64,000 nt of DNA, taken from NCBI GenBank assembly GCA_028293765.1, contig JAQGOG010000037.1, positions 1 to 64,000 of the forward strand, read 5' to 3'. This document shows, one piece after another, positions 1-64,000 of this stretch (position 1 is the first letter of the stretch; each line of letters opens with the position of its first letter). The position numbers and the translations under genes are program-made. Under the pieces are notes generated by a model. It was not told the DNA's origin and did not search any database. It saw only the letters and a program-made list of their open reading frames with translations. This DNA comes from Gammaproteobacteria bacterium. Lineage in GTDB: Bacteria > Pseudomonadota > Gammaproteobacteria > Steroidobacterales > Steroidobacteraceae.

Positions 1-152
1 CCAGGCAGGCAAATAGAACGGCTGCGCGGATTCCCATCGAGGTCAGGCCCTAAGGAGCGATTCGAGGCGGCAAGCCTACTACGCCGGCCGCCTCCTGCCA
101 CGGCGGCCGTGACGTGACGGGCGTCCGGTTCCGGTGCCGGACTCCCCGATAA

Positions 153-773
153 GTGCGCCTTCCGCTTGGGCTCGAGCTTGCGGTTCGGACACCGGAGTCG
201 GTTCTGTACCTGGGACGACCCTGCTACTTCGGTCTCATCCGGGACGGCTGCGCCGAAAAGGTGTGGACTTCCGAGCGCTATTCCGCCGCGGTCGTCGCGA
301 GCATGGTGGCCGCTACCAAGGCGTACGTTGTTGCACATAACTTCCGGCGTGTGCTGATTGTCGGCTACAGCGGCGGGGGAACGCTTGCGGTCCTCATGGC
401 GTCGCAGTTGTCTTCGAGCGCGCCAGTGAATTCACTTGCGGGGCAGGATATGCCGCGAGTGGTCGGCGTGGTAACTATCGCGGGCAATCTGGATCCGGAT
501 GCCTGGACGCGCATGCACGACTACCTGCCGCTCACGGGCAGTCTCAACCCGGCGCTGGCTTCGCTGCCGCCGAAGAGCCTGCGCGAGTGGCACCTGATTG
601 GCGAGCGCGACACAAATGTGCCGTACGCCGCCGCGCAGGAGTATCTCCAACGTGTGGCTCCTGATCGCATCTGGCGGTATGCAAGCTTCGATCACGCGTG
701 CTGTTGGGTTCGCGAGTGGCCGACTGCATTCGCGCAAATTCGCGCGGAGCTGGATGACGCAAAAGTCAACTGA
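153..773 (+). CDS. alpha/beta hydrolase-like protein, probably 5'-truncated
   Basis: LYLGRPCYFG and nucleophile elbow GYSGGG; C-terminal FDHACCW with a plausible catalytic His; a TAA stop lies directly before the GTG start. Confidence 0.6.
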   Translation: MRLPLGLELAVRTPESVLYLGRPCYFGLIRDGCAEKVWTSERYSAAVVASMVAATKAYVVAHNFRRVLIVGYSGGGTLAVLMASQLSSSAPVNSLAGQDMPRVVGVVTIAGNLDPDAWTRMHDYLPLTGSLNPALASLPPKSLREWHLIGERDTNVPYAAAQEYLQRVAPDRIWRYASFDHACCWVREWPTAFAQIRAELDDAKVN

Positions 774-875
774 TTATGCGGCAGCGTCGGCCATCTCCCG
801 GCGGCACCGGATTTTCGCGCACCGGGCCGCGTGCCCGGCGATATACTGCGCGACTTTTTCCGCCGGGCCTAATCC

Positions 876-1796
876 ATGTGGTTCAAGAATCTCTCCCTCT
901 ATAGATTGCCCGCGGACTGGAACGTCTCCGCCGCCGAGCTCGAAGAAAAGCTCGCTCACCGCACGCTGCAGCCCTGCAGTCCGCTGGAAATGCTGAGCCG
1001 TGGCTGGGTCGCGCCATCGAGCACCGGACGGATGCTGCACACGGTGAATGGGCAGCACCTGATCGCGCTCGGCGTGGATCAGAAACTGCTGCCGTCGTCA
1101 ATCATCCGGCAGGAAGCTCAGAAGCGCGCGGAGGTGCTCGCCGATAGCCAGGGGTTTCCGGTCGGACGGCGACAGATGCGCGATCTGAAGATGCGTGTCG
1201 GCGAGGAACTGCGCGCCCGTGCGCTCACGCGACGCCGTATGACGCGCGCCTGGATCGACCCGGTGAACGGGTGGTTCATAGTCGACGCCGGGAGCGCGGG
1301 CAAGGCCGAGGAGCTCGTCGAAGCCTTGCGTGACCTGCTGGGCAGCTTCGCTGTGCAATTCGTGGAGACGCAGCGTACGCCGCATACCTCCATGGCCGCG
1401 TGGTTGACGCACGGAGATGCGCCAGCACCTTTCGGCATCGACCAGGATCTCGAGCTGCAGACTGCCGATCCGACGAAGGCCACCGTGCGCTACGTGCGGC
1501 ACGCCCTGGATGGAAAGGAAATCAAGGCACATCTCGCCGGGGGCAAATATCCGACGCGGCTCGGCTTGACGTGGAACGGCCGCATTTCATTCGTGCTCAC
1601 GGAAAAATTGCAGGTCAAGCGCGTCGAGTTCCTCGACATGACGAAGGACACCGCGGACGGCGGCGAGCTGGACAAGGCCGAGCAATTCGACGTCGACTTC
1701 GCGGTGATGGCCGGTGAGCTCGCGAAACTGCTCGACGATCTCGTGCAGGTCCTCGGCAGCGAAGTGGGGCGGCAGGAGACCGCCGCGGCGGCGTAA
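876..1796 (+). CDS. rdgC: recombination-associated protein RdgC
   Basis: MWFKNLSLYRLP N-terminus, GWVAP, RTPHTSMAAWLT and LGLTWNGRISFVLTEKLQVKRVEFLD typical of RdgC. Confidence 0.95.
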   Translation: MWFKNLSLYRLPADWNVSAAELEEKLAHRTLQPCSPLEMLSRGWVAPSSTGRMLHTVNGQHLIALGVDQKLLPSSIIRQEAQKRAEVLADSQGFPVGRRQMRDLKMRVGEELRARALTRRRMTRAWIDPVNGWFIVDAGSAGKAEELVEALRDLLGSFAVQFVETQRTPHTSMAAWLTHGDAPAPFGIDQDLELQTADPTKATVRYVRHALDGKEIKAHLAGGKYPTRLGLTWNGRISFVLTEKLQVKRVEFLDMTKDTADGGELDKAEQFDVDFAVMAGELAKLLDDLVQVLGSEVGRQETAAAA

Positions 1797-1830
1797 CCAC
1801 GCCGCTGTCGGGCGTGTCTTTAAAGTCAGC

Positions 1831-3096
1831 TCACGCCTCGGCGCGAAACGAGCCCTCGAGGGCATCTATCAGGAAGTCGGCCTCGGCCCGGACCATCGTC
1901 AACGGCGGGCGGATTTTCAGGACGTTACTGTCCCTCCCGGTGGAACCGACGAGAACTCCCTGGCGGCTGAGATCGTTGATGATCCTCGTTGCCTCCTGAC
2001 GCGCCGTCAGGCGGGCGGCAGGATTTGCCGCAAGGTCTACGCCGAGGAACAGGCCGGCGCCGCGGACCTCGCGGATCCACGAGTAGCGCTGCGCGAGCTT
2101 TCGCAATCCCTGCTGCAGATACTCGCCCATCGCACGAGCGTTGGCGACGAGGTTTTCTTTCTCGATGACATGCAATACCGCCAGGGCCACTGCGCAAGAG
2201 ACGGAGTTGCCTCCAAAAGTGTTGAAGTACCGCGTATGCCTCGCAAATGCTTCGAGGAGTTCGGGGCGCGCCGCGAGAGCTGCAACCGGATGGCCGTTTC
2301 CCATGGGCTTGCCCATAGTCACGATGTCGGGAACTACGCCGTGCCGCGCGAATCCCCACATGTGATCGCCTGTGCGGCCGAAGCCAGGTTGCACTTCATC
2401 CGCGATGAAGAGACCGCCGGCGGCGCGGATGTGCGCAGCTGCTTCGGCGAGGAAGCCAGTGGGGTGGGAGACGACGCCGTCGCTCGAGAAGATCGTATCG
2501 ACGAGGAGGGCCGCTGGCTTTACGTTTGCCGCTTGCATGAGATCTATGCACTGGCGGACGCGGTCGGCGAATTTCGCCGCTCCCTCGGTACCCAGCGGAG
2601 CGGGTACCGCGTAGACCCCCGGCCCGAGAGGCGCGCCATCCTCGGGCGACATGCCTGCTATGGTGTCTGTCGCGCCGTGATAGGCATAGTCGGTGATGAT
2701 GAAACCGGTACCTCCGGTCACCGTCTTGCTTATGCGCGCCGCCAGGTCGTTGGCTTCGCTGCCGGTGCAGGTGTAGACGACGTTGCCGATATCTCGCGGC
2801 ATCGTCGCGAGTAGCTTTTCGGCCAGCTCCAGAGGCTGTTCCGCGAGGTATCTCGTGTGGGTATTGAGTGTGCGCGCCTGCCGCGCCAATTCCTCTACTA
2901 CGTGAGGATGACAATGCCCGACGACGGGAACATTGTTATAGGCGTCGAGGTACCGGCGCCCTTCGGCATCGTACATCCAGACACCCTCGGCTCGCACGAT
3001 GTGCAGCGGCTCGTCATAAAAGAGCGTGTACGTCGGGCCAAGGGCGCGAGCGCGACGTGACAGCAGGTCCGTCGTGTCTGTTTCGGTATCCGTCAC
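1831..3096 (-). CDS. class-III PLP-dependent aminotransferase
   Basis: LDAYNNVPVVGHCHPHVVEEL, FIADEVQPGFGRTGDHMWGF, MGKPMGNGHPVAA (PLP lysine). Confidence 0.9.
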   Translation of the reverse strand: MTDTETDTTDLLSRRARALGPTYTLFYDEPLHIVRAEGVWMYDAEGRRYLDAYNNVPVVGHCHPHVVEELARQARTLNTHTRYLAEQPLELAEKLLATMPRDIGNVVYTCTGSEANDLAARISKTVTGGTGFIITDYAYHGATDTIAGMSPEDGAPLGPGVYAVPAPLGTEGAAKFADRVRQCIDLMQAANVKPAALLVDTIFSSDGVVSHPTGFLAEAAAHIRAAGGLFIADEVQPGFGRTGDHMWGFARHGVVPDIVTMGKPMGNGHPVAALAARPELLEAFARHTRYFNTFGGNSVSCAVALAVLHVIEKENLVANARAMGEYLQQGLRKLAQRYSWIREVRGAGLFLGVDLAANPAARLTARQEATRIINDLSRQGVLVGSTGRDSNVLKIRPPLTMVRAEADFLIDALEGSFRAEA

Positions 3097-3157
3097 AAAG
3101 CGATGTCCCTCAGCGGCATGGCCGCATGATAGACGATCGCCGGATCACTGTCCGCTT

Positions 3158-3574
3158 CTACGGTGGCGCGAGCACCCGGCTCGAAGCCGCATCGCCCAGA
3201 TCGCTATTGCCTGTGGCAAAGCCGTTCTTTTGCAGGATGTAGGCGGTGATCGCCCAGAGCTGATCCGGCGGCACGGAGCCGGGATTCACGGCCGGCATCT
3301 TCGTGTGCTCGAACGTATACAACTGCGCGAGCGGTTTGTTGCCCCAGGTCGCCAGAAAGGTCGGGCCGATGAGGGCGGGGCCGGCGGCGCCCTTGAGGTC
3401 CGGGCGATGGCATTGCGCGCACGTGTTGTTGAAGAGCTGATGCCCGCGGGTCGCCTGCGCTTGCGTGAACCAGCCGTCAGTGGCTGCGGCGGGTTGTACG
3501 GCCATCACGAGACATCCAATCCCGGCTGCCGCCGTGAGTCTGACGAGTCGGGTAGCGGAACAGTTGCTCAGCAT
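3158..3574 (-). CDS. secreted monoheme cytochrome c
   Basis: Signal peptide, CAQCH heme motif, distal Met region (HTKMPAVNPGS); GGAGGAGG RBS before ATG at 3574. Confidence 0.85.
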   Translation of the reverse strand: MLSNCSATRLVRLTAAAGIGCLVMAVQPAAATDGWFTQAQATRGHQLFNNTCAQCHRPDLKGAAGPALIGPTFLATWGNKPLAQLYTFEHTKMPAVNPGSVPPDQLWAITAYILQKNGFATGNSDLGDAASSRVLAPP

Positions 3575-3619
3575 CGGCCTCCTCCTTGCCGGCGACAGCG
3601 CGCGGCTCTTGTTGTAAGA

Positions 3620-3682
3620 ACTGTGGCTCGCCGGGATTGCCCCGGTATTTCCGGACTGAAACACTCGGGTTTCAACTGAAAC
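3620..3682 (-). promoter_or_regulatory. Module 1: GTTTCAGTTGAAAC-N17-GAAATA-N20-CACAGT
   Basis: Reverse-strand reading upstream of cytochrome c ATG 3574; matches shared architecture. Confidence 0.7.
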
Positions 3683-3691
3683 GGCGGGCCC

Positions 3692-6037
3692 TCAGCCGCT
3701 CGCGGGGCCGACTTCCTGCGTAGTGATGAACACCGGAATGGATTTGGCTGCCGGAGTTTTGCTCTTGGGATCGTGGTGGGCCAACGGCAGCAGGGGATTG
3801 GTTTCGGGAAAGTAGGCGGCAACGCAGCCGCCGGGGATGTCGTACGGATGTGCCGTGAAGTCGCGCAGCACCCGCCTGCGACCGTCGCCGGCAACAGCCT
3901 CTATCTCAACTCGCGTTTCGGGGGCGATCCCTCGCCGCCTCATATCCGCCGCGTTCATGAACACGACCCTGCGTCCCCCGAACACGCCCCGATAACGGTC
4001 GTTGAGCGAGTAGACCGTGGTGTTGTACTGATCGTGGCTGCGGATCGTCGCCAGCCGCAGAAGCATCGAGTCCGGGGGCGATGCCGCCTCTCCCAGTGAA
4101 GCCGCGACGATGAACTGAGCGCGGCCGCTCGGTGTATGCCATTTTCGCGCGCGCGCCGGGTTGGGGAGCTGGAAACCGCCGGGTTGACGGATCCGCCGGT
4201 TGAAGTCGTGGAAGAGATCGGGAAACACGTCTTCGATACTTTCGCGGATGACGTCGTAGTCCTCCTCGAAATCCGACCAGCCGATGTCGCCCTGCGTCAG
4301 GGTGGCCCGCGCCATGCCGCAGACGATGGCTACTTCGGATTTCAAGCTGCCTCGCGGGGCCTCTACGAGGCCAGTGGAGGCGTGCACCATCGACATGCTG
4401 TCCTCGACCGTGATGGACTGGCGGCCGCCCTTTTGGATGTCAATGTCGCTTCTGGCGAGGCACGGGAGGATGAGCGACAGTTGGCCATGCACCAGATGGC
4501 CGCGATTGAGCTTCGTAGTGATTCCGACCGTGAGCCGCAGCCGGCGCATGGCTGCTTCGACCACGGGCTTGTCCGGGACCGCCGCGACGAAGTTGCCACC
4601 CAGCCCGATGAACACTTTCGCGCGCCCGTCGATCATCGCCTGCACGGCGTCGATCACCGCGTGCCCGGGCTCACGTGGCGGCTCGAAAGCGAACACTTCG
4701 CGCATCTGGTCGAGGAGGGCGGCCTTGGGCTTCTCGTCCACCCCCATGGTCCGATCGCCTTGCACGTTCGAGTGACCGCGCACGGGGCAAATGCCGGCGC
4801 CCGGCTTGCCGATATTGCCGCGCATCAGCAGCAGATTAACGAGCTGCTGAACGTTCTGCGCGCCGTGGCGATGCTGAGTAATACCCATCCCGTAGGCGAC
4901 GATGACCGCTTTAGCGCGCATGTAGATGGCCGCAATGCGCTCTATCTGCTCCCGTGAGACTCCCGAAGTAAGCAGAATGTCGTGCCACTGTGTGCGTCGC
5001 AGATCGTGGGCGAGCTCGTGGCATCCCTGCGTGTGCTCCTTGATGAATTCGACATCCAGCACTGGTTCGCGACCGCCGTGAGTGGCCCGCGTGTGTGCCT
5101 CGAGCACGCACTTCATGATTCCCTTGAGCACCGCGAGGTCACCGCCGATGCGAACCTGGCAATATTCGCTGGCAATCGATGTGGAGCTCAGCGTCGCCAT
5201 CTCGATGGGGCTCTGAGGCGCGGCGAAACGCTCGAGCGCGCGCTCGCGCAGTGGATTTATGGCTACGATCGGCACACCACGGCGCGACGCATTGCGCAGC
5301 TCAGTCATCATCCGCGGACTGTTAGTGCCCGGGTTCTGGCCGATTACGAAGATTGCATCGGCGAGCGCGAAGTCGTCCAGCGTCACGGTGCCTTTGCCGA
5401 CCCCGAGGCTCTCGGGCAGGGCTACACTCGTTGCCTCGTGGCACATGTTCGAGCAGTCGGGAAAATTGTTGGTGCCGAAACGGCGCGCGAACAACTGGTA
5501 AAGAAAGGCCGCCTCGTTCGACGTGCGCCCGGAGGTGTAGAACTCGGCTTCGTTCGGATCGTCCAGAGCCCGGAGCTGGGTGCCGATCAGGGCGAACGCG
5601 TCGTCCCAACTCACGGGGACATAGCGATCGCTGCGAGGGTCGTAGCGCAGCGGCTCAGTGAGCCGGCCTTGCTCCTCGAGCCAGTAGTCGCTTCTGGATT
5701 CCAGTTCGCTCACGGTGTGGGTCGCGAACAGCTCGCGTGTGACGCGGCGTCGGGTGAGCTCGGCGGCAACCGCCTTGGCGCCGTTCTCGCAGAATTCGAA
5801 CGAGCTCGTGTGCCGCGGATCGGGCCAGGCGCAACCGGGGCAATCAAAGCCGTGCGGCTGATTCATCGCGAGCAGCGGCTTCGAGCCTTTGAGCCCGAGA
5901 CTCTGCTCACGCAGAGCGTGCGCCACGGCCTGTAAGGCGCCCCAGCCGCCGGCCGGAGCGTCATACGGCTCAAAAAGAGGTTCCTGCGGCGACTCGGTAG
6001 CTGGGATCTCGTCCTGGGGATTACTTCTGGCGTTCAT
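3692..6037 (-). CDS. FdhF/YdeP-family molybdopterin oxidoreductase
   Basis: GFDCPGCAWPDP, TSGRTSNEAAFLYQLFARRFGTNNFPDCSNMCHE, GVCPVRGHSNVQGDRTMG-like segment; ORF opens at 6082 but the predicted promoter favours ATG 6037. Confidence 0.88.
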   Translation of the reverse strand: MNARSNPQDEIPATESPQEPLFEPYDAPAGGWGALQAVAHALREQSLGLKGSKPLLAMNQPHGFDCPGCAWPDPRHTSSFEFCENGAKAVAAELTRRRVTRELFATHTVSELESRSDYWLEEQGRLTEPLRYDPRSDRYVPVSWDDAFALIGTQLRALDDPNEAEFYTSGRTSNEAAFLYQLFARRFGTNNFPDCSNMCHEATSVALPESLGVGKGTVTLDDFALADAIFVIGQNPGTNSPRMMTELRNASRRGVPIVAINPLRERALERFAAPQSPIEMATLSSTSIASEYCQVRIGGDLAVLKGIMKCVLEAHTRATHGGREPVLDVEFIKEHTQGCHELAHDLRRTQWHDILLTSGVSREQIERIAAIYMRAKAVIVAYGMGITQHRHGAQNVQQLVNLLLMRGNIGKPGAGICPVRGHSNVQGDRTMGVDEKPKAALLDQMREVFAFEPPREPGHAVIDAVQAMIDGRAKVFIGLGGNFVAAVPDKPVVEAAMRRLRLTVGITTKLNRGHLVHGQLSLILPCLARSDIDIQKGGRQSITVEDSMSMVHASTGLVEAPRGSLKSEVAIVCGMARATLTQGDIGWSDFEEDYDVIRESIEDVFPDLFHDFNRRIRQPGGFQLPNPARARKWHTPSGRAQFIVAASLGEAASPPDSMLLRLATIRSHDQYNTTVYSLNDRYRGVFGGRRVVFMNAADMRRRGIAPETRVEIEAVAGDGRRRVLRDFTAHPYDIPGGCVAAYFPETNPLLPLAHHDPKSKTPAAKSIPVFITTQEVGPASG

Positions 6038-6066
6038 AGTATTACGGCGGCGACTGTCGTACTTCA

Positions 6067-6139
6067 GCAGTGCGGCAAGCATTGAAAAGGACTGTTACCG
6101 GCCGATTGCGCCGACGCCGCGCAGTGTTACGGGTGAAAT
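6067..6139 (-). promoter_or_regulatory. Module 2: ATTTCACCCGTAAC-N27-GTAACA-N20-CACTGC
   Basis: Upstream of YdeP/FdhF-like gene (ATG 6037). Confidence 0.55.
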
Positions 6140-6166
6140 GGAAGTGGCGCCGGCGGCCTGCCGCGC

Positions 6167-6229
6167 ATTTCAAGTGAAACGCGCGCCGCCATGCGCGGAA
6201 ATGTCTCCGCAATACCCACCCCGCAATCT
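6167..6229 (+). promoter_or_regulatory. Module 3: ATTTCAAGTGAAAC-N17-GAAATG-N20-CAATCT
   Basis: Upstream of MFS gene 6238. Confidence 0.7.
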
Positions 6230-6237
6230 GGCTCTCT

Positions 6238-7467
6238 ATGAGTTCAATTCCTGATATCGAATCGTGGTCCGCACCGCCGCCGGCGCCTGGCAGCGAGGCG
6301 TCACACAGCGGTCTCAGTCGCACGCAGGTAGCCATCTTCGCAACCGCATGCGGCCTTGCAGTCGCGAATATCTACTACTCTCAGCCGCTGCTCGGCCTCA
6401 TCGCGCCAGCCCTGGGGTTGCGCCCGGGGCTTGCCGGCCTCATCGTGGCGCTGACGCAGCTCGGTTACGGTGCGGGCCTGTTGTTTCTGGTGCCCCTGAG
6501 CGATGTGATCGAGAACCGCCGTCTCGTGATCTGGGCGCTCGGCGCAGTTGTGCTCGGTCTGTTTGGCATTGCGCTGTCCGACTCGGCTGTGACTTTCATG
6601 GCCGCATCGTTCGTCGTCGGCGTGTCTGCCGTCGCGACGCAGATTCTCGTGCCATTCGCCTCCCACCTCGCTCCGGAAGAGTCGCGCGGCAAAGTAGTGG
6701 GCACCGTGATGTCCGGCCTGCTGGGCGGAATCATGCTGGCGCGGCCGTTCTCGAGCTACATCGCCGCAACTTTCGGCTGGCGCGCAGTGTTCTACATCTC
6801 GGCCGGCATGATGCTCGCCCTGATGCTGGCGCTGCTGCGGGCTCTGCCGGAGCGGCGACCCGCCACGAAGCTGGACTATGCGCAAATCCTGCGATCGCTT
6901 CCCGGCCTGGTCGCCCGAACGCCCCTTTTGCGGCGTCGCGCTTTCTATCAAGGCATGATGTTCGCCGGCTTCAATCTCTTCTGGACCGGCGCGCCGCTGC
7001 TGCTGGCCCGTGAATTTGACCTGGGTCATCGCAGCATTGCGCTGTTCGCACTGGCGGGCGCGGCCGGGGCACTCTCCGCGCCCGTGGCGGGACGGCTGGC
7101 CGATCGCGGTCTGGCGCGCCCTGCGACGGGATGGGCGTTAGTGTCGGCCCTGATTGCCTTCATCATTGCTGCGGCGGCAGGGTACGCGCACTCGATTGCG
7201 CTACTCGTTGTCGCGGCGTTGGTCCTCGACGCGGCGGTCCAGGTCTGTCAGGTCCTGAGCCTGCGCAGCATCTACATGCTGGCACCCGATCTGCGCGGCC
7301 GGCTCAATGGGCTGTTCATCGCTTTCGCGTTCCTCGGCGGTGCCACGGGCTCCGGGTTGGCCGCGGCCGTGTACGCGTCCCGGGGCTGGAGCACGCTCGC
7401 CAGCCTCGGTGCGCTGTTTATCTTTATCGCTCTCGCGCAGTACGCGAGCGAGCTCCGCCGCCGTTAG
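6238..7467 (+). CDS. MFS transporter
   Basis: 12-TM-like hydrophobic pattern, ANIYYSQPLLGLIAP, GRLADRG. Confidence 0.88.
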   Translation: MSSIPDIESWSAPPPAPGSEASHSGLSRTQVAIFATACGLAVANIYYSQPLLGLIAPALGLRPGLAGLIVALTQLGYGAGLLFLVPLSDVIENRRLVIWALGAVVLGLFGIALSDSAVTFMAASFVVGVSAVATQILVPFASHLAPEESRGKVVGTVMSGLLGGIMLARPFSSYIAATFGWRAVFYISAGMMLALMLALLRALPERRPATKLDYAQILRSLPGLVARTPLLRRRAFYQGMMFAGFNLFWTGAPLLLAREFDLGHRSIALFALAGAAGALSAPVAGRLADRGLARPATGWALVSALIAFIIAAAAGYAHSIALLVVAALVLDAAVQVCQVLSLRSIYMLAPDLRGRLNGLFIAFAFLGGATGSGLAAAVYASRGWSTLASLGALFIFIALAQYASELRRR

Positions 7468-7496
7468 GAGGGGAGCTCGCATAGGCAGACACGTTG

Positions 7497-8522
7497 TCAG
7501 CCTCGCTGCAGGGGCGCCATGAACTCGGGCCCGATGGGATCCGTGATCGTCTCGCTCAGGATGCGATCGATGCCCGCCCGGGCTGTGGCGTCCAGCGACC
7601 AGCCGGCTACTCCGAGCGCTGCCTCCAGTTGCTCGGGGTGACGGCCGCCCCATAGAGCCACGCTGATGCCCTGGTCGAGCATCCAGCGGACGGCAAGCTG
7701 AATGACGCGCCGGTGGAAGCGCTCTTGCGCGAGCTGATCGAGCTGACGCACGGCTGTCAGGTACTGCGCAAAGCGGGGTGGCTGGAACTTGGGATCGAAG
7801 CGCCGCAGGTCGTCTCCCACGAAGCCGGTGTCGGCGCGCATCCGTCCGCTCAGCAAGCCGCGACACAGGGCGCCATACCCGAGAGTCACGATGTTGTTGG
7901 CCCGGCAGTAGGGGAGAATGTCCGCTTCGATGCCCCGTTCGAACAGGTTATAGGGCGGCTGCAGCACGTGCAGGGGAGCACTCTGGCGGAAGCGCTCCAT
8001 CTGCGCGACAGAGAAGTTGCTGACGCCGATGGCGCGGATCTTTCCCTGGTCGTAAAGCATGCACATCGCATCGGCCGTTTCCTCAATGGGCACGAGCGGA
8101 TCGGGCCAATGCACTTGATAGATGTCGATGTAATCGGTACGCAGCCGGCGTAGTGACTCATCGAACTCCTGCATGACGCGCTCCCTGGTCGCGTTCCGGT
8201 AGACCTTGCCGTCGTGCCATTCCAGGCCCACCTTGGTAGCAATGATTGCCTGTGAGCGCAGGCCCGCGTCCGAGACGGCTCTGCCGACGATCTCTTCGGA
8301 TACGCCAAATCCGTAGGCCGGCGCTGTATCGATCAGGTTGATTCCTTGATCCAGAGCGGCCCTGATCGTGGCGATCGATTCGGCCTCGTCCGTGCCACCC
8401 CACATCCAGCCGCCCATCGCCCAGGTTCCGAGCGCTACGCGGGCTACGCGCAGTTGTGTGGCGGGAATGTCCACTGTCTCCGTGGTGACTTCTTTTACCG
8501 TGGCCTGGCTCGACTGAGGCAT
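7497..8522 (-). CDS. aldo/keto reductase
   Basis: LGTWAMGGWMWGG, NLIDTAPAYGFGVSEEIVGRA, YIDIYQVHWPDP, IRAIGVSNFS. Confidence 0.93.
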   Translation of the reverse strand: MPQSSQATVKEVTTETVDIPATQLRVARVALGTWAMGGWMWGGTDEAESIATIRAALDQGINLIDTAPAYGFGVSEEIVGRAVSDAGLRSQAIIATKVGLEWHDGKVYRNATRERVMQEFDESLRRLRTDYIDIYQVHWPDPLVPIEETADAMCMLYDQGKIRAIGVSNFSVAQMERFRQSAPLHVLQPPYNLFERGIEADILPYCRANNIVTLGYGALCRGLLSGRMRADTGFVGDDLRRFDPKFQPPRFAQYLTAVRQLDQLAQERFHRRVIQLAVRWMLDQGISVALWGGRHPEQLEAALGVAGWSLDATARAGIDRILSETITDPIGPEFMAPLQRG

Positions 8523-8539
8523 GACGCTCTCCTGTATGG

Positions 8540-8612
8540 CGGATAGCAGGAGGTTCTGCGCCGTTCATTTCCCATGCGTTGCAGCAGGGCGCGCGTCCGT
8601 TACAAGTGAAAT
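8540..8612 (-). promoter_or_regulatory. Module 4: ATTTCACTTGTAAC-N27-GAAATG-N20-TATCCG
   Basis: Upstream of aldo/keto reductase ATG 8522. Confidence 0.7.
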
Positions 8613-8629
8613 CCGCCCTTCGCGCTCCG

Positions 8630-9658
8630 TCAGAGAGCGATTTCCCGGGACAGCAACCCGCTCGCGAGCTCGAGGCGCGCACGGATGAATTCTGCGTCGA
8701 AGTCGGCATAGTGGGTGCCGGTGGGATTCATCACCCTGTGCCATGACGGAATTACGACATCCATCAGGAGCCTTCCAGCAATCAACGAGTTCAACAATGC
8801 AAGCTCTGCAGGCAACAGCGGCGTCGTCTCGTGATAGGCGATCACAAGATCCCGGATCGAGTGGTAAGCAGAGGCAGCGTCGGCAATCTGGTCGGCGGCG
8901 GCAATGGCAACATCGGCAATAAGTGCCGTGTGGGCCAGGTCTCCGAAATCGATGACTCCCGCGATCACGGTCTCGTCCGCGGGTTCGACGAGTACGTTCA
9001 TGTCGTTCAGGTCGTTGTGTACGACCTGCTGCCGGAGGCGCTCGAAATGGGGCGCGATCCGGGCCTCGATCTCCATGATCACGGCGGCGACACCCTCTGG
9101 GTGCGGAAAGCCCGGTAGTTCGTCGAGGAGAGCCCGTGTCTGCCCCACATTGCGAAGATCCCAGATGAGCGGCCGCCTCGCCGCCGGGTGCGCGAAGTTG
9201 CGAAGCGCAAGGCCTAACCTCGCGGCCGTGCGGCCGCATGCAGCGCGCTGGGGCCCGGATCGCACGGATGATCGCAACGTCTTGCCTGCCAGGTAGGTTA
9301 ACACCCGGGCAGTGCGCGTCAGTCCAGAGGCGTCCTCATACTGAACCTGCGTCCGTCGATCGCGGCTCCGCATGATGCGGGGACAGGGAAAGCCCGGATC
9401 GACGCGCTCGACGTGAAGTAATGCAGCCGTCGAAAGATCCGTGATGTCCGGGTCCTCTGCGGAGTTTGCGATCTTCAGGACATATTGGGAGCTGTCCGGG
9501 CAGGACAGCTTGAAATTCTCATCGCGCTCGCCCGTGAGGCGTGTGGCCACCGCCTCAAGTCCGTAGAGGTCACGCGCCAGCCTCTGCGCGGCTTCCGGGC
9601 TGACTGCCGCGGGGGCAACGACCATCGTGGCCATGAATTCCCGCAGATCGCTTGCCAT
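8630..9658 (-). CDS. aminoglycoside phosphotransferase/hydroxylysine-kinase-like phosphotransferase
   Basis: VVHNDLNDMNVLV catalytic loop, GVIDFGDLAHT metal-binding DFG-like motif. Confidence 0.85.
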   Translation of the reverse strand: MASDLREFMATMVVAPAAVSPEAAQRLARDLYGLEAVATRLTGERDENFKLSCPDSSQYVLKIANSAEDPDITDLSTAALLHVERVDPGFPCPRIMRSRDRRTQVQYEDASGLTRTARVLTYLAGKTLRSSVRSGPQRAACGRTAARLGLALRNFAHPAARRPLIWDLRNVGQTRALLDELPGFPHPEGVAAVIMEIEARIAPHFERLRQQVVHNDLNDMNVLVEPADETVIAGVIDFGDLAHTALIADVAIAAADQIADAASAYHSIRDLVIAYHETTPLLPAELALLNSLIAGRLLMDVVIPSWHRVMNPTGTHYADFDAEFIRARLELASGLLSREIAL

Positions 9659-9803
9659 CGTCGCTCGGCATTTAACGGTATGTAAGTCGATTTCAGCGTG
9701 AATGCCGGCGCATCGCAAGCCGTAAGCGCGGCAGGGCGGGCAAGGGACGCGGCCCTTGGTACTATTCGTCAGACCGTTTCCAGCCCGGACAGCAGGAGCC
9801 GCC

Positions 9804-10547
9804 GTGACGACTATCGATTCCAGTGTGCGCGCCGATCTGACCCGTGGGGGCCGGCTGATCGCCGCGTTGAATCACGGTAATACCGTGCTCGTGCAGCGGG
9901 ATTCCGCGAACGGAGAGCCTCGCGGCGTTGCGCCCGATCTGGCGCGGGAGCTGGCGAGCCGGCTGGCAGTCGAGCTCGAATTCGTCCATTTCGATTCCGC
10001 CCGGAAGGTTTTCGAGACCGTGGACGCGGGCATCTGGGATGTCGCCTTTCTGGCGATCGATCCGCTGCGCGCGGCAGGAATCTCTTTCACGGCCCCTTAC
10101 GTGATCATCGAGGGGAGCTACCTCGTGCCCGACGATTCACCGTTGCGCACCATCGAGGACGTAGATCGGGCAGGCGTACGGGTAGCGGCTGGACGCGGCA
10201 CCGCCTATGACCTGTACCTCACTCGCGAGCTGAAACAGGCGCAACTGGTCCGTGCGCCGAACTCGGCGGACGCGCTCGAGCTGTTTGTCGAGCAGGGACT
10301 CGAGGCGGCTGCGGGAGTTCGCCAACCGCTGGTGGCGTTTGCTGCAAGTCACCCGGGCCTGCGTGTCATCGAGGGCAGTTTCACGAAAATAGAACAAGCC
10401 ATGGGAACGGCGCTGGCTCGCGCGGCCGGCGCGGCCTACCTTGGCGTGTTCATAGAAGAGATGAAAGCCACCGGCTTCATCGCCGCCGCCCTGCGCGCAA
10501 GCAACCAACACGACGCCGTGGTGGCTGCGCCAGCGAGCGCCAGATAG
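9804..10547 (+). CDS. family-3 extracellular solute-binding-like protein
   Basis: GVAPDLARELASRLAVELEFVHFDSA, WDVAFLAIDPLRA, TAPYVIIEGSYLV; GTG start with upstream AGGAG. Confidence 0.75.
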   Translation: MTTIDSSVRADLTRGGRLIAALNHGNTVLVQRDSANGEPRGVAPDLARELASRLAVELEFVHFDSARKVFETVDAGIWDVAFLAIDPLRAAGISFTAPYVIIEGSYLVPDDSPLRTIEDVDRAGVRVAAGRGTAYDLYLTRELKQAQLVRAPNSADALELFVEQGLEAAAGVRQPLVAFAASHPGLRVIEGSFTKIEQAMGTALARAAGAAYLGVFIEEMKATGFIAAALRASNQHDAVVAAPASAR

Positions 10548-10550
10548 GCG

Positions 10551-11756
10551 TCAGTCGGCAGCGGCTTCGACCTGGGCCTCCGATTCGGTTCGCAGCGTCG
10601 TCTGTGCGAGAACCAGGGCAATGCCCGCGCAGCCGGCTATGCCCGCAACCATGGGAAGCGCTGTGCCGTTCAGGAAGGTGCCCACGAACAGCATCACCAC
10701 CGCGCCTGTTACGAACTGCAGCGTGCCCATCAACGCGGAGGCTGTTCCAGCAATCTCTCCATGCTCTTCCAGCGCCAGCACTGCCGTAGTGGGGATTACC
10801 AGGCCCAGGCATCCATAGCCCACGAACAGAAAGACGGCCAGCACGTCGAGGCGATCCACCCCGGATGCGAACACGGCGAGCAAAGCAAGCATCACGACGG
10901 AGTAAACGATCACCGCTCCACGAACCAGGCGGCGAAGGCCAACACGCGCTGCCAGCCATCCGGTGAGCTGCGCTACCGCGAAGAACGACGCCGCGTTGGC
11001 TGAGAAGAACACGCTATAGAGTCGTGGCGACAGATGATAGTGCTCGATCAGCACGAATGGCGAGTTCGACAGATAGACGAAGAAGCTCGAAATACCGAAC
11101 GCTCCGATGAACGAAAGCCCGAGGAAGTGCCGATCGCTGAGAAGGAGCCGATAAGCGGCGACTGCGCTGCGGATGCTGCTGTCGGCGCGCTCGGCGGCGG
11201 GCCGCGTCTCCTTGAGAGTAGCCAGAATGATGCAGCCCAGGACGGCGGCAACGAGCACCACCCAGAACACGGCCCGCCAGCCACCGAGTTGGATGACGAA
11301 GCTTCCGGTGAGAGGCGCGAGAATCGGCGAAATACTGAACACGAGCATCAGCAGTGACATCAGGCGCGTGGCATCGACTCCCGTGTGGAGGTCGCGCACG
11401 ATGGCCCGGGGAATCACCATTCCCGCGCACGCGCCGACACCTTGAATGAAGCGGAAGGCGATGAGGACGCCGATGCTGGGCGCGAGGGCGCAGCCGATAC
11501 TGCCGATCGAGAAGAGACCGAGGCCTATATATAGAGGCGTCTTGCGGCCGATCATGTCGGACAGCGGTCCGTAGATCGACTGACCCAGGCTGAGCGCGAT
11601 GAAGAAGACCGTGAGGCTCATCTGCACGGCGCCGGTTTCCGCCTCGAGGCTGCGGCCGATCGCGGGCAGCGCGGGCAGGTACATGTCGATGGCGAACGGC
11701 CCGATGGCTGACAGAAGCCCGAGCGTCACCGCATTCCGCAAAAATTTGGTTTCCAT
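10551..11756 (-). CDS. Bcr/CflA-family MFS drug efflux transporter
   Basis: AIDMYLPALPAIGRSL, GQSIYGPLSDMIGRKTPLYIGL, FIQGVGACAGMVIPRAIVRDL. Confidence 0.9.
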   Translation of the reverse strand: METKFLRNAVTLGLLSAIGPFAIDMYLPALPAIGRSLEAETGAVQMSLTVFFIALSLGQSIYGPLSDMIGRKTPLYIGLGLFSIGSIGCALAPSIGVLIAFRFIQGVGACAGMVIPRAIVRDLHTGVDATRLMSLLMLVFSISPILAPLTGSFVIQLGGWRAVFWVVLVAAVLGCIILATLKETRPAAERADSSIRSAVAAYRLLLSDRHFLGLSFIGAFGISSFFVYLSNSPFVLIEHYHLSPRLYSVFFSANAASFFAVAQLTGWLAARVGLRRLVRGAVIVYSVVMLALLAVFASGVDRLDVLAVFLFVGYGCLGLVIPTTAVLALEEHGEIAGTASALMGTLQFVTGAVVMLFVGTFLNGTALPMVAGIAGCAGIALVLAQTTLRTESEAQVEAAAD

Positions 11757-12194
11757 AATGGAAGGATCATCGCGCGCTGAAGTGCGGCGCCGCGGCTTTA
11801 CGAAGCGCCGTCGGGCTGCAGGATATAAAGGGGACGGTGTCGCCGAGGTCGGGCCGATCGCAGGGTCCGGTGGCGACTTCGCCGTGCTCCAGGGTCTGCA
11901 CAGCGTCGCGCTACTTTATGCGGTTTCCGTGGCTCCGGCGAGCGCCGAAAGAGGTAGGGGGGCTGCCTGATGCGCCCGGCAGCGAGCCGCTGGGCTGCGC
12001 ACTAGTGGTGCGCGCTCGGCGTGCAGCGCCGTGACGCGGCCGGAGGGGGCAAGTCCGTCCTCCCGTCAAAATGTGGTCCAATATATGAAGGTGGGCTGCG
12101 CTGCCGCGGGGCGCCTCCCGCACCTGATGGGCTCGCCCTGATGCAATCCAATGACGCTCGGCCCCAACGTATGCGGGACAGGAAAGTAATCGCA

Positions 12195-13841
12195 ATGACA
12201 GGTGATAGCGGCTCTGCTTCGAGGACATTGACTGGTGCCGAGGCGATCGTCGAAGGACTGGTCGCCCACGGTGTCGACACGGTGTTCGCGCTCCCCGGTG
12301 CGCAGATTTATGGGCTCTGCGATGCTCTCGCGAAGAGCCAGGACAAGATCCGTACTATTGGTGCCCGGCACGAGCAGGCGTGCGGCTACATGGCGTTTGG
12401 CTACGCGCGGGCGAGCGGCAAGCCGGGAATTTTCGCGGTGGTGCCCGGACCGGGCATCCTGAACGCCTCGGCGGCGTTGCTGACAGCACACAGTAGCAAT
12501 CAGCGTGTGCTGGCGCTGACCGGCGATATCCCGTCGCAGGCGAAGGGCCGCGAGCGGGGGCAGCTCCACGAGCTGCGCGATCAACTCAACATCCTGCGCT
12601 CGCTGACGAAGTGGGCCGACCAGATCGAGCATCCCTCGCAGGCTGCCCTGCTCGTCGCCAGGGCGTTCCAGGAAATGTCCTCGGGCCGGCGGGGCGCCAC
12701 GGCTCTGCAGGCCGCGTGGGACTATTTCACGACGTCGGCCGCTGTCGGGCCGGCGATGACGTTGCCTCCATTTCCCTTGCCCGAGGTGGACTTCGACGCG
12801 ATCGACGCGGCGGCGAAAATGGTTGCCGGAGCCCGGGCCCCGATGATCATCGTCGGCTCCGGTGCTCTCGATGCGAGCGCTGAAGTGACCGCGCTGGCGG
12901 AGATGACCGGCGCGCCCGCGGTGAGTTTCCGCGGTGGACGCGGTGTCGTATCCAACGATCATCCGCTCGGGCTCACGATCGCATCGGCCCAACGTCTGTG
13001 GCCGCAAACGGATGTTGCGATCGTGATCGGATCGCGCTTCGAGCTGCTGGATGCCCGTTGGCGGTATCGTCCCCCGGGTCTGAAAATCATCCGCATCGAT
13101 ATCGATCCCGCCGAGAAGCGTCGGTTGTCTGCCGATGTCAGCATCGTTGCCGATGCGGCTGTTGGCAGTCGAGCGTTGGCAGGCGCGCTGAGCCGGCACG
13201 GGGTCCCGAGGCGACGCGACGAAACCATTGCCGCCGCTAAAGCGGAAGCCGCCGTGGCAATTCGCGCCGTGCAGCCGCAGGTGGCCTATCTCGAAGTCAT
13301 CCGCGAGGTGTTGCCCAGGAATGGGTTCTTCGTGGACGAGATCTCACAGATAGGCTTCGCCTCCATGTTCGCGTGGCCCTCCTATGCGCCACGGACCTTC
13401 GTCACCAGCGGCTATCAGGGCACGCTGGGCTTCGGTTTTCCGACCGCGCTGGGCGTGAAGGCGGCCTTTCCGGACCGGCCCGTGGTCTCGATCACGGGCG
13501 ACGGCGGCTTCATGTTCGCGGTGCAGGAGCTTGCGACGGCGGTTCAATATGGGATCAATCTCGTGACCCTCGTCTTCAACAACGAGAGCTACGGAAACGT
13601 GTATCGCGATCAGAAACAGCAATTCGGGGGCCGGCTGCTCGGCTCCGAGCTCGTCAACCCCGACTTCGTGGCGTTGGCGCAGTCGTTCGGTGTCAGTGCG
13701 TCGGCGGTGAAGTCGCCGGACGCGCTACGCCCGGTGTTGGAGCGGGCACTTGCGGCGGACGAGCCCGTACTGATCGAGGTGAAGGTGCCGCGGGGGTCGG
13801 ATGGCGACCCATGGCTGTTCATCCAGCCCAACTTCCGTTGA
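12195..13841 (+). CDS. thiamine-diphosphate-dependent enzyme, acetolactate-synthase-like
   Basis: GVDTVFALPGAQIYGLCDAL, IGARHEQACGYMAFGYARASGKPG, GDGGFMFAVQELATAVQYGINLVTLVFNN ThDP motif. Confidence 0.9.
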   Translation: MTGDSGSASRTLTGAEAIVEGLVAHGVDTVFALPGAQIYGLCDALAKSQDKIRTIGARHEQACGYMAFGYARASGKPGIFAVVPGPGILNASAALLTAHSSNQRVLALTGDIPSQAKGRERGQLHELRDQLNILRSLTKWADQIEHPSQAALLVARAFQEMSSGRRGATALQAAWDYFTTSAAVGPAMTLPPFPLPEVDFDAIDAAAKMVAGARAPMIIVGSGALDASAEVTALAEMTGAPAVSFRGGRGVVSNDHPLGLTIASAQRLWPQTDVAIVIGSRFELLDARWRYRPPGLKIIRIDIDPAEKRRLSADVSIVADAAVGSRALAGALSRHGVPRRRDETIAAAKAEAAVAIRAVQPQVAYLEVIREVLPRNGFFVDEISQIGFASMFAWPSYAPRTFVTSGYQGTLGFGFPTALGVKAAFPDRPVVSITGDGGFMFAVQELATAVQYGINLVTLVFNNESYGNVYRDQKQQFGGRLLGSELVNPDFVALAQSFGVSASAVKSPDALRPVLERALAADEPVLIEVKVPRGSDGDPWLFIQPNFR

Positions 13842-13901
13842 TCGCAGGCGAGGGTGCACTCAACCGTACCGCGCGGAGCGCGCTTCTTGTAGTCTTGGGA
13901 C

Positions 13902-16607
13902 ATGCCCGACCTGTCTGCCGACCAGCGAACCCGTATCGACGCAATGCTGGACGCGCTGTTGGACCTGCCCCCGGAGGCCCGCGCCGAGTATCTGAGTCGC
14001 CCCGACGGGGACGATCCAGTGGTTCGCCGCGAGGTGGAAAGCCTGCTGCGGGCCACGCAGGTGGTGGGTGATTTCCTTGCAAATCCGCCGCGCCTCGGCA
14101 CGCAGCCGGCGAGTGAGCCGATTCCGGCCGACATGCGGGTCGGCGCCTGGAGAATCACGCGGCACATAGGCCGTGGCGGGATGGGCGTGGTCTACGAGGC
14201 GGTGCGCGCCGAAGGCGATTTCGTACAGCGGGCGGCGATCAAGCTGCTGCGCCATGAAGCCGTCGCCGAGCTCGAGCGCTTTCATGTCGAGCGGCGAATT
14301 CTTGCGCGGCTGGAGCATCCGGGCATCGCTCGACTCTATGACGGTGGCATCGCGGTGGATGGCCGGCCGTACATGGCGATTGAGCTCATCGAAGGCGAGC
14401 CGATCACCGACTATTGCGCGCGTACGCGGGCCACGCTGCCCCAACGCATGCGGCTGTTTTGTCAGGTATGCGAAGCAGTCGCCTACGCCCATCGCAACCT
14501 CGTAGTGCACCGGGATCTCAAGCCGGCTAACATCCTCGTCACGGTGGCAGGACAGATCAAACTGCTCGACTTCGGGATCGCGAAACTGATCTCCGTGGAC
14601 GAGCGGGATCTGACGCGGACCGCGGCCGCACCCTTGACCCCTTCGTCCGCGGCTCCCGAGCAACTGCTCGGCGGACCCGTCACGACGGCGACGGATGTCT
14701 ACGCGTTGGGACTGCTGCTGTTCGAGCTCCTGACGGGTATCAAGCCCTGGTCGCAGGCCGGCGCGCCAATCGCCCACGCGATGAGAGTCGTTCTCGAGAG
14801 GCCGGCGCCGGCGCCTAGCCTGACGGCGGCGAGCCTGGCCGCTCCGCCATTGCCGCCGCGGCTGCTGCGTGGAGATTTCGACGCGATCGTCGCCAAGGCA
14901 TTGCGCAAGGAACCGACGCATCGGTATGAAACGGTCGATGCGCTGAAGCTCGATGTGGAACGTGTCAGGCGTGGCGAGCCGGTCGCCGCCCGATCCGGTG
15001 CCCGCCTGTACCTTTTCGGCCGCCTGCTGCGACGATATCGTTGGGGAACGATCGCTGTCGTTTCTGTAGTTGTGTCGCTCGCCGGCGGTCTAGGGGCCGC
15101 CGCGTGGCAAGCAGAGCGCGTGCAGATCGAGCGCGATCGGGTACAGGTCGAGCGCGATGTCGCGCGCCGTGAGGCCGCTCGTGAGGAAGCGGTTCGGTAT
15201 CAGCTCACAAGGCTGTTCCGTGCGGCGATTGCGGACCGCGGCACCGCGCCGACAACCGCAAAGACCATGATCGACGCCAGCGCCCAGCGCGTCCTGCGCG
15301 AGTACAGGGATCAGCCGCAACTCGCGGGTGAAATCGTCATCACGCTCGCCGACCTCTACGGCGCGCTGGAGGATGTCGACGGCGCCGGGGTGCTCCTGGA
15401 AGGTTATCTCGCGGCAGCCGATCCGAAGGCGGATGCGGCGACGGTCGCCGATGCGCGCCAGAAGTTTGCCAACATCGAGGTGTCGCGGGGTCACGTGGAG
15501 CATGCGGGGCAGCTGTTGACACAGGCCGAGGCGTTCTGGGCAAGTGCTCCGACGCGTTATGCCGAGGAGCGTCTCGAGGGTCTGGGCATTCGAGCGCGGG
15601 CACAGCGCGCCGGCGGCGACCTGGACGGCGCCACCGCCACGATGCGCAAGGCGATCGCACAGCGCCTCGTGCTTTCCGGCCGCCTGCATCGCGAGACCGC
15701 GGTCCTGTACAACTCGTTCGGCATCATTCTGACCGCCGCGCATCGCCTCGATGAAGCGCTCCAGGCTTACCGCGAGACCACCGGTATCTACCAGGCACTC
15801 GGGCTCGGCGATGAGCTCGATGCGCAGATCGTGTTGGGAAATACCGGGACACTCGAGATGCGCACCGGGCATCTGCGGGCCGCGGAGAGCCTGCTGAAAA
15901 GTGCCATTCAACGCGAGCGCGATCTCGCCGGAGATTCCGCGGCCGTCGCGGCGGCCCTGGGCTGCTACGGCATGGTTCTATCACTTACGGACCGGGGACA
16001 GCAGGCGCTGCCTGTTTTGCACGACGCGACCGATCTCGGTGCTCGCTACACCGGGCCGTCCAGCCCGTTGACCGTGCAGAACCGCTTGTTTCTCGGCGAG
16101 GCGCAGCTCGCCGTTGGGGACCGGGCGGCAGCACGTGCCACGCTGACCGCTGACTACCAAGCCGCATTGGCGCAATACGGAGCAAACCACTCGCTGACGC
16201 TGCGTACGCAGTTGGCCTTGGCGCGGCTCGCGATGGCCGAAGGGCATGGCATGCAGGCGAGAGATCAATTGGCCGCACTCATCCCGCGCCTCCGGCTCGC
16301 AGGTGCTCAGACAACGGTGGAACTACCGCAGGCGCTGCAGGCCCTCGGAGAGGCGCAGTTGAGTGAAGGCCACGCGCTGCAGGCGATCCCGCTGCTTCGG
16401 GAGGCCGTATCGTTGCTCGAGCAGTCACGCGATTCAACTTGGGAGGCCGTTGCACGCGAGCGGTTAGGAGAGGCTTTGGCCGCCGGGGGCGGCGCGGGGG
16501 CGCGCGAGCAGTTGCTGCAGGCAGTCGCCGGCCTCACCGGTCAACTCGGGGCCGCCCACTCCGAGACGGCGCGCGGCGAGCGAGCGCTGCGCAAAATGGG
16601 CGAATGA
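13902..16607 (+). CDS. serine/threonine protein kinase with C-terminal TPR-type repeats
   Basis: IGRGGMGVVYEAV, VHRDLKPANILV, LLDFGIAKL, one TM segment, then TPR-like repeats. Confidence 0.93.
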   Translation: MPDLSADQRTRIDAMLDALLDLPPEARAEYLSRPDGDDPVVRREVESLLRATQVVGDFLANPPRLGTQPASEPIPADMRVGAWRITRHIGRGGMGVVYEAVRAEGDFVQRAAIKLLRHEAVAELERFHVERRILARLEHPGIARLYDGGIAVDGRPYMAIELIEGEPITDYCARTRATLPQRMRLFCQVCEAVAYAHRNLVVHRDLKPANILVTVAGQIKLLDFGIAKLISVDERDLTRTAAAPLTPSSAAPEQLLGGPVTTATDVYALGLLLFELLTGIKPWSQAGAPIAHAMRVVLERPAPAPSLTAASLAAPPLPPRLLRGDFDAIVAKALRKEPTHRYETVDALKLDVERVRRGEPVAARSGARLYLFGRLLRRYRWGTIAVVSVVVSLAGGLGAAAWQAERVQIERDRVQVERDVARREAAREEAVRYQLTRLFRAAIADRGTAPTTAKTMIDASAQRVLREYRDQPQLAGEIVITLADLYGALEDVDGAGVLLEGYLAAADPKADAATVADARQKFANIEVSRGHVEHAGQLLTQAEAFWASAPTRYAEERLEGLGIRARAQRAGGDLDGATATMRKAIAQRLVLSGRLHRETAVLYNSFGIILTAAHRLDEALQAYRETTGIYQALGLGDELDAQIVLGNTGTLEMRTGHLRAAESLLKSAIQRERDLAGDSAAVAAALGCYGMVLSLTDRGQQALPVLHDATDLGARYTGPSSPLTVQNRLFLGEAQLAVGDRAAARATLTADYQAALAQYGANHSLTLRTQLALARLAMAEGHGMQARDQLAALIPRLRLAGAQTTVELPQALQALGEAQLSEGHALQAIPLLREAVSLLEQSRDSTWEAVARERLGEALAAGGGAGAREQLLQAVAGLTGQLGAAHSETARGERALRKMGE

Positions 16608-16675
16608 GCCCCGTCATCCCCGGCGCATGCGTCGGGTCGCGTTCTGCAGGAAACGCGAGAGGCGCCCTACGCCCG

Positions 16676-17272
16676 CTACTTTATCCCACCCAGCTCGCGG
16701 AACAGCCAGGCTCTGGCCTTTAGCCAGTCGCGCTGCACCGTTCGCAGGGACAGGCCCAACGCGCGTGCAGTGTCCTCCTCTGCGTAGCCGCCGAAGAAAC
16801 GGCATTCGACCACATCTGCCAGGCGGGGCATCTCGGCCGCCAGCCGCTGCAATGCCTCGTTCAGCATCACCAGACCTTCGTCTGTATCGACCCTCAGGGT
16901 CTCGATGCTGGAGAGTGTCAGGGGCGCCTCACCGCCACCGCGCTTCTCGGCCAGGCGTGCGGCTGCGTGATTGATGAGTGCATGGCGCATTGCGAGGGCC
17001 GCGGCCCGCAGAAAGTGGGCTTCATCAGCAAAACCGCGTGATTTCCGCAGCCGCAGATACGCTTCGTGCACGAGGGCGGTGGTTTGCAGGGTCTGATTTC
17101 CACCCAGGCGGGATCGCGCGCGCTGCGCGATGTGCTTGAGCTGATCGTAGAAGCTCGGTAACAGCTCCGCGGCGATATGCCGAACTTCGGGCGAGACCGT
17201 ACTGTGCCCCAATGGCTCATCAGCGTTTCCGGGAACGGCCTCGTCAGGATTCATGGAGGGGATTTTAGCCAC
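16676..17272 (-). CDS. ECF-type RNA polymerase sigma factor (sigma-70 HTH subfamily)
   Basis: LLPSFYDQLKHIAQRARSR, TTALVHEAYLRL, VVECRFFGGYAEEDTARALGLSLRTVQRDWLKARAWLFREL. Confidence 0.9.
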   Translation of the reverse strand: MAKIPSMNPDEAVPGNADEPLGHSTVSPEVRHIAAELLPSFYDQLKHIAQRARSRLGGNQTLQTTALVHEAYLRLRKSRGFADEAHFLRAAALAMRHALINHAAARLAEKRGGGEAPLTLSSIETLRVDTDEGLVMLNEALQRLAAEMPRLADVVECRFFGGYAEEDTARALGLSLRTVQRDWLKARAWLFRELGGIK

Positions 17273-17336
17273 GACAGCATGGCGGGAAACGGGAGTCTTT
17301 CCGGTTCTTTAGAAGTAAAGAGCGAGGAGACTTCGT

Positions 17337-18050
17337 ATGGCCACCAGCAATGAGACACCCGCCGGGCTCACCTCGGCTCCCGGCACGAACGCACCATCAT
17401 CGGGAGCGCTGCCGGGATTGCTGGAGCGTGTGAAAAACATACTGCTCGCCCCAAAGACGGAATGGCCAGTCATCGAAGCGGAGCCGACGACGCCGGCACA
17501 ACTCTACACGGGCTACGTCATGCCACTCGCGGCGCTCCCGGCGGCGATCTCGCTCATTCACATGTCAATCATCGCCATCAGCCCGCCGTTTTCCGCCGCG
17601 ATCCGCATGCCCTTCACGAGCGGACTGACGACGGCGGTGCTGACGTTCGGTCTTGGGCTGGTTGGCCCGTTCCTGGTGGCACTGATCATCAACGGGTTGG
17701 CCTCCTACTTCGGGGGCACGCACGATCAGCGCCAGGCATTGAAGGTCGCGGCCTACGCTTTCACGCCTGCGTGGCTGGCTACTGTGTTCAGCCTGTTGCC
17801 GACGATGTCGACACTGTTGCAACTGGCTGCGGGGATCTACGGGATTTATCTGCTTGCTCTCGGACTGCCGGTGTTGATGAAGTCTCCCAAGGACCGGGCT
17901 TCGGGCTACACCGCCACGGTCGTTCTCAGCACCATCCTCCTCTGCGTCGCCTTCGGTATCATCAGCGCCGCGGTGGGTGGCTTGTCCCATGTGAGCCCCT
18001 ACGGCGCTTTCGGCCACGAATCCGCGCAAGAGCGCGCACAGCCTGACTGA
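17337..18050 (+). CDS. Yip1-domain membrane protein
   Basis: LLERVKNILLAPKTEWPVIEAEPTTPAQLYTGYVMPLAALPA and multiple TM segments. Confidence 0.85.
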   Translation: MATSNETPAGLTSAPGTNAPSSGALPGLLERVKNILLAPKTEWPVIEAEPTTPAQLYTGYVMPLAALPAAISLIHMSIIAISPPFSAAIRMPFTSGLTTAVLTFGLGLVGPFLVALIINGLASYFGGTHDQRQALKVAAYAFTPAWLATVFSLLPTMSTLLQLAAGIYGIYLLALGLPVLMKSPKDRASGYTATVVLSTILLCVAFGIISAAVGGLSHVSPYGAFGHESAQERAQPD

Positions 18051-18278
18051 GCTGATTTGCTGCGTCGCACATCCAAACACTGTGCGGCACCGGATGTTGC
18101 AACGCACACATGCGCACCGCCCGTCACTGCCGGCGATCCGCGGCTCTGCTGAGCCTGCGACGTGCGCCTCTCATGCTCGAGCGTTAACATTGCTTCACAT
18201 TAAGTAACGAGCGACACTCAACCCACACAGCAAATTTCATGGCGGTCGACGAGGACTCTCAATCTAAAGGAGGGTCGC

Positions 18279-19046
18279 ATGCTCATCCAGGGATACAGGC
18301 ATTCACGTCTCATGGAGGAGTCGCAATCCTGTTTGGAAGCGGTAGCCAGGGCGGGGCCGCCCGAAGAGATGCTCGTTGCCAGCCGTGTCGTGGAGCATCC
18401 GCTCTCCTATCGTCTGTGGGAGGCTGAGCACGATCGCTTGATTCGCACGGTGTCGGCGCACGCTCGACTCGCACCCCAAATTGGTGCGTTGAGATCCGCC
18501 GCCTTCGGGCTGATTCACCGCAAGGCCCTGTTCGAGTATCTGCGCAAGCGTGAAATCACGGGAGCCAGGCGCCATAGATTGTTTTCGCTGTTCTACGGCG
18601 CGCGCGATTACGCGAGTTCCGTCGTGGCCGAGCATGCCAGTTTCATACGCTGCAGCTCGAGCTCCCTGTGTACGGATTACCTGGCCGAGCAGCTGATGCG
18701 AGACGCCGCATTCGGCGAGCCGTTGCAGCTCTACGAAGAGTGGTACGCGGACTATTTCCGCGTGTTTTGCGATGTCGAGCTGGCTGACACCGAGGACGAG
18801 AGGCTCGTCCTGGCGCCACTCGAGGCGTTGAAGCCTTTGCTGAAGTACCGCCTCAAACAGGCGCGCGACTCGATACTGGCTCTACCGCAGGTACCCACAT
18901 CGGTGTGGCGCGAGGTGGAGATCCGCAGGGCTACCGGAGAGACGCAAAAGTTGCGCCGCCTGTCGGTGGAGCAGCGCCGCTTCCGCCTGGGGTCCGACAC
19001 CTCCGGGTCAAAGTCAGGAGACGCCGCAGATAACCCGAAGCGGTGA
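18279..19046 (+). CDS. hypothetical protein (255 aa)
   Basis: Long ORF preceded by GGAGGGTCGC RBS; no family recognised. Confidence 0.6.
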   Translation: MLIQGYRHSRLMEESQSCLEAVARAGPPEEMLVASRVVEHPLSYRLWEAEHDRLIRTVSAHARLAPQIGALRSAAFGLIHRKALFEYLRKREITGARRHRLFSLFYGARDYASSVVAEHASFIRCSSSSLCTDYLAEQLMRDAAFGEPLQLYEEWYADYFRVFCDVELADTEDERLVLAPLEALKPLLKYRLKQARDSILALPQVPTSVWREVEIRRATGETQKLRRLSVEQRRFRLGSDTSGSKSGDAADNPKR

Positions 19047-19085
19047 GCTCCGCGAGGCGGACGCGGTCGCGGGACGTCCCCGGTA

Positions 19086-19457
19086 TCAACGATCCACGAT
19101 GACGACCGGATCGAGCCGGAGGTTGCCGACGGTGACGTAGTATTTATAGGCGGTCGGGTCCCCCTCTTTCTTGAGCGTGCCGCTGAATTCGTTGATGGGA
19201 CCGACGACGCCACTATTCGGCTCCGGCTCGGTGAACGGCCAATGAGCAAGCTCACTTACGTTCAGCGGCTCGCAGTCCGAGCGCGGCTCTTGCGCCGGCT
19301 CGGCCGCGAGTCGAAAGAATTCGAGGGTGAAATTCTGCGTCTTGTCCCCGGAGCGCCACCGGATCCGGTTTCCCGGGACCCCCAGCACGTTACCGCCGTT
19401 CACACCGCAGATCAGAGTGTTGTTCCGGATACTGACATCGATTTGGATAGTCGACAT
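19086..19457 (-). CDS. hypothetical protein, beta-rich (MSTIQIDVSIRNNTLICGVNGGNVLG...)
   Basis: ORF directly downstream of the CadC-like regulator with a GGAGGACGGGACC-type RBS; no family recognised. Confidence 0.55.
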   Translation of the reverse strand: MSTIQIDVSIRNNTLICGVNGGNVLGVPGNRIRWRSGDKTQNFTLEFFRLAAEPAQEPRSDCEPLNVSELAHWPFTEPEPNSGVVGPINEFSGTLKKEGDPTAYKYYVTVGNLRLDPVVIVDR

Positions 19458-19501
19458 GGTCCCGTCCTCCCGCATCGTTTGACGTTTCCGCTTCGTGTTT
19501 C

Positions 19502-21682
19502 TCACGGCTCACGCGCCGCCACCAGCATGCGTTGAAAGCGCTCGTCCCCGCGCAGACCTGAGAATTCGGGCGCCGCACGCACCATCTGCGTGGGGTAGCC
19601 AAGCTCGATCGCGCGGCTCAGGGCAGCCAGTGCCGCGGCGGAATTCCGCTCTTCCAGCGCAATGAGCGCGGCGTAGTACTGGACGAGGAAGTCGTCCGCA
19701 TCGAGCGCGAGCGCGCGGGCCTTGCAGGCCGCGGCACGGGTATTTTCGCCAACACGAGCGTAGTAAAACGCCAGCTCGACCCAGGTGGACGCATCGTCCG
19801 GGTTCACGCCGATGCGGCGCTCCGCGAGCACGATTGCATGACGGTATTCGCGCTCGGCCTGCGCACGATTGGCTTTAATTTGGTAGAGCGCGTCCGCCAG
19901 GTTCCCCCAGACGCGATGATCTTCGGGAGCCAGCTCGGTCGCCTTGTGAAACAGCCGCGCTGCGTCGGCAAAGCGGCCGAGGAAGTAGTGCACGGTGCCC
20001 GAATTCGAATACGCGCTGCGCGTCGGCTCGAGCTTCAAGGACTCATCGAAGGCGCTCGCGGCCGACTGGAGGTCGCCACTCATTTCCTCGGCCGCGCCGA
20101 GGTTGTTGAAGGCAGGCGCGCTCGCGGGAGCAAGCTCGGTCACACGCCGGTAGTGCGCGACGGCTGCGGCAGCCTGGCCATGGTGGAACAGGAAGTTACC
20201 CAACGCGGTGTGTGCAACACCATAGCCGGGCTCGGCATCGACGGCGCGGCGGTAGGCGACTTCGGCCGCGGCGGTGTTCTGCTGCCCTTCGTAGGCGTCC
20301 GCGAGCCCGATGTAGGCATCGGTATCCGTGGGATCATTACGGATGACAGAGCGAAGAATCGTCGCCGCCTGGTCGGGGCGTCCCGTGACGAGATACAGAT
20401 GCGCGAGCCCCATTTCCACCTCTCGCAAAGAGCCATCGCGCCTGAGAGCCTCGTTGCAGGCCACTTCGGCCTTGGTGGCGAGAGCGGTGTCTCGAGTACC
20501 CTGGTAGCCCATTGAGTAGCGCTCGCAGAGTCCCGCGTACGCAGGTGCGAAGCGCGGATCGATGGCGATGGCGTCCCGGAACATGCCTTCGGCCTCGTCC
20601 AACTGCCCGGCCGTCGCGGGTTGACGCAGCTTGGCCATACCTGACAGGTACAAATCGAATGCCGCCAGATGCGCCGTTGGCGGCTGCCCCACGCGCAGCG
20701 CGAGATCGCTGGAGAGCACCACCTGCAGAGTACCGATGATCGAACGGGCCAGATCGTCCTCGATGACCAGTAGATCTTGCCAGCTGCGATCGTAGCTTTG
20801 GGACCACACCTGATATCCCGAGGTGGCGTCTATGAGTTGTGCGGTCACTCGCAGATGATCGCCTTCGCGTCGCACGCTTCCCTCGAGAACGTGGCGCACC
20901 CCAAGCGTCTGCGCGATCGTGCGGACATCGACATGACCCCCTTTGAAGGCAAACGCCGAGGTTCGTGCTGCTACTCGCAGTCCGGGGATCCGCGCCAGAC
21001 GACTCGACAGTTCCTGCGCGAGCCCATCACCGAGATATTCGTTGTGGCCGGCGGGACTGATGTCGACCAGGGGCAGAACAGCGATGGTCTTGGGAGGTTG
21101 AACAAGGACGGCTTGAGGACGCTTCCCGGCGGATGCCGGGCGCTGCGTCGCACTCCAGAAATGCGCGAGGCCGAAGGCGGCTGTGACTACCAGCGCAGCC
21201 GCGACGGCCATGACGAGGCGAGGCCGCGCAAACCGATGGCGGACGGGCAAGGTCAGGATACCCGGTTCCCGACTCAAGACATTCGCGGGCGGCGCCGCTT
21301 GGGTGGACGTGAAGCCCGTCGCGGGCAACGTGTTGAGAACGCTGACCAGGGCGACCATCCGGTACCCACGTCCACGCACCCCGGCGATGTAGCGGGGCGA
21401 GTGTGGGTCGTCTGCGAGGGCATCGCGCACCAATTTCACGCGTTGACTGACTGTCTCCTGCGTGACGACCAGGCCCGGCCACACGCGCTCAATCAACTGA
21501 TCGAACGACACGAGATTCGGTGCAGCGCGCGCCAGGGCGAGGAGCAGTTCGAACGAGAGTTGCGAGAGCGGCAGCTCGACTTCAGCGCGCATTACGCGTT
21601 GGCGGCCGATATCGATCAACAGGTCGCCGACCCGGAAGCCGCTCGGCTCCGGGGCAGGCGAAACTGAACTGCTCTGCTGCAT
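19502..21682 (-). CDS. CadC-like winged-helix regulator with TM segment and TPR domain
   Basis: OmpR-type wHTH (LSQLSFELLLALARAAPNLVSFDQLIERVWPGLVVTQETVSQRVKLVRDAL), TM, IAVLPLVDISPAGHNEYLGDGLAQELSSRLARIPGLRVAARTSAF, TPR repeats. Confidence 0.9.
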   Translation of the reverse strand: MQQSSSVSPAPEPSGFRVGDLLIDIGRQRVMRAEVELPLSQLSFELLLALARAAPNLVSFDQLIERVWPGLVVTQETVSQRVKLVRDALADDPHSPRYIAGVRGRGYRMVALVSVLNTLPATGFTSTQAAPPANVLSREPGILTLPVRHRFARPRLVMAVAAALVVTAAFGLAHFWSATQRPASAGKRPQAVLVQPPKTIAVLPLVDISPAGHNEYLGDGLAQELSSRLARIPGLRVAARTSAFAFKGGHVDVRTIAQTLGVRHVLEGSVRREGDHLRVTAQLIDATSGYQVWSQSYDRSWQDLLVIEDDLARSIIGTLQVVLSSDLALRVGQPPTAHLAAFDLYLSGMAKLRQPATAGQLDEAEGMFRDAIAIDPRFAPAYAGLCERYSMGYQGTRDTALATKAEVACNEALRRDGSLREVEMGLAHLYLVTGRPDQAATILRSVIRNDPTDTDAYIGLADAYEGQQNTAAAEVAYRRAVDAEPGYGVAHTALGNFLFHHGQAAAAVAHYRRVTELAPASAPAFNNLGAAEEMSGDLQSAASAFDESLKLEPTRSAYSNSGTVHYFLGRFADAARLFHKATELAPEDHRVWGNLADALYQIKANRAQAEREYRHAIVLAERRIGVNPDDASTWVELAFYYARVGENTRAAACKARALALDADDFLVQYYAALIALEERNSAAALAALSRAIELGYPTQMVRAAPEFSGLRGDERFQRMLVAAREP

Positions 21683-21787
21683 CCCCGGCGCCACTCCTTC
21701 CGAGCGAAATGCGACGCGTGGCTGGTCGGCCGATCTTACGCTGGTGTGAACGCATCCGCGCCTCCTACGGCGTAAGTCGTGACGCAT

Positions 21788-21815
21788 CCCCACCCAGTCG
21801 ATCGACTGGGTGGGG
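21788..21815. repeat. 28-bp perfect palindrome CCCCACCCAGTCGATCGACTGGGTGGGG
   Basis: Direct reading; lies 11 bp beyond the urcA-like stop and about 105 bp upstream of the CadC-like start. Confidence 0.9.
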
Positions 21816-21825
21816 GCATCGGTGC

Positions 21826-22206
21826 TTACTCTCTGCGTGAACGAGGACTCTGCAGTGCGACGAGTTTGGGCCCGCCATTCTTGCTGTCCAGGATGGCGGT
21901 GAGCATCGGGCTGTTCACCTTGGTCACAGCAGAGGCGATGGCGCTCTTACAACATCCTTTCCACTCGAAGTGACGCCCCAGGATGTTATCGGGTCCGCAG
22001 ACGTTGCGGGCGGCTCCTTCGATGCGACCGTACAGAGCGGCGGCACCTGCCGGTGTGGACAGATTCAGGTCTGCGTAGCTGACCTTCTCGGTGCGAACGT
22101 CCTCGGAGTCGCGCGCCACGGACGCCTGACTCGCAACGAGCGAGCACGAGGCGATGGCGAGCATTGCAACCCAAGTATATGAATGATGCGTGCGTTTTGA
22201 GTTCAT
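21826..22206 (-). CDS. UrcA-family protein
   Basis: Signal peptide, then VSYADLNLSTPAGAAALYGRIEGAARNVCG; start ATG at 22206. Confidence 0.8.
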   Translation of the reverse strand: MNSKRTHHSYTWVAMLAIASCSLVASQASVARDSEDVRTEKVSYADLNLSTPAGAAALYGRIEGAARNVCGPDNILGRHFEWKGCCKSAIASAVTKVNSPMLTAILDSKNGGPKLVALQSPRSRRE

Positions 22207-22269
22207 TGCGGTTCTCCGGTGTAGGTTTTTCGACCGCAGGTACGGTATGCACTCAGCGCCGCCGCCGCA

Positions 22270-22310
22270 TGAAGGTTGCTTGAAGGTTCGGTGATGACTC
22301 GGTGATGTTT
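22270..22310. promoter_or_regulatory. Two adjacent pairs of 11-nt-spaced direct repeats (TGAAGGTTNNN x2, CGGTGATGNNN x2)
   Basis: TGAAGGTTGCT-TGAAGGTTCGG and CGGTGATGACT-CGGTGATGTTT upstream of the UrcA-family gene. Confidence 0.6.
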
Positions 22311-22369
22311 GCCCCAGCTCTCGGATCTGGTGGCCGCGTCGCAGCAGGAAAGCCCCAGGCGTCGCCAGG

Positions 22370-23965
22370 TCAGCTTGAGCGAGGCCGTGCAACCATCCGT
22401 TCTTCCTTTAGCGACCCTATTGTGAGCGCGGCCGTCAGTGCGCTGGCAAAACATGCAGCGGCGGCGATGAACATCACGAGGCGGATCGTCTCGACGTAGG
22501 ACTCGGCGATGATCCTCTGGGCGGTTTGGCGATCGCGCCGGGACATCGCTGGTTGTGTGGACGGCGGCGCGAATGCCTGGCGCGTGCTGTCGACGAACGC
22601 CCGAACCTCGGGGGACGGGTTGGCGGCCACGAGATGCCGGTCGAGGGAACGGCCAAAGGCGCCGAGCGCAATGGAGCCCAGCACAGCGACAAACAACAGG
22701 CTGGCTACAGATGCGACCGCATTGTTGATCCCGGAGGCGACGCCGATCTGCCGCTCGGCCACGCTGTTGACTACTGCGGTCGTCAGGGGCGCCACGGTGA
22801 TGGCCATTCCGAAGCCAACCACCGTCATCGGCGGCAGGAACGCCCAGTAATGCGTGGACCCGCTGACGACTGCCAATAAGGCGAAGCCGAGTGCCGTGAT
22901 GAGGGGGCCGACGATGAGCGGCACGCGAGTCCCAAAACGGTCCGCCAGTCCGCCGGACCAGCGGGACAGCAGGCCCAGGATCACCGTGAACGGCAGGTAG
23001 ACGGCGCCCGCGGCCGTGGCGGAATAACCGTGCGCCTGGATCAGGAGGAAGGGCAGAAAAAACAAGGCGCCTCCGAGGGCGCCGTAAAGGAACAGGGTGA
23101 AGAGGGTGATGCCACTGAAAGTGCGCGAGTGGAACAGCTGTAGCGGCATCATGGGCGCACGGCTACGCCGTTCGGTTTGCACGAAAGCGACGAGCAGCAG
23201 CACACCTAGGGCGAGGGACGCGACCACGACCGGATGGCCCCAACCCGCACGGGGTGCGGCAATCAACCCAAACACGAGCCCGCCCAGTCCGCCGAAGGCC
23301 AGTAATGCGGCGGGCCAGTCGAGTCCTCGTTGCGCGCTCGCGTCACGGCTCTCCGGCACATGTCGGATGGCGATCCACAACGTGGGCAGTGCCAACAGCG
23401 GATTGATAAGAAAAATGCCGCGCCAGGACCAATGGTCAACCAGCCAGCCGCCCAGTAATGGACCGCCGCCAGCGGCAATCGCGGACGCTCCTGACCAGAT
23501 CCCGATCGCCGCGCCGCGCTCCTTTTCATCATAGGCGGCGCCAATGAGCGCCAGCGAGCAGGGGATCAGCAATGCCGCGCCCACGCCTTGAACCGCGCGC
23601 GCCACGATGAGCACAGCAATATGGGGCGCGAAGCCGCAGCCCAGCGAGGCCATGGCGAAGATCGTAATTCCGATCAGGAAGATCTTGCGACGCCCCACCT
23701 GGTCTGCCGCCGCGCCGCCGATCAGCAGCAGGGCGGAAATACACAGGGTGTAGGCGTTGATGATCCATTGCATCGCCGGAAGGGTGGTGTCGAGCGCGGC
23801 CTCGATTCGAGGCAAGGCGACATTCACCACCGACTCATCGAGGAACGCCATCGTCGAGCCGAGGACCGCGGCGGCAAGCACCCAACCTTTCCGTTCAGCG
23901 CATGCTGGCACTTCCGGAGTCGCACGGATCGTCGCTTCAGCGCACGGCGGCGTCGTCGGTTTCAT
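22370..23965 (-). CDS. DHA2-family MFS drug transporter (EmrB/QacA-like)
   Basis: VLGSTMAFLDESVVNVALPRIEAAL, WIINAYTLCISALLLIGGAAADQVGRRKIFLIG, GASAIAAGGGPLLGGWLVDHWSWRGIFLINP. Confidence 0.93.
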   Translation of the reverse strand: MKPTTPPCAEATIRATPEVPACAERKGWVLAAAVLGSTMAFLDESVVNVALPRIEAALDTTLPAMQWIINAYTLCISALLLIGGAAADQVGRRKIFLIGITIFAMASLGCGFAPHIAVLIVARAVQGVGAALLIPCSLALIGAAYDEKERGAAIGIWSGASAIAAGGGPLLGGWLVDHWSWRGIFLINPLLALPTLWIAIRHVPESRDASAQRGLDWPAALLAFGGLGGLVFGLIAAPRAGWGHPVVVASLALGVLLLVAFVQTERRSRAPMMPLQLFHSRTFSGITLFTLFLYGALGGALFFLPFLLIQAHGYSATAAGAVYLPFTVILGLLSRWSGGLADRFGTRVPLIVGPLITALGFALLAVVSGSTHYWAFLPPMTVVGFGMAITVAPLTTAVVNSVAERQIGVASGINNAVASVASLLFVAVLGSIALGAFGRSLDRHLVAANPSPEVRAFVDSTRQAFAPPSTQPAMSRRDRQTAQRIIAESYVETIRLVMFIAAAACFASALTAALTIGSLKEERMVARPRSS

Positions 23966-23993
23966 CTGGCGTCGGCCTCCAGTCGTGCTGCGG

Positions 23994-24008
23994 GGAAACT
24001 TAGTTTCC
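23994..24008. promoter_or_regulatory. Operator-like inverted repeat GGAAAC-TTA-GTTTCC
   Basis: Perfect 6-bp arms, 29 bp upstream of the DHA2 MFS start, in the divergent MFS/ligase region. Confidence 0.5.
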
Positions 24009-24115
24009 GGGCGGGCGTCAGTGTACGTCGTCGGCTCAGTCCTGGCCTACAATGCAAACCGGCCGGACCGCAGGCCCCAACTGACACCGTCTCACCCAAG
24101 CGGAGCCTTCCTGCC

Positions 24116-25801
24116 ATGAATGAGCGCGCCCGGGCATTTTTGGAAGCCCGCGACTTCCTGCTCGCCCATCGGACCGACTACGATTCGGCTTATGCCCGAT
24201 TCCGCTGGCCCAGGCTGCCTGAGTTCAATTGGGCGCTCGACTATTTCGACAGCGTCGCGACGGGCAACGATCGGGCTGCCTTGTGTATCGTTGGCGAGGA
24301 CGGTCGGCGGCAGCAGCTCACGTATGCCCAACTGTCGGAGCGCTCCAACCAGGTTGCGAACTGGCTGCGGGGTCTGGGGGTGGGGCGCGGAGAGCGCATG
24401 CTCCTCATGCTGGGGAACGAGCCTGCGCTCTGGGAAGTGATCCTGGCCGCCATGAAGATCGGCGCCGTCGTGATACCCGCGACGCCATTACTGACACATG
24501 TGGATCTGCTCGATCGATTCGAGCGCGGCAGCGTGCGCCACGTCGTCACCGGTGGCGCCAATGTAGAGAAGTTCTCTGCAATACCCGGAAAGTACACGCG
24601 CATCTGCGTAGGTGCCGACGTGCCGGGTTGGCATCGATTCGAGGATTCTTGCGCGGCAGGCACGCAATTCAGCCCCGCTGGCCTCACGCGGGCCAGCGAC
24701 CCGCTGCTGCTCTACTTCACCTCCGGTACGACTGCGAGACCCAAGCTGGTGTTGCACAGCCAGCAGAGTTATCCCGTCGGGCACCTGTCCACGATGTACT
24801 GGATTGGGCTGCGTCCCGATGACCGCCATCTCAACATCTCCTCGCCGGGATGGGCGAAACATGCCTGGAGCTGCATTTTTGCCCCCTGGAACGCCGGGGC
24901 GTGTGTGTTCATTTACAACAGCGCGCGCTTCAACGCCCGCGCATTGCTGGATGTCATACAGGAGCATCGTGTTACCACGCTATGCGCGCCTCCAACAGTG
25001 TGGCGGATGCTCATTCAGGAGGATCTCGCCGCATGGCGCATGAGTCTGCGCGAGCTCGTGGCGGCGGGTGAGCCTTTGAACCCGGAGGTCATCGAAAAGG
25101 TACGGCAGGCCTGGGGGATCGCGATCCGTGACGGCTTCGGGCAGACGGAGACGACGTGTCTGATCGGCAACAGTCCGGGCCAGCGCCTCAAGGCGGGCAG
25201 CATGGGCCGTCCATTACCCGGGTACCGCGCTGAGCTTCTGGATGCTTCAGGGAGGTCGGTCGAGGAGGGCGAGCTGTGCCTGCCGCTGTCGCCCAGGCCT
25301 ATCGGCCTGATGCTGGAGTATGCACACGACAGCGGGACGGTGCCAGACGCCATGCGTGGCGGCTACTATTGGACAGGTGATGTCGCGCTCCGCGACGCCG
25401 AGGGATATATCACTTACGTCGGTCGCTCGGATGATCTCTTCAAGGCGTCGGACTACCGGATCAGTCCGTTCGAGCTCGAGTCAGTGCTCATCGAGCATCC
25501 CGCGGTCGCGGAGGCCGCGGTCGTGCCGAGTCCCGATCCCGTGCGCCTGGCCGTTCCGAAAGCTTTCGTCGTGCTGGCAGGGCAACACACCGGCAACGCC
25601 GAGCTGGCGCGCGACATCCTGCGCTTCTGCCGCGAGCGACTCGCGCCTTACAAGAGAATCCGGCGGCTCGAATTCGCCGAGCTCCCGAAGACGATTTCCG
25701 GAAAGATCCGCCGCAACGAATTGCGCCGGCTCGAGGCGCAGCGGCGCTGCAGCGGCGGCCGGGCCCCGTCAGAGTACTTCGAGGACGATTTCTCCGGTTG
25801 A
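24116..25801 (+). CDS. acyl-CoA synthetase / AMP-dependent ligase
   Basis: YFTSGTTARPKLVLHS, GQTETTCLIGN, YYWTGDVALRDAEGYITYVGRSDDLFKASDYRISPFELES, KTISGKIRRNELR. Confidence 0.94.
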   Translation: MNERARAFLEARDFLLAHRTDYDSAYARFRWPRLPEFNWALDYFDSVATGNDRAALCIVGEDGRRQQLTYAQLSERSNQVANWLRGLGVGRGERMLLMLGNEPALWEVILAAMKIGAVVIPATPLLTHVDLLDRFERGSVRHVVTGGANVEKFSAIPGKYTRICVGADVPGWHRFEDSCAAGTQFSPAGLTRASDPLLLYFTSGTTARPKLVLHSQQSYPVGHLSTMYWIGLRPDDRHLNISSPGWAKHAWSCIFAPWNAGACVFIYNSARFNARALLDVIQEHRVTTLCAPPTVWRMLIQEDLAAWRMSLRELVAAGEPLNPEVIEKVRQAWGIAIRDGFGQTETTCLIGNSPGQRLKAGSMGRPLPGYRAELLDASGRSVEEGELCLPLSPRPIGLMLEYAHDSGTVPDAMRGGYYWTGDVALRDAEGYITYVGRSDDLFKASDYRISPFELESVLIEHPAVAEAAVVPSPDPVRLAVPKAFVVLAGQHTGNAELARDILRFCRERLAPYKRIRRLEFAELPKTISGKIRRNELRRLEAQRRCSGGRAPSEYFEDDFSG

Positions 25802-25821
25802 TGCCACTGTCGCAACGCCCA

Positions 25822-27111
25822 TTAAAACAGCGGGGTGCCGCGATTTCTGGCGACTTCGTCACCGGAGACCCGTGGCGCATCGTTACCCCAGGACGCCCGC
25901 ACAAAACTAAGCACGGCGGCGATTTGCTCATCGCCCAGCGCCAGCAGGTACGGGGGCATGCCGAAGGGCCGCGGATTTCCCCCTGTGCCGGGCGCGTAAC
26001 CGCCGAAAAGCACGATCCGGACCGGGTTGACGGCGGACGACATCGTAACGGCACGATTCCCCGCTAACGGCGGCGCGGCGGGTGAACGGCCCTCACCATT
26101 GTCGCCATGACACTGCGCGCAGTGTTTGTCGTAAATCTCATGTCCGCTGCTCAGCGTGGCGGCCGTCGCGGTGAAGCGGAACAAGCCACCGGAGCGTGGA
26201 CCCGTGTCAGGTAGCGATTTCAGATAAACGGCCATGGCCCGCAAATCGTCGTCACGCGTGTACTGCAAGCTGCCGTATACGACTTCGCCCATGGGCCCCA
26301 TCGTGGTGGCGTGTGGGGCGCTCGCCGAGGCCGATGCGATCTGACCGGTCTTCAGCAGGGTGAGGATGTCCGGGACGCGCCACTCGTGAAGCCCCGCTTC
26401 GCGCGGGCTGGTCAACGCGGGGGCGTACCAATTGAGCACGAGGCCACCGGCGGGATTGTGCTTCGACTGGACGGCGCCGAGGGCATTGCGCGCCTCATGG
26501 CACGCGCTGCAGTGTCCGAGCCCCTGGACCAGGTAAGCGCCGCGATTCCAGTCGGCGCTGCGCGTCGAATCCGGCTCATACACGCCCGGCCGGAAGAAAA
26601 GCCAACGCCACGCGATCAACAGCAGGCGGTGGTTGTAGGGAAACGCAAGATTCTGCACGCGCTTCGGCCCCGCTGCCGGCGGAATCGTCCGCAGGTAGTC
26701 GTACATTGCGTCGGCATCGCGCCGACTGATCTTTGTGAAGTTCGTGTACGGAAAGGTCGGATAAAGCAACGTGCCGTTTTTGGTATACCCGCTGTGCAGG
26801 GCATGCCAGAAATCCGTGGCGCTCCAACTGCCAATCCCCGTGGTGTCCGGGGTAATATTGGGCGTGACGAACGTTCCGAAGGGAGTTGGGATGGCGTATC
26901 CGCCGGCAAAGGGTGCTCCGCCGCGAGCCGTGTGGCATCCCCTGCAATCGCCCAGCGTCACGAGTTGACGCCCGCGCTCAATGGAATCGGCCGAAGGTGG
27001 GTATGCGGGTGGGGGCGCCTCTCCGATCTCGCGATCCGCGGGAGTGAGCCGCCACAGGGTAAGCAGCGTCACCAGGAGAATTGCCGCGACCGCAAGCAGA
27101 AGCGTTCTCAT
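25822..27111 (-). CDS. membrane-anchored multi-heme cytochrome c
   Basis: Three heme motifs: CRGCH, CSACH, CAQCH; N-terminal hydrophobic anchor; ATGA overlap with the upstream cytochrome gene. Confidence 0.88.
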   Translation of the reverse strand: MRTLLLAVAAILLVTLLTLWRLTPADREIGEAPPPAYPPSADSIERGRQLVTLGDCRGCHTARGGAPFAGGYAIPTPFGTFVTPNITPDTTGIGSWSATDFWHALHSGYTKNGTLLYPTFPYTNFTKISRRDADAMYDYLRTIPPAAGPKRVQNLAFPYNHRLLLIAWRWLFFRPGVYEPDSTRSADWNRGAYLVQGLGHCSACHEARNALGAVQSKHNPAGGLVLNWYAPALTSPREAGLHEWRVPDILTLLKTGQIASASASAPHATTMGPMGEVVYGSLQYTRDDDLRAMAVYLKSLPDTGPRSGGLFRFTATAATLSSGHEIYDKHCAQCHGDNGEGRSPAAPPLAGNRAVTMSSAVNPVRIVLFGGYAPGTGGNPRPFGMPPYLLALGDEQIAAVLSFVRASWGNDAPRVSGDEVARNRGTPLF

Positions 27112-27827
27112 GGAGCTTGACCAGCGTGAGGGATGCTGCCGCAATTGAGTGCTGGCGGATGCTCAAAAGTCTGTTCCGGCCCTGTCTCGTCGGGAACCGC
27201 TTGCCCGGCAAGCCATGCGGTTGCTGCGTTCACATCGTCAGGGCGCATCCGCTGAACGATCTCGGCCATGCAGTCGGGTGCCAGGGCCGCGCGAGTACCG
27301 ATGCGCCACGCGCCGAGTTGCGCGATCAGGTAATCCTGTGAGACTCCGAGCAATCCGGGCACCGCGGGCGTCACGCCCAGCAGTCGCGTGCCATGGCAAG
27401 AGCGACATGGCGGAACGTGAAGGGCTACGTCTCCTTCCGTAACCAGCAGACGCCCGCGTTCGAGGACGGCCGAGCTGACCTTGAGAGCCTGCGGCGGGGG
27501 ATACGGCACACGTTGAGTACCGAAGTATTCGGCTAGCTCGCGGAGATAGTTGTCGTTCTGCAGGTCCGCGAAATAGGTCATCAGCGGATACTGGCGACGG
27601 CCGTCGCGAAAATTGAGCAGTTGGTTGAAGAGGTAGCCTGCCGGCTTACCGGCGATGCGTGGATAGTAGCCCTCGCGTGTTGCGCGTCCCTCCTTTCCGT
27701 GACAGGCGATGCACGGCTGCACGCGTTGATCGATTGAGTCGAGCGGAGGCAGGGACGTATCGGCGGCGTGGGCGCACCCGAACGCGAACATCGCCGTTGA
27801 GATACATGCCAGCAAGGATTTCGACAC
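27108..27827 (-). CDS. di-heme cytochrome c (cytochrome c4-like)
   Basis: Signal peptide, CIACHGKEGRAT and CRSCHGT heme motifs, IAGKPAGYLFNQLLNFRDGRR. Confidence 0.88.
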   Translation of the reverse strand: MSKSLLACISTAMFAFGCAHAADTSLPPLDSIDQRVQPCIACHGKEGRATREGYYPRIAGKPAGYLFNQLLNFRDGRRQYPLMTYFADLQNDNYLRELAEYFGTQRVPYPPPQALKVSSAVLERGRLLVTEGDVALHVPPCRSCHGTRLLGVTPAVPGLLGVSQDYLIAQLGAWRIGTRAALAPDCMAEIVQRMRPDDVNAATAWLAGQAVPDETGPEQTFEHPPALNCGSIPHAGQAP

Positions 27828-27942
27828 GGGAGGTCTCCCGGCGGGATGACAGGATGAGCGCTCGGCTTAGGGCACGAGGCTCCATTCTATTCCGGCGCGG
27901 ATCGTTGCGGTTGATTGTCTATCCCCTAGGGGGCAGAGCGCC

Positions 27943-27959
27943 ACCCTTGCCGCAAGGGT
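27943..27959 (-). terminator. Hairpin ACCCTTG-CCG-CAAGGGT downstream of the DUF885 gene region
   Basis: Perfect 7-bp inverted repeat just past the stop of 27968..29761; no U-tract. Confidence 0.3.
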
Positions 27960-27967
27960 CGCCCGCG

Positions 27968-29761
27968 TCAGTAGTTCGCCGCCGCGCGCACTTCGCTCGC
28001 GGGCTTGCCGAGATCGGCTAGCAGCTCGGCGGCGACGATCGCAAAGGGTGTCGTGCCGTACGAGAGCAGCCGGTCATGAAAATCGTGCAGCGAGGCGCGG
28101 TCGCCCATTTTCAACAGATATTCCGCCAGCAGGTTCTCGAGTTGCAGGCGTCCGACCGTGTAGGCAATCACATAGCCGGGGTTGGCCGCCATCATGGCGA
28201 CCGCCGCTTGCGCTGCTTCCCGCGTAAAGCCGGTTTGCGTGGTGAAGAAGTCCACCGCCTGAGCATAGGTCCATGTGCCGCTCGACAGGTTGGCGTCGAC
28301 AATGGCCCGGGCGCCGCGCACCCGTTCCCAGCGAGCCGTGAAGAGGCGGCCGTCGAGATTGGCGCCGTACATCCCCAGCCGGACGAACATCTCCTCGCCA
28401 TAGAACGCCCACCCTTCGGCAAAAGCGCTGCTGGACTGAATCTTGCGGATGAAGTCCGGATGGCGTTTCGCGATGGACAGCTGCAGGAAATGTCCCGGCA
28501 GCGCCTCGTGCGCCGCCGTCGACAGGATTCGATCATGATCGAAGTCCTCGTTCATATCCAACCGTGCGGCCGCATCCTCGAGCGACTTCGGGGGGGTGAT
28601 GTAGTAATAACCGGTCGTCGAAGCGGCAAACAGGCGCGGCGGATTCATCGACGCGCCGGGGGAGACGGGTTGCAGGAAAGACGGTGTCTGCGTCACCTGC
28701 ATCGTGCCGAGCCAGCTCGGGATGGTCACGACGTCGTGGTCCGTCATGAATTTGCGCAGCTCCGCAATGCGGTCGCGATAAAAGCCGATCAGGGCCGGGC
28801 CACCAGGGGCCATGCCGCCGCCGCTCGCCGCTCCGAAAGGCAGCGAAGCGCGCTTGGAGAGGGAGGTCAACCAGGCTTCTTCCGCCCAACCATGCGCGAG
28901 CTCGTCACGGCCCATCCGCTCAACGTCGCTTGCATTGAAAGGCAGCAGTTGCTCATCCCGCAGCATGCGGTCATAGGCCTCGCGGCCCATCACGTAGTTC
29001 TCGGGCCAGGAAGTCACGTGCGCGTCGATGTAGCTCTTCGACTCCTGGATCGTCGCTACCACGGCGTCGCGCGCCTTCAGAAACCGCGCGAGCGCTTCGT
29101 CATCGGCGCTTAGTTGGCTCTTCGCGGCGTCCGTCAGCGCGCCCGCCAGAAAGTCGGGAGCGCCGGCGAGCTCTTTGCTGCCGGTGATGCCGTATAGATG
29201 ACACGGCGTCGTGACGAGGCGCTGCGCCGCTACGATGTAGGCGGGCGCCTTGGAAAGGCGGCCGATGATATCGGCCCAGGCTTTGCTCAGGTCGGACGGC
29301 GTCGCGCCGTCCTGGCCGACGGTCGGGAGGTTCTGAAACTGCACGAATACGGCGCCGACGATGCTGTTGGCCGGCGCGCTGTAGTCCTTGCGATCGATCC
29401 GGTACACGAGGAGGGCATTGCGTTGCGCGGTGAGCTGCGCGGCCAGCAGCTGCACGTCGTCGCGGTCCACGAGCGACGTGCCGGAGCCGAATCCAGCCGT
29501 GATCGCTCGAAGTTTCTTCTGCCACTGTTTGAGCTGCGCGATGTACGCGGCGCGATACGCCTCACTGGGTGTTTCGAGCTCGCCATCGTGCCCCGCAATG
29601 CCTGCTGCCGTAGCCTGCATGGGATACAGGCGCGCCGACTCGTAGGTCATCTCCCGGGCCAGGGTCACGAGGGTCTCGTGCGGTGAAGTCTCAGCGTGGC
29701 TCCTGTGGGGTATCAGGGCCAGAACTACCGCACCGATCAAGGAAATAGCCGAACCGCGCAT
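27968..29761 (-). CDS. DUF885-family secreted protein
   Basis: Signal peptide, HEALPGHFLQLSIAKRHPDFIRKIQSSSAFAEGWAFYGEEMFVRLGMY characteristic of DUF885. Confidence 0.88.
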   Translation of the reverse strand: MRGSAISLIGAVVLALIPHRSHAETSPHETLVTLAREMTYESARLYPMQATAAGIAGHDGELETPSEAYRAAYIAQLKQWQKKLRAITAGFGSGTSLVDRDDVQLLAAQLTAQRNALLVYRIDRKDYSAPANSIVGAVFVQFQNLPTVGQDGATPSDLSKAWADIIGRLSKAPAYIVAAQRLVTTPCHLYGITGSKELAGAPDFLAGALTDAAKSQLSADDEALARFLKARDAVVATIQESKSYIDAHVTSWPENYVMGREAYDRMLRDEQLLPFNASDVERMGRDELAHGWAEEAWLTSLSKRASLPFGAASGGGMAPGGPALIGFYRDRIAELRKFMTDHDVVTIPSWLGTMQVTQTPSFLQPVSPGASMNPPRLFAASTTGYYYITPPKSLEDAAARLDMNEDFDHDRILSTAAHEALPGHFLQLSIAKRHPDFIRKIQSSSAFAEGWAFYGEEMFVRLGMYGANLDGRLFTARWERVRGARAIVDANLSSGTWTYAQAVDFFTTQTGFTREAAQAAVAMMAANPGYVIAYTVGRLQLENLLAEYLLKMGDRASLHDFHDRLLSYGTTPFAIVAAELLADLGKPASEVRAAANY

Positions 29762-29851
29762 GTAATACCCTCAGCAGCTGGACTCAGCTCGAGTCCCAGC
29801 CGCCAAGCCTAACGCAAATCGCGTCTCGCGGGTTTCTCCGCTTAGCTCCCG

Positions 29852-30547
29852 CTACTGTGTGCCCGCCCGCAGTTGCAGGGTCACGATTCTGGCGAGCAGC
29901 GTTGCCGGAAACAGCTGCCCGATGACAGCTTCCAGATTCGACAGGCTGCGCGCCAGCGGATGTGTGGGCAAGAGGTCGCCATACCCGGTGGACGTGAGGG
30001 TCGTGAGACTGTAGTAGACGAGACCTCGCCCCAGGACGAGGTAGTGTCCCGTGGCGTCAACACCCGAGATCGAGCCGGGAATCAGCGCCAGCACAATCTC
30101 GTAGAGCGCGGCGAACCACAAGGCGATACACAGATAAAGCACGACCGCGCCCTGTATTCGGTGGTGTGTTACGTGGCCAGGTCCGAACACCGCGTTCCAG
30201 ACGATCCAACCCAACGCCGCCATGAATACCAGCAGCGACCCGGATCCGAGACAGATCGTCAGGCTCGACGGAGCACCGATTCGCACAATGTTGGCGCTCA
30301 CGGCGAGCGCGGACGAGAGGACAATAGCCGTAATCGCCACCCAATGTCGGGAAGCGATCAGGACGGCCGAGATCACGAGGAGAAACCAGACGACTATCAG
30401 CGTCGGAGCCTCGGGAACACTTGACCGGGCGAGAGGCTCCCCGACGAAAACTTCCAAAGCAAGCAGCACGAGCAGCGCGGTCAGGATCGGATCGCGCCAC
30501 CGTTCCTGCCAGCGCTCGTCAGGCAGTAACGCATCTTTGTACCGCAT
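29852..30547 (-). CDS. ion channel (two-TM potassium channel) family protein
   Basis: YYSLTTLTSTGYGDLLPTHPLARSLSNLEAVIGQLFPATLLARIV pore/selectivity filter; several TM segments. Confidence 0.85.
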   Translation of the reverse strand: MRYKDALLPDERWQERWRDPILTALLVLLALEVFVGEPLARSSVPEAPTLIVVWFLLVISAVLIASRHWVAITAIVLSSALAVSANIVRIGAPSSLTICLGSGSLLVFMAALGWIVWNAVFGPGHVTHHRIQGAVVLYLCIALWFAALYEIVLALIPGSISGVDATGHYLVLGRGLVYYSLTTLTSTGYGDLLPTHPLARSLSNLEAVIGQLFPATLLARIVTLQLRAGTQ

Positions 30548-30589
30548 GCGGCCCCCCGCGGTCGCGTCTGCGGGCGAGTTCGCAATTCG

Positions 30590-31060
30590 TCACGGGCAAG
30601 CGGCTCGTGCGGCGGGCGCGCTTGGGACGACGGTACACTTTGCGTTGATGGCCACATACGCTTCGAACTCATCGCCCCGCTGGACAGGAAGCAACACTCT
30701 CCACGCCTGCGCAGGGTGGCGGGCGGCCCAATAAAGCGAGCCGATTCCGGCACGTGATATGTAGGTGCTCCACCTCTCTTCCGGCAGCGACGACCCGATC
30801 ACGATGGCAATAGCTTGCGGCTCGTCCGAATCTTGCGGGCCCGTAGCCGGAGGCAAGTCCGTCCACTGCACGTTCTTCGGCTCGGGGGGGCCAAGATCGA
30901 GCGCCGCACGGCCGGGGACGGGCGCGTCGAGCGCCGAAATCGCAGCAATCGTCATCGTACCGTGAGGCGCGTCGGCCGAATATGCCACGCCGACGGTCAG
31001 CAAGCAGACAGGGATCAGCAACAGCGTCGGAACGAATTTGCTCACGAGACCTCCTGGCAC
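30590..31060 (-). CDS. hypothetical secreted protein
   Basis: ORF with clear signal peptide FVPTLLLIPVCLLTVGVAYSAD; start uncertain (31060 or GTG 31045); no family recognised. Confidence 0.55.
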   Translation of the reverse strand: MPGGLVSKFVPTLLLIPVCLLTVGVAYSADAPHGTMTIAAISALDAPVPGRAALDLGPPEPKNVQWTDLPPATGPQDSDEPQAIAIVIGSSLPEERWSTYISRAGIGSLYWAARHPAQAWRVLLPVQRGDEFEAYVAINAKCTVVPSAPAARAACP

Positions 31061-31099
31061 ACGTGGACGAACACAACACGTTCCCCCACGTCGCTTCGA

Positions 31100-32209
31100 T
31101 CATTTAGGACTTCGCCTGGCACCAGGCACTGTCGGAAGTCTGACCACCGTCCGTAACAGCCGTGTTTCGTCTGTGAGCGAGCCGCATTTCAATCGAAATA
31201 GTCGCGTGGTGTCAGTTCGCTCTCGCACGCTCATGAGGTCAGGATTTACTCCGACGCCGCGCGCGTCTCCTTGCGCAGGCTTGGCGGCCCACAACGGCGG
31301 CACCGGAGACGGGCACGTCTGAGGATTTCCGCCACGGGCGGTCCTCCCGATCAGGGGCGACGCACCGCGGTTGAGCGCCAGGCGCTGCACCACCTGCCCG
31401 GTGGCGCGATCCAGCACCAGGAAATCTCCCGCCCTGTCCCCGATCGCCACCAGAGGGCGTGTCTGTCCGTCCACCTGGCCCTCGAACAGGACGGGAATCA
31501 TCGCCGGATCGTCGTCGTGAGAGTCGTTCTGCAGGATCTTGTAGTACCACTTGATCCTGGGTTGCGGGCCCGAGATGTCCAAGGCGACGACCGAGTCGGT
31601 ATAAAGATTCTCGCCCTCTCTGCCCTTGAGGACCATGTCGGGACCGGGATTGCCGGGGGCCACGAACAAGCTGTCGCTGCCCTGGTCGACGGCCAATCCG
31701 CTCCAGACGGCCCCGCCGCCGTGCTGCCAGGAATTGCCGGGCCAGGTTTCGTGTCCGGGCTGCCCGGGGCCGGGAATAGCCTGCCAGTCCCACAGGCGTC
31801 GGCCGTCCTTGATGCTGAAGGCGCTGACGAGCCCGAGGGTGCCGTTATCGCCGCCTCCGGTGCCGAGGATGAGCTGGTTTTTGTAGACGTAAGCAGCCAT
31901 CGAGTAAAAGCTGATACTGGTTCTCCAGGCCATGCCCAGCGCAGTGATATTGGTCTTGTCGATCTGCGTCAGTTGTGTGTATCGGTTTCCGGAATAGGTC
32001 TTCGCCGGCAGGACCCAATTGGCATCATCGTGCACAGCCTCGAGCAAAGTTTCCGCGGCCGGGAAGCTTGCCGCGCGCGCGGCGATTTGCTCCGTCGATG
32101 CAGTTACGGGCATAAACAATGCCGATAGCGTGACGACGATGAGGATCAGTAGCGCGAGTACCCCGAAGGTCTGGGGACGCCGCAGGGCCACGCGGATGAA
32201 CGACAACAT
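31100..32209 (-). pseudogene. chimeric PQQ quinoprotein dehydrogenase-like fragment with RND-permease-like N-terminal TM, C-terminally truncated
   Basis: N-term MLSFIRVALRRPQTFGVLALLILIV resembles RND permease N-termini; then WVLPAKTYSGNRYTQLTQIDKTNI and NPGPD propeller motifs; PQQ homology stops near 31300. Confidence 0.6.
31137..31199 (-). promoter_or_regulatory. Module 5: ATTTCGATTGAAAT-N17-GAAACA-N20-CAGACT
   Basis: Upstream of secreted hypothetical protein (30590..31060); lies in the degenerate tail of the PQQ chimera. Confidence 0.6.
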
Positions 32210-32254
32210 GGGGGCAGATCTCCTGCAGCGCACTGGACGGGTTGACGATCGCTT

Positions 32255-32494
32255 CTAACCCAGCGCTATGACGGCGGTGGTTATTCCAAAAAAGAACGCC
32301 ATCCCGATGGCGATGATCCAGAGCGGATTGCGGAGGTCGTTGGGAGCCGCGGCTAAGTCGTCATTTGCGGCCGCGTGAGCCGCTGCAGTCGCCGGTACGG
32401 CAACTGTCGTCGCCCGTGCGGCAGAGCCGGTTGGCGGGGCAGTGGAGGAACCCTGTAAGGTGGACGGCCGGTGGTCGGCAGGTAATGAACTCAT
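32255..32494 (-). CDS. small single-TM protein (79 aa), unknown
   Basis: ORF with C-terminal hydrophobic helix PLWIIAIGMAFFFGITTAVIALG; lies between a promoter-like module and the PQQ chimera. Confidence 0.5.
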   Translation of the reverse strand: MSSLPADHRPSTLQGSSTAPPTGSAARATTVAVPATAAAHAAANDDLAAAPNDLRNPLWIIAIGMAFFFGITTAVIALG

Positions 32495-32548
32495 CGCCTC
32501 GCTCCCCGTTCGCGTCCGGCGAGCGCAATTGCCGCCGGTGTCAGGAGT

Positions 32549-32610
32549 AGCGTGGTGGGGAAGGGTTGCGCCGCGATTTCGCGGCGCCCGGCGAGTGTTT
32601 CAGCTGCAAT
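32549..32610 (-). promoter_or_regulatory. Module 6: ATTGCAGCTGAAAC-N16-GAAATC-N20-CACGCT
   Basis: Upstream of the 79-aa TM protein (ATG 32494). Confidence 0.55.
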
Positions 32611-32633
32611 TCACCGGCAACGCGGCCGCGTTT

Positions 32634-33410
32634 TCAATACAGGATTTCGACGGGAGATTTGAAGAGGTAGCCCACACCGCGTTCAGTGACGATGTACTGG
32701 GGCTGCGAGGCATCCGGTTCGATCTTGCGCCGCAGCCGGAGCACCTGCACGTCGATCGCGCGGTCGTAAACCTCGTTGTCGTAGACGCGGCTCGCCTCGA
32801 GGAGCTGGTCCCGGGTGAGGATTCTCTCCGGGGCAGCGAGCAGCGCGGCGAGCAAGTTGAACTCGCGGGTCGTCAATTCGATGTTCTCTCCGTCGCGGCG
32901 CTTGAGGCGCCGCGTTCGCAGATTCAGCTCGAATTCGGCGAACCGGTAGGCGCGAATTTCCCGCTGTCGCGCCTGCGCCAGAGCCGTGCTCTTCGTTCGT
33001 CGCAGCACTGTCCGGATACGCGCCAGCAGCTCGCGCGGACTGAAAGGCTTGGTCAGATAATCGTCGGCGCCGAGCTCGAGTCCCATCACGCGGTCGGCCT
33101 CGTCGCGCACGCCGGTGAGCATGACAATGGGTATCGCCGAGCTGTTGCGCAGCGTCCGGGCGATCGCCATGCCGTCCTCGCCGGCAAGACGCAAGTCGAG
33201 GACGACGAGATCGATCGCCTCGTCCGCGAGAATCTGCGACATCTGCGTGCCGCTCGATGCCACGCTGACGCGCAGCGCGTTCTCCGTGAGGTATTCCTCT
33301 AACAATTCACGGATCTGCGGGTCGTCGTCCACGACCAGGATGTGGGGCTGAACTATCTCCGGCATGCCTGCTTGCCTCGATCGCCGCGCGCTCGTAAGGT
33401 AATTTAGCAC
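32634..33410 (-). CDS. OmpR-family response regulator
   Basis: Receiver ILVVDDDPQIRELLEEYL...VVLDLRLAGEDGM; C-terminal wHTH with YDRAIDVQVLRLRRKIEPD. Confidence 0.94.
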   Translation of the reverse strand: MLNYLTSARRSRQAGMPEIVQPHILVVDDDPQIRELLEEYLTENALRVSVASSGTQMSQILADEAIDLVVLDLRLAGEDGMAIARTLRNSSAIPIVMLTGVRDEADRVMGLELGADDYLTKPFSPRELLARIRTVLRRTKSTALAQARQREIRAYRFAEFELNLRTRRLKRRDGENIELTTREFNLLAALLAAPERILTRDQLLEASRVYDNEVYDRAIDVQVLRLRRKIEPDASQPQYIVTERGVGYLFKSPVEILY

Positions 33411-35947
33411 GGAATCGAGTGAACCGGTGCCGTCAGCACTCGCGCGAGCGCCTCGGCGAGGTCGCGGCGCTGAAGTGGCTTGCGCAACACCTCATTTACG
33501 CCGATAGCCGCCGCTCGCTTCGCGAGCTGCGGGCCACCGTGGCCGCTCATGAGGATGATCGGGACGTCGGGCCGAATCCTCCGGATGTCGCTCGCGAGCT
33601 CCGTGCCGATGAGATCCGGCATCGCTTCATCGGTGAGGATGAGATCGAAGCGCTCCGGCTCGGCTCGCAACGCCTGTAGGGCCGCGCTACTCGATTCGAA
33701 GCCCACGGGCTCGTAGCCGAGCTCTGCGAGCGTTTCCTCGGCGAGCGCCACGAGCGAGCTCTCGTCATCGACGATCATCACCGTTTCGCCACCGCCGCGG
33801 GGCAGCTCGCGCGCCGCTGCGACGAAAGGTCTTCCTGTTTCGCCCGCGACCGGCAGCCAGATCTCGAACGTCGTCCCTTCTCCCGGCTGCGTCGTAACGT
33901 CTATCGCACCCCCAAGCTCGGTCACGATGCCGTGCACGAGCGACAAGCCGAGTCCGGTGCCTGCGCCGACACCCTTGGTGGTGAAGAATGGATCGAACAT
34001 GCGCTCCAACACCGCAGGCGGGATGCCGGTGCCGGTATCGATCACGGCGAGTCGCACATATGACCCCGGGGTCACAGAGCCCCGCGAAAATGTTTTGCCT
34101 TCGCTCAACTCGACGCATTCGAGAACTACACTGAGTACGCCACCGTGCGCCATTGCGTGCAGGGCGTTGGTACCCAGATTCATCATAACCTGGTGCAGGT
34201 GCGTCGCGTCCCCGATCACCGCCGCATTGCCTGCTTCGAGTGTTCTCTCCAGGCGTATTCCCGGGGGCAGCGAGGCTGCGAGCAGCTCGAGCGTTTCCTC
34301 GATGACGGACTGGACGTTCATTGGGACTCGCTCACCGAGCCCACTGCGGCTGAAACCGAGAATGCGGTCGACGAGCGCCTTGGCGCGCTCGGCCGCGTGC
34401 ATGACATTGTCCAGGTAGCGCCGCAAGGTGCTGCCTGGCGCGGATTGCTGGTGCGCAAGCTCGCCGTACCCGAGGATCGCCCCGAGGATGTTGTTGAAGT
34501 CATGGGCGATGCCGCCTGCGAGCGTCCCGATCGCCTCCATCTTCTGCGACTGCCGCAGCTGCGCCTCGAGGTGGTCCTTGTCGATCTGGGCCTGCTTTTG
34601 CGCGGTGATTTCGATTGCCGAGCCGACGAATCGATACGGCTTACCGGTCGAGTCGCGTAGAAAACGCCCGCGTGCGAGCAGCCAACCCCAGGTGCCGCCA
34701 GGCTGGCGTACACGGTATTCGCACTCATAGCGCGGCGTATGTCCCTCGAAATGCTCTCTAACTGCCGCTTCGCGGCGCGGCACGTCGTCGGGATGGATGA
34801 CGATCGCCGCCATCCACGCCGTGCGTGTGGTGATCGCACTGTCCTGGGTGATGCCTGTCAGTATTTTCATCTTCGGCGAGAGGAACAGGCGATCCGTCGC
34901 GACGTCCCAGTCCCAATGCCCCTCGTTTGCGCCTTCCATTGCGAGCGCATAGCGTTCCTCGCTTTCACGCAGGGCACGCTCGCCCGCCTCGACACGTCGT
35001 AATTGGCGCAACAGAGCCACTATAGTCAACGCTCCCAGCAGGGTGATGATCAGCGTTCGCAGGCCGAGGCGGATTGCTTCGTCGCGCCACGGCCGCAACG
35101 CGACGGCCTCCTCGCGAGTGACCGCCAGCGCCAGGTTAGTATCCCTGACGCGTGCAACGGCGATGAAGTGGCGCTTCCCGTCGATTGGACTCTCGAGCGG
35201 AGTTTCCGGTGCATTCGATTGGGCAGCGAGCTCGGGGAATCTCTGCCCCACCGCCGCGGGGGTCGGCGGGTTACGTACGAGCAGGGTCCCATCCGCGCGC
35301 AGCAGGTGGATCGCGCTCCCTCGACCGAGGTTGACGGCTCCATAGAACTGTTTGAGATCCTCCAGGTCGACGATTGCAGTGATAACGCCCGCGAATTCGC
35401 CTTTATCGTCGTCGAGCCGGCGCGAGAGGATTACCCCGGCGCGATTTTCGGAGCGAGTGATCAGCGGCTCGCTCATAAACAGCCCAGTCGCGGTGCGGTC
35501 CCGCTGAGCGATGAAATATGACCGGTCGGAGACGTCGAGATTGGGCGGTGACGATCCGCGCGACCGGTGGCGCTGAATCCCCTGCGCGTCGACGATCGTG
35601 ATCAAGCGTACCTGCCGCACTCCCGCCGTGCGGCTAGCAAGAACGTCGTCGAGACGCTCCGGGGCGATCTTGTGGCTGTCGTTTACATACCAGCGCGCCG
35701 TATCGCGAAGCAGAAGGTCGACGGCTTGCCACGTCCATGCAGTTTGCTCGGCGAGCGCTTTTGCCACGTTGCCAGTCTCGCGATTGGTCGCAGCGATCGC
35801 AGTGTGATACGCGCGCCAGGCGTCGTAAACCGACGAGCCCGCAAACGCGAGGATGGCGAAAACGCCGAGCACGACTACTCCAAGTGCCAGACGCTTGAAC
35901 CGGACGCAACCGGTCTGGGGTAATGCAGGCTCGTTCGCGGACGACAT
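33404..35947 (-). CDS. hybrid sensor histidine kinase (Cache-like sensor, PAS, HisKA, HATPase, receiver)
   Basis: TM-flanked periplasmic domain, PAS, GGIAHDFNNILGAILGYGELA H-box, DTGTGIPPAVLERMFDPFFTTKGVGAGTGLGLSLVHGIV, C-terminal receiver. Confidence 0.93.
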   Translation of the reverse strand: MSSANEPALPQTGCVRFKRLALGVVVLGVFAILAFAGSSVYDAWRAYHTAIAATNRETGNVAKALAEQTAWTWQAVDLLLRDTARWYVNDSHKIAPERLDDVLASRTAGVRQVRLITIVDAQGIQRHRSRGSSPPNLDVSDRSYFIAQRDRTATGLFMSEPLITRSENRAGVILSRRLDDDKGEFAGVITAIVDLEDLKQFYGAVNLGRGSAIHLLRADGTLLVRNPPTPAAVGQRFPELAAQSNAPETPLESPIDGKRHFIAVARVRDTNLALAVTREEAVALRPWRDEAIRLGLRTLIITLLGALTIVALLRQLRRVEAGERALRESEERYALAMEGANEGHWDWDVATDRLFLSPKMKILTGITQDSAITTRTAWMAAIVIHPDDVPRREAAVREHFEGHTPRYECEYRVRQPGGTWGWLLARGRFLRDSTGKPYRFVGSAIEITAQKQAQIDKDHLEAQLRQSQKMEAIGTLAGGIAHDFNNILGAILGYGELAHQQSAPGSTLRRYLDNVMHAAERAKALVDRILGFSRSGLGERVPMNVQSVIEETLELLAASLPPGIRLERTLEAGNAAVIGDATHLHQVMMNLGTNALHAMAHGGVLSVVLECVELSEGKTFSRGSVTPGSYVRLAVIDTGTGIPPAVLERMFDPFFTTKGVGAGTGLGLSLVHGIVTELGGAIDVTTQPGEGTTFEIWLPVAGETGRPFVAAARELPRGGGETVMIVDDESSLVALAEETLAELGYEPVGFESSSAALQALRAEPERFDLILTDEAMPDLIGTELASDIRRIRPDVPIILMSGHGGPQLAKRAAAIGVNEVLRKPLQRRDLAEALARVLTAPVHSIPC

Positions 35948-35964
35948 TCGTTGCCCCCGTGGGA

Positions 35965-36327
35965 TCAGGTCGATGCGGCAATCATACCGCGCACCGTCTC
36001 GAGCAGATCGACTCGGGCTAGCGGCTTCGCAATGACCTGCTGTACGCCGAGCATCTGTGCGGTTGCGCCATTGCCCGACAGACCGGAACGAAACTGACCC
36101 GAGATCGCGATGATCGGCGTGCCCGGATGCGCTGCCTGGATGGCGCGCACCAGCCGCGGGCCCGCATGTTTGGGCATGTACACACTGACGATCACGAGAT
36201 CCGCTCTGCCTCCCGGATGCACCGGGTTCAGCGCGGCCGCCTGGACCCGATAACCTGCTTCGCTCAGCCACTCGATGAGGAGGGCACGCATCAGGTCATT
36301 TTCCTCGTATATCACAATTTCCGACAT
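35965..36327 (-). CDS. stand-alone receiver-domain response regulator
   Basis: MSEIVIYEENDLMRALLIEWLSEAGYRV...VYMPKHAGPRLVRAI...VQQVIAKPLARVDLLETV. Confidence 0.8.
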   Translation of the reverse strand: MSEIVIYEENDLMRALLIEWLSEAGYRVQAAALNPVHPGGRADLVIVSVYMPKHAGPRLVRAIQAAHPGTPIIAISGQFRSGLSGNGATAQMLGVQQVIAKPLARVDLLETVRGMIAAST

Positions 36328-36392
36328 TCTTCCGGTCCACAAAGCCCTGAGGGGCCCGAAAGCGGCTGTGTGCCGCTCGAGCGCGTAAACCA

Positions 36393-36455
36393 AGCCTGCC
36401 GGACAGATTCGTCGTTTGCGATTGCGAGCCGCCCGCCGCTCGTTTCAATTGTAAT
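36393..36455 (-). promoter_or_regulatory. Module 7: ATTACAATTGAAAC-N17-CAATCG-N20-CAGGCT
   Basis: Upstream of receiver protein ATG 36327 heading the two-component operon; proximal box degenerate. Confidence 0.45.
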
Positions 36456-36489
36456 GCGGCGCCGCTGCCGTTGCGCCGCACCAACACCG

Positions 36490-36552
36490 GTTTCAAGTGA
36501 AATGGCGGGGCGCGCCCTCTGAAATGGGCACGACACCTCGCGATCCCAGCAT
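36490..36552 (+). promoter_or_regulatory. Module 8: GTTTCAAGTGAAAT-N17-GAAATG-N20-CAGCAT
   Basis: Upstream of RND permease ATG 36591. Confidence 0.7.
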
Positions 36553-36590
36553 AGCGTTCCAAGACCATACTCAAAGCTCAGGAGAGACCC

Positions 36591-39500
36591 ATGCGGATCG
36601 TACGGATCGCGCTCGAGCGACCCTATACCTTCATCGTGCTGGCGCTGCTGATCCTGCTGCTGGGCGTCTTCACGATGTTGCGGATACCGATCGACATCTT
36701 TCCCAATATCAACATTCCGGTGGTCGCGGCTATCTGGAGCTACAGTGGGTTGTCGCCGGACGATATGGCGAAGCGCATCATTCTGCTGACCGAGAAGAGC
36801 GCGCAGACCGACATCTCCAACGTCGAGCACACCGAGTCGCAGTCGCTCAACGGCATTGGGGTGGCCAAGTATTTCTTTCAGCCCAACGTGAACGAGGACC
36901 TGTCGTACGCGCAGATCACCGGCGTATCGCAGACTCTGCTGAAAAGTGTACCGCCAGGCACCGAACCGCCATCGATCCTCGCTTACAACGCGTCCACGGT
37001 GCCGGTCATCCAGCTGGCGCTTTCCAGCTCGACGCTGTCCGAGACACAGATCTTCGACCTTGGCTCGAACGTCGTTCGTACCACGCTCGCGACCGTGGCC
37101 GGTGCAGCCATACCGTTTCCATTCGGCGGCAAGCTCCGCCAGATCCAGGTGGATCTGGATCCGCAGGCTCTGCGCGCCAACGGCCTCTCCGGTACCGACG
37201 TGACCTCGGCCATCGCCGCGCAAAACCTGATTCTGCCGGCCGGTACGCAGAAGGTCGGGACACTCGAGTACTTCGTCAAGCTCAATGCGAGCCCGACCCA
37301 GGTTGCGCAATTGAACGACCTGCCCGTCGCCACCCACAACGGAACCGTGATTTACGTTCGGGACGTCGCGCACGTTCGCGACGGCTCGCCGCCGCAGACG
37401 AACATCGTGCGGCAGGAGGGCCACCGCGCTGCTTTGATGAGCATTCTGAAGACCGGTACGAGTTCGACGCTCGACGTTATCAACGGAATCAAGCAGAAGC
37501 TGCCGCAGATGCAGGCCCTCCTGCCTCCCGGGCTCAAGATCCAGGTGCTGGGAGACCAGTCGATCTTCGTCCGTTCGGCCCTCTCGGGCGTGGTTCGGGA
37601 GGCCACCACGGCGGCGGTGCTCACGGGATTGATGGTCCTGCTCTTTCTGGGGAGCTGGCGCAGCACCGTCATTATCTTCGTCTCCATCCCGCTGTCGATC
37701 CTCGCCTCTATCGTGTGCCTGTCGGCGTTGGGTCAGACCATCAACATCATGACCCTTGGGGGGCTTGCGCTGGCGGTCGGCATTCTGGTGGATGACGCGA
37801 CGGTGACCATCGAGAGCATCAACACGCACCTGGAGCAGGGCAAGGCGGTCGAACCCGCGATTATCGACGGCGCGCAGCAGATCGCCCTCCCCAAGCTCGT
37901 GTCCACCATTGCCATCTGCATCGTGTTCGTTCCCATGTTCATGCTCGCCGGTATCGCCGGATACCTCTTCGTGCCATTCGCCGAAGCCGTCGTGTTCGCC
38001 ATGCTGGCGTCTTACCTTTTGTCGGTGACGCTCGTGCTGACTCTCGCCAAGTTCTGGCTCAAACCGCACGCGGCGCACGGCGCGGGGCGCGGAATCCTGG
38101 CGCGCTTCGAGTCTGTCTTCGACCGGCTGCGGGGCCGGTATCACACCCTGCTGGAAGCCGCTTTGCGCAGCGGTCCGCGTTTCGCCGGCGTCTTTCTGCT
38201 TGCGATGGCGGCCACGGCTATCCTCGCGTTCCCGCTCGGAACGTATCTTCCGGGTCTCGGGCAGGATTTCTTTCCCACCGTCGACTCCGGCCAGATATTG
38301 CTGCATCTGCGCGCCAGAACGGGCCTGCGCATCGAGGAAACGGCCGCGCTCTGTGATGCGGTGGAGACGACGATTCGCCAGAGCATCCCATCCTCCGAAC
38401 TCGCCAACGTGGTGGATAACATCGGCGTTCCCTATAGCGGCATCAATCTCGCTTACAGCACCTCGTCCCCGATCGGACCGGGCGACGCCGACATTTACAT
38501 CACTCTCGGCTCGAACCATCACCCCACGGCGAATTACGTGAGCCTGCTTCGCCAGAAGCTCAACGCAATCTATCCCTCCACGACCTTCGCGTTCCTGCCG
38601 GCGGATATCAATAGTCAGATCCTGAATTTCGGTCTGCCGAGCCCGCTCGACATTCAAATCTCCGGGCCCAACGTGGACGCGAACCGTCTATACGCGAATG
38701 CCTTGCTGCAGAAGGTACGTGCGATCCCCGGAGCCGTGGACATGCGCATTCAGCAGGCTTTCGACTACCCCCAGCTCAACGTGGACGTCGACCGCAGCAA
38801 AGCCCGGCTTGTGGGCCTGACTCAGAACGACGTGGCGTCGAACCTGCTGGTGTCGTTGTCGGGCAGCTTTCAGACGTCGCCCTCGTTCTGGATGGATCCC
38901 AACACAGGTACTCAGTACAGCGTCGCCACGCAGACGCCGCAGTATCGCCTGAACACACTCAACGATCTGGCGGCGACACCGCTGCGACCGACTGGCGGCG
39001 CCGCTTCGCAGATGCTTTCCAATGTGGCGCTCTTCCACCGAAGCTCCGCTCCCGGGGTCGTGAGCCACTACAACGCCATGCCGGTGATCGACATCTACGG
39101 CTCCGTGGAGGGAACCGATCTCGGTTTTATGTCGGCGCAGGTAAACAAGATCATTGCAGCCTCACAACACTATCTGCCGCGGGGCACCCAGGTCTTTGTA
39201 CGCGGACAGGTGCAGACCATGAATGCTTCATTCTCGGGGCTGCTCGTTGGACTGCTGGGTGCGATCGTGCTCGTGTATCTGTTGATGGTGGTCAATTTCC
39301 AGTCCTGGCTCGACCCTTTCATCATCATCACGGCGCTACCCGCGGCGCTCGCCGGCATCGTCTGGATGCTATTTCTGACACATACGACGGTCAGCGTGCC
39401 TGCGCTCACCGGCGCGATCATGTGCATGGGGGTAGCCACCGCGAATAGCGTGCTGATCGTCAGCTTCGCCCGCGAACGCATGACGGCCGGTGACAACGCC

Positions 39501-39746
39501 TTCTCTGCGGCCTCCCAAGCAGGCTTCGCGCGCTTCCGCCCGGTATTGATGACGGCACTGGCGATGATCATCGGCATGGTGCCGATGGCGCTCGGGTTGG
39601 GAGAGGGGGGCGAGCAGAATGCCCCGCTCGGCCGCGCCGTTATCGGCGGTCTCGTCTTTGCTACCGTGGCGACGCTGCTGTTCGTACCAACTGTGTTCCG
39701 CCTGATTCATGGCCGAGGGCACCCGCCGCCGGCGCAGGCCGCGTAA
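36591..39746 (+). CDS. RND (HAE1/AcrB-like) efflux permease
   Basis: 1051 aa; MRIVRIALERPYTFIVLALLILLLGVFTMLRIPIDIFPNINIPVV, LGGLALAVGILVDDATVTIESI. Confidence 0.96.
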   Translation: MRIVRIALERPYTFIVLALLILLLGVFTMLRIPIDIFPNINIPVVAAIWSYSGLSPDDMAKRIILLTEKSAQTDISNVEHTESQSLNGIGVAKYFFQPNVNEDLSYAQITGVSQTLLKSVPPGTEPPSILAYNASTVPVIQLALSSSTLSETQIFDLGSNVVRTTLATVAGAAIPFPFGGKLRQIQVDLDPQALRANGLSGTDVTSAIAAQNLILPAGTQKVGTLEYFVKLNASPTQVAQLNDLPVATHNGTVIYVRDVAHVRDGSPPQTNIVRQEGHRAALMSILKTGTSSTLDVINGIKQKLPQMQALLPPGLKIQVLGDQSIFVRSALSGVVREATTAAVLTGLMVLLFLGSWRSTVIIFVSIPLSILASIVCLSALGQTINIMTLGGLALAVGILVDDATVTIESINTHLEQGKAVEPAIIDGAQQIALPKLVSTIAICIVFVPMFMLAGIAGYLFVPFAEAVVFAMLASYLLSVTLVLTLAKFWLKPHAAHGAGRGILARFESVFDRLRGRYHTLLEAALRSGPRFAGVFLLAMAATAILAFPLGTYLPGLGQDFFPTVDSGQILLHLRARTGLRIEETAALCDAVETTIRQSIPSSELANVVDNIGVPYSGINLAYSTSSPIGPGDADIYITLGSNHHPTANYVSLLRQKLNAIYPSTTFAFLPADINSQILNFGLPSPLDIQISGPNVDANRLYANALLQKVRAIPGAVDMRIQQAFDYPQLNVDVDRSKARLVGLTQNDVASNLLVSLSGSFQTSPSFWMDPNTGTQYSVATQTPQYRLNTLNDLAATPLRPTGGAASQMLSNVALFHRSSAPGVVSHYNAMPVIDIYGSVEGTDLGFMSAQVNKIIAASQHYLPRGTQVFVRGQVQTMNASFSGLLVGLLGAIVLVYLLMVVNFQSWLDPFIIITALPAALAGIVWMLFLTHTTVSVPALTGAIMCMGVATANSVLIVSFARERMTAGDNAFSAASQAGFARFRPVLMTALAMIIGMVPMALGLGEGGEQNAPLGRAVIGGLVFATVATLLFVPTVFRLIHGRGHPPPAQAA

Positions 39747-40978
39747 TGTCCCAGGAGACTTTCATGTTCGTTCCTTCAGTTTCCAGTGCTAGAGACGTAG
39801 GCTCGCCGCGCGCGCGACGCTACGCGCTTGCGGCTCTCGCCATTGCGTTGGGTCTCGCCGTTTGGGGGATCCTCAGCCGAGTGTCTGCGCGGGCCACGCT
39901 CGCCACCGACACCGCCACGCTTGCGATTCCCGCCGTCAGTACGATCAAACCCGCGCAGGGGCAGGCCGCGGAGGCGTTGGTGCTACCGGGCAGCGTACAG
40001 GCGTATAACGAGGCGCTGATCCATGCGCGCACGAACGGCTATCTCCTGAACTGGTATACGGACATCGGTACGCGGGTGAAGAAGGGCCAGCTGTTGGCCG
40101 ACATCGATACGCCGGAGGTGGACGAGCAGCTGCGACAGGCGCGGGCGGACTTAGCCACGGCGCAGGCAAATTTTGATCTTGCGCTGAGTACCAACCAGCG
40201 TTGGCAGGGATTGTTGTCCACGAAGTCCGTGTCCCAGCAGGCCGCGGATGCCGCTGCAGGGGACTCGGCCGCGAAGAAGGCGACGTTGGCGTCTGCCGCG
40301 GCCAATGTCGCCCGGCTGAGCGACCTCGAGTCTTTCAAACGCGTGTTGGCGCCGTTCGACGGGGTGGTCACGAGTCGCACCACAGACATCGGCGCCTTGA
40401 TCAATGCGGGGCAGGGAACAGCGCTGTTCAGCGTTGCTGACGTTCGCAGGCTGCGGGTGTATGTACAGGTGCCGCAGCTCTATGCGTCGAGCACGACGCC
40501 CGGTCTCGATGCCGATCTGACTTTCGCCGAGCGGCCAGGGAAAACATACCCGGCGCGGGTAGTGAGCACGGCAGACGCCCTCGATCCCAATTCGCGCACG
40601 TTGCAGGTGGAGTTGCTGGTCGACAATGCAGCGGGGGAGCTGTTTCCTGGCGCATACTCCGAGGTGCACTTCAAACTTCCGTCCGGGCCCGACAGCCTGC
40701 GCCTGCCCGCAAACGCCGTGCTCTTCCGCTCGACGGACTTGCAGGTCGCCGTGGTGGGGAAGGACCACCGTGTCACTCTGAAGAACATCACGACAGGCCG
40801 CGATTTCGGCACCTCGATGGAAGTGCTCTCCGGCCTGAGTCCGGGCGATGATGTCGTCGTCAATCCGCCGGATTCGATTACAACCGGCGCGCTCGTGCGC
40901 CTGGCCCCACCACCAGCGCCAGCGCAATCTCCGCAGTCTGCCCCGAGTTCGGCGCCAACGGGAGGACGCCACTCGTGA
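39746..40978 (+). CDS. RND efflux periplasmic adaptor (membrane fusion protein)
   Basis: LPGSVQAYNEALIHARTNGYLLNWYTDIGTRVKKGQLLADIDTPEVDEQLRQA, LAPFDGVVTSRTTDIGALI. Confidence 0.94.
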   Translation: MSQETFMFVPSVSSARDVGSPRARRYALAALAIALGLAVWGILSRVSARATLATDTATLAIPAVSTIKPAQGQAAEALVLPGSVQAYNEALIHARTNGYLLNWYTDIGTRVKKGQLLADIDTPEVDEQLRQARADLATAQANFDLALSTNQRWQGLLSTKSVSQQAADAAAGDSAAKKATLASAAANVARLSDLESFKRVLAPFDGVVTSRTTDIGALINAGQGTALFSVADVRRLRVYVQVPQLYASSTTPGLDADLTFAERPGKTYPARVVSTADALDPNSRTLQVELLVDNAAGELFPGAYSEVHFKLPSGPDSLRLPANAVLFRSTDLQVAVVGKDHRVTLKNITTGRDFGTSMEVLSGLSPGDDVVVNPPDSITTGALVRLAPPPAPAQSPQSAPSSAPTGGRHS

Positions 40979-42417
40979 AGCCGCAACTTCTCGTTGCTCT
41001 GGGTGTCGCCGCCTCGCTGGCGGCCTGCTCGCTCGCGCCAGTGTACAAGACGCCGGCGACTGCACCGCCGGCAGCCGCCTATAAAGAGGCCGGTGACTGG
41101 CAGCCGGCACAGCCAGCAGATGCGCAGCCCCGGGGTTCCTGGTGGAGCACCTATCGGGACAGTCAGCTGGATGCGCTCGAGGGGCAAGTCACGGCTTCGA
41201 ACCAGAACCTCAAGGCGGCGTTCGCGCGTCTCGAACAGGCACGTGCGCAAATGCGGCTCATGCGGGCCAACTACTTTCCAACCGTCACCGGGGCGGTTAG
41301 CGGAACTCGCACTAAAAGCTCGCTCAATTCGCCCGTTCACAGCGCAGTCAAGCCGAGGACCCAGAATGACCTGGTGCTCGAGAGTGATCTGTCTTATGAG
41401 ATCGACGTGTTCGGTCGGGTCCGCAATTCGGTTGCAGCGGCGCGCGCGAGCGCGCAGGCCAGCGCAGCCGATCTCGCTGTCATCGACCTGAGCATGCATT
41501 CGGAAGTTGCGATGGATTACTTCACCTTGCGCAGTGAAGATGCGCAGCAGGTGCTGCTGGATCAGACCGTCTCGGAATACGGCCAGGCGCTGGAGCTGGC
41601 TCAGAACCTGTACAACGGCGGAGCCGCTCCACTGGCCGATGTGGCGCAGGCGCAGGCGCAGTTGGAGACGGCTCGCACTCAGGCGGAGGATGTTCGCCTG
41701 CGACGGGCGCAAACGGAGCACGCCATCGCCGTGCTGGTGGACCAGCCGGCCTCGAAGTTTCGCTTGGAACCCAAGCCGCTGCCCCTGGACGCGGCCCCGC
41801 CGTCGATCGATGCGGGGCTGCCGTCAGTTCTGTTGGAGCGGCGGCCTGATGTTGCCGGCGCCGAACGGCGTGTTGCCGCGTCCAACGCGAGTATCGGCGT
41901 GGCGCGGGCGGCCTATTTTCCAGTATTCAGCCTTTCGGCCGCGTTGGGTTTCGAAAGCACGCACGGCTTCAGCTTGATCGACGCCCCGAGCTCCCTCTGG
42001 GCGCTGGGCTCTGGCGCGGTGATGACCCTGTTCGACGGCGGCCGACGGCGGGCGACAACGGATCAGGCTCGTGCCGCTTACGATGAGCAGGTAGCCAACT
42101 ACCGGAACACCGTCACCACCGCCTACAGTGAAGTTGAAGACTGGCTCGCAGCGCTGCGGCAGCTCGAACGGGAAAGTGTCAGCGAAGCCGCCGCAGTGGC
42201 CGCCACGACCACCGAGCTCGAGCAGGCCAACTACCGCTACAAGGCGGGCGCGGCTACGTACCTTGAAGTGGTGATAGCGGAGAACGCTTCGCTGGCGGCA
42301 CAGTTATCGGCGGCTGACATTCAAGTGCGACGCATGAATGCCAGCGTGCTGCTGGTCAAGGCGCTCGGTGGCGGCTGGGACGACCGCGTGCCCGCGGACA
42401 AGGTTGCGCGCCGGTGA
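40975..42417 (+). CDS. RND outer-membrane factor lipoprotein (NodT-like)
   Basis: Lipobox LAAC, WWSTYRDSQLDALEGQVTASNQNLKAAFARLEQARAQ; ATG overlaps end of the adaptor gene. Confidence 0.94.
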   Translation: MKPQLLVALGVAASLAACSLAPVYKTPATAPPAAAYKEAGDWQPAQPADAQPRGSWWSTYRDSQLDALEGQVTASNQNLKAAFARLEQARAQMRLMRANYFPTVTGAVSGTRTKSSLNSPVHSAVKPRTQNDLVLESDLSYEIDVFGRVRNSVAAARASAQASAADLAVIDLSMHSEVAMDYFTLRSEDAQQVLLDQTVSEYGQALELAQNLYNGGAAPLADVAQAQAQLETARTQAEDVRLRRAQTEHAIAVLVDQPASKFRLEPKPLPLDAAPPSIDAGLPSVLLERRPDVAGAERRVAASNASIGVARAAYFPVFSLSAALGFESTHGFSLIDAPSSLWALGSGAVMTLFDGGRRRATTDQARAAYDEQVANYRNTVTTAYSEVEDWLAALRQLERESVSEAAAVAATTTELEQANYRYKAGAATYLEVVIAENASLAAQLSAADIQVRRMNASVLLVKALGGGWDDRVPADKVARR

Positions 42418-42482
42418 CAATGGTCGGCCGCGCGTGCCAGCGTGGGACGGCAATGAATTCCAGCACGATGACGTGTTTCAGA

Positions 42483-42611
42483 TCATGACACGCCTGCGGC
42501 AACTGGCGCCTGATCCTGTGGGTTCCCGACTTTCTCCTCACTGAGGAACCGCGCCAGCAAGACGGTGATCAGCACCGCAGCAATGAGAGTGATCAAGCGA
42601 TACGTTTTCAT
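42483..42611 (-). CDS. 42-aa single-TM peptide MKTYRLITLIAAVLITVLLARFLSEEKVGNPQDQAPVAAGVS
   Basis: Short ORF with AAGAGGCGACCC RBS-like sequence before ATG and a promoter-like module 45-106 nt upstream. Confidence 0.5.
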   Translation of the reverse strand: MKTYRLITLIAAVLITVLLARFLSEEKVGNPQDQAPVAAGVS

Positions 42612-42655
42612 GGGTCGCCTCTTTGCCACGACATTGCGCGGCTCTTCACGGGCGC

Positions 42656-42717
42656 AGTGTGGAGCGAAAATATTGGCCTCGCATTTCTGTACCCACCGAC
42701 GCGGTTTCACCTGAAAT
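42656..42717 (-). promoter_or_regulatory. Module 9: ATTTCAGGTGAAAC-N16-GAAATG-N20-CACACT
   Basis: Upstream of 42-aa membrane peptide ATG 42611. Confidence 0.7.
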
Positions 42718-42994
42718 ACGCTGCGCCCACACCTGTTGAGACGCCCTTAGCGTCACCGCGTTCTGCGCATTCGCCCCACCGCCCCGCGACCGTCCAGCTC
42801 GCGGAAAAGTTCAACGAGAATCCGATTCCGTGAGGCCATTGCGAGGTGTACCCTTCTGTCCGCTCAGACGACTTGCAGGCTTGGGTCGACCGCATCTGCA
42901 AGGATGCGCGGGCCGCTGAGGCTGGGCGGTGGCATTCGAGAGCCAGGCAAGGGCGCGCTTCACGAAAGTAACACCGGGCGCGAGGGGAAGGGTG

Positions 42995-43207
42995 ATGTCG
43001 TCTGAATACTTCGACGGCGAGAAGCTTCTGACGAAAGGCGAAGTCGCTCGGCTGTGCCGCGTCGATATACGCACCGTCGATCGATGGCTGACAACTGGCA
43101 AGCTAGGCGGCCACCGCACGCCCAGCGGTCGGGTGTTGTTCCGGAAGCACGACGTGCTCACGGACGTTTCTCGAGCGCAGATACCGCATCGTAGAGGCGA
43201 TCGCTGA
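42995..43207 (+). CDS. MerR/excisionase-type (BldC-like) small HTH DNA-binding protein
   Basis: LLTKGEVARLCRVDIRTVDRWLTTGKLGGHRTPSGRVLFRKHDV. Confidence 0.8.
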   Translation: MSSEYFDGEKLLTKGEVARLCRVDIRTVDRWLTTGKLGGHRTPSGRVLFRKHDVLTDVSRAQIPHRRGDR

Positions 43208-43395
43208 TCGGGCAAATTGCCCACGACATTGCCGGACATCTTTGGACATTTCGCGGCAGTGCGCGCGTCCGCGATTGCGTGCGCCAGATCTGACGCCTAT
43301 CGTCCGCCTCGGCGGGGTATTTCATTGCGAGTCAATCGAAAGCCGCAAGCTCAAGCGCCGAATCGCGTTCCAACCATAAGATCAGGAGGCCGGTC

Positions 43396-45219
43396 ATGCG
43401 CACGCGCGTAATCATCACCGTGTCGGGCACCTTAGCCATCGTTCTGGGAGCCACGATCCTTTCTCATGCGGTATCGGCACAGACGAGCAGTCCAGCACAG
43501 ACGAGCAGTCCAGATGGGGTTGCTAAGCCGCCGGTCTACGATCCGTACCCACCCGGGATTCTGCCCTCCGATTTGAATTCGGAGCTCGCCAGGGTAGTGC
43601 GGGAGGTGGATTTCATCGAGGGGCGGGCGCTCGCCCAATGGAAGGCGTTAACCCCGCCGGTCCTGACCGGTCAGCCGCCAACACTCCAGGGCACGGGTAC
43701 CGCGGCTATCGAGGCGCTCGGCGAGCTCATGAATTACGATCGCAACATCTCGCCTTTCAGGGACATCGCCTGCGCATCCTGCCACATGCCGTACGTCGCC
43801 TTCAGCGGACCGATCCCGTCGGTGAATCTGACGATGGTCGCGTACCCTGGAACTGTTCACTTCCGGGCCGGCAAACGCACGGCGCAGCGCTACCCCTACG
43901 CACCGTTCTTCCCCGTACTACAGTACAACCAAGTGCAGGGCGCCTTCTTTGGCGGCAACTTCTGGGATTCACGCGCGACCGGGTATCTGCTGCGTAATCC
44001 CGACGGGGAGCAGGCACAGCATCCGCCGGTCGATACGCAGGAGATGGGCAACCCCGATACGGCTTGCATCGCGTTCAAGCTTCAGAAGGCCTCATACCGG
44101 TCGCTCATCGAGGAAATATGGGGGAGGGGCACCCTCGACATCGACTTCCCGGCGGTGACCGAGAAGATTTGCGCGCTGCCCGGAGGGGCATTCGGCACAA
44201 ACAACACTCCGGTGCCGCTGGGTCCGGAGGAGCGGACCCGCGCCAACCAAGTGTACGACCATTGGGCGCAGGCACTGGACGCCTACGAGCAGTCGGTGCA
44301 GGTCAGCGCGTTCTCGTCGAAATTCGACGCGTTCCTGGAAGGCGCATACACGCTGACAGCACAGGAGAAGGCCGGCTACGACCTGTTCCGTGGCAAGGCG
44401 AATTGCAATTCATGTCATCTCGACGGCAGGTCGACCGCCCCTACGCCACCGCCGCCGGAAGGGACCGCGCCGAACAGCCAGGACACCGGAGCCGCAGCCG
44501 CCACGGAGCCTCTGTTTACCTGCTTTGGCTCCGCCAATCTGGGCGTGCCCCTGAATCCCAGGGATGCCTTCTATTATCAGAACAAGCCGGATTTCTTCGG
44601 GTTCACCGCCAATCCTTACGGCTTCGGCTACCGGGATCTGGGATTGGGCACTTTCCTCAGAAGCGGATTCGGCGCCGCCCCCAGCCCGAATGCGACGTGG
44701 ACACAATTTGCACCCGTCAGCGATGGGCAGATGCAGACCTCTTCGGCGCGCAATGTGGCGATGGCACCGAAACAGTGTCCCACCACCGAGGCGCCCGGGC
44801 CTTATTTCCAGAAGGAGTTCTTCCACAACGGCTACATCAAGAGCCTGAAGCAACTCGTTCACTTCTACAACACGCGGGACGTGTACAAGTTCAACGTGAC
44901 TTCCGGACACTGTCCGCCCGGGAAGACGGAGAAGGTGGACTGTTGGCCTATGCCGGAAGTCGAGAACAATCTGGACAAGACCGTTGGCAATCTCCAGTTG
45001 ACGGACCAGGAGGAGGACCAGATCGTCGTCTTCCTGCAAACGCTCACGGATGGTTTTACCCGGCCTTACAGCAACAGCGATACCTTTACGGGTGCGTGCA
45101 TGCAGGGCGGCTCGGCCAAGACGCAGGGTAACGAGTTTCTCATCCCGACTCCGCCGCTTCCGCCGTGTACCTCAGCAGTCTGCGGTGTCCCGCCGTTACC
45201 GACGATGCCCATTCCATAG
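43396..45219 (+). CDS. secreted di-heme cytochrome c peroxidase/MauG-like protein
   Basis: Signal peptide, CASCHMPY and CNSCHLDG heme motifs, YDRNISPFRDIACASCH, long low-similarity C-terminus. Confidence 0.82.
   Translation: MRTRVIITVSGTLAIVLGATILSHAVSAQTSSPAQTSSPDGVAKPPVYDPYPPGILPSDLNSELARVVREVDFIEGRALAQWKALTPPVLTGQPPTLQGTGTAAIEALGELMNYDRNISPFRDIACASCHMPYVAFSGPIPSVNLTMVAYPGTVHFRAGKRTAQRYPYAPFFPVLQYNQVQGAFFGGNFWDSRATGYLLRNPDGEQAQHPPVDTQEMGNPDTACIAFKLQKASYRSLIEEIWGRGTLDIDFPAVTEKICALPGGAFGTNNTPVPLGPEERTRANQVYDHWAQALDAYEQSVQVSAFSSKFDAFLEGAYTLTAQEKAGYDLFRGKANCNSCHLDGRSTAPTPPPPEGTAPNSQDTGAAAATEPLFTCFGSANLGVPLNPRDAFYYQNKPDFFGFTANPYGFGYRDLGLGTFLRSGFGAAPSPNATWTQFAPVSDGQMQTSSARNVAMAPKQCPTTEAPGPYFQKEFFHNGYIKSLKQLVHFYNTRDVYKFNVTSGHCPPGKTEKVDCWPMPEVENNLDKTVGNLQLTDQEEDQIVVFLQTLTDGFTRPYSNSDTFTGACMQGGSAKTQGNEFLIPTPPLPPCTSAVCGVPPLPTMPIP
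43477..43512 (+). repeat. Tandem 2 x 18 nt repeat GCACAGACGAGCAGTCCA
   Basis: Two identical 18-nt units encoding (AQTSSP)x2 after the signal peptide. Confidence 0.9.
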
Positions 45220-45262
45220 CGCGTATTTCATGAAGTAAGAGCAGGGGTATTGGAGGCTTCCG

Positions 45263-45754
45263 ATGAGTGCACTACACACGAAACCGGCGATTGCTGCGGC
45301 TGTGCTCGCCAGCCTACTCTTCTCGAGCTCAGGCGCGGCTCAGCAGGTGAATGCGTATGCTGCGAAAGCCAAGGTGGAACCCCCTGCCGAGAAGGCCCCG
45401 CGCGTGCAAATCGCGCGGGGCCCGGAGCTCGAATCGGCCGACGAGAATTCGGCCACCATCAGGTGGACGAGCAACAATCCCGGCGGCTCGGACGAGCACT
45501 TCGGGGTCGTGCACTACGGTACGAGTCCCAATGAGCTCAACCAGACGGCGAAATCGCACATCCGGTTGAATCAGAATCACCCGGATACGACGTTTCGCGT
45601 GAGCGTGGAGCGTCTCGCGCCGCGGACGACTTACTACTACACGGTTGATTCGATGCAAGCCAGCGGCGCAAGTGACAAAGTCAAGAGCGCGGTCGGGAAG
45701 TTCACGACTCCGGGCCCAGGCGAGCGCGTAATGAACTTTCCCCAACCGAAGTGA
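45263..45754 (+). CDS. secreted fibronectin-III/purple-acid-phosphatase-N-like domain protein
   Basis: Signal peptide, ENSATIRWTSNNPGGSDEHFGVVHYG...LAPRTTYYYTVDS. Confidence 0.7.
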   Translation: MSALHTKPAIAAAVLASLLFSSSGAAQQVNAYAAKAKVEPPAEKAPRVQIARGPELESADENSATIRWTSNNPGGSDEHFGVVHYGTSPNELNQTAKSHIRLNQNHPDTTFRVSVERLAPRTTYYYTVDSMQASGASDKVKSAVGKFTTPGPGERVMNFPQPK

Positions 45755-45768
45755 AGCGCGTCCTTTGA

Positions 45769-46698
45769 GTGCCGGCCGGCGGCCTGCAAGGTGCCCGCGT
45801 CGAGCCTGACAGGGCGGTGGCGTGGCTGCATCGTAGCGTGGCGCTGAGCATCGCCGCTTTATTTGGACCTGATCCCAGGCACGAAGCGCCGTTCGAGCAG
45901 GGCATGGGGCTCATCAACCTGCCGTACGGCATTCCCAACCTGCGCATCGAGAATCCGGAAGCCGCCGCGCATACTCGCATCGGCTGGTTCCGGTCGGTGT
46001 CCAACATTCCCCACGCATTCGCCGTGCAGTCGTTCGTGGCCGAATTGGCGGGGGCGGCCGGACGCGACCACCGCGACTATCTGTTGGAGCTGGTCGGAGC
46101 GCCGCGTCTCATCGATCCGACTACCCTCAAGGACGGCTGGAACTACACTGAATCGCCGCAGCTGTATCCGGTTGACATGGGACGACTGCGCCGAGTGATC
46201 GAGACCGTTACGCGCGAAGCTGGCTGGGGTCGCAAGCTACCTAAGGGCCGTGGACTGGGCTTGGCCGCCCACTACAGCTTTGTCAGCTACACCGCCGCGG
46301 TAGTCGAAGTTACGGTCAGCGAGCAGGGCGAGCTGACGATCCCGCGTGTCGACATCGCCTTTGACTGCGGCCCGCAGGTGAATCCGGAGCGCATCCGGTC
46401 GCAGCTGGAAGGCGCTGTCGTCATGGGGGTGAGTCTGGCGACACTCGGCGAGATCACGTTCAAGAAGGGACGCGTCGAGCAGGACAACTTCCATCAGTAT
46501 CAGGTGACGCGCATCGACGCGGCGCCGCGCGAGATCAGGGTGCACTTGCTACCGACGTCAGACTGGTCGGTGCCGTTGGGCGGCGTGGGCGAGCCGGGCG
46601 TTCCACCGATCGCACCGGCGCTATGTAACGCCATCTTCGCCGCCACCGGCAAGCGCATCCGCCAGCTCCCGATCCGCAATCAGTTGGCGGGCACCTGA
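45769..46698 (+). pseudogene. C-terminal fragment of xanthine dehydrogenase-family molybdopterin subunit (isoquinoline 1-oxidoreductase beta-like)
   Basis: PYGIPNLRIE...[115 protein letters not shown]-terminal two-thirds absent. Confidence 0.82.
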
Positions 46699-46710
46699 GG
46701 TAATGCAAAC

Positions 46711-47604
46711 CTACGCGATCGCGCTTTGAGCGTCGCCTGCATCTTGTGCCGCGAGGCCGCCGATGGCGGCCCAATCGAGGCTGTCGCCGCCCTGGGCGAG
46801 CAGCCGCAGAAACCGATCGTGCAGCAGGCTGCCGAGCGGCAGCGGCACGCGCAGACTTTCGGCCGCCGCCAGCGCTAGCCGGATGTCCTTGTACCCGAGG
46901 GGCGCGGCGAAGGCCGCCGGCTGAAACTTGTTGCCGGCAATCAGGGCGCCGTAGGTCTTGTAAACCGGTGCGGGGAAAATCGTGGCAGTGAGCAGATCCA
47001 CGTAGGCGCCGCGATCGATGCCGGCCTTGCCGACGAGCGCAATGGCCTCGCCCAATGCCTCGATAACGGTGGCCAGCAGGAAGTTGCCGCTGAGCTTGAC
47101 GAGATTCGCGGCTTGAGGCTCTGCGCCGATCGGTATCGTCTTCTGTCCCAACGCAGTGAAGAGCGGCTTGCACGCTTCGACCGCGGCAGCCTCGCCTGCG
47201 GAAACGATGAAGAGCTTTGCAGCCGCCGCTGCATCCGGACGGCCGAATACCGGCGCGGCGACGAAGCGTTGTCCGGCGTCGGCGTGCGCCTGCGCCAGGC
47301 TTTTCGAGAGCTCGACGCTGATTGTGCTCATCGAAATATGGATCGCGCCTCGGGGGAGATTGCCGATGACGCCGTCTTTTGCCAGCGCGACGCGTGAGAC
47401 CGCGGTGTCGTCGGCAAGCATGGTGATAACCGCCTCACCGCGGCAAGCACCGGCAATAGAGGTTGCTTCGCGCGCACCCAACTCGACGAGCGCGCGACGC
47501 TTCTCGGGGCTACGGTTGAATACAGTGACATCGTGCCCGGCCTTCACGAGGTTTGCCGCCATCGCCGAGCCCATGCGGCCCAGCCCGATGAATCCAATCT
47601 TCAT
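46711..47604 (-). CDS. NAD(P)-dependent 3-hydroxyisobutyrate dehydrogenase-family oxidoreductase
   Basis: MKIGFIGLGRMGSAMAANLVKAGHDVTVFNRSPEK, FVAAPVFGRPDAA, NLVKLSGNFLLATVIEALGEA. Confidence 0.93.
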   Translation of the reverse strand: MKIGFIGLGRMGSAMAANLVKAGHDVTVFNRSPEKRRALVELGAREATSIAGACRGEAVITMLADDTAVSRVALAKDGVIGNLPRGAIHISMSTISVELSKSLAQAHADAGQRFVAAPVFGRPDAAAAAKLFIVSAGEAAAVEACKPLFTALGQKTIPIGAEPQAANLVKLSGNFLLATVIEALGEAIALVGKAGIDRGAYVDLLTATIFPAPVYKTYGALIAGNKFQPAAFAAPLGYKDIRLALAAAESLRVPLPLGSLLHDRFLRLLAQGGDSLDWAAIGGLAAQDAGDAQSAIA

Positions 47605-47647
47605 GTGGTCGTCTCCGTAATTTAGGAAGCAGCGGGCTTGTGCCAAG

Positions 47648-47720
47648 CGAATGTCTGAAGGCTGTGCGCGGTCCATTTCCCAGCCATTGCAGTCGCGGTG
47701 TCCTCGGTTACAGGTGAAAT
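47648..47720 (-). promoter_or_regulatory. Module 10: ATTTCACCTGTAAC-N27-GAAATG-N20-CATTCG
   Basis: Upstream of NAD(P)-dependent dehydrogenase ATG 47604. Confidence 0.7.
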
Positions 47721-47754
47721 ACGCATCCCGACCGCTTCGTCGGATTCCGCATGC

Positions 47755-49131
47755 ATAATGCTGACTGCTGGTGGATTCAGCGAGGGTCCCGTCATGCCAT
47801 CTATCCGCGCCACCGGTGCACGGTCCGAGGTCTTGAGCACGCGCTTCACGAGGGGCCTCAAGCCATACGCCCTTATGTTGGTGGCGTTGTGCAGCTCCAC
47901 GGCGATCCGTGCCGGCGACGTCGCGAGCACGCCGGGAGGCTCTCTTGCTCAGCCCAAGTCCACACGGCAGGTTGGCTTTCCAGCGGCAGCAACCGAGGCC
48001 GCGATTCCGACCGACAATCCCCAGACGCCCGAGAAGGTCGCGCTCGGCCAACGGTTGTTTTTCGACGCGCGCCTGTCGGCCGATGGCACGATAACCTGCA
48101 GCACCTGCCATGATCCGGCACGTGCTTTCACTGACGGCAAGCCAGTCTCGGCCGGCATCGGCGGCCGCCTCGGCCAGCGCAATTCGCCCACCATTCTGAA
48201 CGCGCTTTACAACGCGACGCAGTTCTGGGACGGCCGGGTTGAGACGCTCGAGCAGCAGGCGGCGCTGCCGATCGTCAATTCCGTCGAGATGGGCCAGGCG
48301 AACCTCGAGGCCGCCGTGGCAAGCATCGCAGCGATTCCGGAGTACCGGCAGGGTTTCCGGAGCGCCTTCAACTCAACGCCCAATGGACGCGATCTGGTGC
48401 GCGCGATCGCTGCCTACGAACGAACGCAAGTCGCCTTCGATTCGCCGTTCGATCGCTACATCGCGGGCGAGCGCAATGCCATCGATCCGGCCGCGCGGCA
48501 CGGCTGGGAGTTGTTCAATGGCCAGGCCCGATGCAACAAATGCCACGCGTTGAGCGAGGACAAGCGCGATACCACCAACTTTAACGACAACGACTTCCAC
48601 AATATCGGTATCGGGATCATCCGCCACAATGTAGTGGCACTCGCAAAGCAAGCACGGCAGCTCGTTGCCTCGGGCGACACTGCGGCAATCGATCGCGCCG
48701 CGATCCAGACCGACATGTCTGCCCTTGGGCGTTTTCTGGTGACCAAGAAGGAGTCCGACATCGCGTCATTCAAGACCCCGAATCTGCGCAATCTTCTGCT
48801 GACGCCACCGTACTTCCATGACGGCTCGCAGGCAACGCTGTGGGACGTCATCGACCACTACAACAAAGGCGCGGGGCTCAAGAATCCCTATCTGGATGGA
48901 GACATCGTGCCGCTCGCTTTGAGCGAGCCTGATATCGACGATCTCGTCGCGTTTCTGGCGTCCCTTACGAGCCCATCCTACGAGGCAGCGGCAGCCCTCG
49001 AGCTCGCGCGCCAGCGTGAGCTGTCAAAAACGACGCGGCCTCAGCGAGACACGGCTCGCGCGTTCGGACCAAGGCCGACACGACCGAAGCCGCCGACCGA
49101 TACGGGCGTGACCGGGCCTTCCGGCAGGTAA
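47755..49131 (+). CDS. di-heme cytochrome c peroxidase
   Basis: KVALGQRLFFDARLSADGTITCSTCHDPARAFTDG, NGQARCNKCHAL, TPNLRNLLLTPPYFHDGSQATLWDVIDHYNKG; start uncertain. Confidence 0.9.
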   Translation: MMLTAGGFSEGPVMPSIRATGARSEVLSTRFTRGLKPYALMLVALCSSTAIRAGDVASTPGGSLAQPKSTRQVGFPAAATEAAIPTDNPQTPEKVALGQRLFFDARLSADGTITCSTCHDPARAFTDGKPVSAGIGGRLGQRNSPTILNALYNATQFWDGRVETLEQQAALPIVNSVEMGQANLEAAVASIAAIPEYRQGFRSAFNSTPNGRDLVRAIAAYERTQVAFDSPFDRYIAGERNAIDPAARHGWELFNGQARCNKCHALSEDKRDTTNFNDNDFHNIGIGIIRHNVVALAKQARQLVASGDTAAIDRAAIQTDMSALGRFLVTKKESDIASFKTPNLRNLLLTPPYFHDGSQATLWDVIDHYNKGAGLKNPYLDGDIVPLALSEPDIDDLVAFLASLTSPSYEAAAALELARQRELSKTTRPQRDTARAFGPRPTRPKPPTDTGVTGPSGR

Positions 49132-49247
49132 TGCGCCTCCGTATGCCTCGAGGCGGAGGCGCAGCCCAGGTCACCCAAACCGGCTGAAATGAGGGCCGGG
49201 CGTACTAATCACTGGGATCGTTGAGGGCAGCCGCGTAGAGTTACGCT

Positions 49248-50879
49248 ATGCAGCAGCAAGCAAGCGACCTTCCAGCGGATCTGCGCAGCCCCGTCGACGG
49301 ACCCGAAACGGGGGCTGCGGATCTTTCGACACGAGAATTCGACGATAGCTTCGTCCGCGCGCTGCCGGGCGATGCGCAAGAGCGCAATTTCGTTCGGCAG
49401 GTGCCTGGCGCCAGCTATTCGCGTGTTGCGCCTACGCCCGTCGCGGCACCACGGCTGCTCGCTTGGTCGGACGCGTGCGCTGAGCTTCTTAATGTCGCTC
49501 GGCCGCGAAACGACACTGATCCGGTAGTAGAGATCCTCTCGGGCAATCGCGTGCTGCCCACGATGCAGCCCTATGCGGCGCGTTATGGCGGCCATCAATT
49601 CGGCAACTGGGCTGGACAGCTCGGCGATGGGCGCGCGATTACACTTGGCGAGTTGTGCTCGCAGGGCGAGTCCTGGGAACTGCAGCTGAAAGGCGCAGGC
49701 CGTACGCCGTACTCACGTACCGCGGATGGACGTGCCGTGCTGCGCTCCTCGGTGCGCGAATTTCTCTGCAGCGAAGCGATGTACTTCCTCGGCGTTCCCA
49801 CGACGCGGGCGCTGAGCCTGGTCGGTACGGGCGATGTGGTCGTGCGAGACATGTTCTATGACGGCGATCCACGGCCGGAGGCCGGTGCGATCGTTTGTCG
49901 TGTCGCGCCGTCATTCGTCCGCTTTGGGAACTTTGAGATTCACGCCAGCCGCGGCGAGCACGCCGCCCTGCAGCGTCTCGCAGACTATGTCATCGGAAAA
50001 CATTTCCCCGCGCTCGGCACGCCGTCGCCTGAAGTGTATGGGCGCTGGTTCGAGGAGATCTGTAGGCGCACTGCCGTCATGATTGCGCATTGGATGCGGG
50101 TGGGATTCGTTCACGGCGTGATGAACACCGACAACATGTCGATTCTGGGCCTGACCATCGATTACGGCCCGTATGGCTGGCTCGAGGGGTACGATCCAAG
50201 CTGGACGCCGAATACCACCGATCTGCCTGGACGGCGCTACGCCTACGGGCAACAGCCTCAGGTCGCGGCATGGAATCTTGCACGCCTCGCCAACGCGTTG
50301 AGTGCGTTGATCCAGGATGTTGGTGTGCTGGAGCACGGCCTCGAAGTTTACGCCGAGACGTTCACCTCGAGCTGGCGTCGCATGCTTGCGGAAAAGCTCG
50401 GCCTCGCGAGCCTCGACCGGGCGGGCGACGATGCACTGGTGGGCGATCTGTTTGAGGTCCTGCAGCAGACGGAAACCGACATGACGCTGTTCTTTCGGCG
50501 GCTCGCCCTGGCTTCCGCGGAGAATGTCGAACCGTTGCGGCAGGCATTTTATGCTGGTGATGCGCTGAATGAAGCGCATCGGTCGCAGCTCGTCGCGTGG
50601 CTGGCACGCTACGCGGCTCGCGCGCAGCAGGACGGACTCACCGTAGCGCAACGCACGGCCAGCATGAACCGCGCCAATCCAAAGTACGTACTGCGCAACT
50701 ACCTGGCGCAGCAGGCGATCGATGCGGCTAACGCAGGCGATTCATCCTTGATAGAACGGCTGCTGCGCGTTCTGAAGACTCCTTATGACGAGCAGACTGA
50801 GCACTCGGATCTGGCGCAGCGCAGACCCGAGTGGGCGCGCAACAAAGCAGGGTGCTCGGCGCTGTCGTGCAGCTCCTAG
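49248..50879 (+). CDS. selO: SelO/YdiU-family pseudokinase (protein AMPylase)
   Basis: YAARYGGHQFGNWAGQLGDGRAITLGE, WELQLKGAGRTPYSRTADGRAVLRSSVREFLCSEAM, HGVMNTDNMSILGLTIDYGPYGWLE, C-terminal CSS. Confidence 0.93.
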   Translation: MQQQASDLPADLRSPVDGPETGAADLSTREFDDSFVRALPGDAQERNFVRQVPGASYSRVAPTPVAAPRLLAWSDACAELLNVARPRNDTDPVVEILSGNRVLPTMQPYAARYGGHQFGNWAGQLGDGRAITLGELCSQGESWELQLKGAGRTPYSRTADGRAVLRSSVREFLCSEAMYFLGVPTTRALSLVGTGDVVVRDMFYDGDPRPEAGAIVCRVAPSFVRFGNFEIHASRGEHAALQRLADYVIGKHFPALGTPSPEVYGRWFEEICRRTAVMIAHWMRVGFVHGVMNTDNMSILGLTIDYGPYGWLEGYDPSWTPNTTDLPGRRYAYGQQPQVAAWNLARLANALSALIQDVGVLEHGLEVYAETFTSSWRRMLAEKLGLASLDRAGDDALVGDLFEVLQQTETDMTLFFRRLALASAENVEPLRQAFYAGDALNEAHRSQLVAWLARYAARAQQDGLTVAQRTASMNRANPKYVLRNYLAQQAIDAANAGDSSLIERLLRVLKTPYDEQTEHSDLAQRRPEWARNKAGCSALSCSS

Positions 50880-50901
50880 ACGGAATCGGAGCCGACCTCA
50901 A

Positions 50902-51864
50902 ATGCTCGTGCTATCGCATTCCGATCTGGTTGGCCTGCTCCCGCCGCTCGCGTTGGTGGCAGCCGTCGAACAGGCCGCCCGCGACCTGTACAGCGGGCGA
51001 GCGATCGTCCCGAAGCGAGGCCACCTGGATTGGGCGGGCAACACTCTGTTGACCATGCCCGCGGTCTCCGCGAGTGGTTTCGGGGTGAAGATGGTAGCTG
51101 TCGTGCCGGGGAATGCTTCCAGAGGCCTGCCCCTTACGAGCGGCCTCATGATCCTCAATGACGGTGAGACCGGTGCGCCTGTGGCGATCCTGGATGCGGG
51201 GTCACTGACCGCCCAACGTACGGGTGCGGTCGGTGGTCTGGGTGTGAAGTTCATGACTCCGATGAATATCTCTTCGATGGGTATCATCGGCTGCGGAGTG
51301 CAGGGCGCGTGGCAGGTGATCGTCGCGTGCGCGCTGCGGCCCATTCGAGAGGTCTTCTGCGTCTATCGATCGCGAGAGAGCTTCGCGAAGTTCTCCGAAA
51401 CTGTCGGTCGTTACGCCCCCGAAGTTGCGCTCGTGCCGTGTGCGGACGCGCGTGACCTGCTAACCCGAACGGATCTCGTGATCACCGCGACGACGGCGGC
51501 GACCCCCGTGTTGCCGGACGAGCCCGCGTTATTGAAGGGAAAGCACTTCATCAGCGTCGGATCGTTCAAGCCCTCCATGCAGGAATTGCCTGACTCGGTT
51601 TACAGCCTTGCCGGACAGCTGGCTGTGGATTCTGAGCACGCTCGCCACGAGGTAGGCGATGTCATCAATCCGTGCAAGCAGGGTTTGTTGCGGGATGAAG
51701 ATGTCTTTTCTATCGGTGAATGTGTAGTGGGCAGTCGCTCGGTGGATACGACTCTCACGACGGCGTACAAGTCAGTAGGGATGGCGATCTACGACTTATG
51801 CGTGGCGCAGGCGCTGCATCGCGCGGCGCTCGCACGGGGAAGCGGACGCGAGCTCTCTCTTTGA
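50902..51864 (+). CDS. ornithine cyclodeaminase/mu-crystallin family protein
   Basis: GVKMVAVVPGNASRGLPLTSGLMILNDGETGAPVAILDAGSLTAQRTGAVGGLGVKFM, MGIIGCGVQGAWQV. Confidence 0.9.
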   Translation: MLVLSHSDLVGLLPPLALVAAVEQAARDLYSGRAIVPKRGHLDWAGNTLLTMPAVSASGFGVKMVAVVPGNASRGLPLTSGLMILNDGETGAPVAILDAGSLTAQRTGAVGGLGVKFMTPMNISSMGIIGCGVQGAWQVIVACALRPIREVFCVYRSRESFAKFSETVGRYAPEVALVPCADARDLLTRTDLVITATTAATPVLPDEPALLKGKHFISVGSFKPSMQELPDSVYSLAGQLAVDSEHARHEVGDVINPCKQGLLRDEDVFSIGECVVGSRSVDTTLTTAYKSVGMAIYDLCVAQALHRAALARGSGRELSL

Positions 51865-51950
51865 CGACGGCCAGGCCCCGCGCCCGTACGCGTGTGCGGA
51901 CGGGGGCCCAGACCACCTTTCGGTCAATAAGGAGCACTCGTTTGCGGCCC

Positions 51951-52766
51951 TCAAGGGCGTGTGGCGGGAAGTCCAGCCGCAATGGTCTTCGCGCTCGCGC
52001 TGCATAGCGGATGTCCCCAGCCGCTCGCGCTGACGCCCTCTTGCAGGCCAGGTGCTGGAGTAATGTCATACACAATATTGTCGGGGCGGTGCGCATCGCC
52101 ACTCACGCCGGCAGGCACGTGATCGAGACCGAGGCTGCTGCGGGTTCGCCACGCAATGTTGTGGTCTGCGCACGAGCTATCGCCGCTTACCCCAACGGCC
52201 CCGAGCAGAGTGTGCGTACTGTTATATAGAGCGAGTCCACCTCCGAAAACGTTCACACCTCCAATGCGATGCCCGACCATGGGGTCGTTGGGCTGCCCGA
52301 AGTCCGTGGCGGGCCCGCGATACGCCGTCTCCGTGTCCACCGGATTGCTGTGTTGAAGTCCGAAGAGCGAGCCGCCGGGCTGAACGGCGGAGTAGAGGTT
52401 GGCTGTCGACAGAACCAGGGCGGGCAGGCTGAACGAGTTGGCCGTGTTGGCTTTCTGCGCCGAGATCACGCGGCTGCCGGGCCACTGCGAGCCGCGATCC
52501 GACCCGGTGAAGGCGACCGCGCATACCACGCCGTCGCGATTTACCACCGTTGCCCACATGTCCAGATTGAATCCGCCATTCATCTGGTTGCGGGCCGCCA
52601 GCAGCGCGCTCCGTAACGCAGTGTGAGTGGGAAGCCCGGAGCAGCGGCTGGCTATGGGCCCATCGCTCCAATCATCCTCCTGCGGCGCGGCGGCCGCGTT
52701 GGCGGCGAAGAATGTCAGTGATGCGGTGATTGCGATTGGAACAATTCGGAACTTCGTAAGGATCAT
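51951..52766 (-). CDS. secreted GlcG/HbpS-like (DUF336) heme-binding-family protein
   Basis: Signal peptide, NQMNGGFNLDMWATVVNRDGVVCAVAFTG, VGVSGDSSCADHNIAWRTR. Confidence 0.78.
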   Translation of the reverse strand: MILTKFRIVPIAITASLTFFAANAAAAPQEDDWSDGPIASRCSGLPTHTALRSALLAARNQMNGGFNLDMWATVVNRDGVVCAVAFTGSDRGSQWPGSRVISAQKANTANSFSLPALVLSTANLYSAVQPGGSLFGLQHSNPVDTETAYRGPATDFGQPNDPMVGHRIGGVNVFGGGLALYNSTHTLLGAVGVSGDSSCADHNIAWRTRSSLGLDHVPAGVSGDAHRPDNIVYDITPAPGLQEGVSASGWGHPLCSASAKTIAAGLPATRP

Positions 52767-53017
52767 GGTGGCGGTCCTCCTGGTCGAATTGGTTTTTTAC
52801 GCAGGTCAGATCGGCAACGGCGCGCCGCAACGGACCCAAGCCTTCTCGTTATTCGCGTGCCATCGACGATGGCCGTGGTTACGCCGAAGCTCGCGGCTAC
52901 CGGGCGCTCCCCTGGCTGCTTTGGATCATGACAAATTGTTTACCTGACTCGTAGGCATTTCCGTGAAATATTTCCCACTGAGCGTCGCAGCGCGACCGTC
53001 AAAAGAACCATCGCGGC

Positions 53018-54781
53018 GTGCTCGGCGCAACGGCTCGGCGTAATCCGGTTAAGATCACGGTCGACCCGTACGATTCAGGCGCAAATCCGCAAATGATCGC
53101 TCTGCTGGAAGCCCGCCGGGCGGGGCTCTTTTCGCGTAACCAGTGGCTGCAGAACATAGTCGCCGGCCTGATCGTCGGCGTCGTGGCGCTGCCGCTGGCG
53201 ATGGCGTTTGCGATTGCATCGGGCGCCCGTCCGGAGCAGGGCCTGTACACCGCCATCATCGGTGGCGCCTGCGTCTCGATATTCGGCGGAAGTCGCGTTC
53301 AGATCGCGGGCCCGACAGGCGCATTCGTGGCCATCCTCGCCGGCGTCACCGCCAGGTACGGCATTTCCGGCCTCGAAGTAGCGACGTTCATGGCGGGCGT
53401 CATCCTGGTGCTGATGGGCGCCGCGAAGATGGGTGCGGTCATCCGTTTTATCCCCGCACCGGTGATCGTCGGGTTCACAGCCGGTATCGGTGTGATCATT
53501 TTCGTCGGACAGTGGCGCGACTTCCTGGGTCTGCCACCCGTGAGCGGCGAGCATTTTCACGAACGGCTATGGCACCTTCTCGAGGCCCTGCCGCATCTGA
53601 ACTGGCCCACCGCCGCGCTGGCGACCTCGAGTCTGCTGCTCATCCTGTACGTGCCGCGCATCAAAGTCATGGCGCGCCTGCCGGGGCCGCTGCTGGCCAT
53701 GGTCGTTGCGACCTCCATCCAGGCTATTTTCCATCTGCCTGGCGTCGCGACCCTGGGGACCACGTTTGGCGGGATTTCACGGGGCCTGCCTTCCTTCAGC
53801 CTCCCCGATCTCTCGTTGTCGCACGTGATCGCCCTCATTGCGCCGGCGTTCACCATCGCGCTGCTCGGCTCCATCGAATCCCTGCTGTCGGCGGTGGTGG
53901 CCGACGGCATGGCAGGCACCCGGCACGATTCGAACCAGGAATTGATCGGGCAGGGTATCGCCAACATCGTATCCCCGCTGTTCGCAGGATTTGCTGCCAC
54001 GGGTGCCATTGCACGTACTGCAACCAACATTCGTAACGGCGGCACGAGCCCACTAGCCGGCATCACTCACGCGCTCACGCTGGTAGCCGTACTGCTGTTC
54101 CTTGCGCCGCTGGCCTCCAGCATCCCGCTCGCGGCGTTAGCGGCGATTCTGTTCGTGGTCGCGTGGAACATGAGCGAGTTGCATCGATTCGCGGACATGC
54201 TGCGAAAAGCGCCCCGGGCGGATCGCGTCATTCTGCTGATCACGTTCCTGCTCACCGTGTTTGCGGACCTCGTCATTGCAGTCAACGTGGGCGTGATTCT
54301 TGCGGTGCTGCAGTTCCTGCGGCGCATGGCAGAGACTGTCGAAGCCCAGCCGGTGGAGGCCCGCGCGCTCAAAGCGGAGCTCTCCGAGCTGGGAGTGACG
54401 CAGCTGCCGTCACAGATCATGGTGTATGAAATCGCCGGCCCGATGTTTTTCGCGGCGGTCGAGAACTTCCGGCGCCCCTTGCTCGAGACCCGGCCGTACC
54501 CCGAGACGCTGATCATCCGGCTCGATCGGGTGCCGTTCATGGATATCACCGGCATCCAGACACTCCACGAGGTGATTGGCACGCTGCGCAAGCGCGGCGT
54601 TTCCGTTCTGCTCTGCGAGGCCAACGCGCGCGTTTACGCCAAGCTTCAAGCCGCGGGTGTGTTGTCTGGGGGCGCGGACGACGGATATTTCGAATCGTTG
54701 CGGGATGCACTGCTGCGTGCGGGTGTCAGGGGTGGCGCCCGAAACTCGAATTTGAACCAATATAACTCTGTAACACCTTGA
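53018..54781 (+). CDS. SulP-family inorganic anion transporter with STAS domain
   Basis: AGLIVGVVALPLAMAFAIASGARPEQGLYTAIIGG, QIAGPTGAFVAILAG, C-terminal STAS LIIRLDRVPFMDITGIQTLHEVI. Confidence 0.95.
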   Translation: MLGATARRNPVKITVDPYDSGANPQMIALLEARRAGLFSRNQWLQNIVAGLIVGVVALPLAMAFAIASGARPEQGLYTAIIGGACVSIFGGSRVQIAGPTGAFVAILAGVTARYGISGLEVATFMAGVILVLMGAAKMGAVIRFIPAPVIVGFTAGIGVIIFVGQWRDFLGLPPVSGEHFHERLWHLLEALPHLNWPTAALATSSLLLILYVPRIKVMARLPGPLLAMVVATSIQAIFHLPGVATLGTTFGGISRGLPSFSLPDLSLSHVIALIAPAFTIALLGSIESLLSAVVADGMAGTRHDSNQELIGQGIANIVSPLFAGFAATGAIARTATNIRNGGTSPLAGITHALTLVAVLLFLAPLASSIPLAALAAILFVVAWNMSELHRFADMLRKAPRADRVILLITFLLTVFADLVIAVNVGVILAVLQFLRRMAETVEAQPVEARALKAELSELGVTQLPSQIMVYEIAGPMFFAAVENFRRPLLETRPYPETLIIRLDRVPFMDITGIQTLHEVIGTLRKRGVSVLLCEANARVYAKLQAAGVLSGGADDGYFESLRDALLRAGVRGGARNSNLNQYNSVTP

Positions 54782-54914
54782 AATAATTAATTTTTATATG
54801 GAAGTCGGTGCAACCGACAACGGCCTGAATGGCTTGCAAATGTGCGCGCCAGCCCCCAACAATTCACGGCCAAAGACCCCCCCGACATCCCGCAAACGGG
54901 TAGGAGCCGCCGCC

Positions 54915-55388
54915 ATGACCTCTTTCGACCTGAGCCCGCCCACCGAAGCGCAGCGCCGCGAGATCACCGCCGGACTCGATAGCAGCGAGCGTCGCGTCCT
55001 GCTGGAGCATGGCACCGAAGCGGCATTCTGCGGGGTCTTCCTCGACAACAAGAAGGATGGCATCTATACCTGCCGGTTCTGCGGATTGCCGCTGTTCCGC
55101 TCGAGCGCAAAGTTCGACTCGGGCACCGGCTGGCCGAGCTTTTTCAAGCCGTACGATGACGCCCATATCAAGCGCATCCGCGACATCAGCTATGGAATGG
55201 TCCGTGTGGAAGAGGTATGCGCGCGCTGTGGCAGCCACCTTGGGCACGTTTTCCCTGACGGCCCCGCCCCGACCGGAGAGCGGCACTGTCTGAATTCCGT
55301 CTCGCTCTCCTTCACCGACGAGGGCGCGGCGCTACCCGACGTGCTGAAACGTGGCGCACCGGAAGGCGCGCCCGATTCCGCGCATTGA
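54915..55388 (+). CDS. msrB: peptide-methionine (R)-S-oxide reductase
   Basis: GIYTCRFCGLPLFRSSAKFDSGTGWPSFFKP, VRCARCGSHLGHVFPDGP-like, GERHCLNSVSLSF. Confidence 0.95.
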   Translation: MTSFDLSPPTEAQRREITAGLDSSERRVLLEHGTEAAFCGVFLDNKKDGIYTCRFCGLPLFRSSAKFDSGTGWPSFFKPYDDAHIKRIRDISYGMVRVEEVCARCGSHLGHVFPDGPAPTGERHCLNSVSLSFTDEGAALPDVLKRGAPEGAPDSAH

Positions 55389-55473
55389 TGCAGTCGTGTT
55401 GGGGTGTGCGCCTCCTGCCGCTCAAAATTTGAATGTCGTGCGCGTACGCAGATCCTGATCGTGGCGGTACGCG

Positions 55474-56862
55474 TCAGTTGCGGATCTCCATCGGGCGATT
55501 CAAGCGCAGTGCCGCCAGCGTGCACGCTGCACCCGAAAGCAGATAGACGCTCACGTACGCAAGCCCGAAATGCGCGGACAGGCCCAGTGCAACCAGCGGC
55601 GCGAAGGCGGCCCCAATGAGCCAGGCGAGGTCGGACGTTAGCGCGGCAGCTGTGTAGCGGTACTTCGCTTCGAAGTTGGAATTGACTGCGCCAGCCGCCT
55701 GGCCGTAGGAAAGGCCGAGCAAGGTGAAGCCGAGGAGGATGAAAACGTCCTGTCCGAGCCGGCCGCCGCCCAGCAGTGTCGGCGCGAAGCCGCTGAATAC
55801 CGCGATGAGAACCGCGAGGGTGCCGAGTGTGCGGCGTCGGCCGATACGGTCCGCGATTCGTCCCGAAGCGACGATCCCGACGGCAGCGATCCCCGCACCG
55901 ATCATCTGGACGACCAGGAACTCGCTGATGGACTGCGTCGAGTAGAGCCTGATCCACGACAACGGGAACACCGTCACGAGGTGGAACAGGGCATAACTCG
56001 CCAGCGCGGCAAAGGCACCCACTACGAGGTTGCGCCCCTGCGACCGGACCATCTCGACGACATCGGTAGGCTCGAGCTCGCGCTCATCGAGCAGCAGTGC
56101 GTATTCGTTTGTGGCCACCAACCGCAGGCGCGCGAACAGCGCGACCACGTTGATGGCGAAGGCCACGTAGAACGGATAACGCCAGCCCCAGTCGAGGAAA
56201 TCCTCCGCTGACAGGCTGGACCATAGGAACGCGAACAGCCCGCTCGCCACGATGAAGCCTACCGGCGCGCCCAGCTGCCCGAGCATCGCGTACCATCCGC
56301 GCCGATTCGGCGGCGCGTTAAGGGCCAACAGCGATGGGAGTCCGTCCCAGGACCCGCCGAGTGCGACGCCCTGGCCGACGCGGAAAATCGACAGCAGTAC
56401 GATCGAGGTCATGCCCAGGCTGGCGTACCCCGGCAGGAAGGCGATGCCTGCCGTCGAGATGCCGAGCAGGAAGAGGGCGGTCGTCAGCTTGGCTTCGCGT
56501 CCGAAGCGGCGCTGGATGCCCATGAATGCGATCGAGCCGACGGGCCGGGCGATGAACGCGAACGAGAACACGACAAACGCGTACAGTGTTCCCTCGAGGC
56601 CTTTCTCGAATGGGAAAAACACGGCGGGAAATACCAACACCGACGCAATGCCGTAGACGAAGAAATCGAAGTATTCCGAGGCGCGGCCGATGATTACGCC
56701 GATGGCGATCTCGCCGGGCGCTATCTTGGAATGATGGGCGCTCACCCGGCGGGTGTCGCTCTCGAACGCGTGGCGTGCAGATTCCATGGGCTCGTGATCG
56801 GTACTGGACATAACCATCGCAGAGGGTCGACTCGTTATGCCGACGATATGCGAGAGTCTCAC
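55474..56862 (-). CDS. MFS transporter (metabolite:H+ symporter-like)
   Basis: IGVIIGRASEYFDFFVYGIASVLVFPAVFFP, RPVGSIAFMGIQRRFGREAKLTTALFLLGISTAGIAFLPGYASLG. Confidence 0.92.
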   Translation of the reverse strand: MRLSHIVGITSRPSAMVMSSTDHEPMESARHAFESDTRRVSAHHSKIAPGEIAIGVIIGRASEYFDFFVYGIASVLVFPAVFFPFEKGLEGTLYAFVVFSFAFIARPVGSIAFMGIQRRFGREAKLTTALFLLGISTAGIAFLPGYASLGMTSIVLLSIFRVGQGVALGGSWDGLPSLLALNAPPNRRGWYAMLGQLGAPVGFIVASGLFAFLWSSLSAEDFLDWGWRYPFYVAFAINVVALFARLRLVATNEYALLLDERELEPTDVVEMVRSQGRNLVVGAFAALASYALFHLVTVFPLSWIRLYSTQSISEFLVVQMIGAGIAAVGIVASGRIADRIGRRRTLGTLAVLIAVFSGFAPTLLGGGRLGQDVFILLGFTLLGLSYGQAAGAVNSNFEAKYRYTAAALTSDLAWLIGAAFAPLVALGLSAHFGLAYVSVYLLSGAACTLAALRLNRPMEIRN

Positions 56863-56966
56863 CTGACCGAGGCTCGTGGCGATAGGACAAAACGTCCAAT
56901 CCCTGGCAGCCTCGAATGGACCTAGATTAGGTTCATCCGAGGTAACGTCGGCCCAAGATTCCGCCC

Positions 56967-57881
56967 ATGCCCTCCCTAAAGAACTTTCGCGGACTGCTGC
57001 TGCTTCCGGCTGCGCTGCTGACGGGCTGCGACCTGGTCCTGCTCAACCCGTCGGGCGCCGTCGCGGCACAGCAGGGGCACCTCATTGTCGTGGCCACGGT
57101 GCTGATGCTGTTGATCGTCGTGCCGGTAATGGGCCTGATCGTATTGTTCGCCTGGCGTTATCGAAATTCAAACAGCCGGGCGACCTATGCGCCGGATTGG
57201 GATCACTCCACGCAACTGGAGCTCCTCATCTGGGCGGCTCCGCTGCTGATCATTATCGCCCTGGGCGCGGTGACCTGGATCAGCACCCATACGCTCGATC
57301 CCTACCGGCCGTTGCAGCGGCTGGATGCCAGGCGGCCCGTTGCCGCGGGCACTCAACCCTTGACCGTAGAAGTCGTGGCGCTCGATTGGAAATGGCTGTT
57401 CATTTACCCCGAACAAGGCATTGCGGTCGTGAACGATCTGGCCGCCCCCGTGGATGTGCCGATCACATTCAAGATCACGGCGTCCTCGGTGATGAATTCA
57501 TTCTTCATCCCCACACTGGCGGGCCAGATCTACGCCATGCCGGGCATGCAAACCGAGTTGCACGCGGTCATGAACCATCCGGGCGATTACGACGGCTTCT
57601 CGGCGAACTACAGCGGCGCGGGCTTTTCGGGCATGCGGTTCAAGTTTCACGGCATGAGCGCCGGCGATTTCGCCGGTTGGGTGCAGAAGGCCAAGGCCGA
57701 CGGCAAGGTGCTCGGCCGCGCAGACTACCTGCAGCTCCAACAGCCCAGCGAACGCGAGCCGGTGCGCCGCTACGCCACCGTAGCGACGGGCCTGTACGAC
57801 GCAATCCTCAACCGCTGCGCGACCGGGAATGAGCTCACACCTGGAATCCGAGACCACCAATGCTCGACCACCCCGAATTGA
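56967..57881 (+). CDS. cyoA: cytochrome o ubiquinol oxidase subunit II
   Basis: Lipobox [75 protein letters not shown]. Confidence 0.95.
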
Positions 57882-59863
57882 AGCGCCTCGTGTTGGGCCG
57901 GCTCACGTGGGATGCGATTCCGTTTCACGAGCCGATCCTGCTTTGGACTTTCGTAGCAGTCGCACTCGGCGCGGCGGGCGTAGTCGCCGCAGTGACCTAT
58001 TACCGCCTCTGGGGCGTGCTGTGGCGAGACTGGATTACCAGCATCGATCACAAAAAGATCGGCATCATGTACGTCATCCTCGGACTGGTGATGCTGCTGC
58101 GGGGCTTCTCGGACGCCATCATGATGCGGGCGCAGCAGGCGATCTCGTTCGGCCATTCGATGGGCTATCTGCCGCCGCATCACTACGACCAGATTTTCAC
58201 GGCGCACGGCGTGATCATGATCTTCTTCGTGGCGATGCCCCTGGTCACGGGACTGATGAACTTCATCGTGCCCCTGCAGATCGGCGCTCGCGACGTCGCG
58301 TTCCCGTTCCTTAACAACTTCAGCTTCTGGATGACCACCTTCGGGGCGGCGTTGGTAATGATGTCGCTGTTCGTCGGCGAGTTCGCGCGCACCGGTTGGC
58401 TCGCATATCCGCCGCTGTCCGGCATCGCGTCCAGTCCGGACGTGGGCGTCGATTATTACATCTGGTCCCTGCAGATCGCTGGCGTGGGCACCCTGTTGTC
58501 GGGCATCAATCTCATTGCGACCATCGTGAAGATGCGTGCTCCGGGGATGACCCTGATGAAGATGCCGGTGTTCACATGGACGGCACTGTGCACGAACGTA
58601 CTCATAGTGGCCGCCTTCCCCGTGCTCACAGCCGTGCTCGCGCTCCTCGCGCTGGACCGCTACGTCGGGACGAGCTTCTTCACCAACGACTTCGGCGGCA
58701 ACCCGATGATGTACGTCAACCTCATCTGGATCTGGGGCCATCCGGAGGTGTACATCCTCATCCTGCCCGCCTTCGGCGTCTTCTCCGAGGTGGTGGCCAC
58801 TTTTTCCGGTAAGCGTCTGTTCGGCTACGCCTCTATGGTGTACGCGACAGTCGTGATCACGATCCTGTCGTATCTCGTCTGGCTGCACCATTTCTTTACC
58901 ATGGGATCGGGCGCGAGCGTCAATTCGTTCTTCGGCATCACCACGATGATCATCTCGATTCCGACGGGAGCTAAGATGTTCAACTGGCTCTTTACCATGT
59001 ATCGCGGCCGCATCCGCTTCGAGCTCCCGATGATGTGGACCATCGGCTTCATGTTCACCTTCATGATCGGCGGTATGACGGGCGTCCTGCTCGCCGTGCC
59101 GCCGGCCGACTTCGCGCTCCACAACAGTCTGTTCCTCGTCGCGCACTTCCATAACGTCATCATCGGCGGCGTGCTGTTCGGCATGCTGGCGGGCATCACC
59201 TACTGGTTCCCCAAGGCGTTCGGGTACCGCCTCGATCCGTTCTGGGGCAAGTGTTCGTTCTGGTTCTGGATTACCGGGTTCTGGTTCGCCTTCATGCCGC
59301 TCTACGTGCTGGGCCTGATGGGGGTGACGCGACGCTTGAGTCATTTCGAGGATCCCTCGCTGCAGATCTGGTTTCAGATCGCGGCCTTCGGTGCGGTGCT
59401 GATCCTGTTGGGGATCCTTTCGTTCATCGTGCAACTGGTGGTCAGCTTCCGGCGGCGCGAGTCGCTACGCGATACGACAGGCGATCCGTGGGACGGCCGA
59501 ACTCTCGAATGGTCGACGTCATCGCCGCCGCCGGCCTACAACTTCGCCTTCACGCCACGAATCCACGACACCGACACCTGGGCGGACATGAAGAGGCAAC
59601 GATATATCCGGCCGCAGGACGGGTTCAACGCCATCCACATGCCGAAAAACACCGGCGCGGGCTTCGTCCTTGCCGCACTGAGTGCGGTCTGCGCCTTCGC
59701 CCTGATCTGGCAGATGTGGCTGCCGGCAGGCATCGCTTTCGTCGCGCTTCTGTCCGCGATCATCGTGCACACATTCAACTACGATCGCGACTTCCACATA
59801 CCTGCGGACGAGGTCGTCCGCGTGGAGAACGCGCGCACACACCTGTTGGCCGCTCATGTCTGA
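57860..59863 (+). CDS. cyoB: cytochrome o ubiquinol oxidase subunit I
   Basis: [63 protein letters not shown]. Confidence 0.97.
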
Positions 59864-60497
59864 AGTTACTTCGCCCGTCGCTTCCGTTGCCCCGGTCGCC
59901 GTCCGGAGCGCGCGCTTCTACGTGACCAGCGAGCATCACCCGGAAAACGGGACGCTGCTGGGGTTCTGGCTGTACCTGATGAGCGATTGTCTCGTCTTTG
60001 CATGCCTGTTCGCCATGTATGGCGTGCTGGGTCGAAGCTACGCGGCGGGCCCTTCGGGCGCCGACCTGTTTGAACTGCCGCTGGTCGCAGTCAACACTTC
60101 GCTATTGCTGCTGTCATCGATTACCTACGGCGTCGCAATGTTGGAGATGCAGCGCAATCGGCTGCTGGCGACCCTGGCTTGGCTCGGCATCACAGGGCTG
60201 CTCGGTGCCGGTTTCGTCGGCGTAGAGCTCCATGAGTTTGCAAATCTGATCCACGCAGGCGCCGGGCCGCAGCGCAGCGCTTTCCTGTCGTCGTTCTTCA
60301 CTCTGGTCGGTACTCACGGCCTGCATGTGAGCGTCGGCGTCGTCTGGCTCGTCACGATGATGGTGCAGTTGACGCAAAAGGGTCTCATCCCTGAAAACCG
60401 GCGACGGCTGCTGTGCCTATCCATGTTCTGGCATTTCCTGGACGTGGTGTGGATCGGTGTTTTCACCTTCGTCTATCTGATGGGAGCCTTGCCATGA
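59856..60497 (+). CDS. cyoC: cytochrome o ubiquinol oxidase subunit III
   Basis: [70 protein letters not shown]. Confidence 0.95.
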
Positions 60498-60895
60498 CCC
60501 CCCCGTACACCGGGACCCCAGTCCACACCGGGGGCGATGCTGAGCACGGGCCTGAAGCCGGGGCCGCTCACAGCAGCCTCAAAGGATATGTGACCGGTTT
60601 CGTCCTGTCCGTGGTCCTGACGGCAGTTCCATTCTGGCTCGTCATGAGCAAGGCGTTCGACAAGTCCAGCACCACAGCCGTCGTCATCCTGGGATTCGCC
60701 GCCGTGCAGATCGTCGTCCACATGATTTACTTCCTGCACATGAACACGAAGTCGGAAGGGGGCTGGTCGCTCCTGGCGCTGATCTTCACTGTCATGATCG
60801 TTGTGATTGCGCTCAGCGGCTCTCTTTGGGTGATGTACCACCTCAACCACAACATGATGCCTGCGTCGATGCACGACATGCGCAATATGCCGTGA
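60494..60895 (+). CDS. cyoD: cytochrome o ubiquinol oxidase subunit IV
   Basis: SSLKGYVTGFVLSVVLTAVPFWLVM, VHMIYFLHMNTKSEGGWSLLALIFTVMIVVIALSGSLWVMYHLNHNMMP. Confidence 0.94.
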   Translation: MTPPYTGTPVHTGGDAEHGPEAGAAHSSLKGYVTGFVLSVVLTAVPFWLVMSKAFDKSSTTAVVILGFAAVQIVVHMIYFLHMNTKSEGGWSLLALIFTVMIVVIALSGSLWVMYHLNHNMMPASMHDMRNMP

Positions 60896-61746
60896 CTCCG
60901 TTAGTCCGAAACGCCGTCGCAGAAGGGCGCTCATCAGGTTCAGCGCGCGGGGCTCTCGGAGCGGTGGCTCGTGGTCGGCACTCTACGGGCACTGTGCTGG
61001 TGGCGGCATTCGGCGCATTTCTGCTCTTCGCCGGCTTCGTCGCACTCGGTACCTGGCAGCTGGAGCGCCGCATTTGGAAGCTCGATCTCATCTTCCGGGT
61101 CGAGCAGCGTGTGCACGCACCAGCCGTGATGGCGCCCACAGCGTCTCAATGGGCGCGGTTGACCGCCGCCAACAGTGAATACCGCCACTTACGAGCGATC
61201 GGCACCTTCCTCAACGGCTCTGCGACCCTGGTACAGGCCACGACCGAACTCGGAGCGGGTTTTTGGGTGCTGACGCCGCTTCGGCAGGCGGACGGCAGCG
61301 TAATCCTGGTCAATCGCGGCTTCGTCCCCCTGGCTGGCCGGCCCCCGGAATGGCGCGATCGCGCCGCTCTCGGCGCCGATGAGCCGACGGGCACAGCCAC
61401 TGTGACTGGGCTCTTACGGATGACAGAGCCCGGGGGCGCCTTCCTGCGCCAGAACAATGCGGCCGCGAACCGCTGGTATTCACGAGACGTGCAGGCTATT
61501 GCTACGGCGCGCGGACTCAGCCGCGTTGCGCCTTATTTCATTGACGCGGCCGCCGTACCGGGTGCGGCAAGCGGCTCCCCCCGGACGCCGGACAGTGGCC
61601 CTGTGGGCGGCTTGACGGTGATCGCCTTCCACAACAACCATCTCGTCTACGCGATCACCTGGTATACGCTTGCGCTGATGGTCGCCGGCGGCGCTTGGCT
61701 TGCGGTTCGTGAAGAGCGCCGAGCGCGGCCGTTGAATGGGCCCTGA
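60892..61746 (+). CDS. SURF1-family protein
   Basis: FVALGTWQLERRIWKLDLI, GFWVLTPLRQADGSVILVNRGFVP, NNHLVYAITWYTLALMVAGG; GTG start overlapping cyoD end. Confidence 0.88.
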   Translation: MTPLVRNAVAEGRSSGSARGALGAVARGRHSTGTVLVAAFGAFLLFAGFVALGTWQLERRIWKLDLIFRVEQRVHAPAVMAPTASQWARLTAANSEYRHLRAIGTFLNGSATLVQATTELGAGFWVLTPLRQADGSVILVNRGFVPLAGRPPEWRDRAALGADEPTGTATVTGLLRMTEPGGAFLRQNNAAANRWYSRDVQAIATARGLSRVAPYFIDAAAVPGAASGSPRTPDSGPVGGLTVIAFHNNHLVYAITWYTLALMVAGGAWLAVREERRARPLNGP

Positions 61747-61776
61747 TCCCGGCCTGCATTGACTCAGGAGACGAGA

Positions 61777-63138
61777 GTGGCGCGCAATACTGAATACGCC
61801 GCCACGCTGGGCTTGCCGGCGGGCGGCGTGCGTGAGACGGAGCCCGGTGTCGCGATCTTCGACGACTCAACCGGCCTCGAGAATATGCGGCAGCTGATCC
61901 AGCTGCGCTGGATCGCGGTCATGGGGCAGATCGTCACCATCGCCGTGGTGCACTTTGGCTTTGACATTCGACTGCCACTGCACGACATGTCGGTCGTGCT
62001 GCTCTGCCTCATGGCGTTCAACGTCGCAAGCCTGCTGCTCTGGCGCGGCCACCACGAAGTCACCAATGGCGTGCTGTTTTTCGCGCTGTTGGTCGACGTC
62101 ACCACGCTGACCGCGCAGCTGTACCTGAGCGGCGGCGCCACCAACCCATTCGGCTTTCTCTACCTCCTGCAGGTCATCCTCGGAGCCGTGCTGCTCAGAG
62201 CCTGGTCCGTCTGGACGATGGTCGCCATCACCAGTGCCTGTTTCACTGGGTTGACGCTGTTCTACCGGCCCCTTGCGCTTCCGCCGGATGGCTATGGCGG
62301 ACTCCCTGCGCCATACATACAGGGCACACTGATCTGCTTCGCGCTCAACGCCGCACTGCTGGTGATTTTCATCGCGCGCATCAACCGAAACCTACGCGCT
62401 CGCGATGCGCGCCTGGCCGATCTGCGCCAACGCGCGGTCGAGGAAGAGCACATCGTCCGCATGGGTCTGCTCGCTTCGGGCGCCGCACACGAGCTCGGTA
62501 CGCCGCTGTCGACGCTCTCAGTGATCCTCGGTGACTGGCGGCGCATGCCCACATTCACCGCCGATTCCGAGCTTCTACAGGAGATCGACGAGATGCAGGT
62601 TCAGGTGAAGCGCTGCAAGAGCATCGTCAGCGGCATCCTGCTATCGGCCGGTGAGGCGCGCGGCGAATCACCGGTGGCGACGACCCTCCGCACATTTCTG
62701 AACGACCTGGTCGCCGAGTGGCGCGCCACGCGCCCTGTCATTAAGCTCACCTACGAAAGCCGCTTCGGCGCAGACCTTCCTATCGTCTCCGATTCCGCGC
62801 TCAAGCAGATGATCTGCAATGTGCTAGATAATGCGTTGGAGGCTTCTCCCGACTGGGTCGGCTTCGACGCCACACGCGACGGTGATGTGCTGAGGCTGAC
62901 CGTCACGGACTCGGGACCCGGTTTTGCGCCCGAGATGCTTGCGCAACTGGGCAAACCGTACCAGTCGAGCAAATGGACACCGGGCGCTGGCCTGGGCTTG
63001 TTCCTGGTCGCGAACGTGGCCCGCACGCTTCGAGGTAACGTCACGGCACGCAATCGTGCCGAAGGCGGAGCGATCGTCACGCTGACATTGCCTCTGGCGG
63101 CGATCACCTTGGAGGAGGGCATGACTTATGGAAGCTGA
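61777..63138 (+). CDS. RegB/PrrB/ActS-type redox sensor histidine kinase
   Basis: LASGAAHELGTPLSTLSVILGDWRR H-box, GGATNPFGFLYLLQVILGAVLL (RegB quinone-site-like), C-terminal HATPase; GTG with CAGGAG RBS. Confidence 0.88.
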   Translation: MARNTEYAATLGLPAGGVRETEPGVAIFDDSTGLENMRQLIQLRWIAVMGQIVTIAVVHFGFDIRLPLHDMSVVLLCLMAFNVASLLLWRGHHEVTNGVLFFALLVDVTTLTAQLYLSGGATNPFGFLYLLQVILGAVLLRAWSVWTMVAITSACFTGLTLFYRPLALPPDGYGGLPAPYIQGTLICFALNAALLVIFIARINRNLRARDARLADLRQRAVEEEHIVRMGLLASGAAHELGTPLSTLSVILGDWRRMPTFTADSELLQEIDEMQVQVKRCKSIVSGILLSAGEARGESPVATTLRTFLNDLVAEWRATRPVIKLTYESRFGADLPIVSDSALKQMICNVLDNALEASPDWVGFDATRDGDVLRLTVTDSGPGFAPEMLAQLGKPYQSSKWTPGAGLGLFLVANVARTLRGNVTARNRAEGGAIVTLTLPLAAITLEEGMTYGS

Positions 63139-63664
63139 GCGCCTGCTCCTCATTGTCGAGGATGACGCGGCATTCGCCCGGACGCTCAGCCGCTCGTTCG
63201 AACGCCGGGGCTATGCGGTACTCCTTGCCGCGAGCCTGGAAGAGGTCGTGGCAGTCCTGAAGACGAATAAGCCTGAGTACGCGGTCGTTGACCTCAAACT
63301 GGCCAGCGGCACGTCCGGATTAGCCTGTGTGCAGACACTGCATGCGCTCGACGCAGGCATGCTGATCGTGGTGCTCACCGGGTACGCCAGCATCGCCACG
63401 GCCGTCGAGGCGATCAAACTCGGCGCTTGTCATTACCTCGCTAAGCCGTCCAACACCGACGACATCGAGGCGGCCTTCGGCCGTGCCGCCGGCGATGCCG
63501 ACGTCGGCCTCACGGAACGCCCCACATCGATCAAGACTCTCGAATGGGAGCGCATCCACGAGACGCTCGCGGCAACCGGCTTCAACATTTCAGAGACAGC
63601 CAGGCGGCTGGGAATGCATCGTCGGACGCTCGCGCGCAAGCTCGTGAAGCAGCGGGTAAAGTAG
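63128..63664 (+). CDS. RegA/PrrA/ActR-type response regulator
   Basis: LLIVEDDAAFARTLSRSFERRGY, LKLASGTSG, C-terminal Fis-type HTH NISETARRLGMHRRTLARKLVKQRVK. Confidence 0.92.
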   Translation: MEAERLLLIVEDDAAFARTLSRSFERRGYAVLLAASLEEVVAVLKTNKPEYAVVDLKLASGTSGLACVQTLHALDAGMLIVVLTGYASIATAVEAIKLGACHYLAKPSNTDDIEAAFGRAAGDADVGLTERPTSIKTLEWERIHETLAATGFNISETARRLGMHRRTLARKLVKQRVK

Positions 63665-63948
63665 ACCCGGTTCGCCGGCGGCAACGTGATCGGAATGCGG
63701 TAATGCGAGGTCAACGCGAGAAGCAGTCGGGCGTGCCGCTTCTCCTCAAATCCCGGCAGCGCGATCGCCTCGCGCAGCCGCGGATCGGATTCGAGCTGCA
63801 CCGCCGCAGTCACGGTATTCGAGGTTACGTTCTCGGTGGACACGGCTTCCTGCCAGAACGGCAAGCCCGTGAGTCGCTCACGATCCGCCGCGTTCAATGC
63901 GGGCCATTGAATCGCCTGGTTCGCTACGGACTCGAGCCCGAAAGGCAC
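63433..63948 (-). pseudogene. possible ferritin-like-domain protein remnant; only about 63680-63920 looks like real protein
   Basis: LTGLPFWQEAVSTENVTSNTVTAAVQLESDPRLREAIALPGFEEKRHARLLLALTSHYRIPI; remaining ORF is antisense to regA. Confidence 0.35.
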
Positions 63949-64000
63949 TCGGCGTGCTGCCGGACCAGCGCAGGAATGCCGTCGAGAAGTGGCTGTGGCT
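63878..64000 (-). CDS. C-terminal end of an AraC-type HTH regulator (gene continues beyond window)
   Basis: Minus-strand frame from 64000 reads SHSHFSTAFLRWSGSTPSAFRARVRSEPGDSMARIERGGS*, matching the AraC second HTH/TPSAFR pattern. Confidence 0.6.
   Translation of the reverse strand, partial: SHSHFSTAFLRWSGSTPSAFRARVRSEPGDSMARIERGGS

What the first reader, a model, noticed from the sequence alone, without database searches (positions are those of the whole stretch)
3620..47720. Ten copies of a fixed-geometry composite promoter module suggest an undescribed regulon
Read from the sequence: each copy has a 14-nt palindromic box (A/G)TTTCA-NN-TG(A/T)AA(C/T), then 16/17 or 27 nt, then a proximal half-site GAAATG (variants GAAATA, GAAATC, GAAACA, GTAACA, CAATCG), then exactly 20 nt, then a weak -10-like hexamer. 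The hexamers are CAATCT, CAGCAT, CACACT, CACAGT, CAGACT, CACGCT, CAGGCT, CATTCG, CACTGC and TATCCG. All copies point toward a gene start about 8-110 nt downstream. The GAAAT half-site would sit at about -35 and the palindrome about two or three helical turns further up, as expected for class-II activation of promoters with poor core elements (inference). Target genes: cytochrome c, YdeP/FdhF-type oxidoreductase, MFS, aldo/keto reductase, secreted unknown protein, 79-aa TM protein plus PQQ chimera, two-component operon, RND efflux operon, 42-aa membrane peptide, NAD(P)-dependent dehydrogenase. I do not recognise this as the site of a named regulator.
Basis: partly seen in the sequence, partly recalled or inferred. 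Interest (0 to 1): 0.92.

Follow-up and report, generated by a model that had tools for sequence, protein, structure and literature searches.

The report
VirG-type promoter module of large regulon
Ten look-alike switches in this soil bacterium's DNA are real and about fifty occur genome-wide; they carry the same binding sequence that Agrobacterium's VirG protein uses, and a VirG-like regulator sits among them, apparently running efflux and periplasmic redox genes instead of infection genes.

Summary
The 14-nt palindrome is the published Agrobacterium vir box (RTTDCAWWTGHAAY, here with a relaxed centre). A VirA/VirG-like two-component pair lies inside the window (kinase 33404-35947, regulator 32634-33410). 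Orthologous regulators carry the box beside them: 94-117 bp after the gene in five same-genus species (the only perfect box in those genomes), and about 20-210 bp upstream in Variovorax and other Burkholderiales. A composite scan finds 50 modules in this genome against 1 in reversed-pattern controls, 35 in one sister species, and 0-3 in seven species without the ortholog. 48 of 50 boxes are intergenic. Best reading: a VirG-like regulator activates about 50 promoters for efflux, cytochromes, PQQ/molybdo-enzymes, catalases and UrcA proteins. Binding, activation and signal are inferred; paralogous regulators with the same recognition helix may share the sites. A new variant of a known kind.

The parts
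3620..3682 (-). composite module, gap 17, -10 CACAGT, toward cytochrome c gene 3158-3574(-)
   Evidence: 0 mismatches to composite; cytochrome c Pfam PF13442/PF00034
6078..6139 (-). composite module, gap 16, -10 AATGCT, toward FdhF/YdeP oxidoreductase 3692-6082(-)
   Evidence: 1 mismatch; TIGR01701 973 bits; orthologous target under a module in G005, 81% id
6167..6229 (+). composite module, gap 17, -10 CAATCT, toward MFS transporter 6238-7467(+)
   Evidence: 0 mismatches; MFS_1; module at 73% homolog in G005
8551..8612 (-). composite module, gap 16, -10 GAACCT, toward aldo/keto reductase 7497-8522(-)
   Evidence: 1 mismatch; Aldo_ket_red; module at orthologs in G005 and G027
31137..31199 (-). 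weak composite module, gap 17, toward small secreted protein about 30590-31045(-)
   Evidence: 3 mismatches; box overlaps a called gene
32549..32610 (-). composite module just after the regulator gene, -10 CACGCT, toward PQQ-domain gene 31100-32209(-)
   Evidence: 0 mismatches; RR-adjacent box recurs in relatives; target homolog 81% under module in G005
36394..36455 (-). vir box 36442-36455 plus GCAAT half-site, toward the two-component operon (autoregulation)
   Evidence: box perfect; downstream part poor, 4 mismatches; module upstream of the kinase-regulator pair also in G027
36490..36552 (+). composite module, gap 17, -10 CAGCAT, toward RND efflux operon 36591-42417(+)
   Evidence: 1 mismatch; ACR_tran, NodT-type outer membrane protein; RND homolog 93% under module in G005
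42656..42717 (-). composite module, gap 16, -10 CACACT, toward 42-aa membrane peptide 42483-42611(-)
   Evidence: 1 mismatch; paralogous 43-aa peptide behind another module, 76% id
47659..47720 (-). composite module, gap 16, -10 CAGCCT, toward NAD(P)-dependent dehydrogenase 46711-47604(-)
   Evidence: 0 mismatches; NAD_binding_2
32634..33410 (-). VirG-like OmpR-family response regulator, the proposed activator
   Evidence: REC + Trans_reg_C; best NCBIfam hit VirG PRK13856 266 bits, below cut-off 344
33404..35947 (-). VirA-like hybrid kinase: dCache_1, PAS_3, HisKA, HATPase_c, receiver
   Evidence: best NCBIfam hit VirA-like PRK13837 414 bits, below cut-off 647
35965..36327 (-). 120-aa receiver-like protein, first gene of the operon; apparent phospho-Asp position is not Asp (DLVIVSVYMP)
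   Evidence: translation; 33% match to the kinase receiver (C113:35971-36336)

Best explanation
The modules are activator-dependent sigma70 promoters of a VirG-like OmpR/PhoB-family response regulator (32634-33410) paired with a VirA-like hybrid kinase (33404-35947). On activation, the phosphorylated regulator binds the palindromic vir box near -63 and two head-to-tail half-sites (GAAAT, then GNAAC/T 11 bp on) that take the place of the -35 element. It holds RNA polymerase on a minimal -10 (NANNNT), in the way PhoB does. The regulon is about 50 promoters of efflux pumps, periplasmic cytochromes and PQQ/molybdenum oxidoreductases, catalases, UrcA-family and other envelope proteins. Shown by sequence: the site, the geometry, its intergenic and strand placement, linkage to the regulator across taxa, and lineage-specific expansion. 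Inferred: binding, phosphorylation, activation rather than repression, and the signal (perhaps a small organic or oxidative envelope stressor sensed by the dCache domain).
For: Box equals the VirG consensus RTTDCAWWTGHAAY (PMC6629968; PMC11351099). Regulator and kinase have VirG and VirA-like as best NCBIfam hits. Same-genus G001, G016, G019, G031 and G034 have their only perfect box 94-117 bp after the regulator ortholog. Perfect boxes are 40-fold denser within 250 bp of 69 homologous regulators than elsewhere in the same loci. The composite scan gives 50 against 1 control in the own genome, 35 against 0 in G005, 0-3 in seven species without the ortholog, and at <=2 mismatches no more than 4 in any of 273 other genomes of the class against 31 here. 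The same half-site geometry (GACAT, then GGCA 11 bp on) faces the dCache-PAS hybrid kinase in Variovorax, and a near-exact copy (gap 16, GACAT, N6, GCAAT, -10 GAGACT) follows the VirA-like/regulator pair of Indioceanicola. About 25 modules have homologous targets, some distant, under modules in G005 or G027. PhoB binds two 11-bp direct repeats (PMC2648988).
Against: No binding or expression data. G000 has paralogous regulators (51% and 49% identical) with the same recognition-helix stretch, and the 51% one also has a 1-mismatch box next to it. The regulator falls below the NCBIfam VirG cut-off. The autoregulatory copy (36442) fits the downstream half-sites poorly. G027 has the ortholog but no perfect box, only five composite modules.
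Confidence: 0.85

Rival explanations
1. The module is read by several paralogous VirG-like regulators (for example G000:C113:70227 and C174:7510), and much of the expanded regulon belongs to them rather than to the window's regulator.
For: The 51% and 49% paralogs keep the recognition-helix stretch DRSIDVQVLRLRRK. The 51% paralog occurs only in G000 and G005 among the listed matches, the two species with the expanded regulon, and has a 1-mismatch box just after its stop in both.
Against: Species with only the window-type ortholog still carry the module beside it, and G027 has five modules without the 51% paralog among its listed matches. Most species with only 44-46% regulators have no excess of boxes.
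Confidence: 0.25
2. An unrelated regulator (LysR, TetR, AraC or one-component type) binds the palindrome, and the neighbouring two-component genes are coincidental.
For: Box centre near -63 and proximal site near -35 resemble LysR-type geometry (general knowledge). Some targets encode other DNA-binding proteins such as a Trans_reg_C-AAA protein.
Against: Match to the VirG consensus, linkage to VirG-like genes in many taxa, and 11-bp direct repeats typical of OmpR/PhoB regulators.
Confidence: 0.04
3. The modules are remnants of a spread repeat or mobile element rather than selected promoters.
For: Many copies in two genomes, clusters on one contig (C210), a few paralogous target families.
Against: Between the conserved half-sites the sequence is near background; copies are intergenic and oriented to starts; targets are diverse.
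Confidence: 0.02

Closest known systems
Agrobacterium VirA/VirG and the vir box (RTTDCAWWTGHAAY)
   Same: Same palindromic box; best NCBIfam match of both regulator and kinase; box beside or upstream of the regulator (autoregulation is known for virG, PMC4086400); Agrobacterium and Rhizobium AB2/73 plasmid records carry regulators about 50% identical
   Different: Below the VirG and VirA-like equivalog cut-offs; box centre relaxed (only 9 of 30 have W-W); kinase sensor is a dCache domain; targets are efflux and periplasmic redox genes, no vir operon seen in the window; two downstream 11-bp half-sites, which I could not compare with Ti vir promoters
PhoB / pho box promoters
   Same: OmpR-family regulator; direct half-sites 11 bp apart in place of the -35, ending about 10 nt before the -10
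   Different: Different half-site sequence, and an additional upstream palindrome two helical turns away
Caulobacter UzcRS (PMC8963506)
   Same: Two-component regulon of many envelope and efflux genes including urcA
   Different: Different motif (CATTAC-N6-TTAA); no orthology tested
Chromosomal VirA/VirG with vir boxes in Xanthomonas euvesicatoria (PMC10432156)
   Same: Chromosomal VirA/VirG homologs with vir-box half-sites TG(A/T)AA(C/T) near target genes
   Different: Targets there are type IV secretion genes; no composite geometry described in the passages read

Membership tests
VirG (NCBIfam NF010430/PRK13856) | Score above the curated equivalog cut-off (344 bits) | tested here: not met
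   266 bits; best of 92 families but next best OmpR 252
VirG regulon | Binding site RTTDCAWWTGHAAY | tested here: met
   All specified outer positions match in 30 genome sites; central W-W only in 9 of 30 (consensus)
VirG regulon | Regulator binds the box and activates when phosphorylated by a VirA kinase | not testable with these tools
   only linkage and co-occurrence shown
VirA-like kinase (NCBIfam NF010411) | Score above the curated cut-off (647 bits) | tested here: not met
   414 bits, best of all families; match covers kinase and receiver, not the sensor part
Agrobacterium virulence system | Linked T-DNA transfer/type IV secretion vir operons | not tested
   none seen among the window genes scanned; not searched genome-wide
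OmpR/PhoB response regulators | Receiver domain plus winged-helix Trans_reg_C | tested here: met
   PF00072 102 bits, PF00486 86 bits
PhoB-type class II promoter | Two 11-bp-spaced direct half-sites replacing the -35, about 10 nt before the -10 | tested here: met
   positional conservation in 32 modules; 11-bp repeats of PhoB from PMC2648988; the 10-nt distance in PhoB is general knowledge
LysR-type regulated promoter | T-N11-A palindrome at about -65 with a linked LysR-type regulator | tested here: not met
   palindrome is an even-centred 14-nt vir box and the linked regulator is OmpR-type

The most novel reading that the evidence does not exclude
A single VirG-like hub regulator in this lineage integrates about nine similar VirA-like kinase cores that carry different sensor modules (dCache, MHYT, DUF4118, protein-kinase/AAA/GAF), and its one-promoter ancestral regulon has expanded to some 50 promoters by recruiting a fixed four-half-site module. 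VirA/VirG would then be a general envelope-redox and efflux system from which the plant-transformation system was derived.
Probability: 0.25. Interest if true: 0.75.

Novelty: new variant of a known kind. Interest (0 to 1): 0.62.

Why it matters
The vir box is known almost entirely from T-DNA transfer. Here the same site, with a defined composite promoter geometry, appears to run a large regulon in uncultured soil Gammaproteobacteria, and it recurs beside VirG-like genes in Burkholderiales and Alphaproteobacteria. It suggests what VirG-like regulators do outside pathogenesis, gives a testable rule for vir-box promoter architecture (two extra half-sites 11 bp apart at -35), and offers a clean case of regulon expansion between sister species, from one site to about fifty.

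Tried and rejected
Two separate spacer classes (16/17 and 27): rejected, they are one frame. Site without a known regulator: rejected, it is the vir box. LysR-like geometry: considered from the -63/-35 layout, rejected. A literature search for the literal motif TTTCANNTGAAA found nothing, and 'VirG-like/VirA-like' found only one passing mention. Cho and Winans 2005 itself is not held. The profile is circular (selected by the pattern); only one search is used for the +11 and -10 evidence. Part of the box background in other orders is GTTTCACGTGAAAC, which I take for a ParB/parS-like site (memory), not this regulon. No structure prediction was run because the fold is not in doubt.

Full report
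What was checked. The palindrome is over-represented in the window (25 strand-wise matches at up to 2 mismatches against 7.1 +/- 3.5 in shuffles) and in the genome (30 perfect RTTWCANNTGWAAY sites against 3 for the reversed pattern). Around these 30 boxes the half-site GAAAT sits at gap 16 or 17 or, less often, 27; at gap 16 there are 22 near-matches where 0.43 are expected. A gapped search (ATTTC N15-30 RTTTCANNTG) gave 15 hits against 0 controls, 12 of them at gap 16-17.

Anatomy. Aligning 32 modules on the proximal half-site showed two features not used for the selection: G at +11 and A at +13/+14, a second half-site in direct repeat exactly 11 bp downstream; and A at +27 with T at +31, the two strongest positions of a sigma70 -10 element, with almost nothing else conserved. 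The geometry is therefore uniform: RTTWCA-NN-TGWAAY, 16/17 nt, GAAAT, 6 nt, GNAA(C/T), about 10 nt, NANNNT.

Genome-wide test. With the composite at up to 3 mismatches the own genome has 43 (gap 16) plus 7 (gap 17) hits against 0 plus 1 reversed controls, and sister species G005 has 23 plus 12 against 0. 48 of 50 boxes are intergenic with my simple gene caller, where about 34% of positions are. 30 of 50 have a same-strand gene start within 300 nt downstream against 11.6% of random positions; in G005 it is 20 of 35. The gene caller is crude, so these fractions are approximate, but the contrast is large. In 273 other genomes of the class no genome exceeds 4 hits at <=2 mismatches, against 31 here.

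Identity of the regulator. The box is the published VirG consensus RTTDCAWWTGHAAY (PMC11351099; PMC6629968 citing Cho and Winans 2005), here with a free central dinucleotide. The window encodes an OmpR-family regulator whose best NCBIfam match is VirG (266 bits, cut-off 344) and, immediately upstream in the same operon, a dCache-PAS-HisKA-HATPase-receiver kinase whose best match is VirA-like (414 bits, cut-off 647). Same-genus species with an ortholog (59-86% identical) carry the box next to it: in G001, G016, G019, G031 and G034 the only perfect box lies 94-117 bp after the regulator's stop. In 69 homologous loci, mostly Burkholderiales, perfect boxes are 40 times denser within 250 bp of the regulator than elsewhere. 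In Variovorax the box lies between the regulator and a divergent dCache-PAS hybrid kinase, with GACAT and GGCA half-sites 11 bp apart facing the kinase. In Indioceanicola (Alphaproteobacteria), 120 bp after a VirA-like/regulator pair, a near-exact copy occurs: 1-mismatch box, gap 16, GACAT, 6 nt, GCAAT, -10 GAGACT. Homologs that lack nearby boxes (Cupriavidus, Massilia) differ in the recognition helix.

Targets. Pfam and NCBIfam on downstream genes give cytochrome c, FdhF/YdeP, two MFS, two aldo/keto reductases, two RND pumps, a PQQ-cytochrome c dehydrogenase, two catalases, DsrE, DUF3300, a cupin, a citrate/arsenite-type carrier, a [2Fe-2S] subunit, an HD protein and four UrcA-family proteins. 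The second RND and second DUF3300 were assigned by homology between targets. About 25 modules have homologous targets, some only distant, under modules in G005 or G027, including the aldo/keto reductase in all three species. VirA/VirG-like loci elsewhere sit next to similar genes: cytochrome c peroxidase, P450 and sorbosone dehydrogenase in Indioceanicola; cytochrome c, [2Fe-2S] and molybdopterin subunits in Sinorhizobium.

Mechanism (inferred). Two 11-bp direct half-sites ending about 10 nt before the -10 is the layout of PhoB promoters (11-bp repeats: PMC2648988; the 10-nt distance and sigma contact are general knowledge). The upstream palindrome would be a second, high-affinity dimer site. 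The -10 elements keep only the two essential bases, so the promoters should be nearly silent without the activator. The signal is unknown; target classes suggest an envelope, oxidative or toxic small-molecule stress. None of binding, activation or signal has been tested.

Uncertainty. Paralogous regulators with an identical recognition-helix stretch exist, and one has its own adjacent box in both expanded species, so several regulators may share the regulon. Eight more VirA-like kinase cores (54-69% identical), of which three were examined and carry other sensor parts, suggest several inputs. The comparison with Ti-plasmid vir promoters was left out.

Noticed in passing
G000 contigs C190, C90, C19 (two), C5, C199, C97, C127 (L228-L235): Eight further hybrid kinases whose PAS-HisKA-HATPase-receiver part is 54-69% identical to the window kinase; three were examined and carry different sensors (protein kinase-AAA-GAF, MHYT, DUF4118). 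Possible multi-sensor input to one regulator.
   Followed up: partly
window 35965-36327 (-): A 120-aa stand-alone receiver-like protein heads the kinase-regulator operon and seems to lack the phospho-acceptor Asp (DLVIVSVYMP).
   Followed up: partly
window 42483-42611 (-) and L201:13822-13953: Paralogous 42/43-aa single-span membrane peptides, both directly behind a module; the window copy has no NCBIfam match.
   Followed up: partly
L001:1740-2102, L002:967-1359, L201:7201-7635, L207:1565-1969: Four UrcA-family proteins (TIGR04433) under modules, recalling the UzcRS regulon of Caulobacter although the motif differs.
   Followed up: partly
G000:C113:70227-70925 (L108:6227-6925) and G005:C222:25292-26005 (L219:5293-6006): 51%-identical VirG-like paralogs with a GTTAC-type 1-mismatch box just after the stop codon in both species.
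   Followed up: partly
G000:C210:45643-57289 (L201): Cluster of seven modules on one contig, including UrcA-like and DUF3300-like targets.
   Followed up: no
G232:C95:2032, G232:C295:55960, G087:C171:17248: Near-identical composite-like sequences (TGTAAGCAAATT...GAAATCATCCGGTAAGGCA) in another family of the class, possibly a related module or a repeat.
   Followed up: no
window 19502-21793 (-): Trans_reg_C-TPR one-component regulator; a Trans_reg_C-AAA gene lies behind a module elsewhere in the genome (L113).
   Followed up: no
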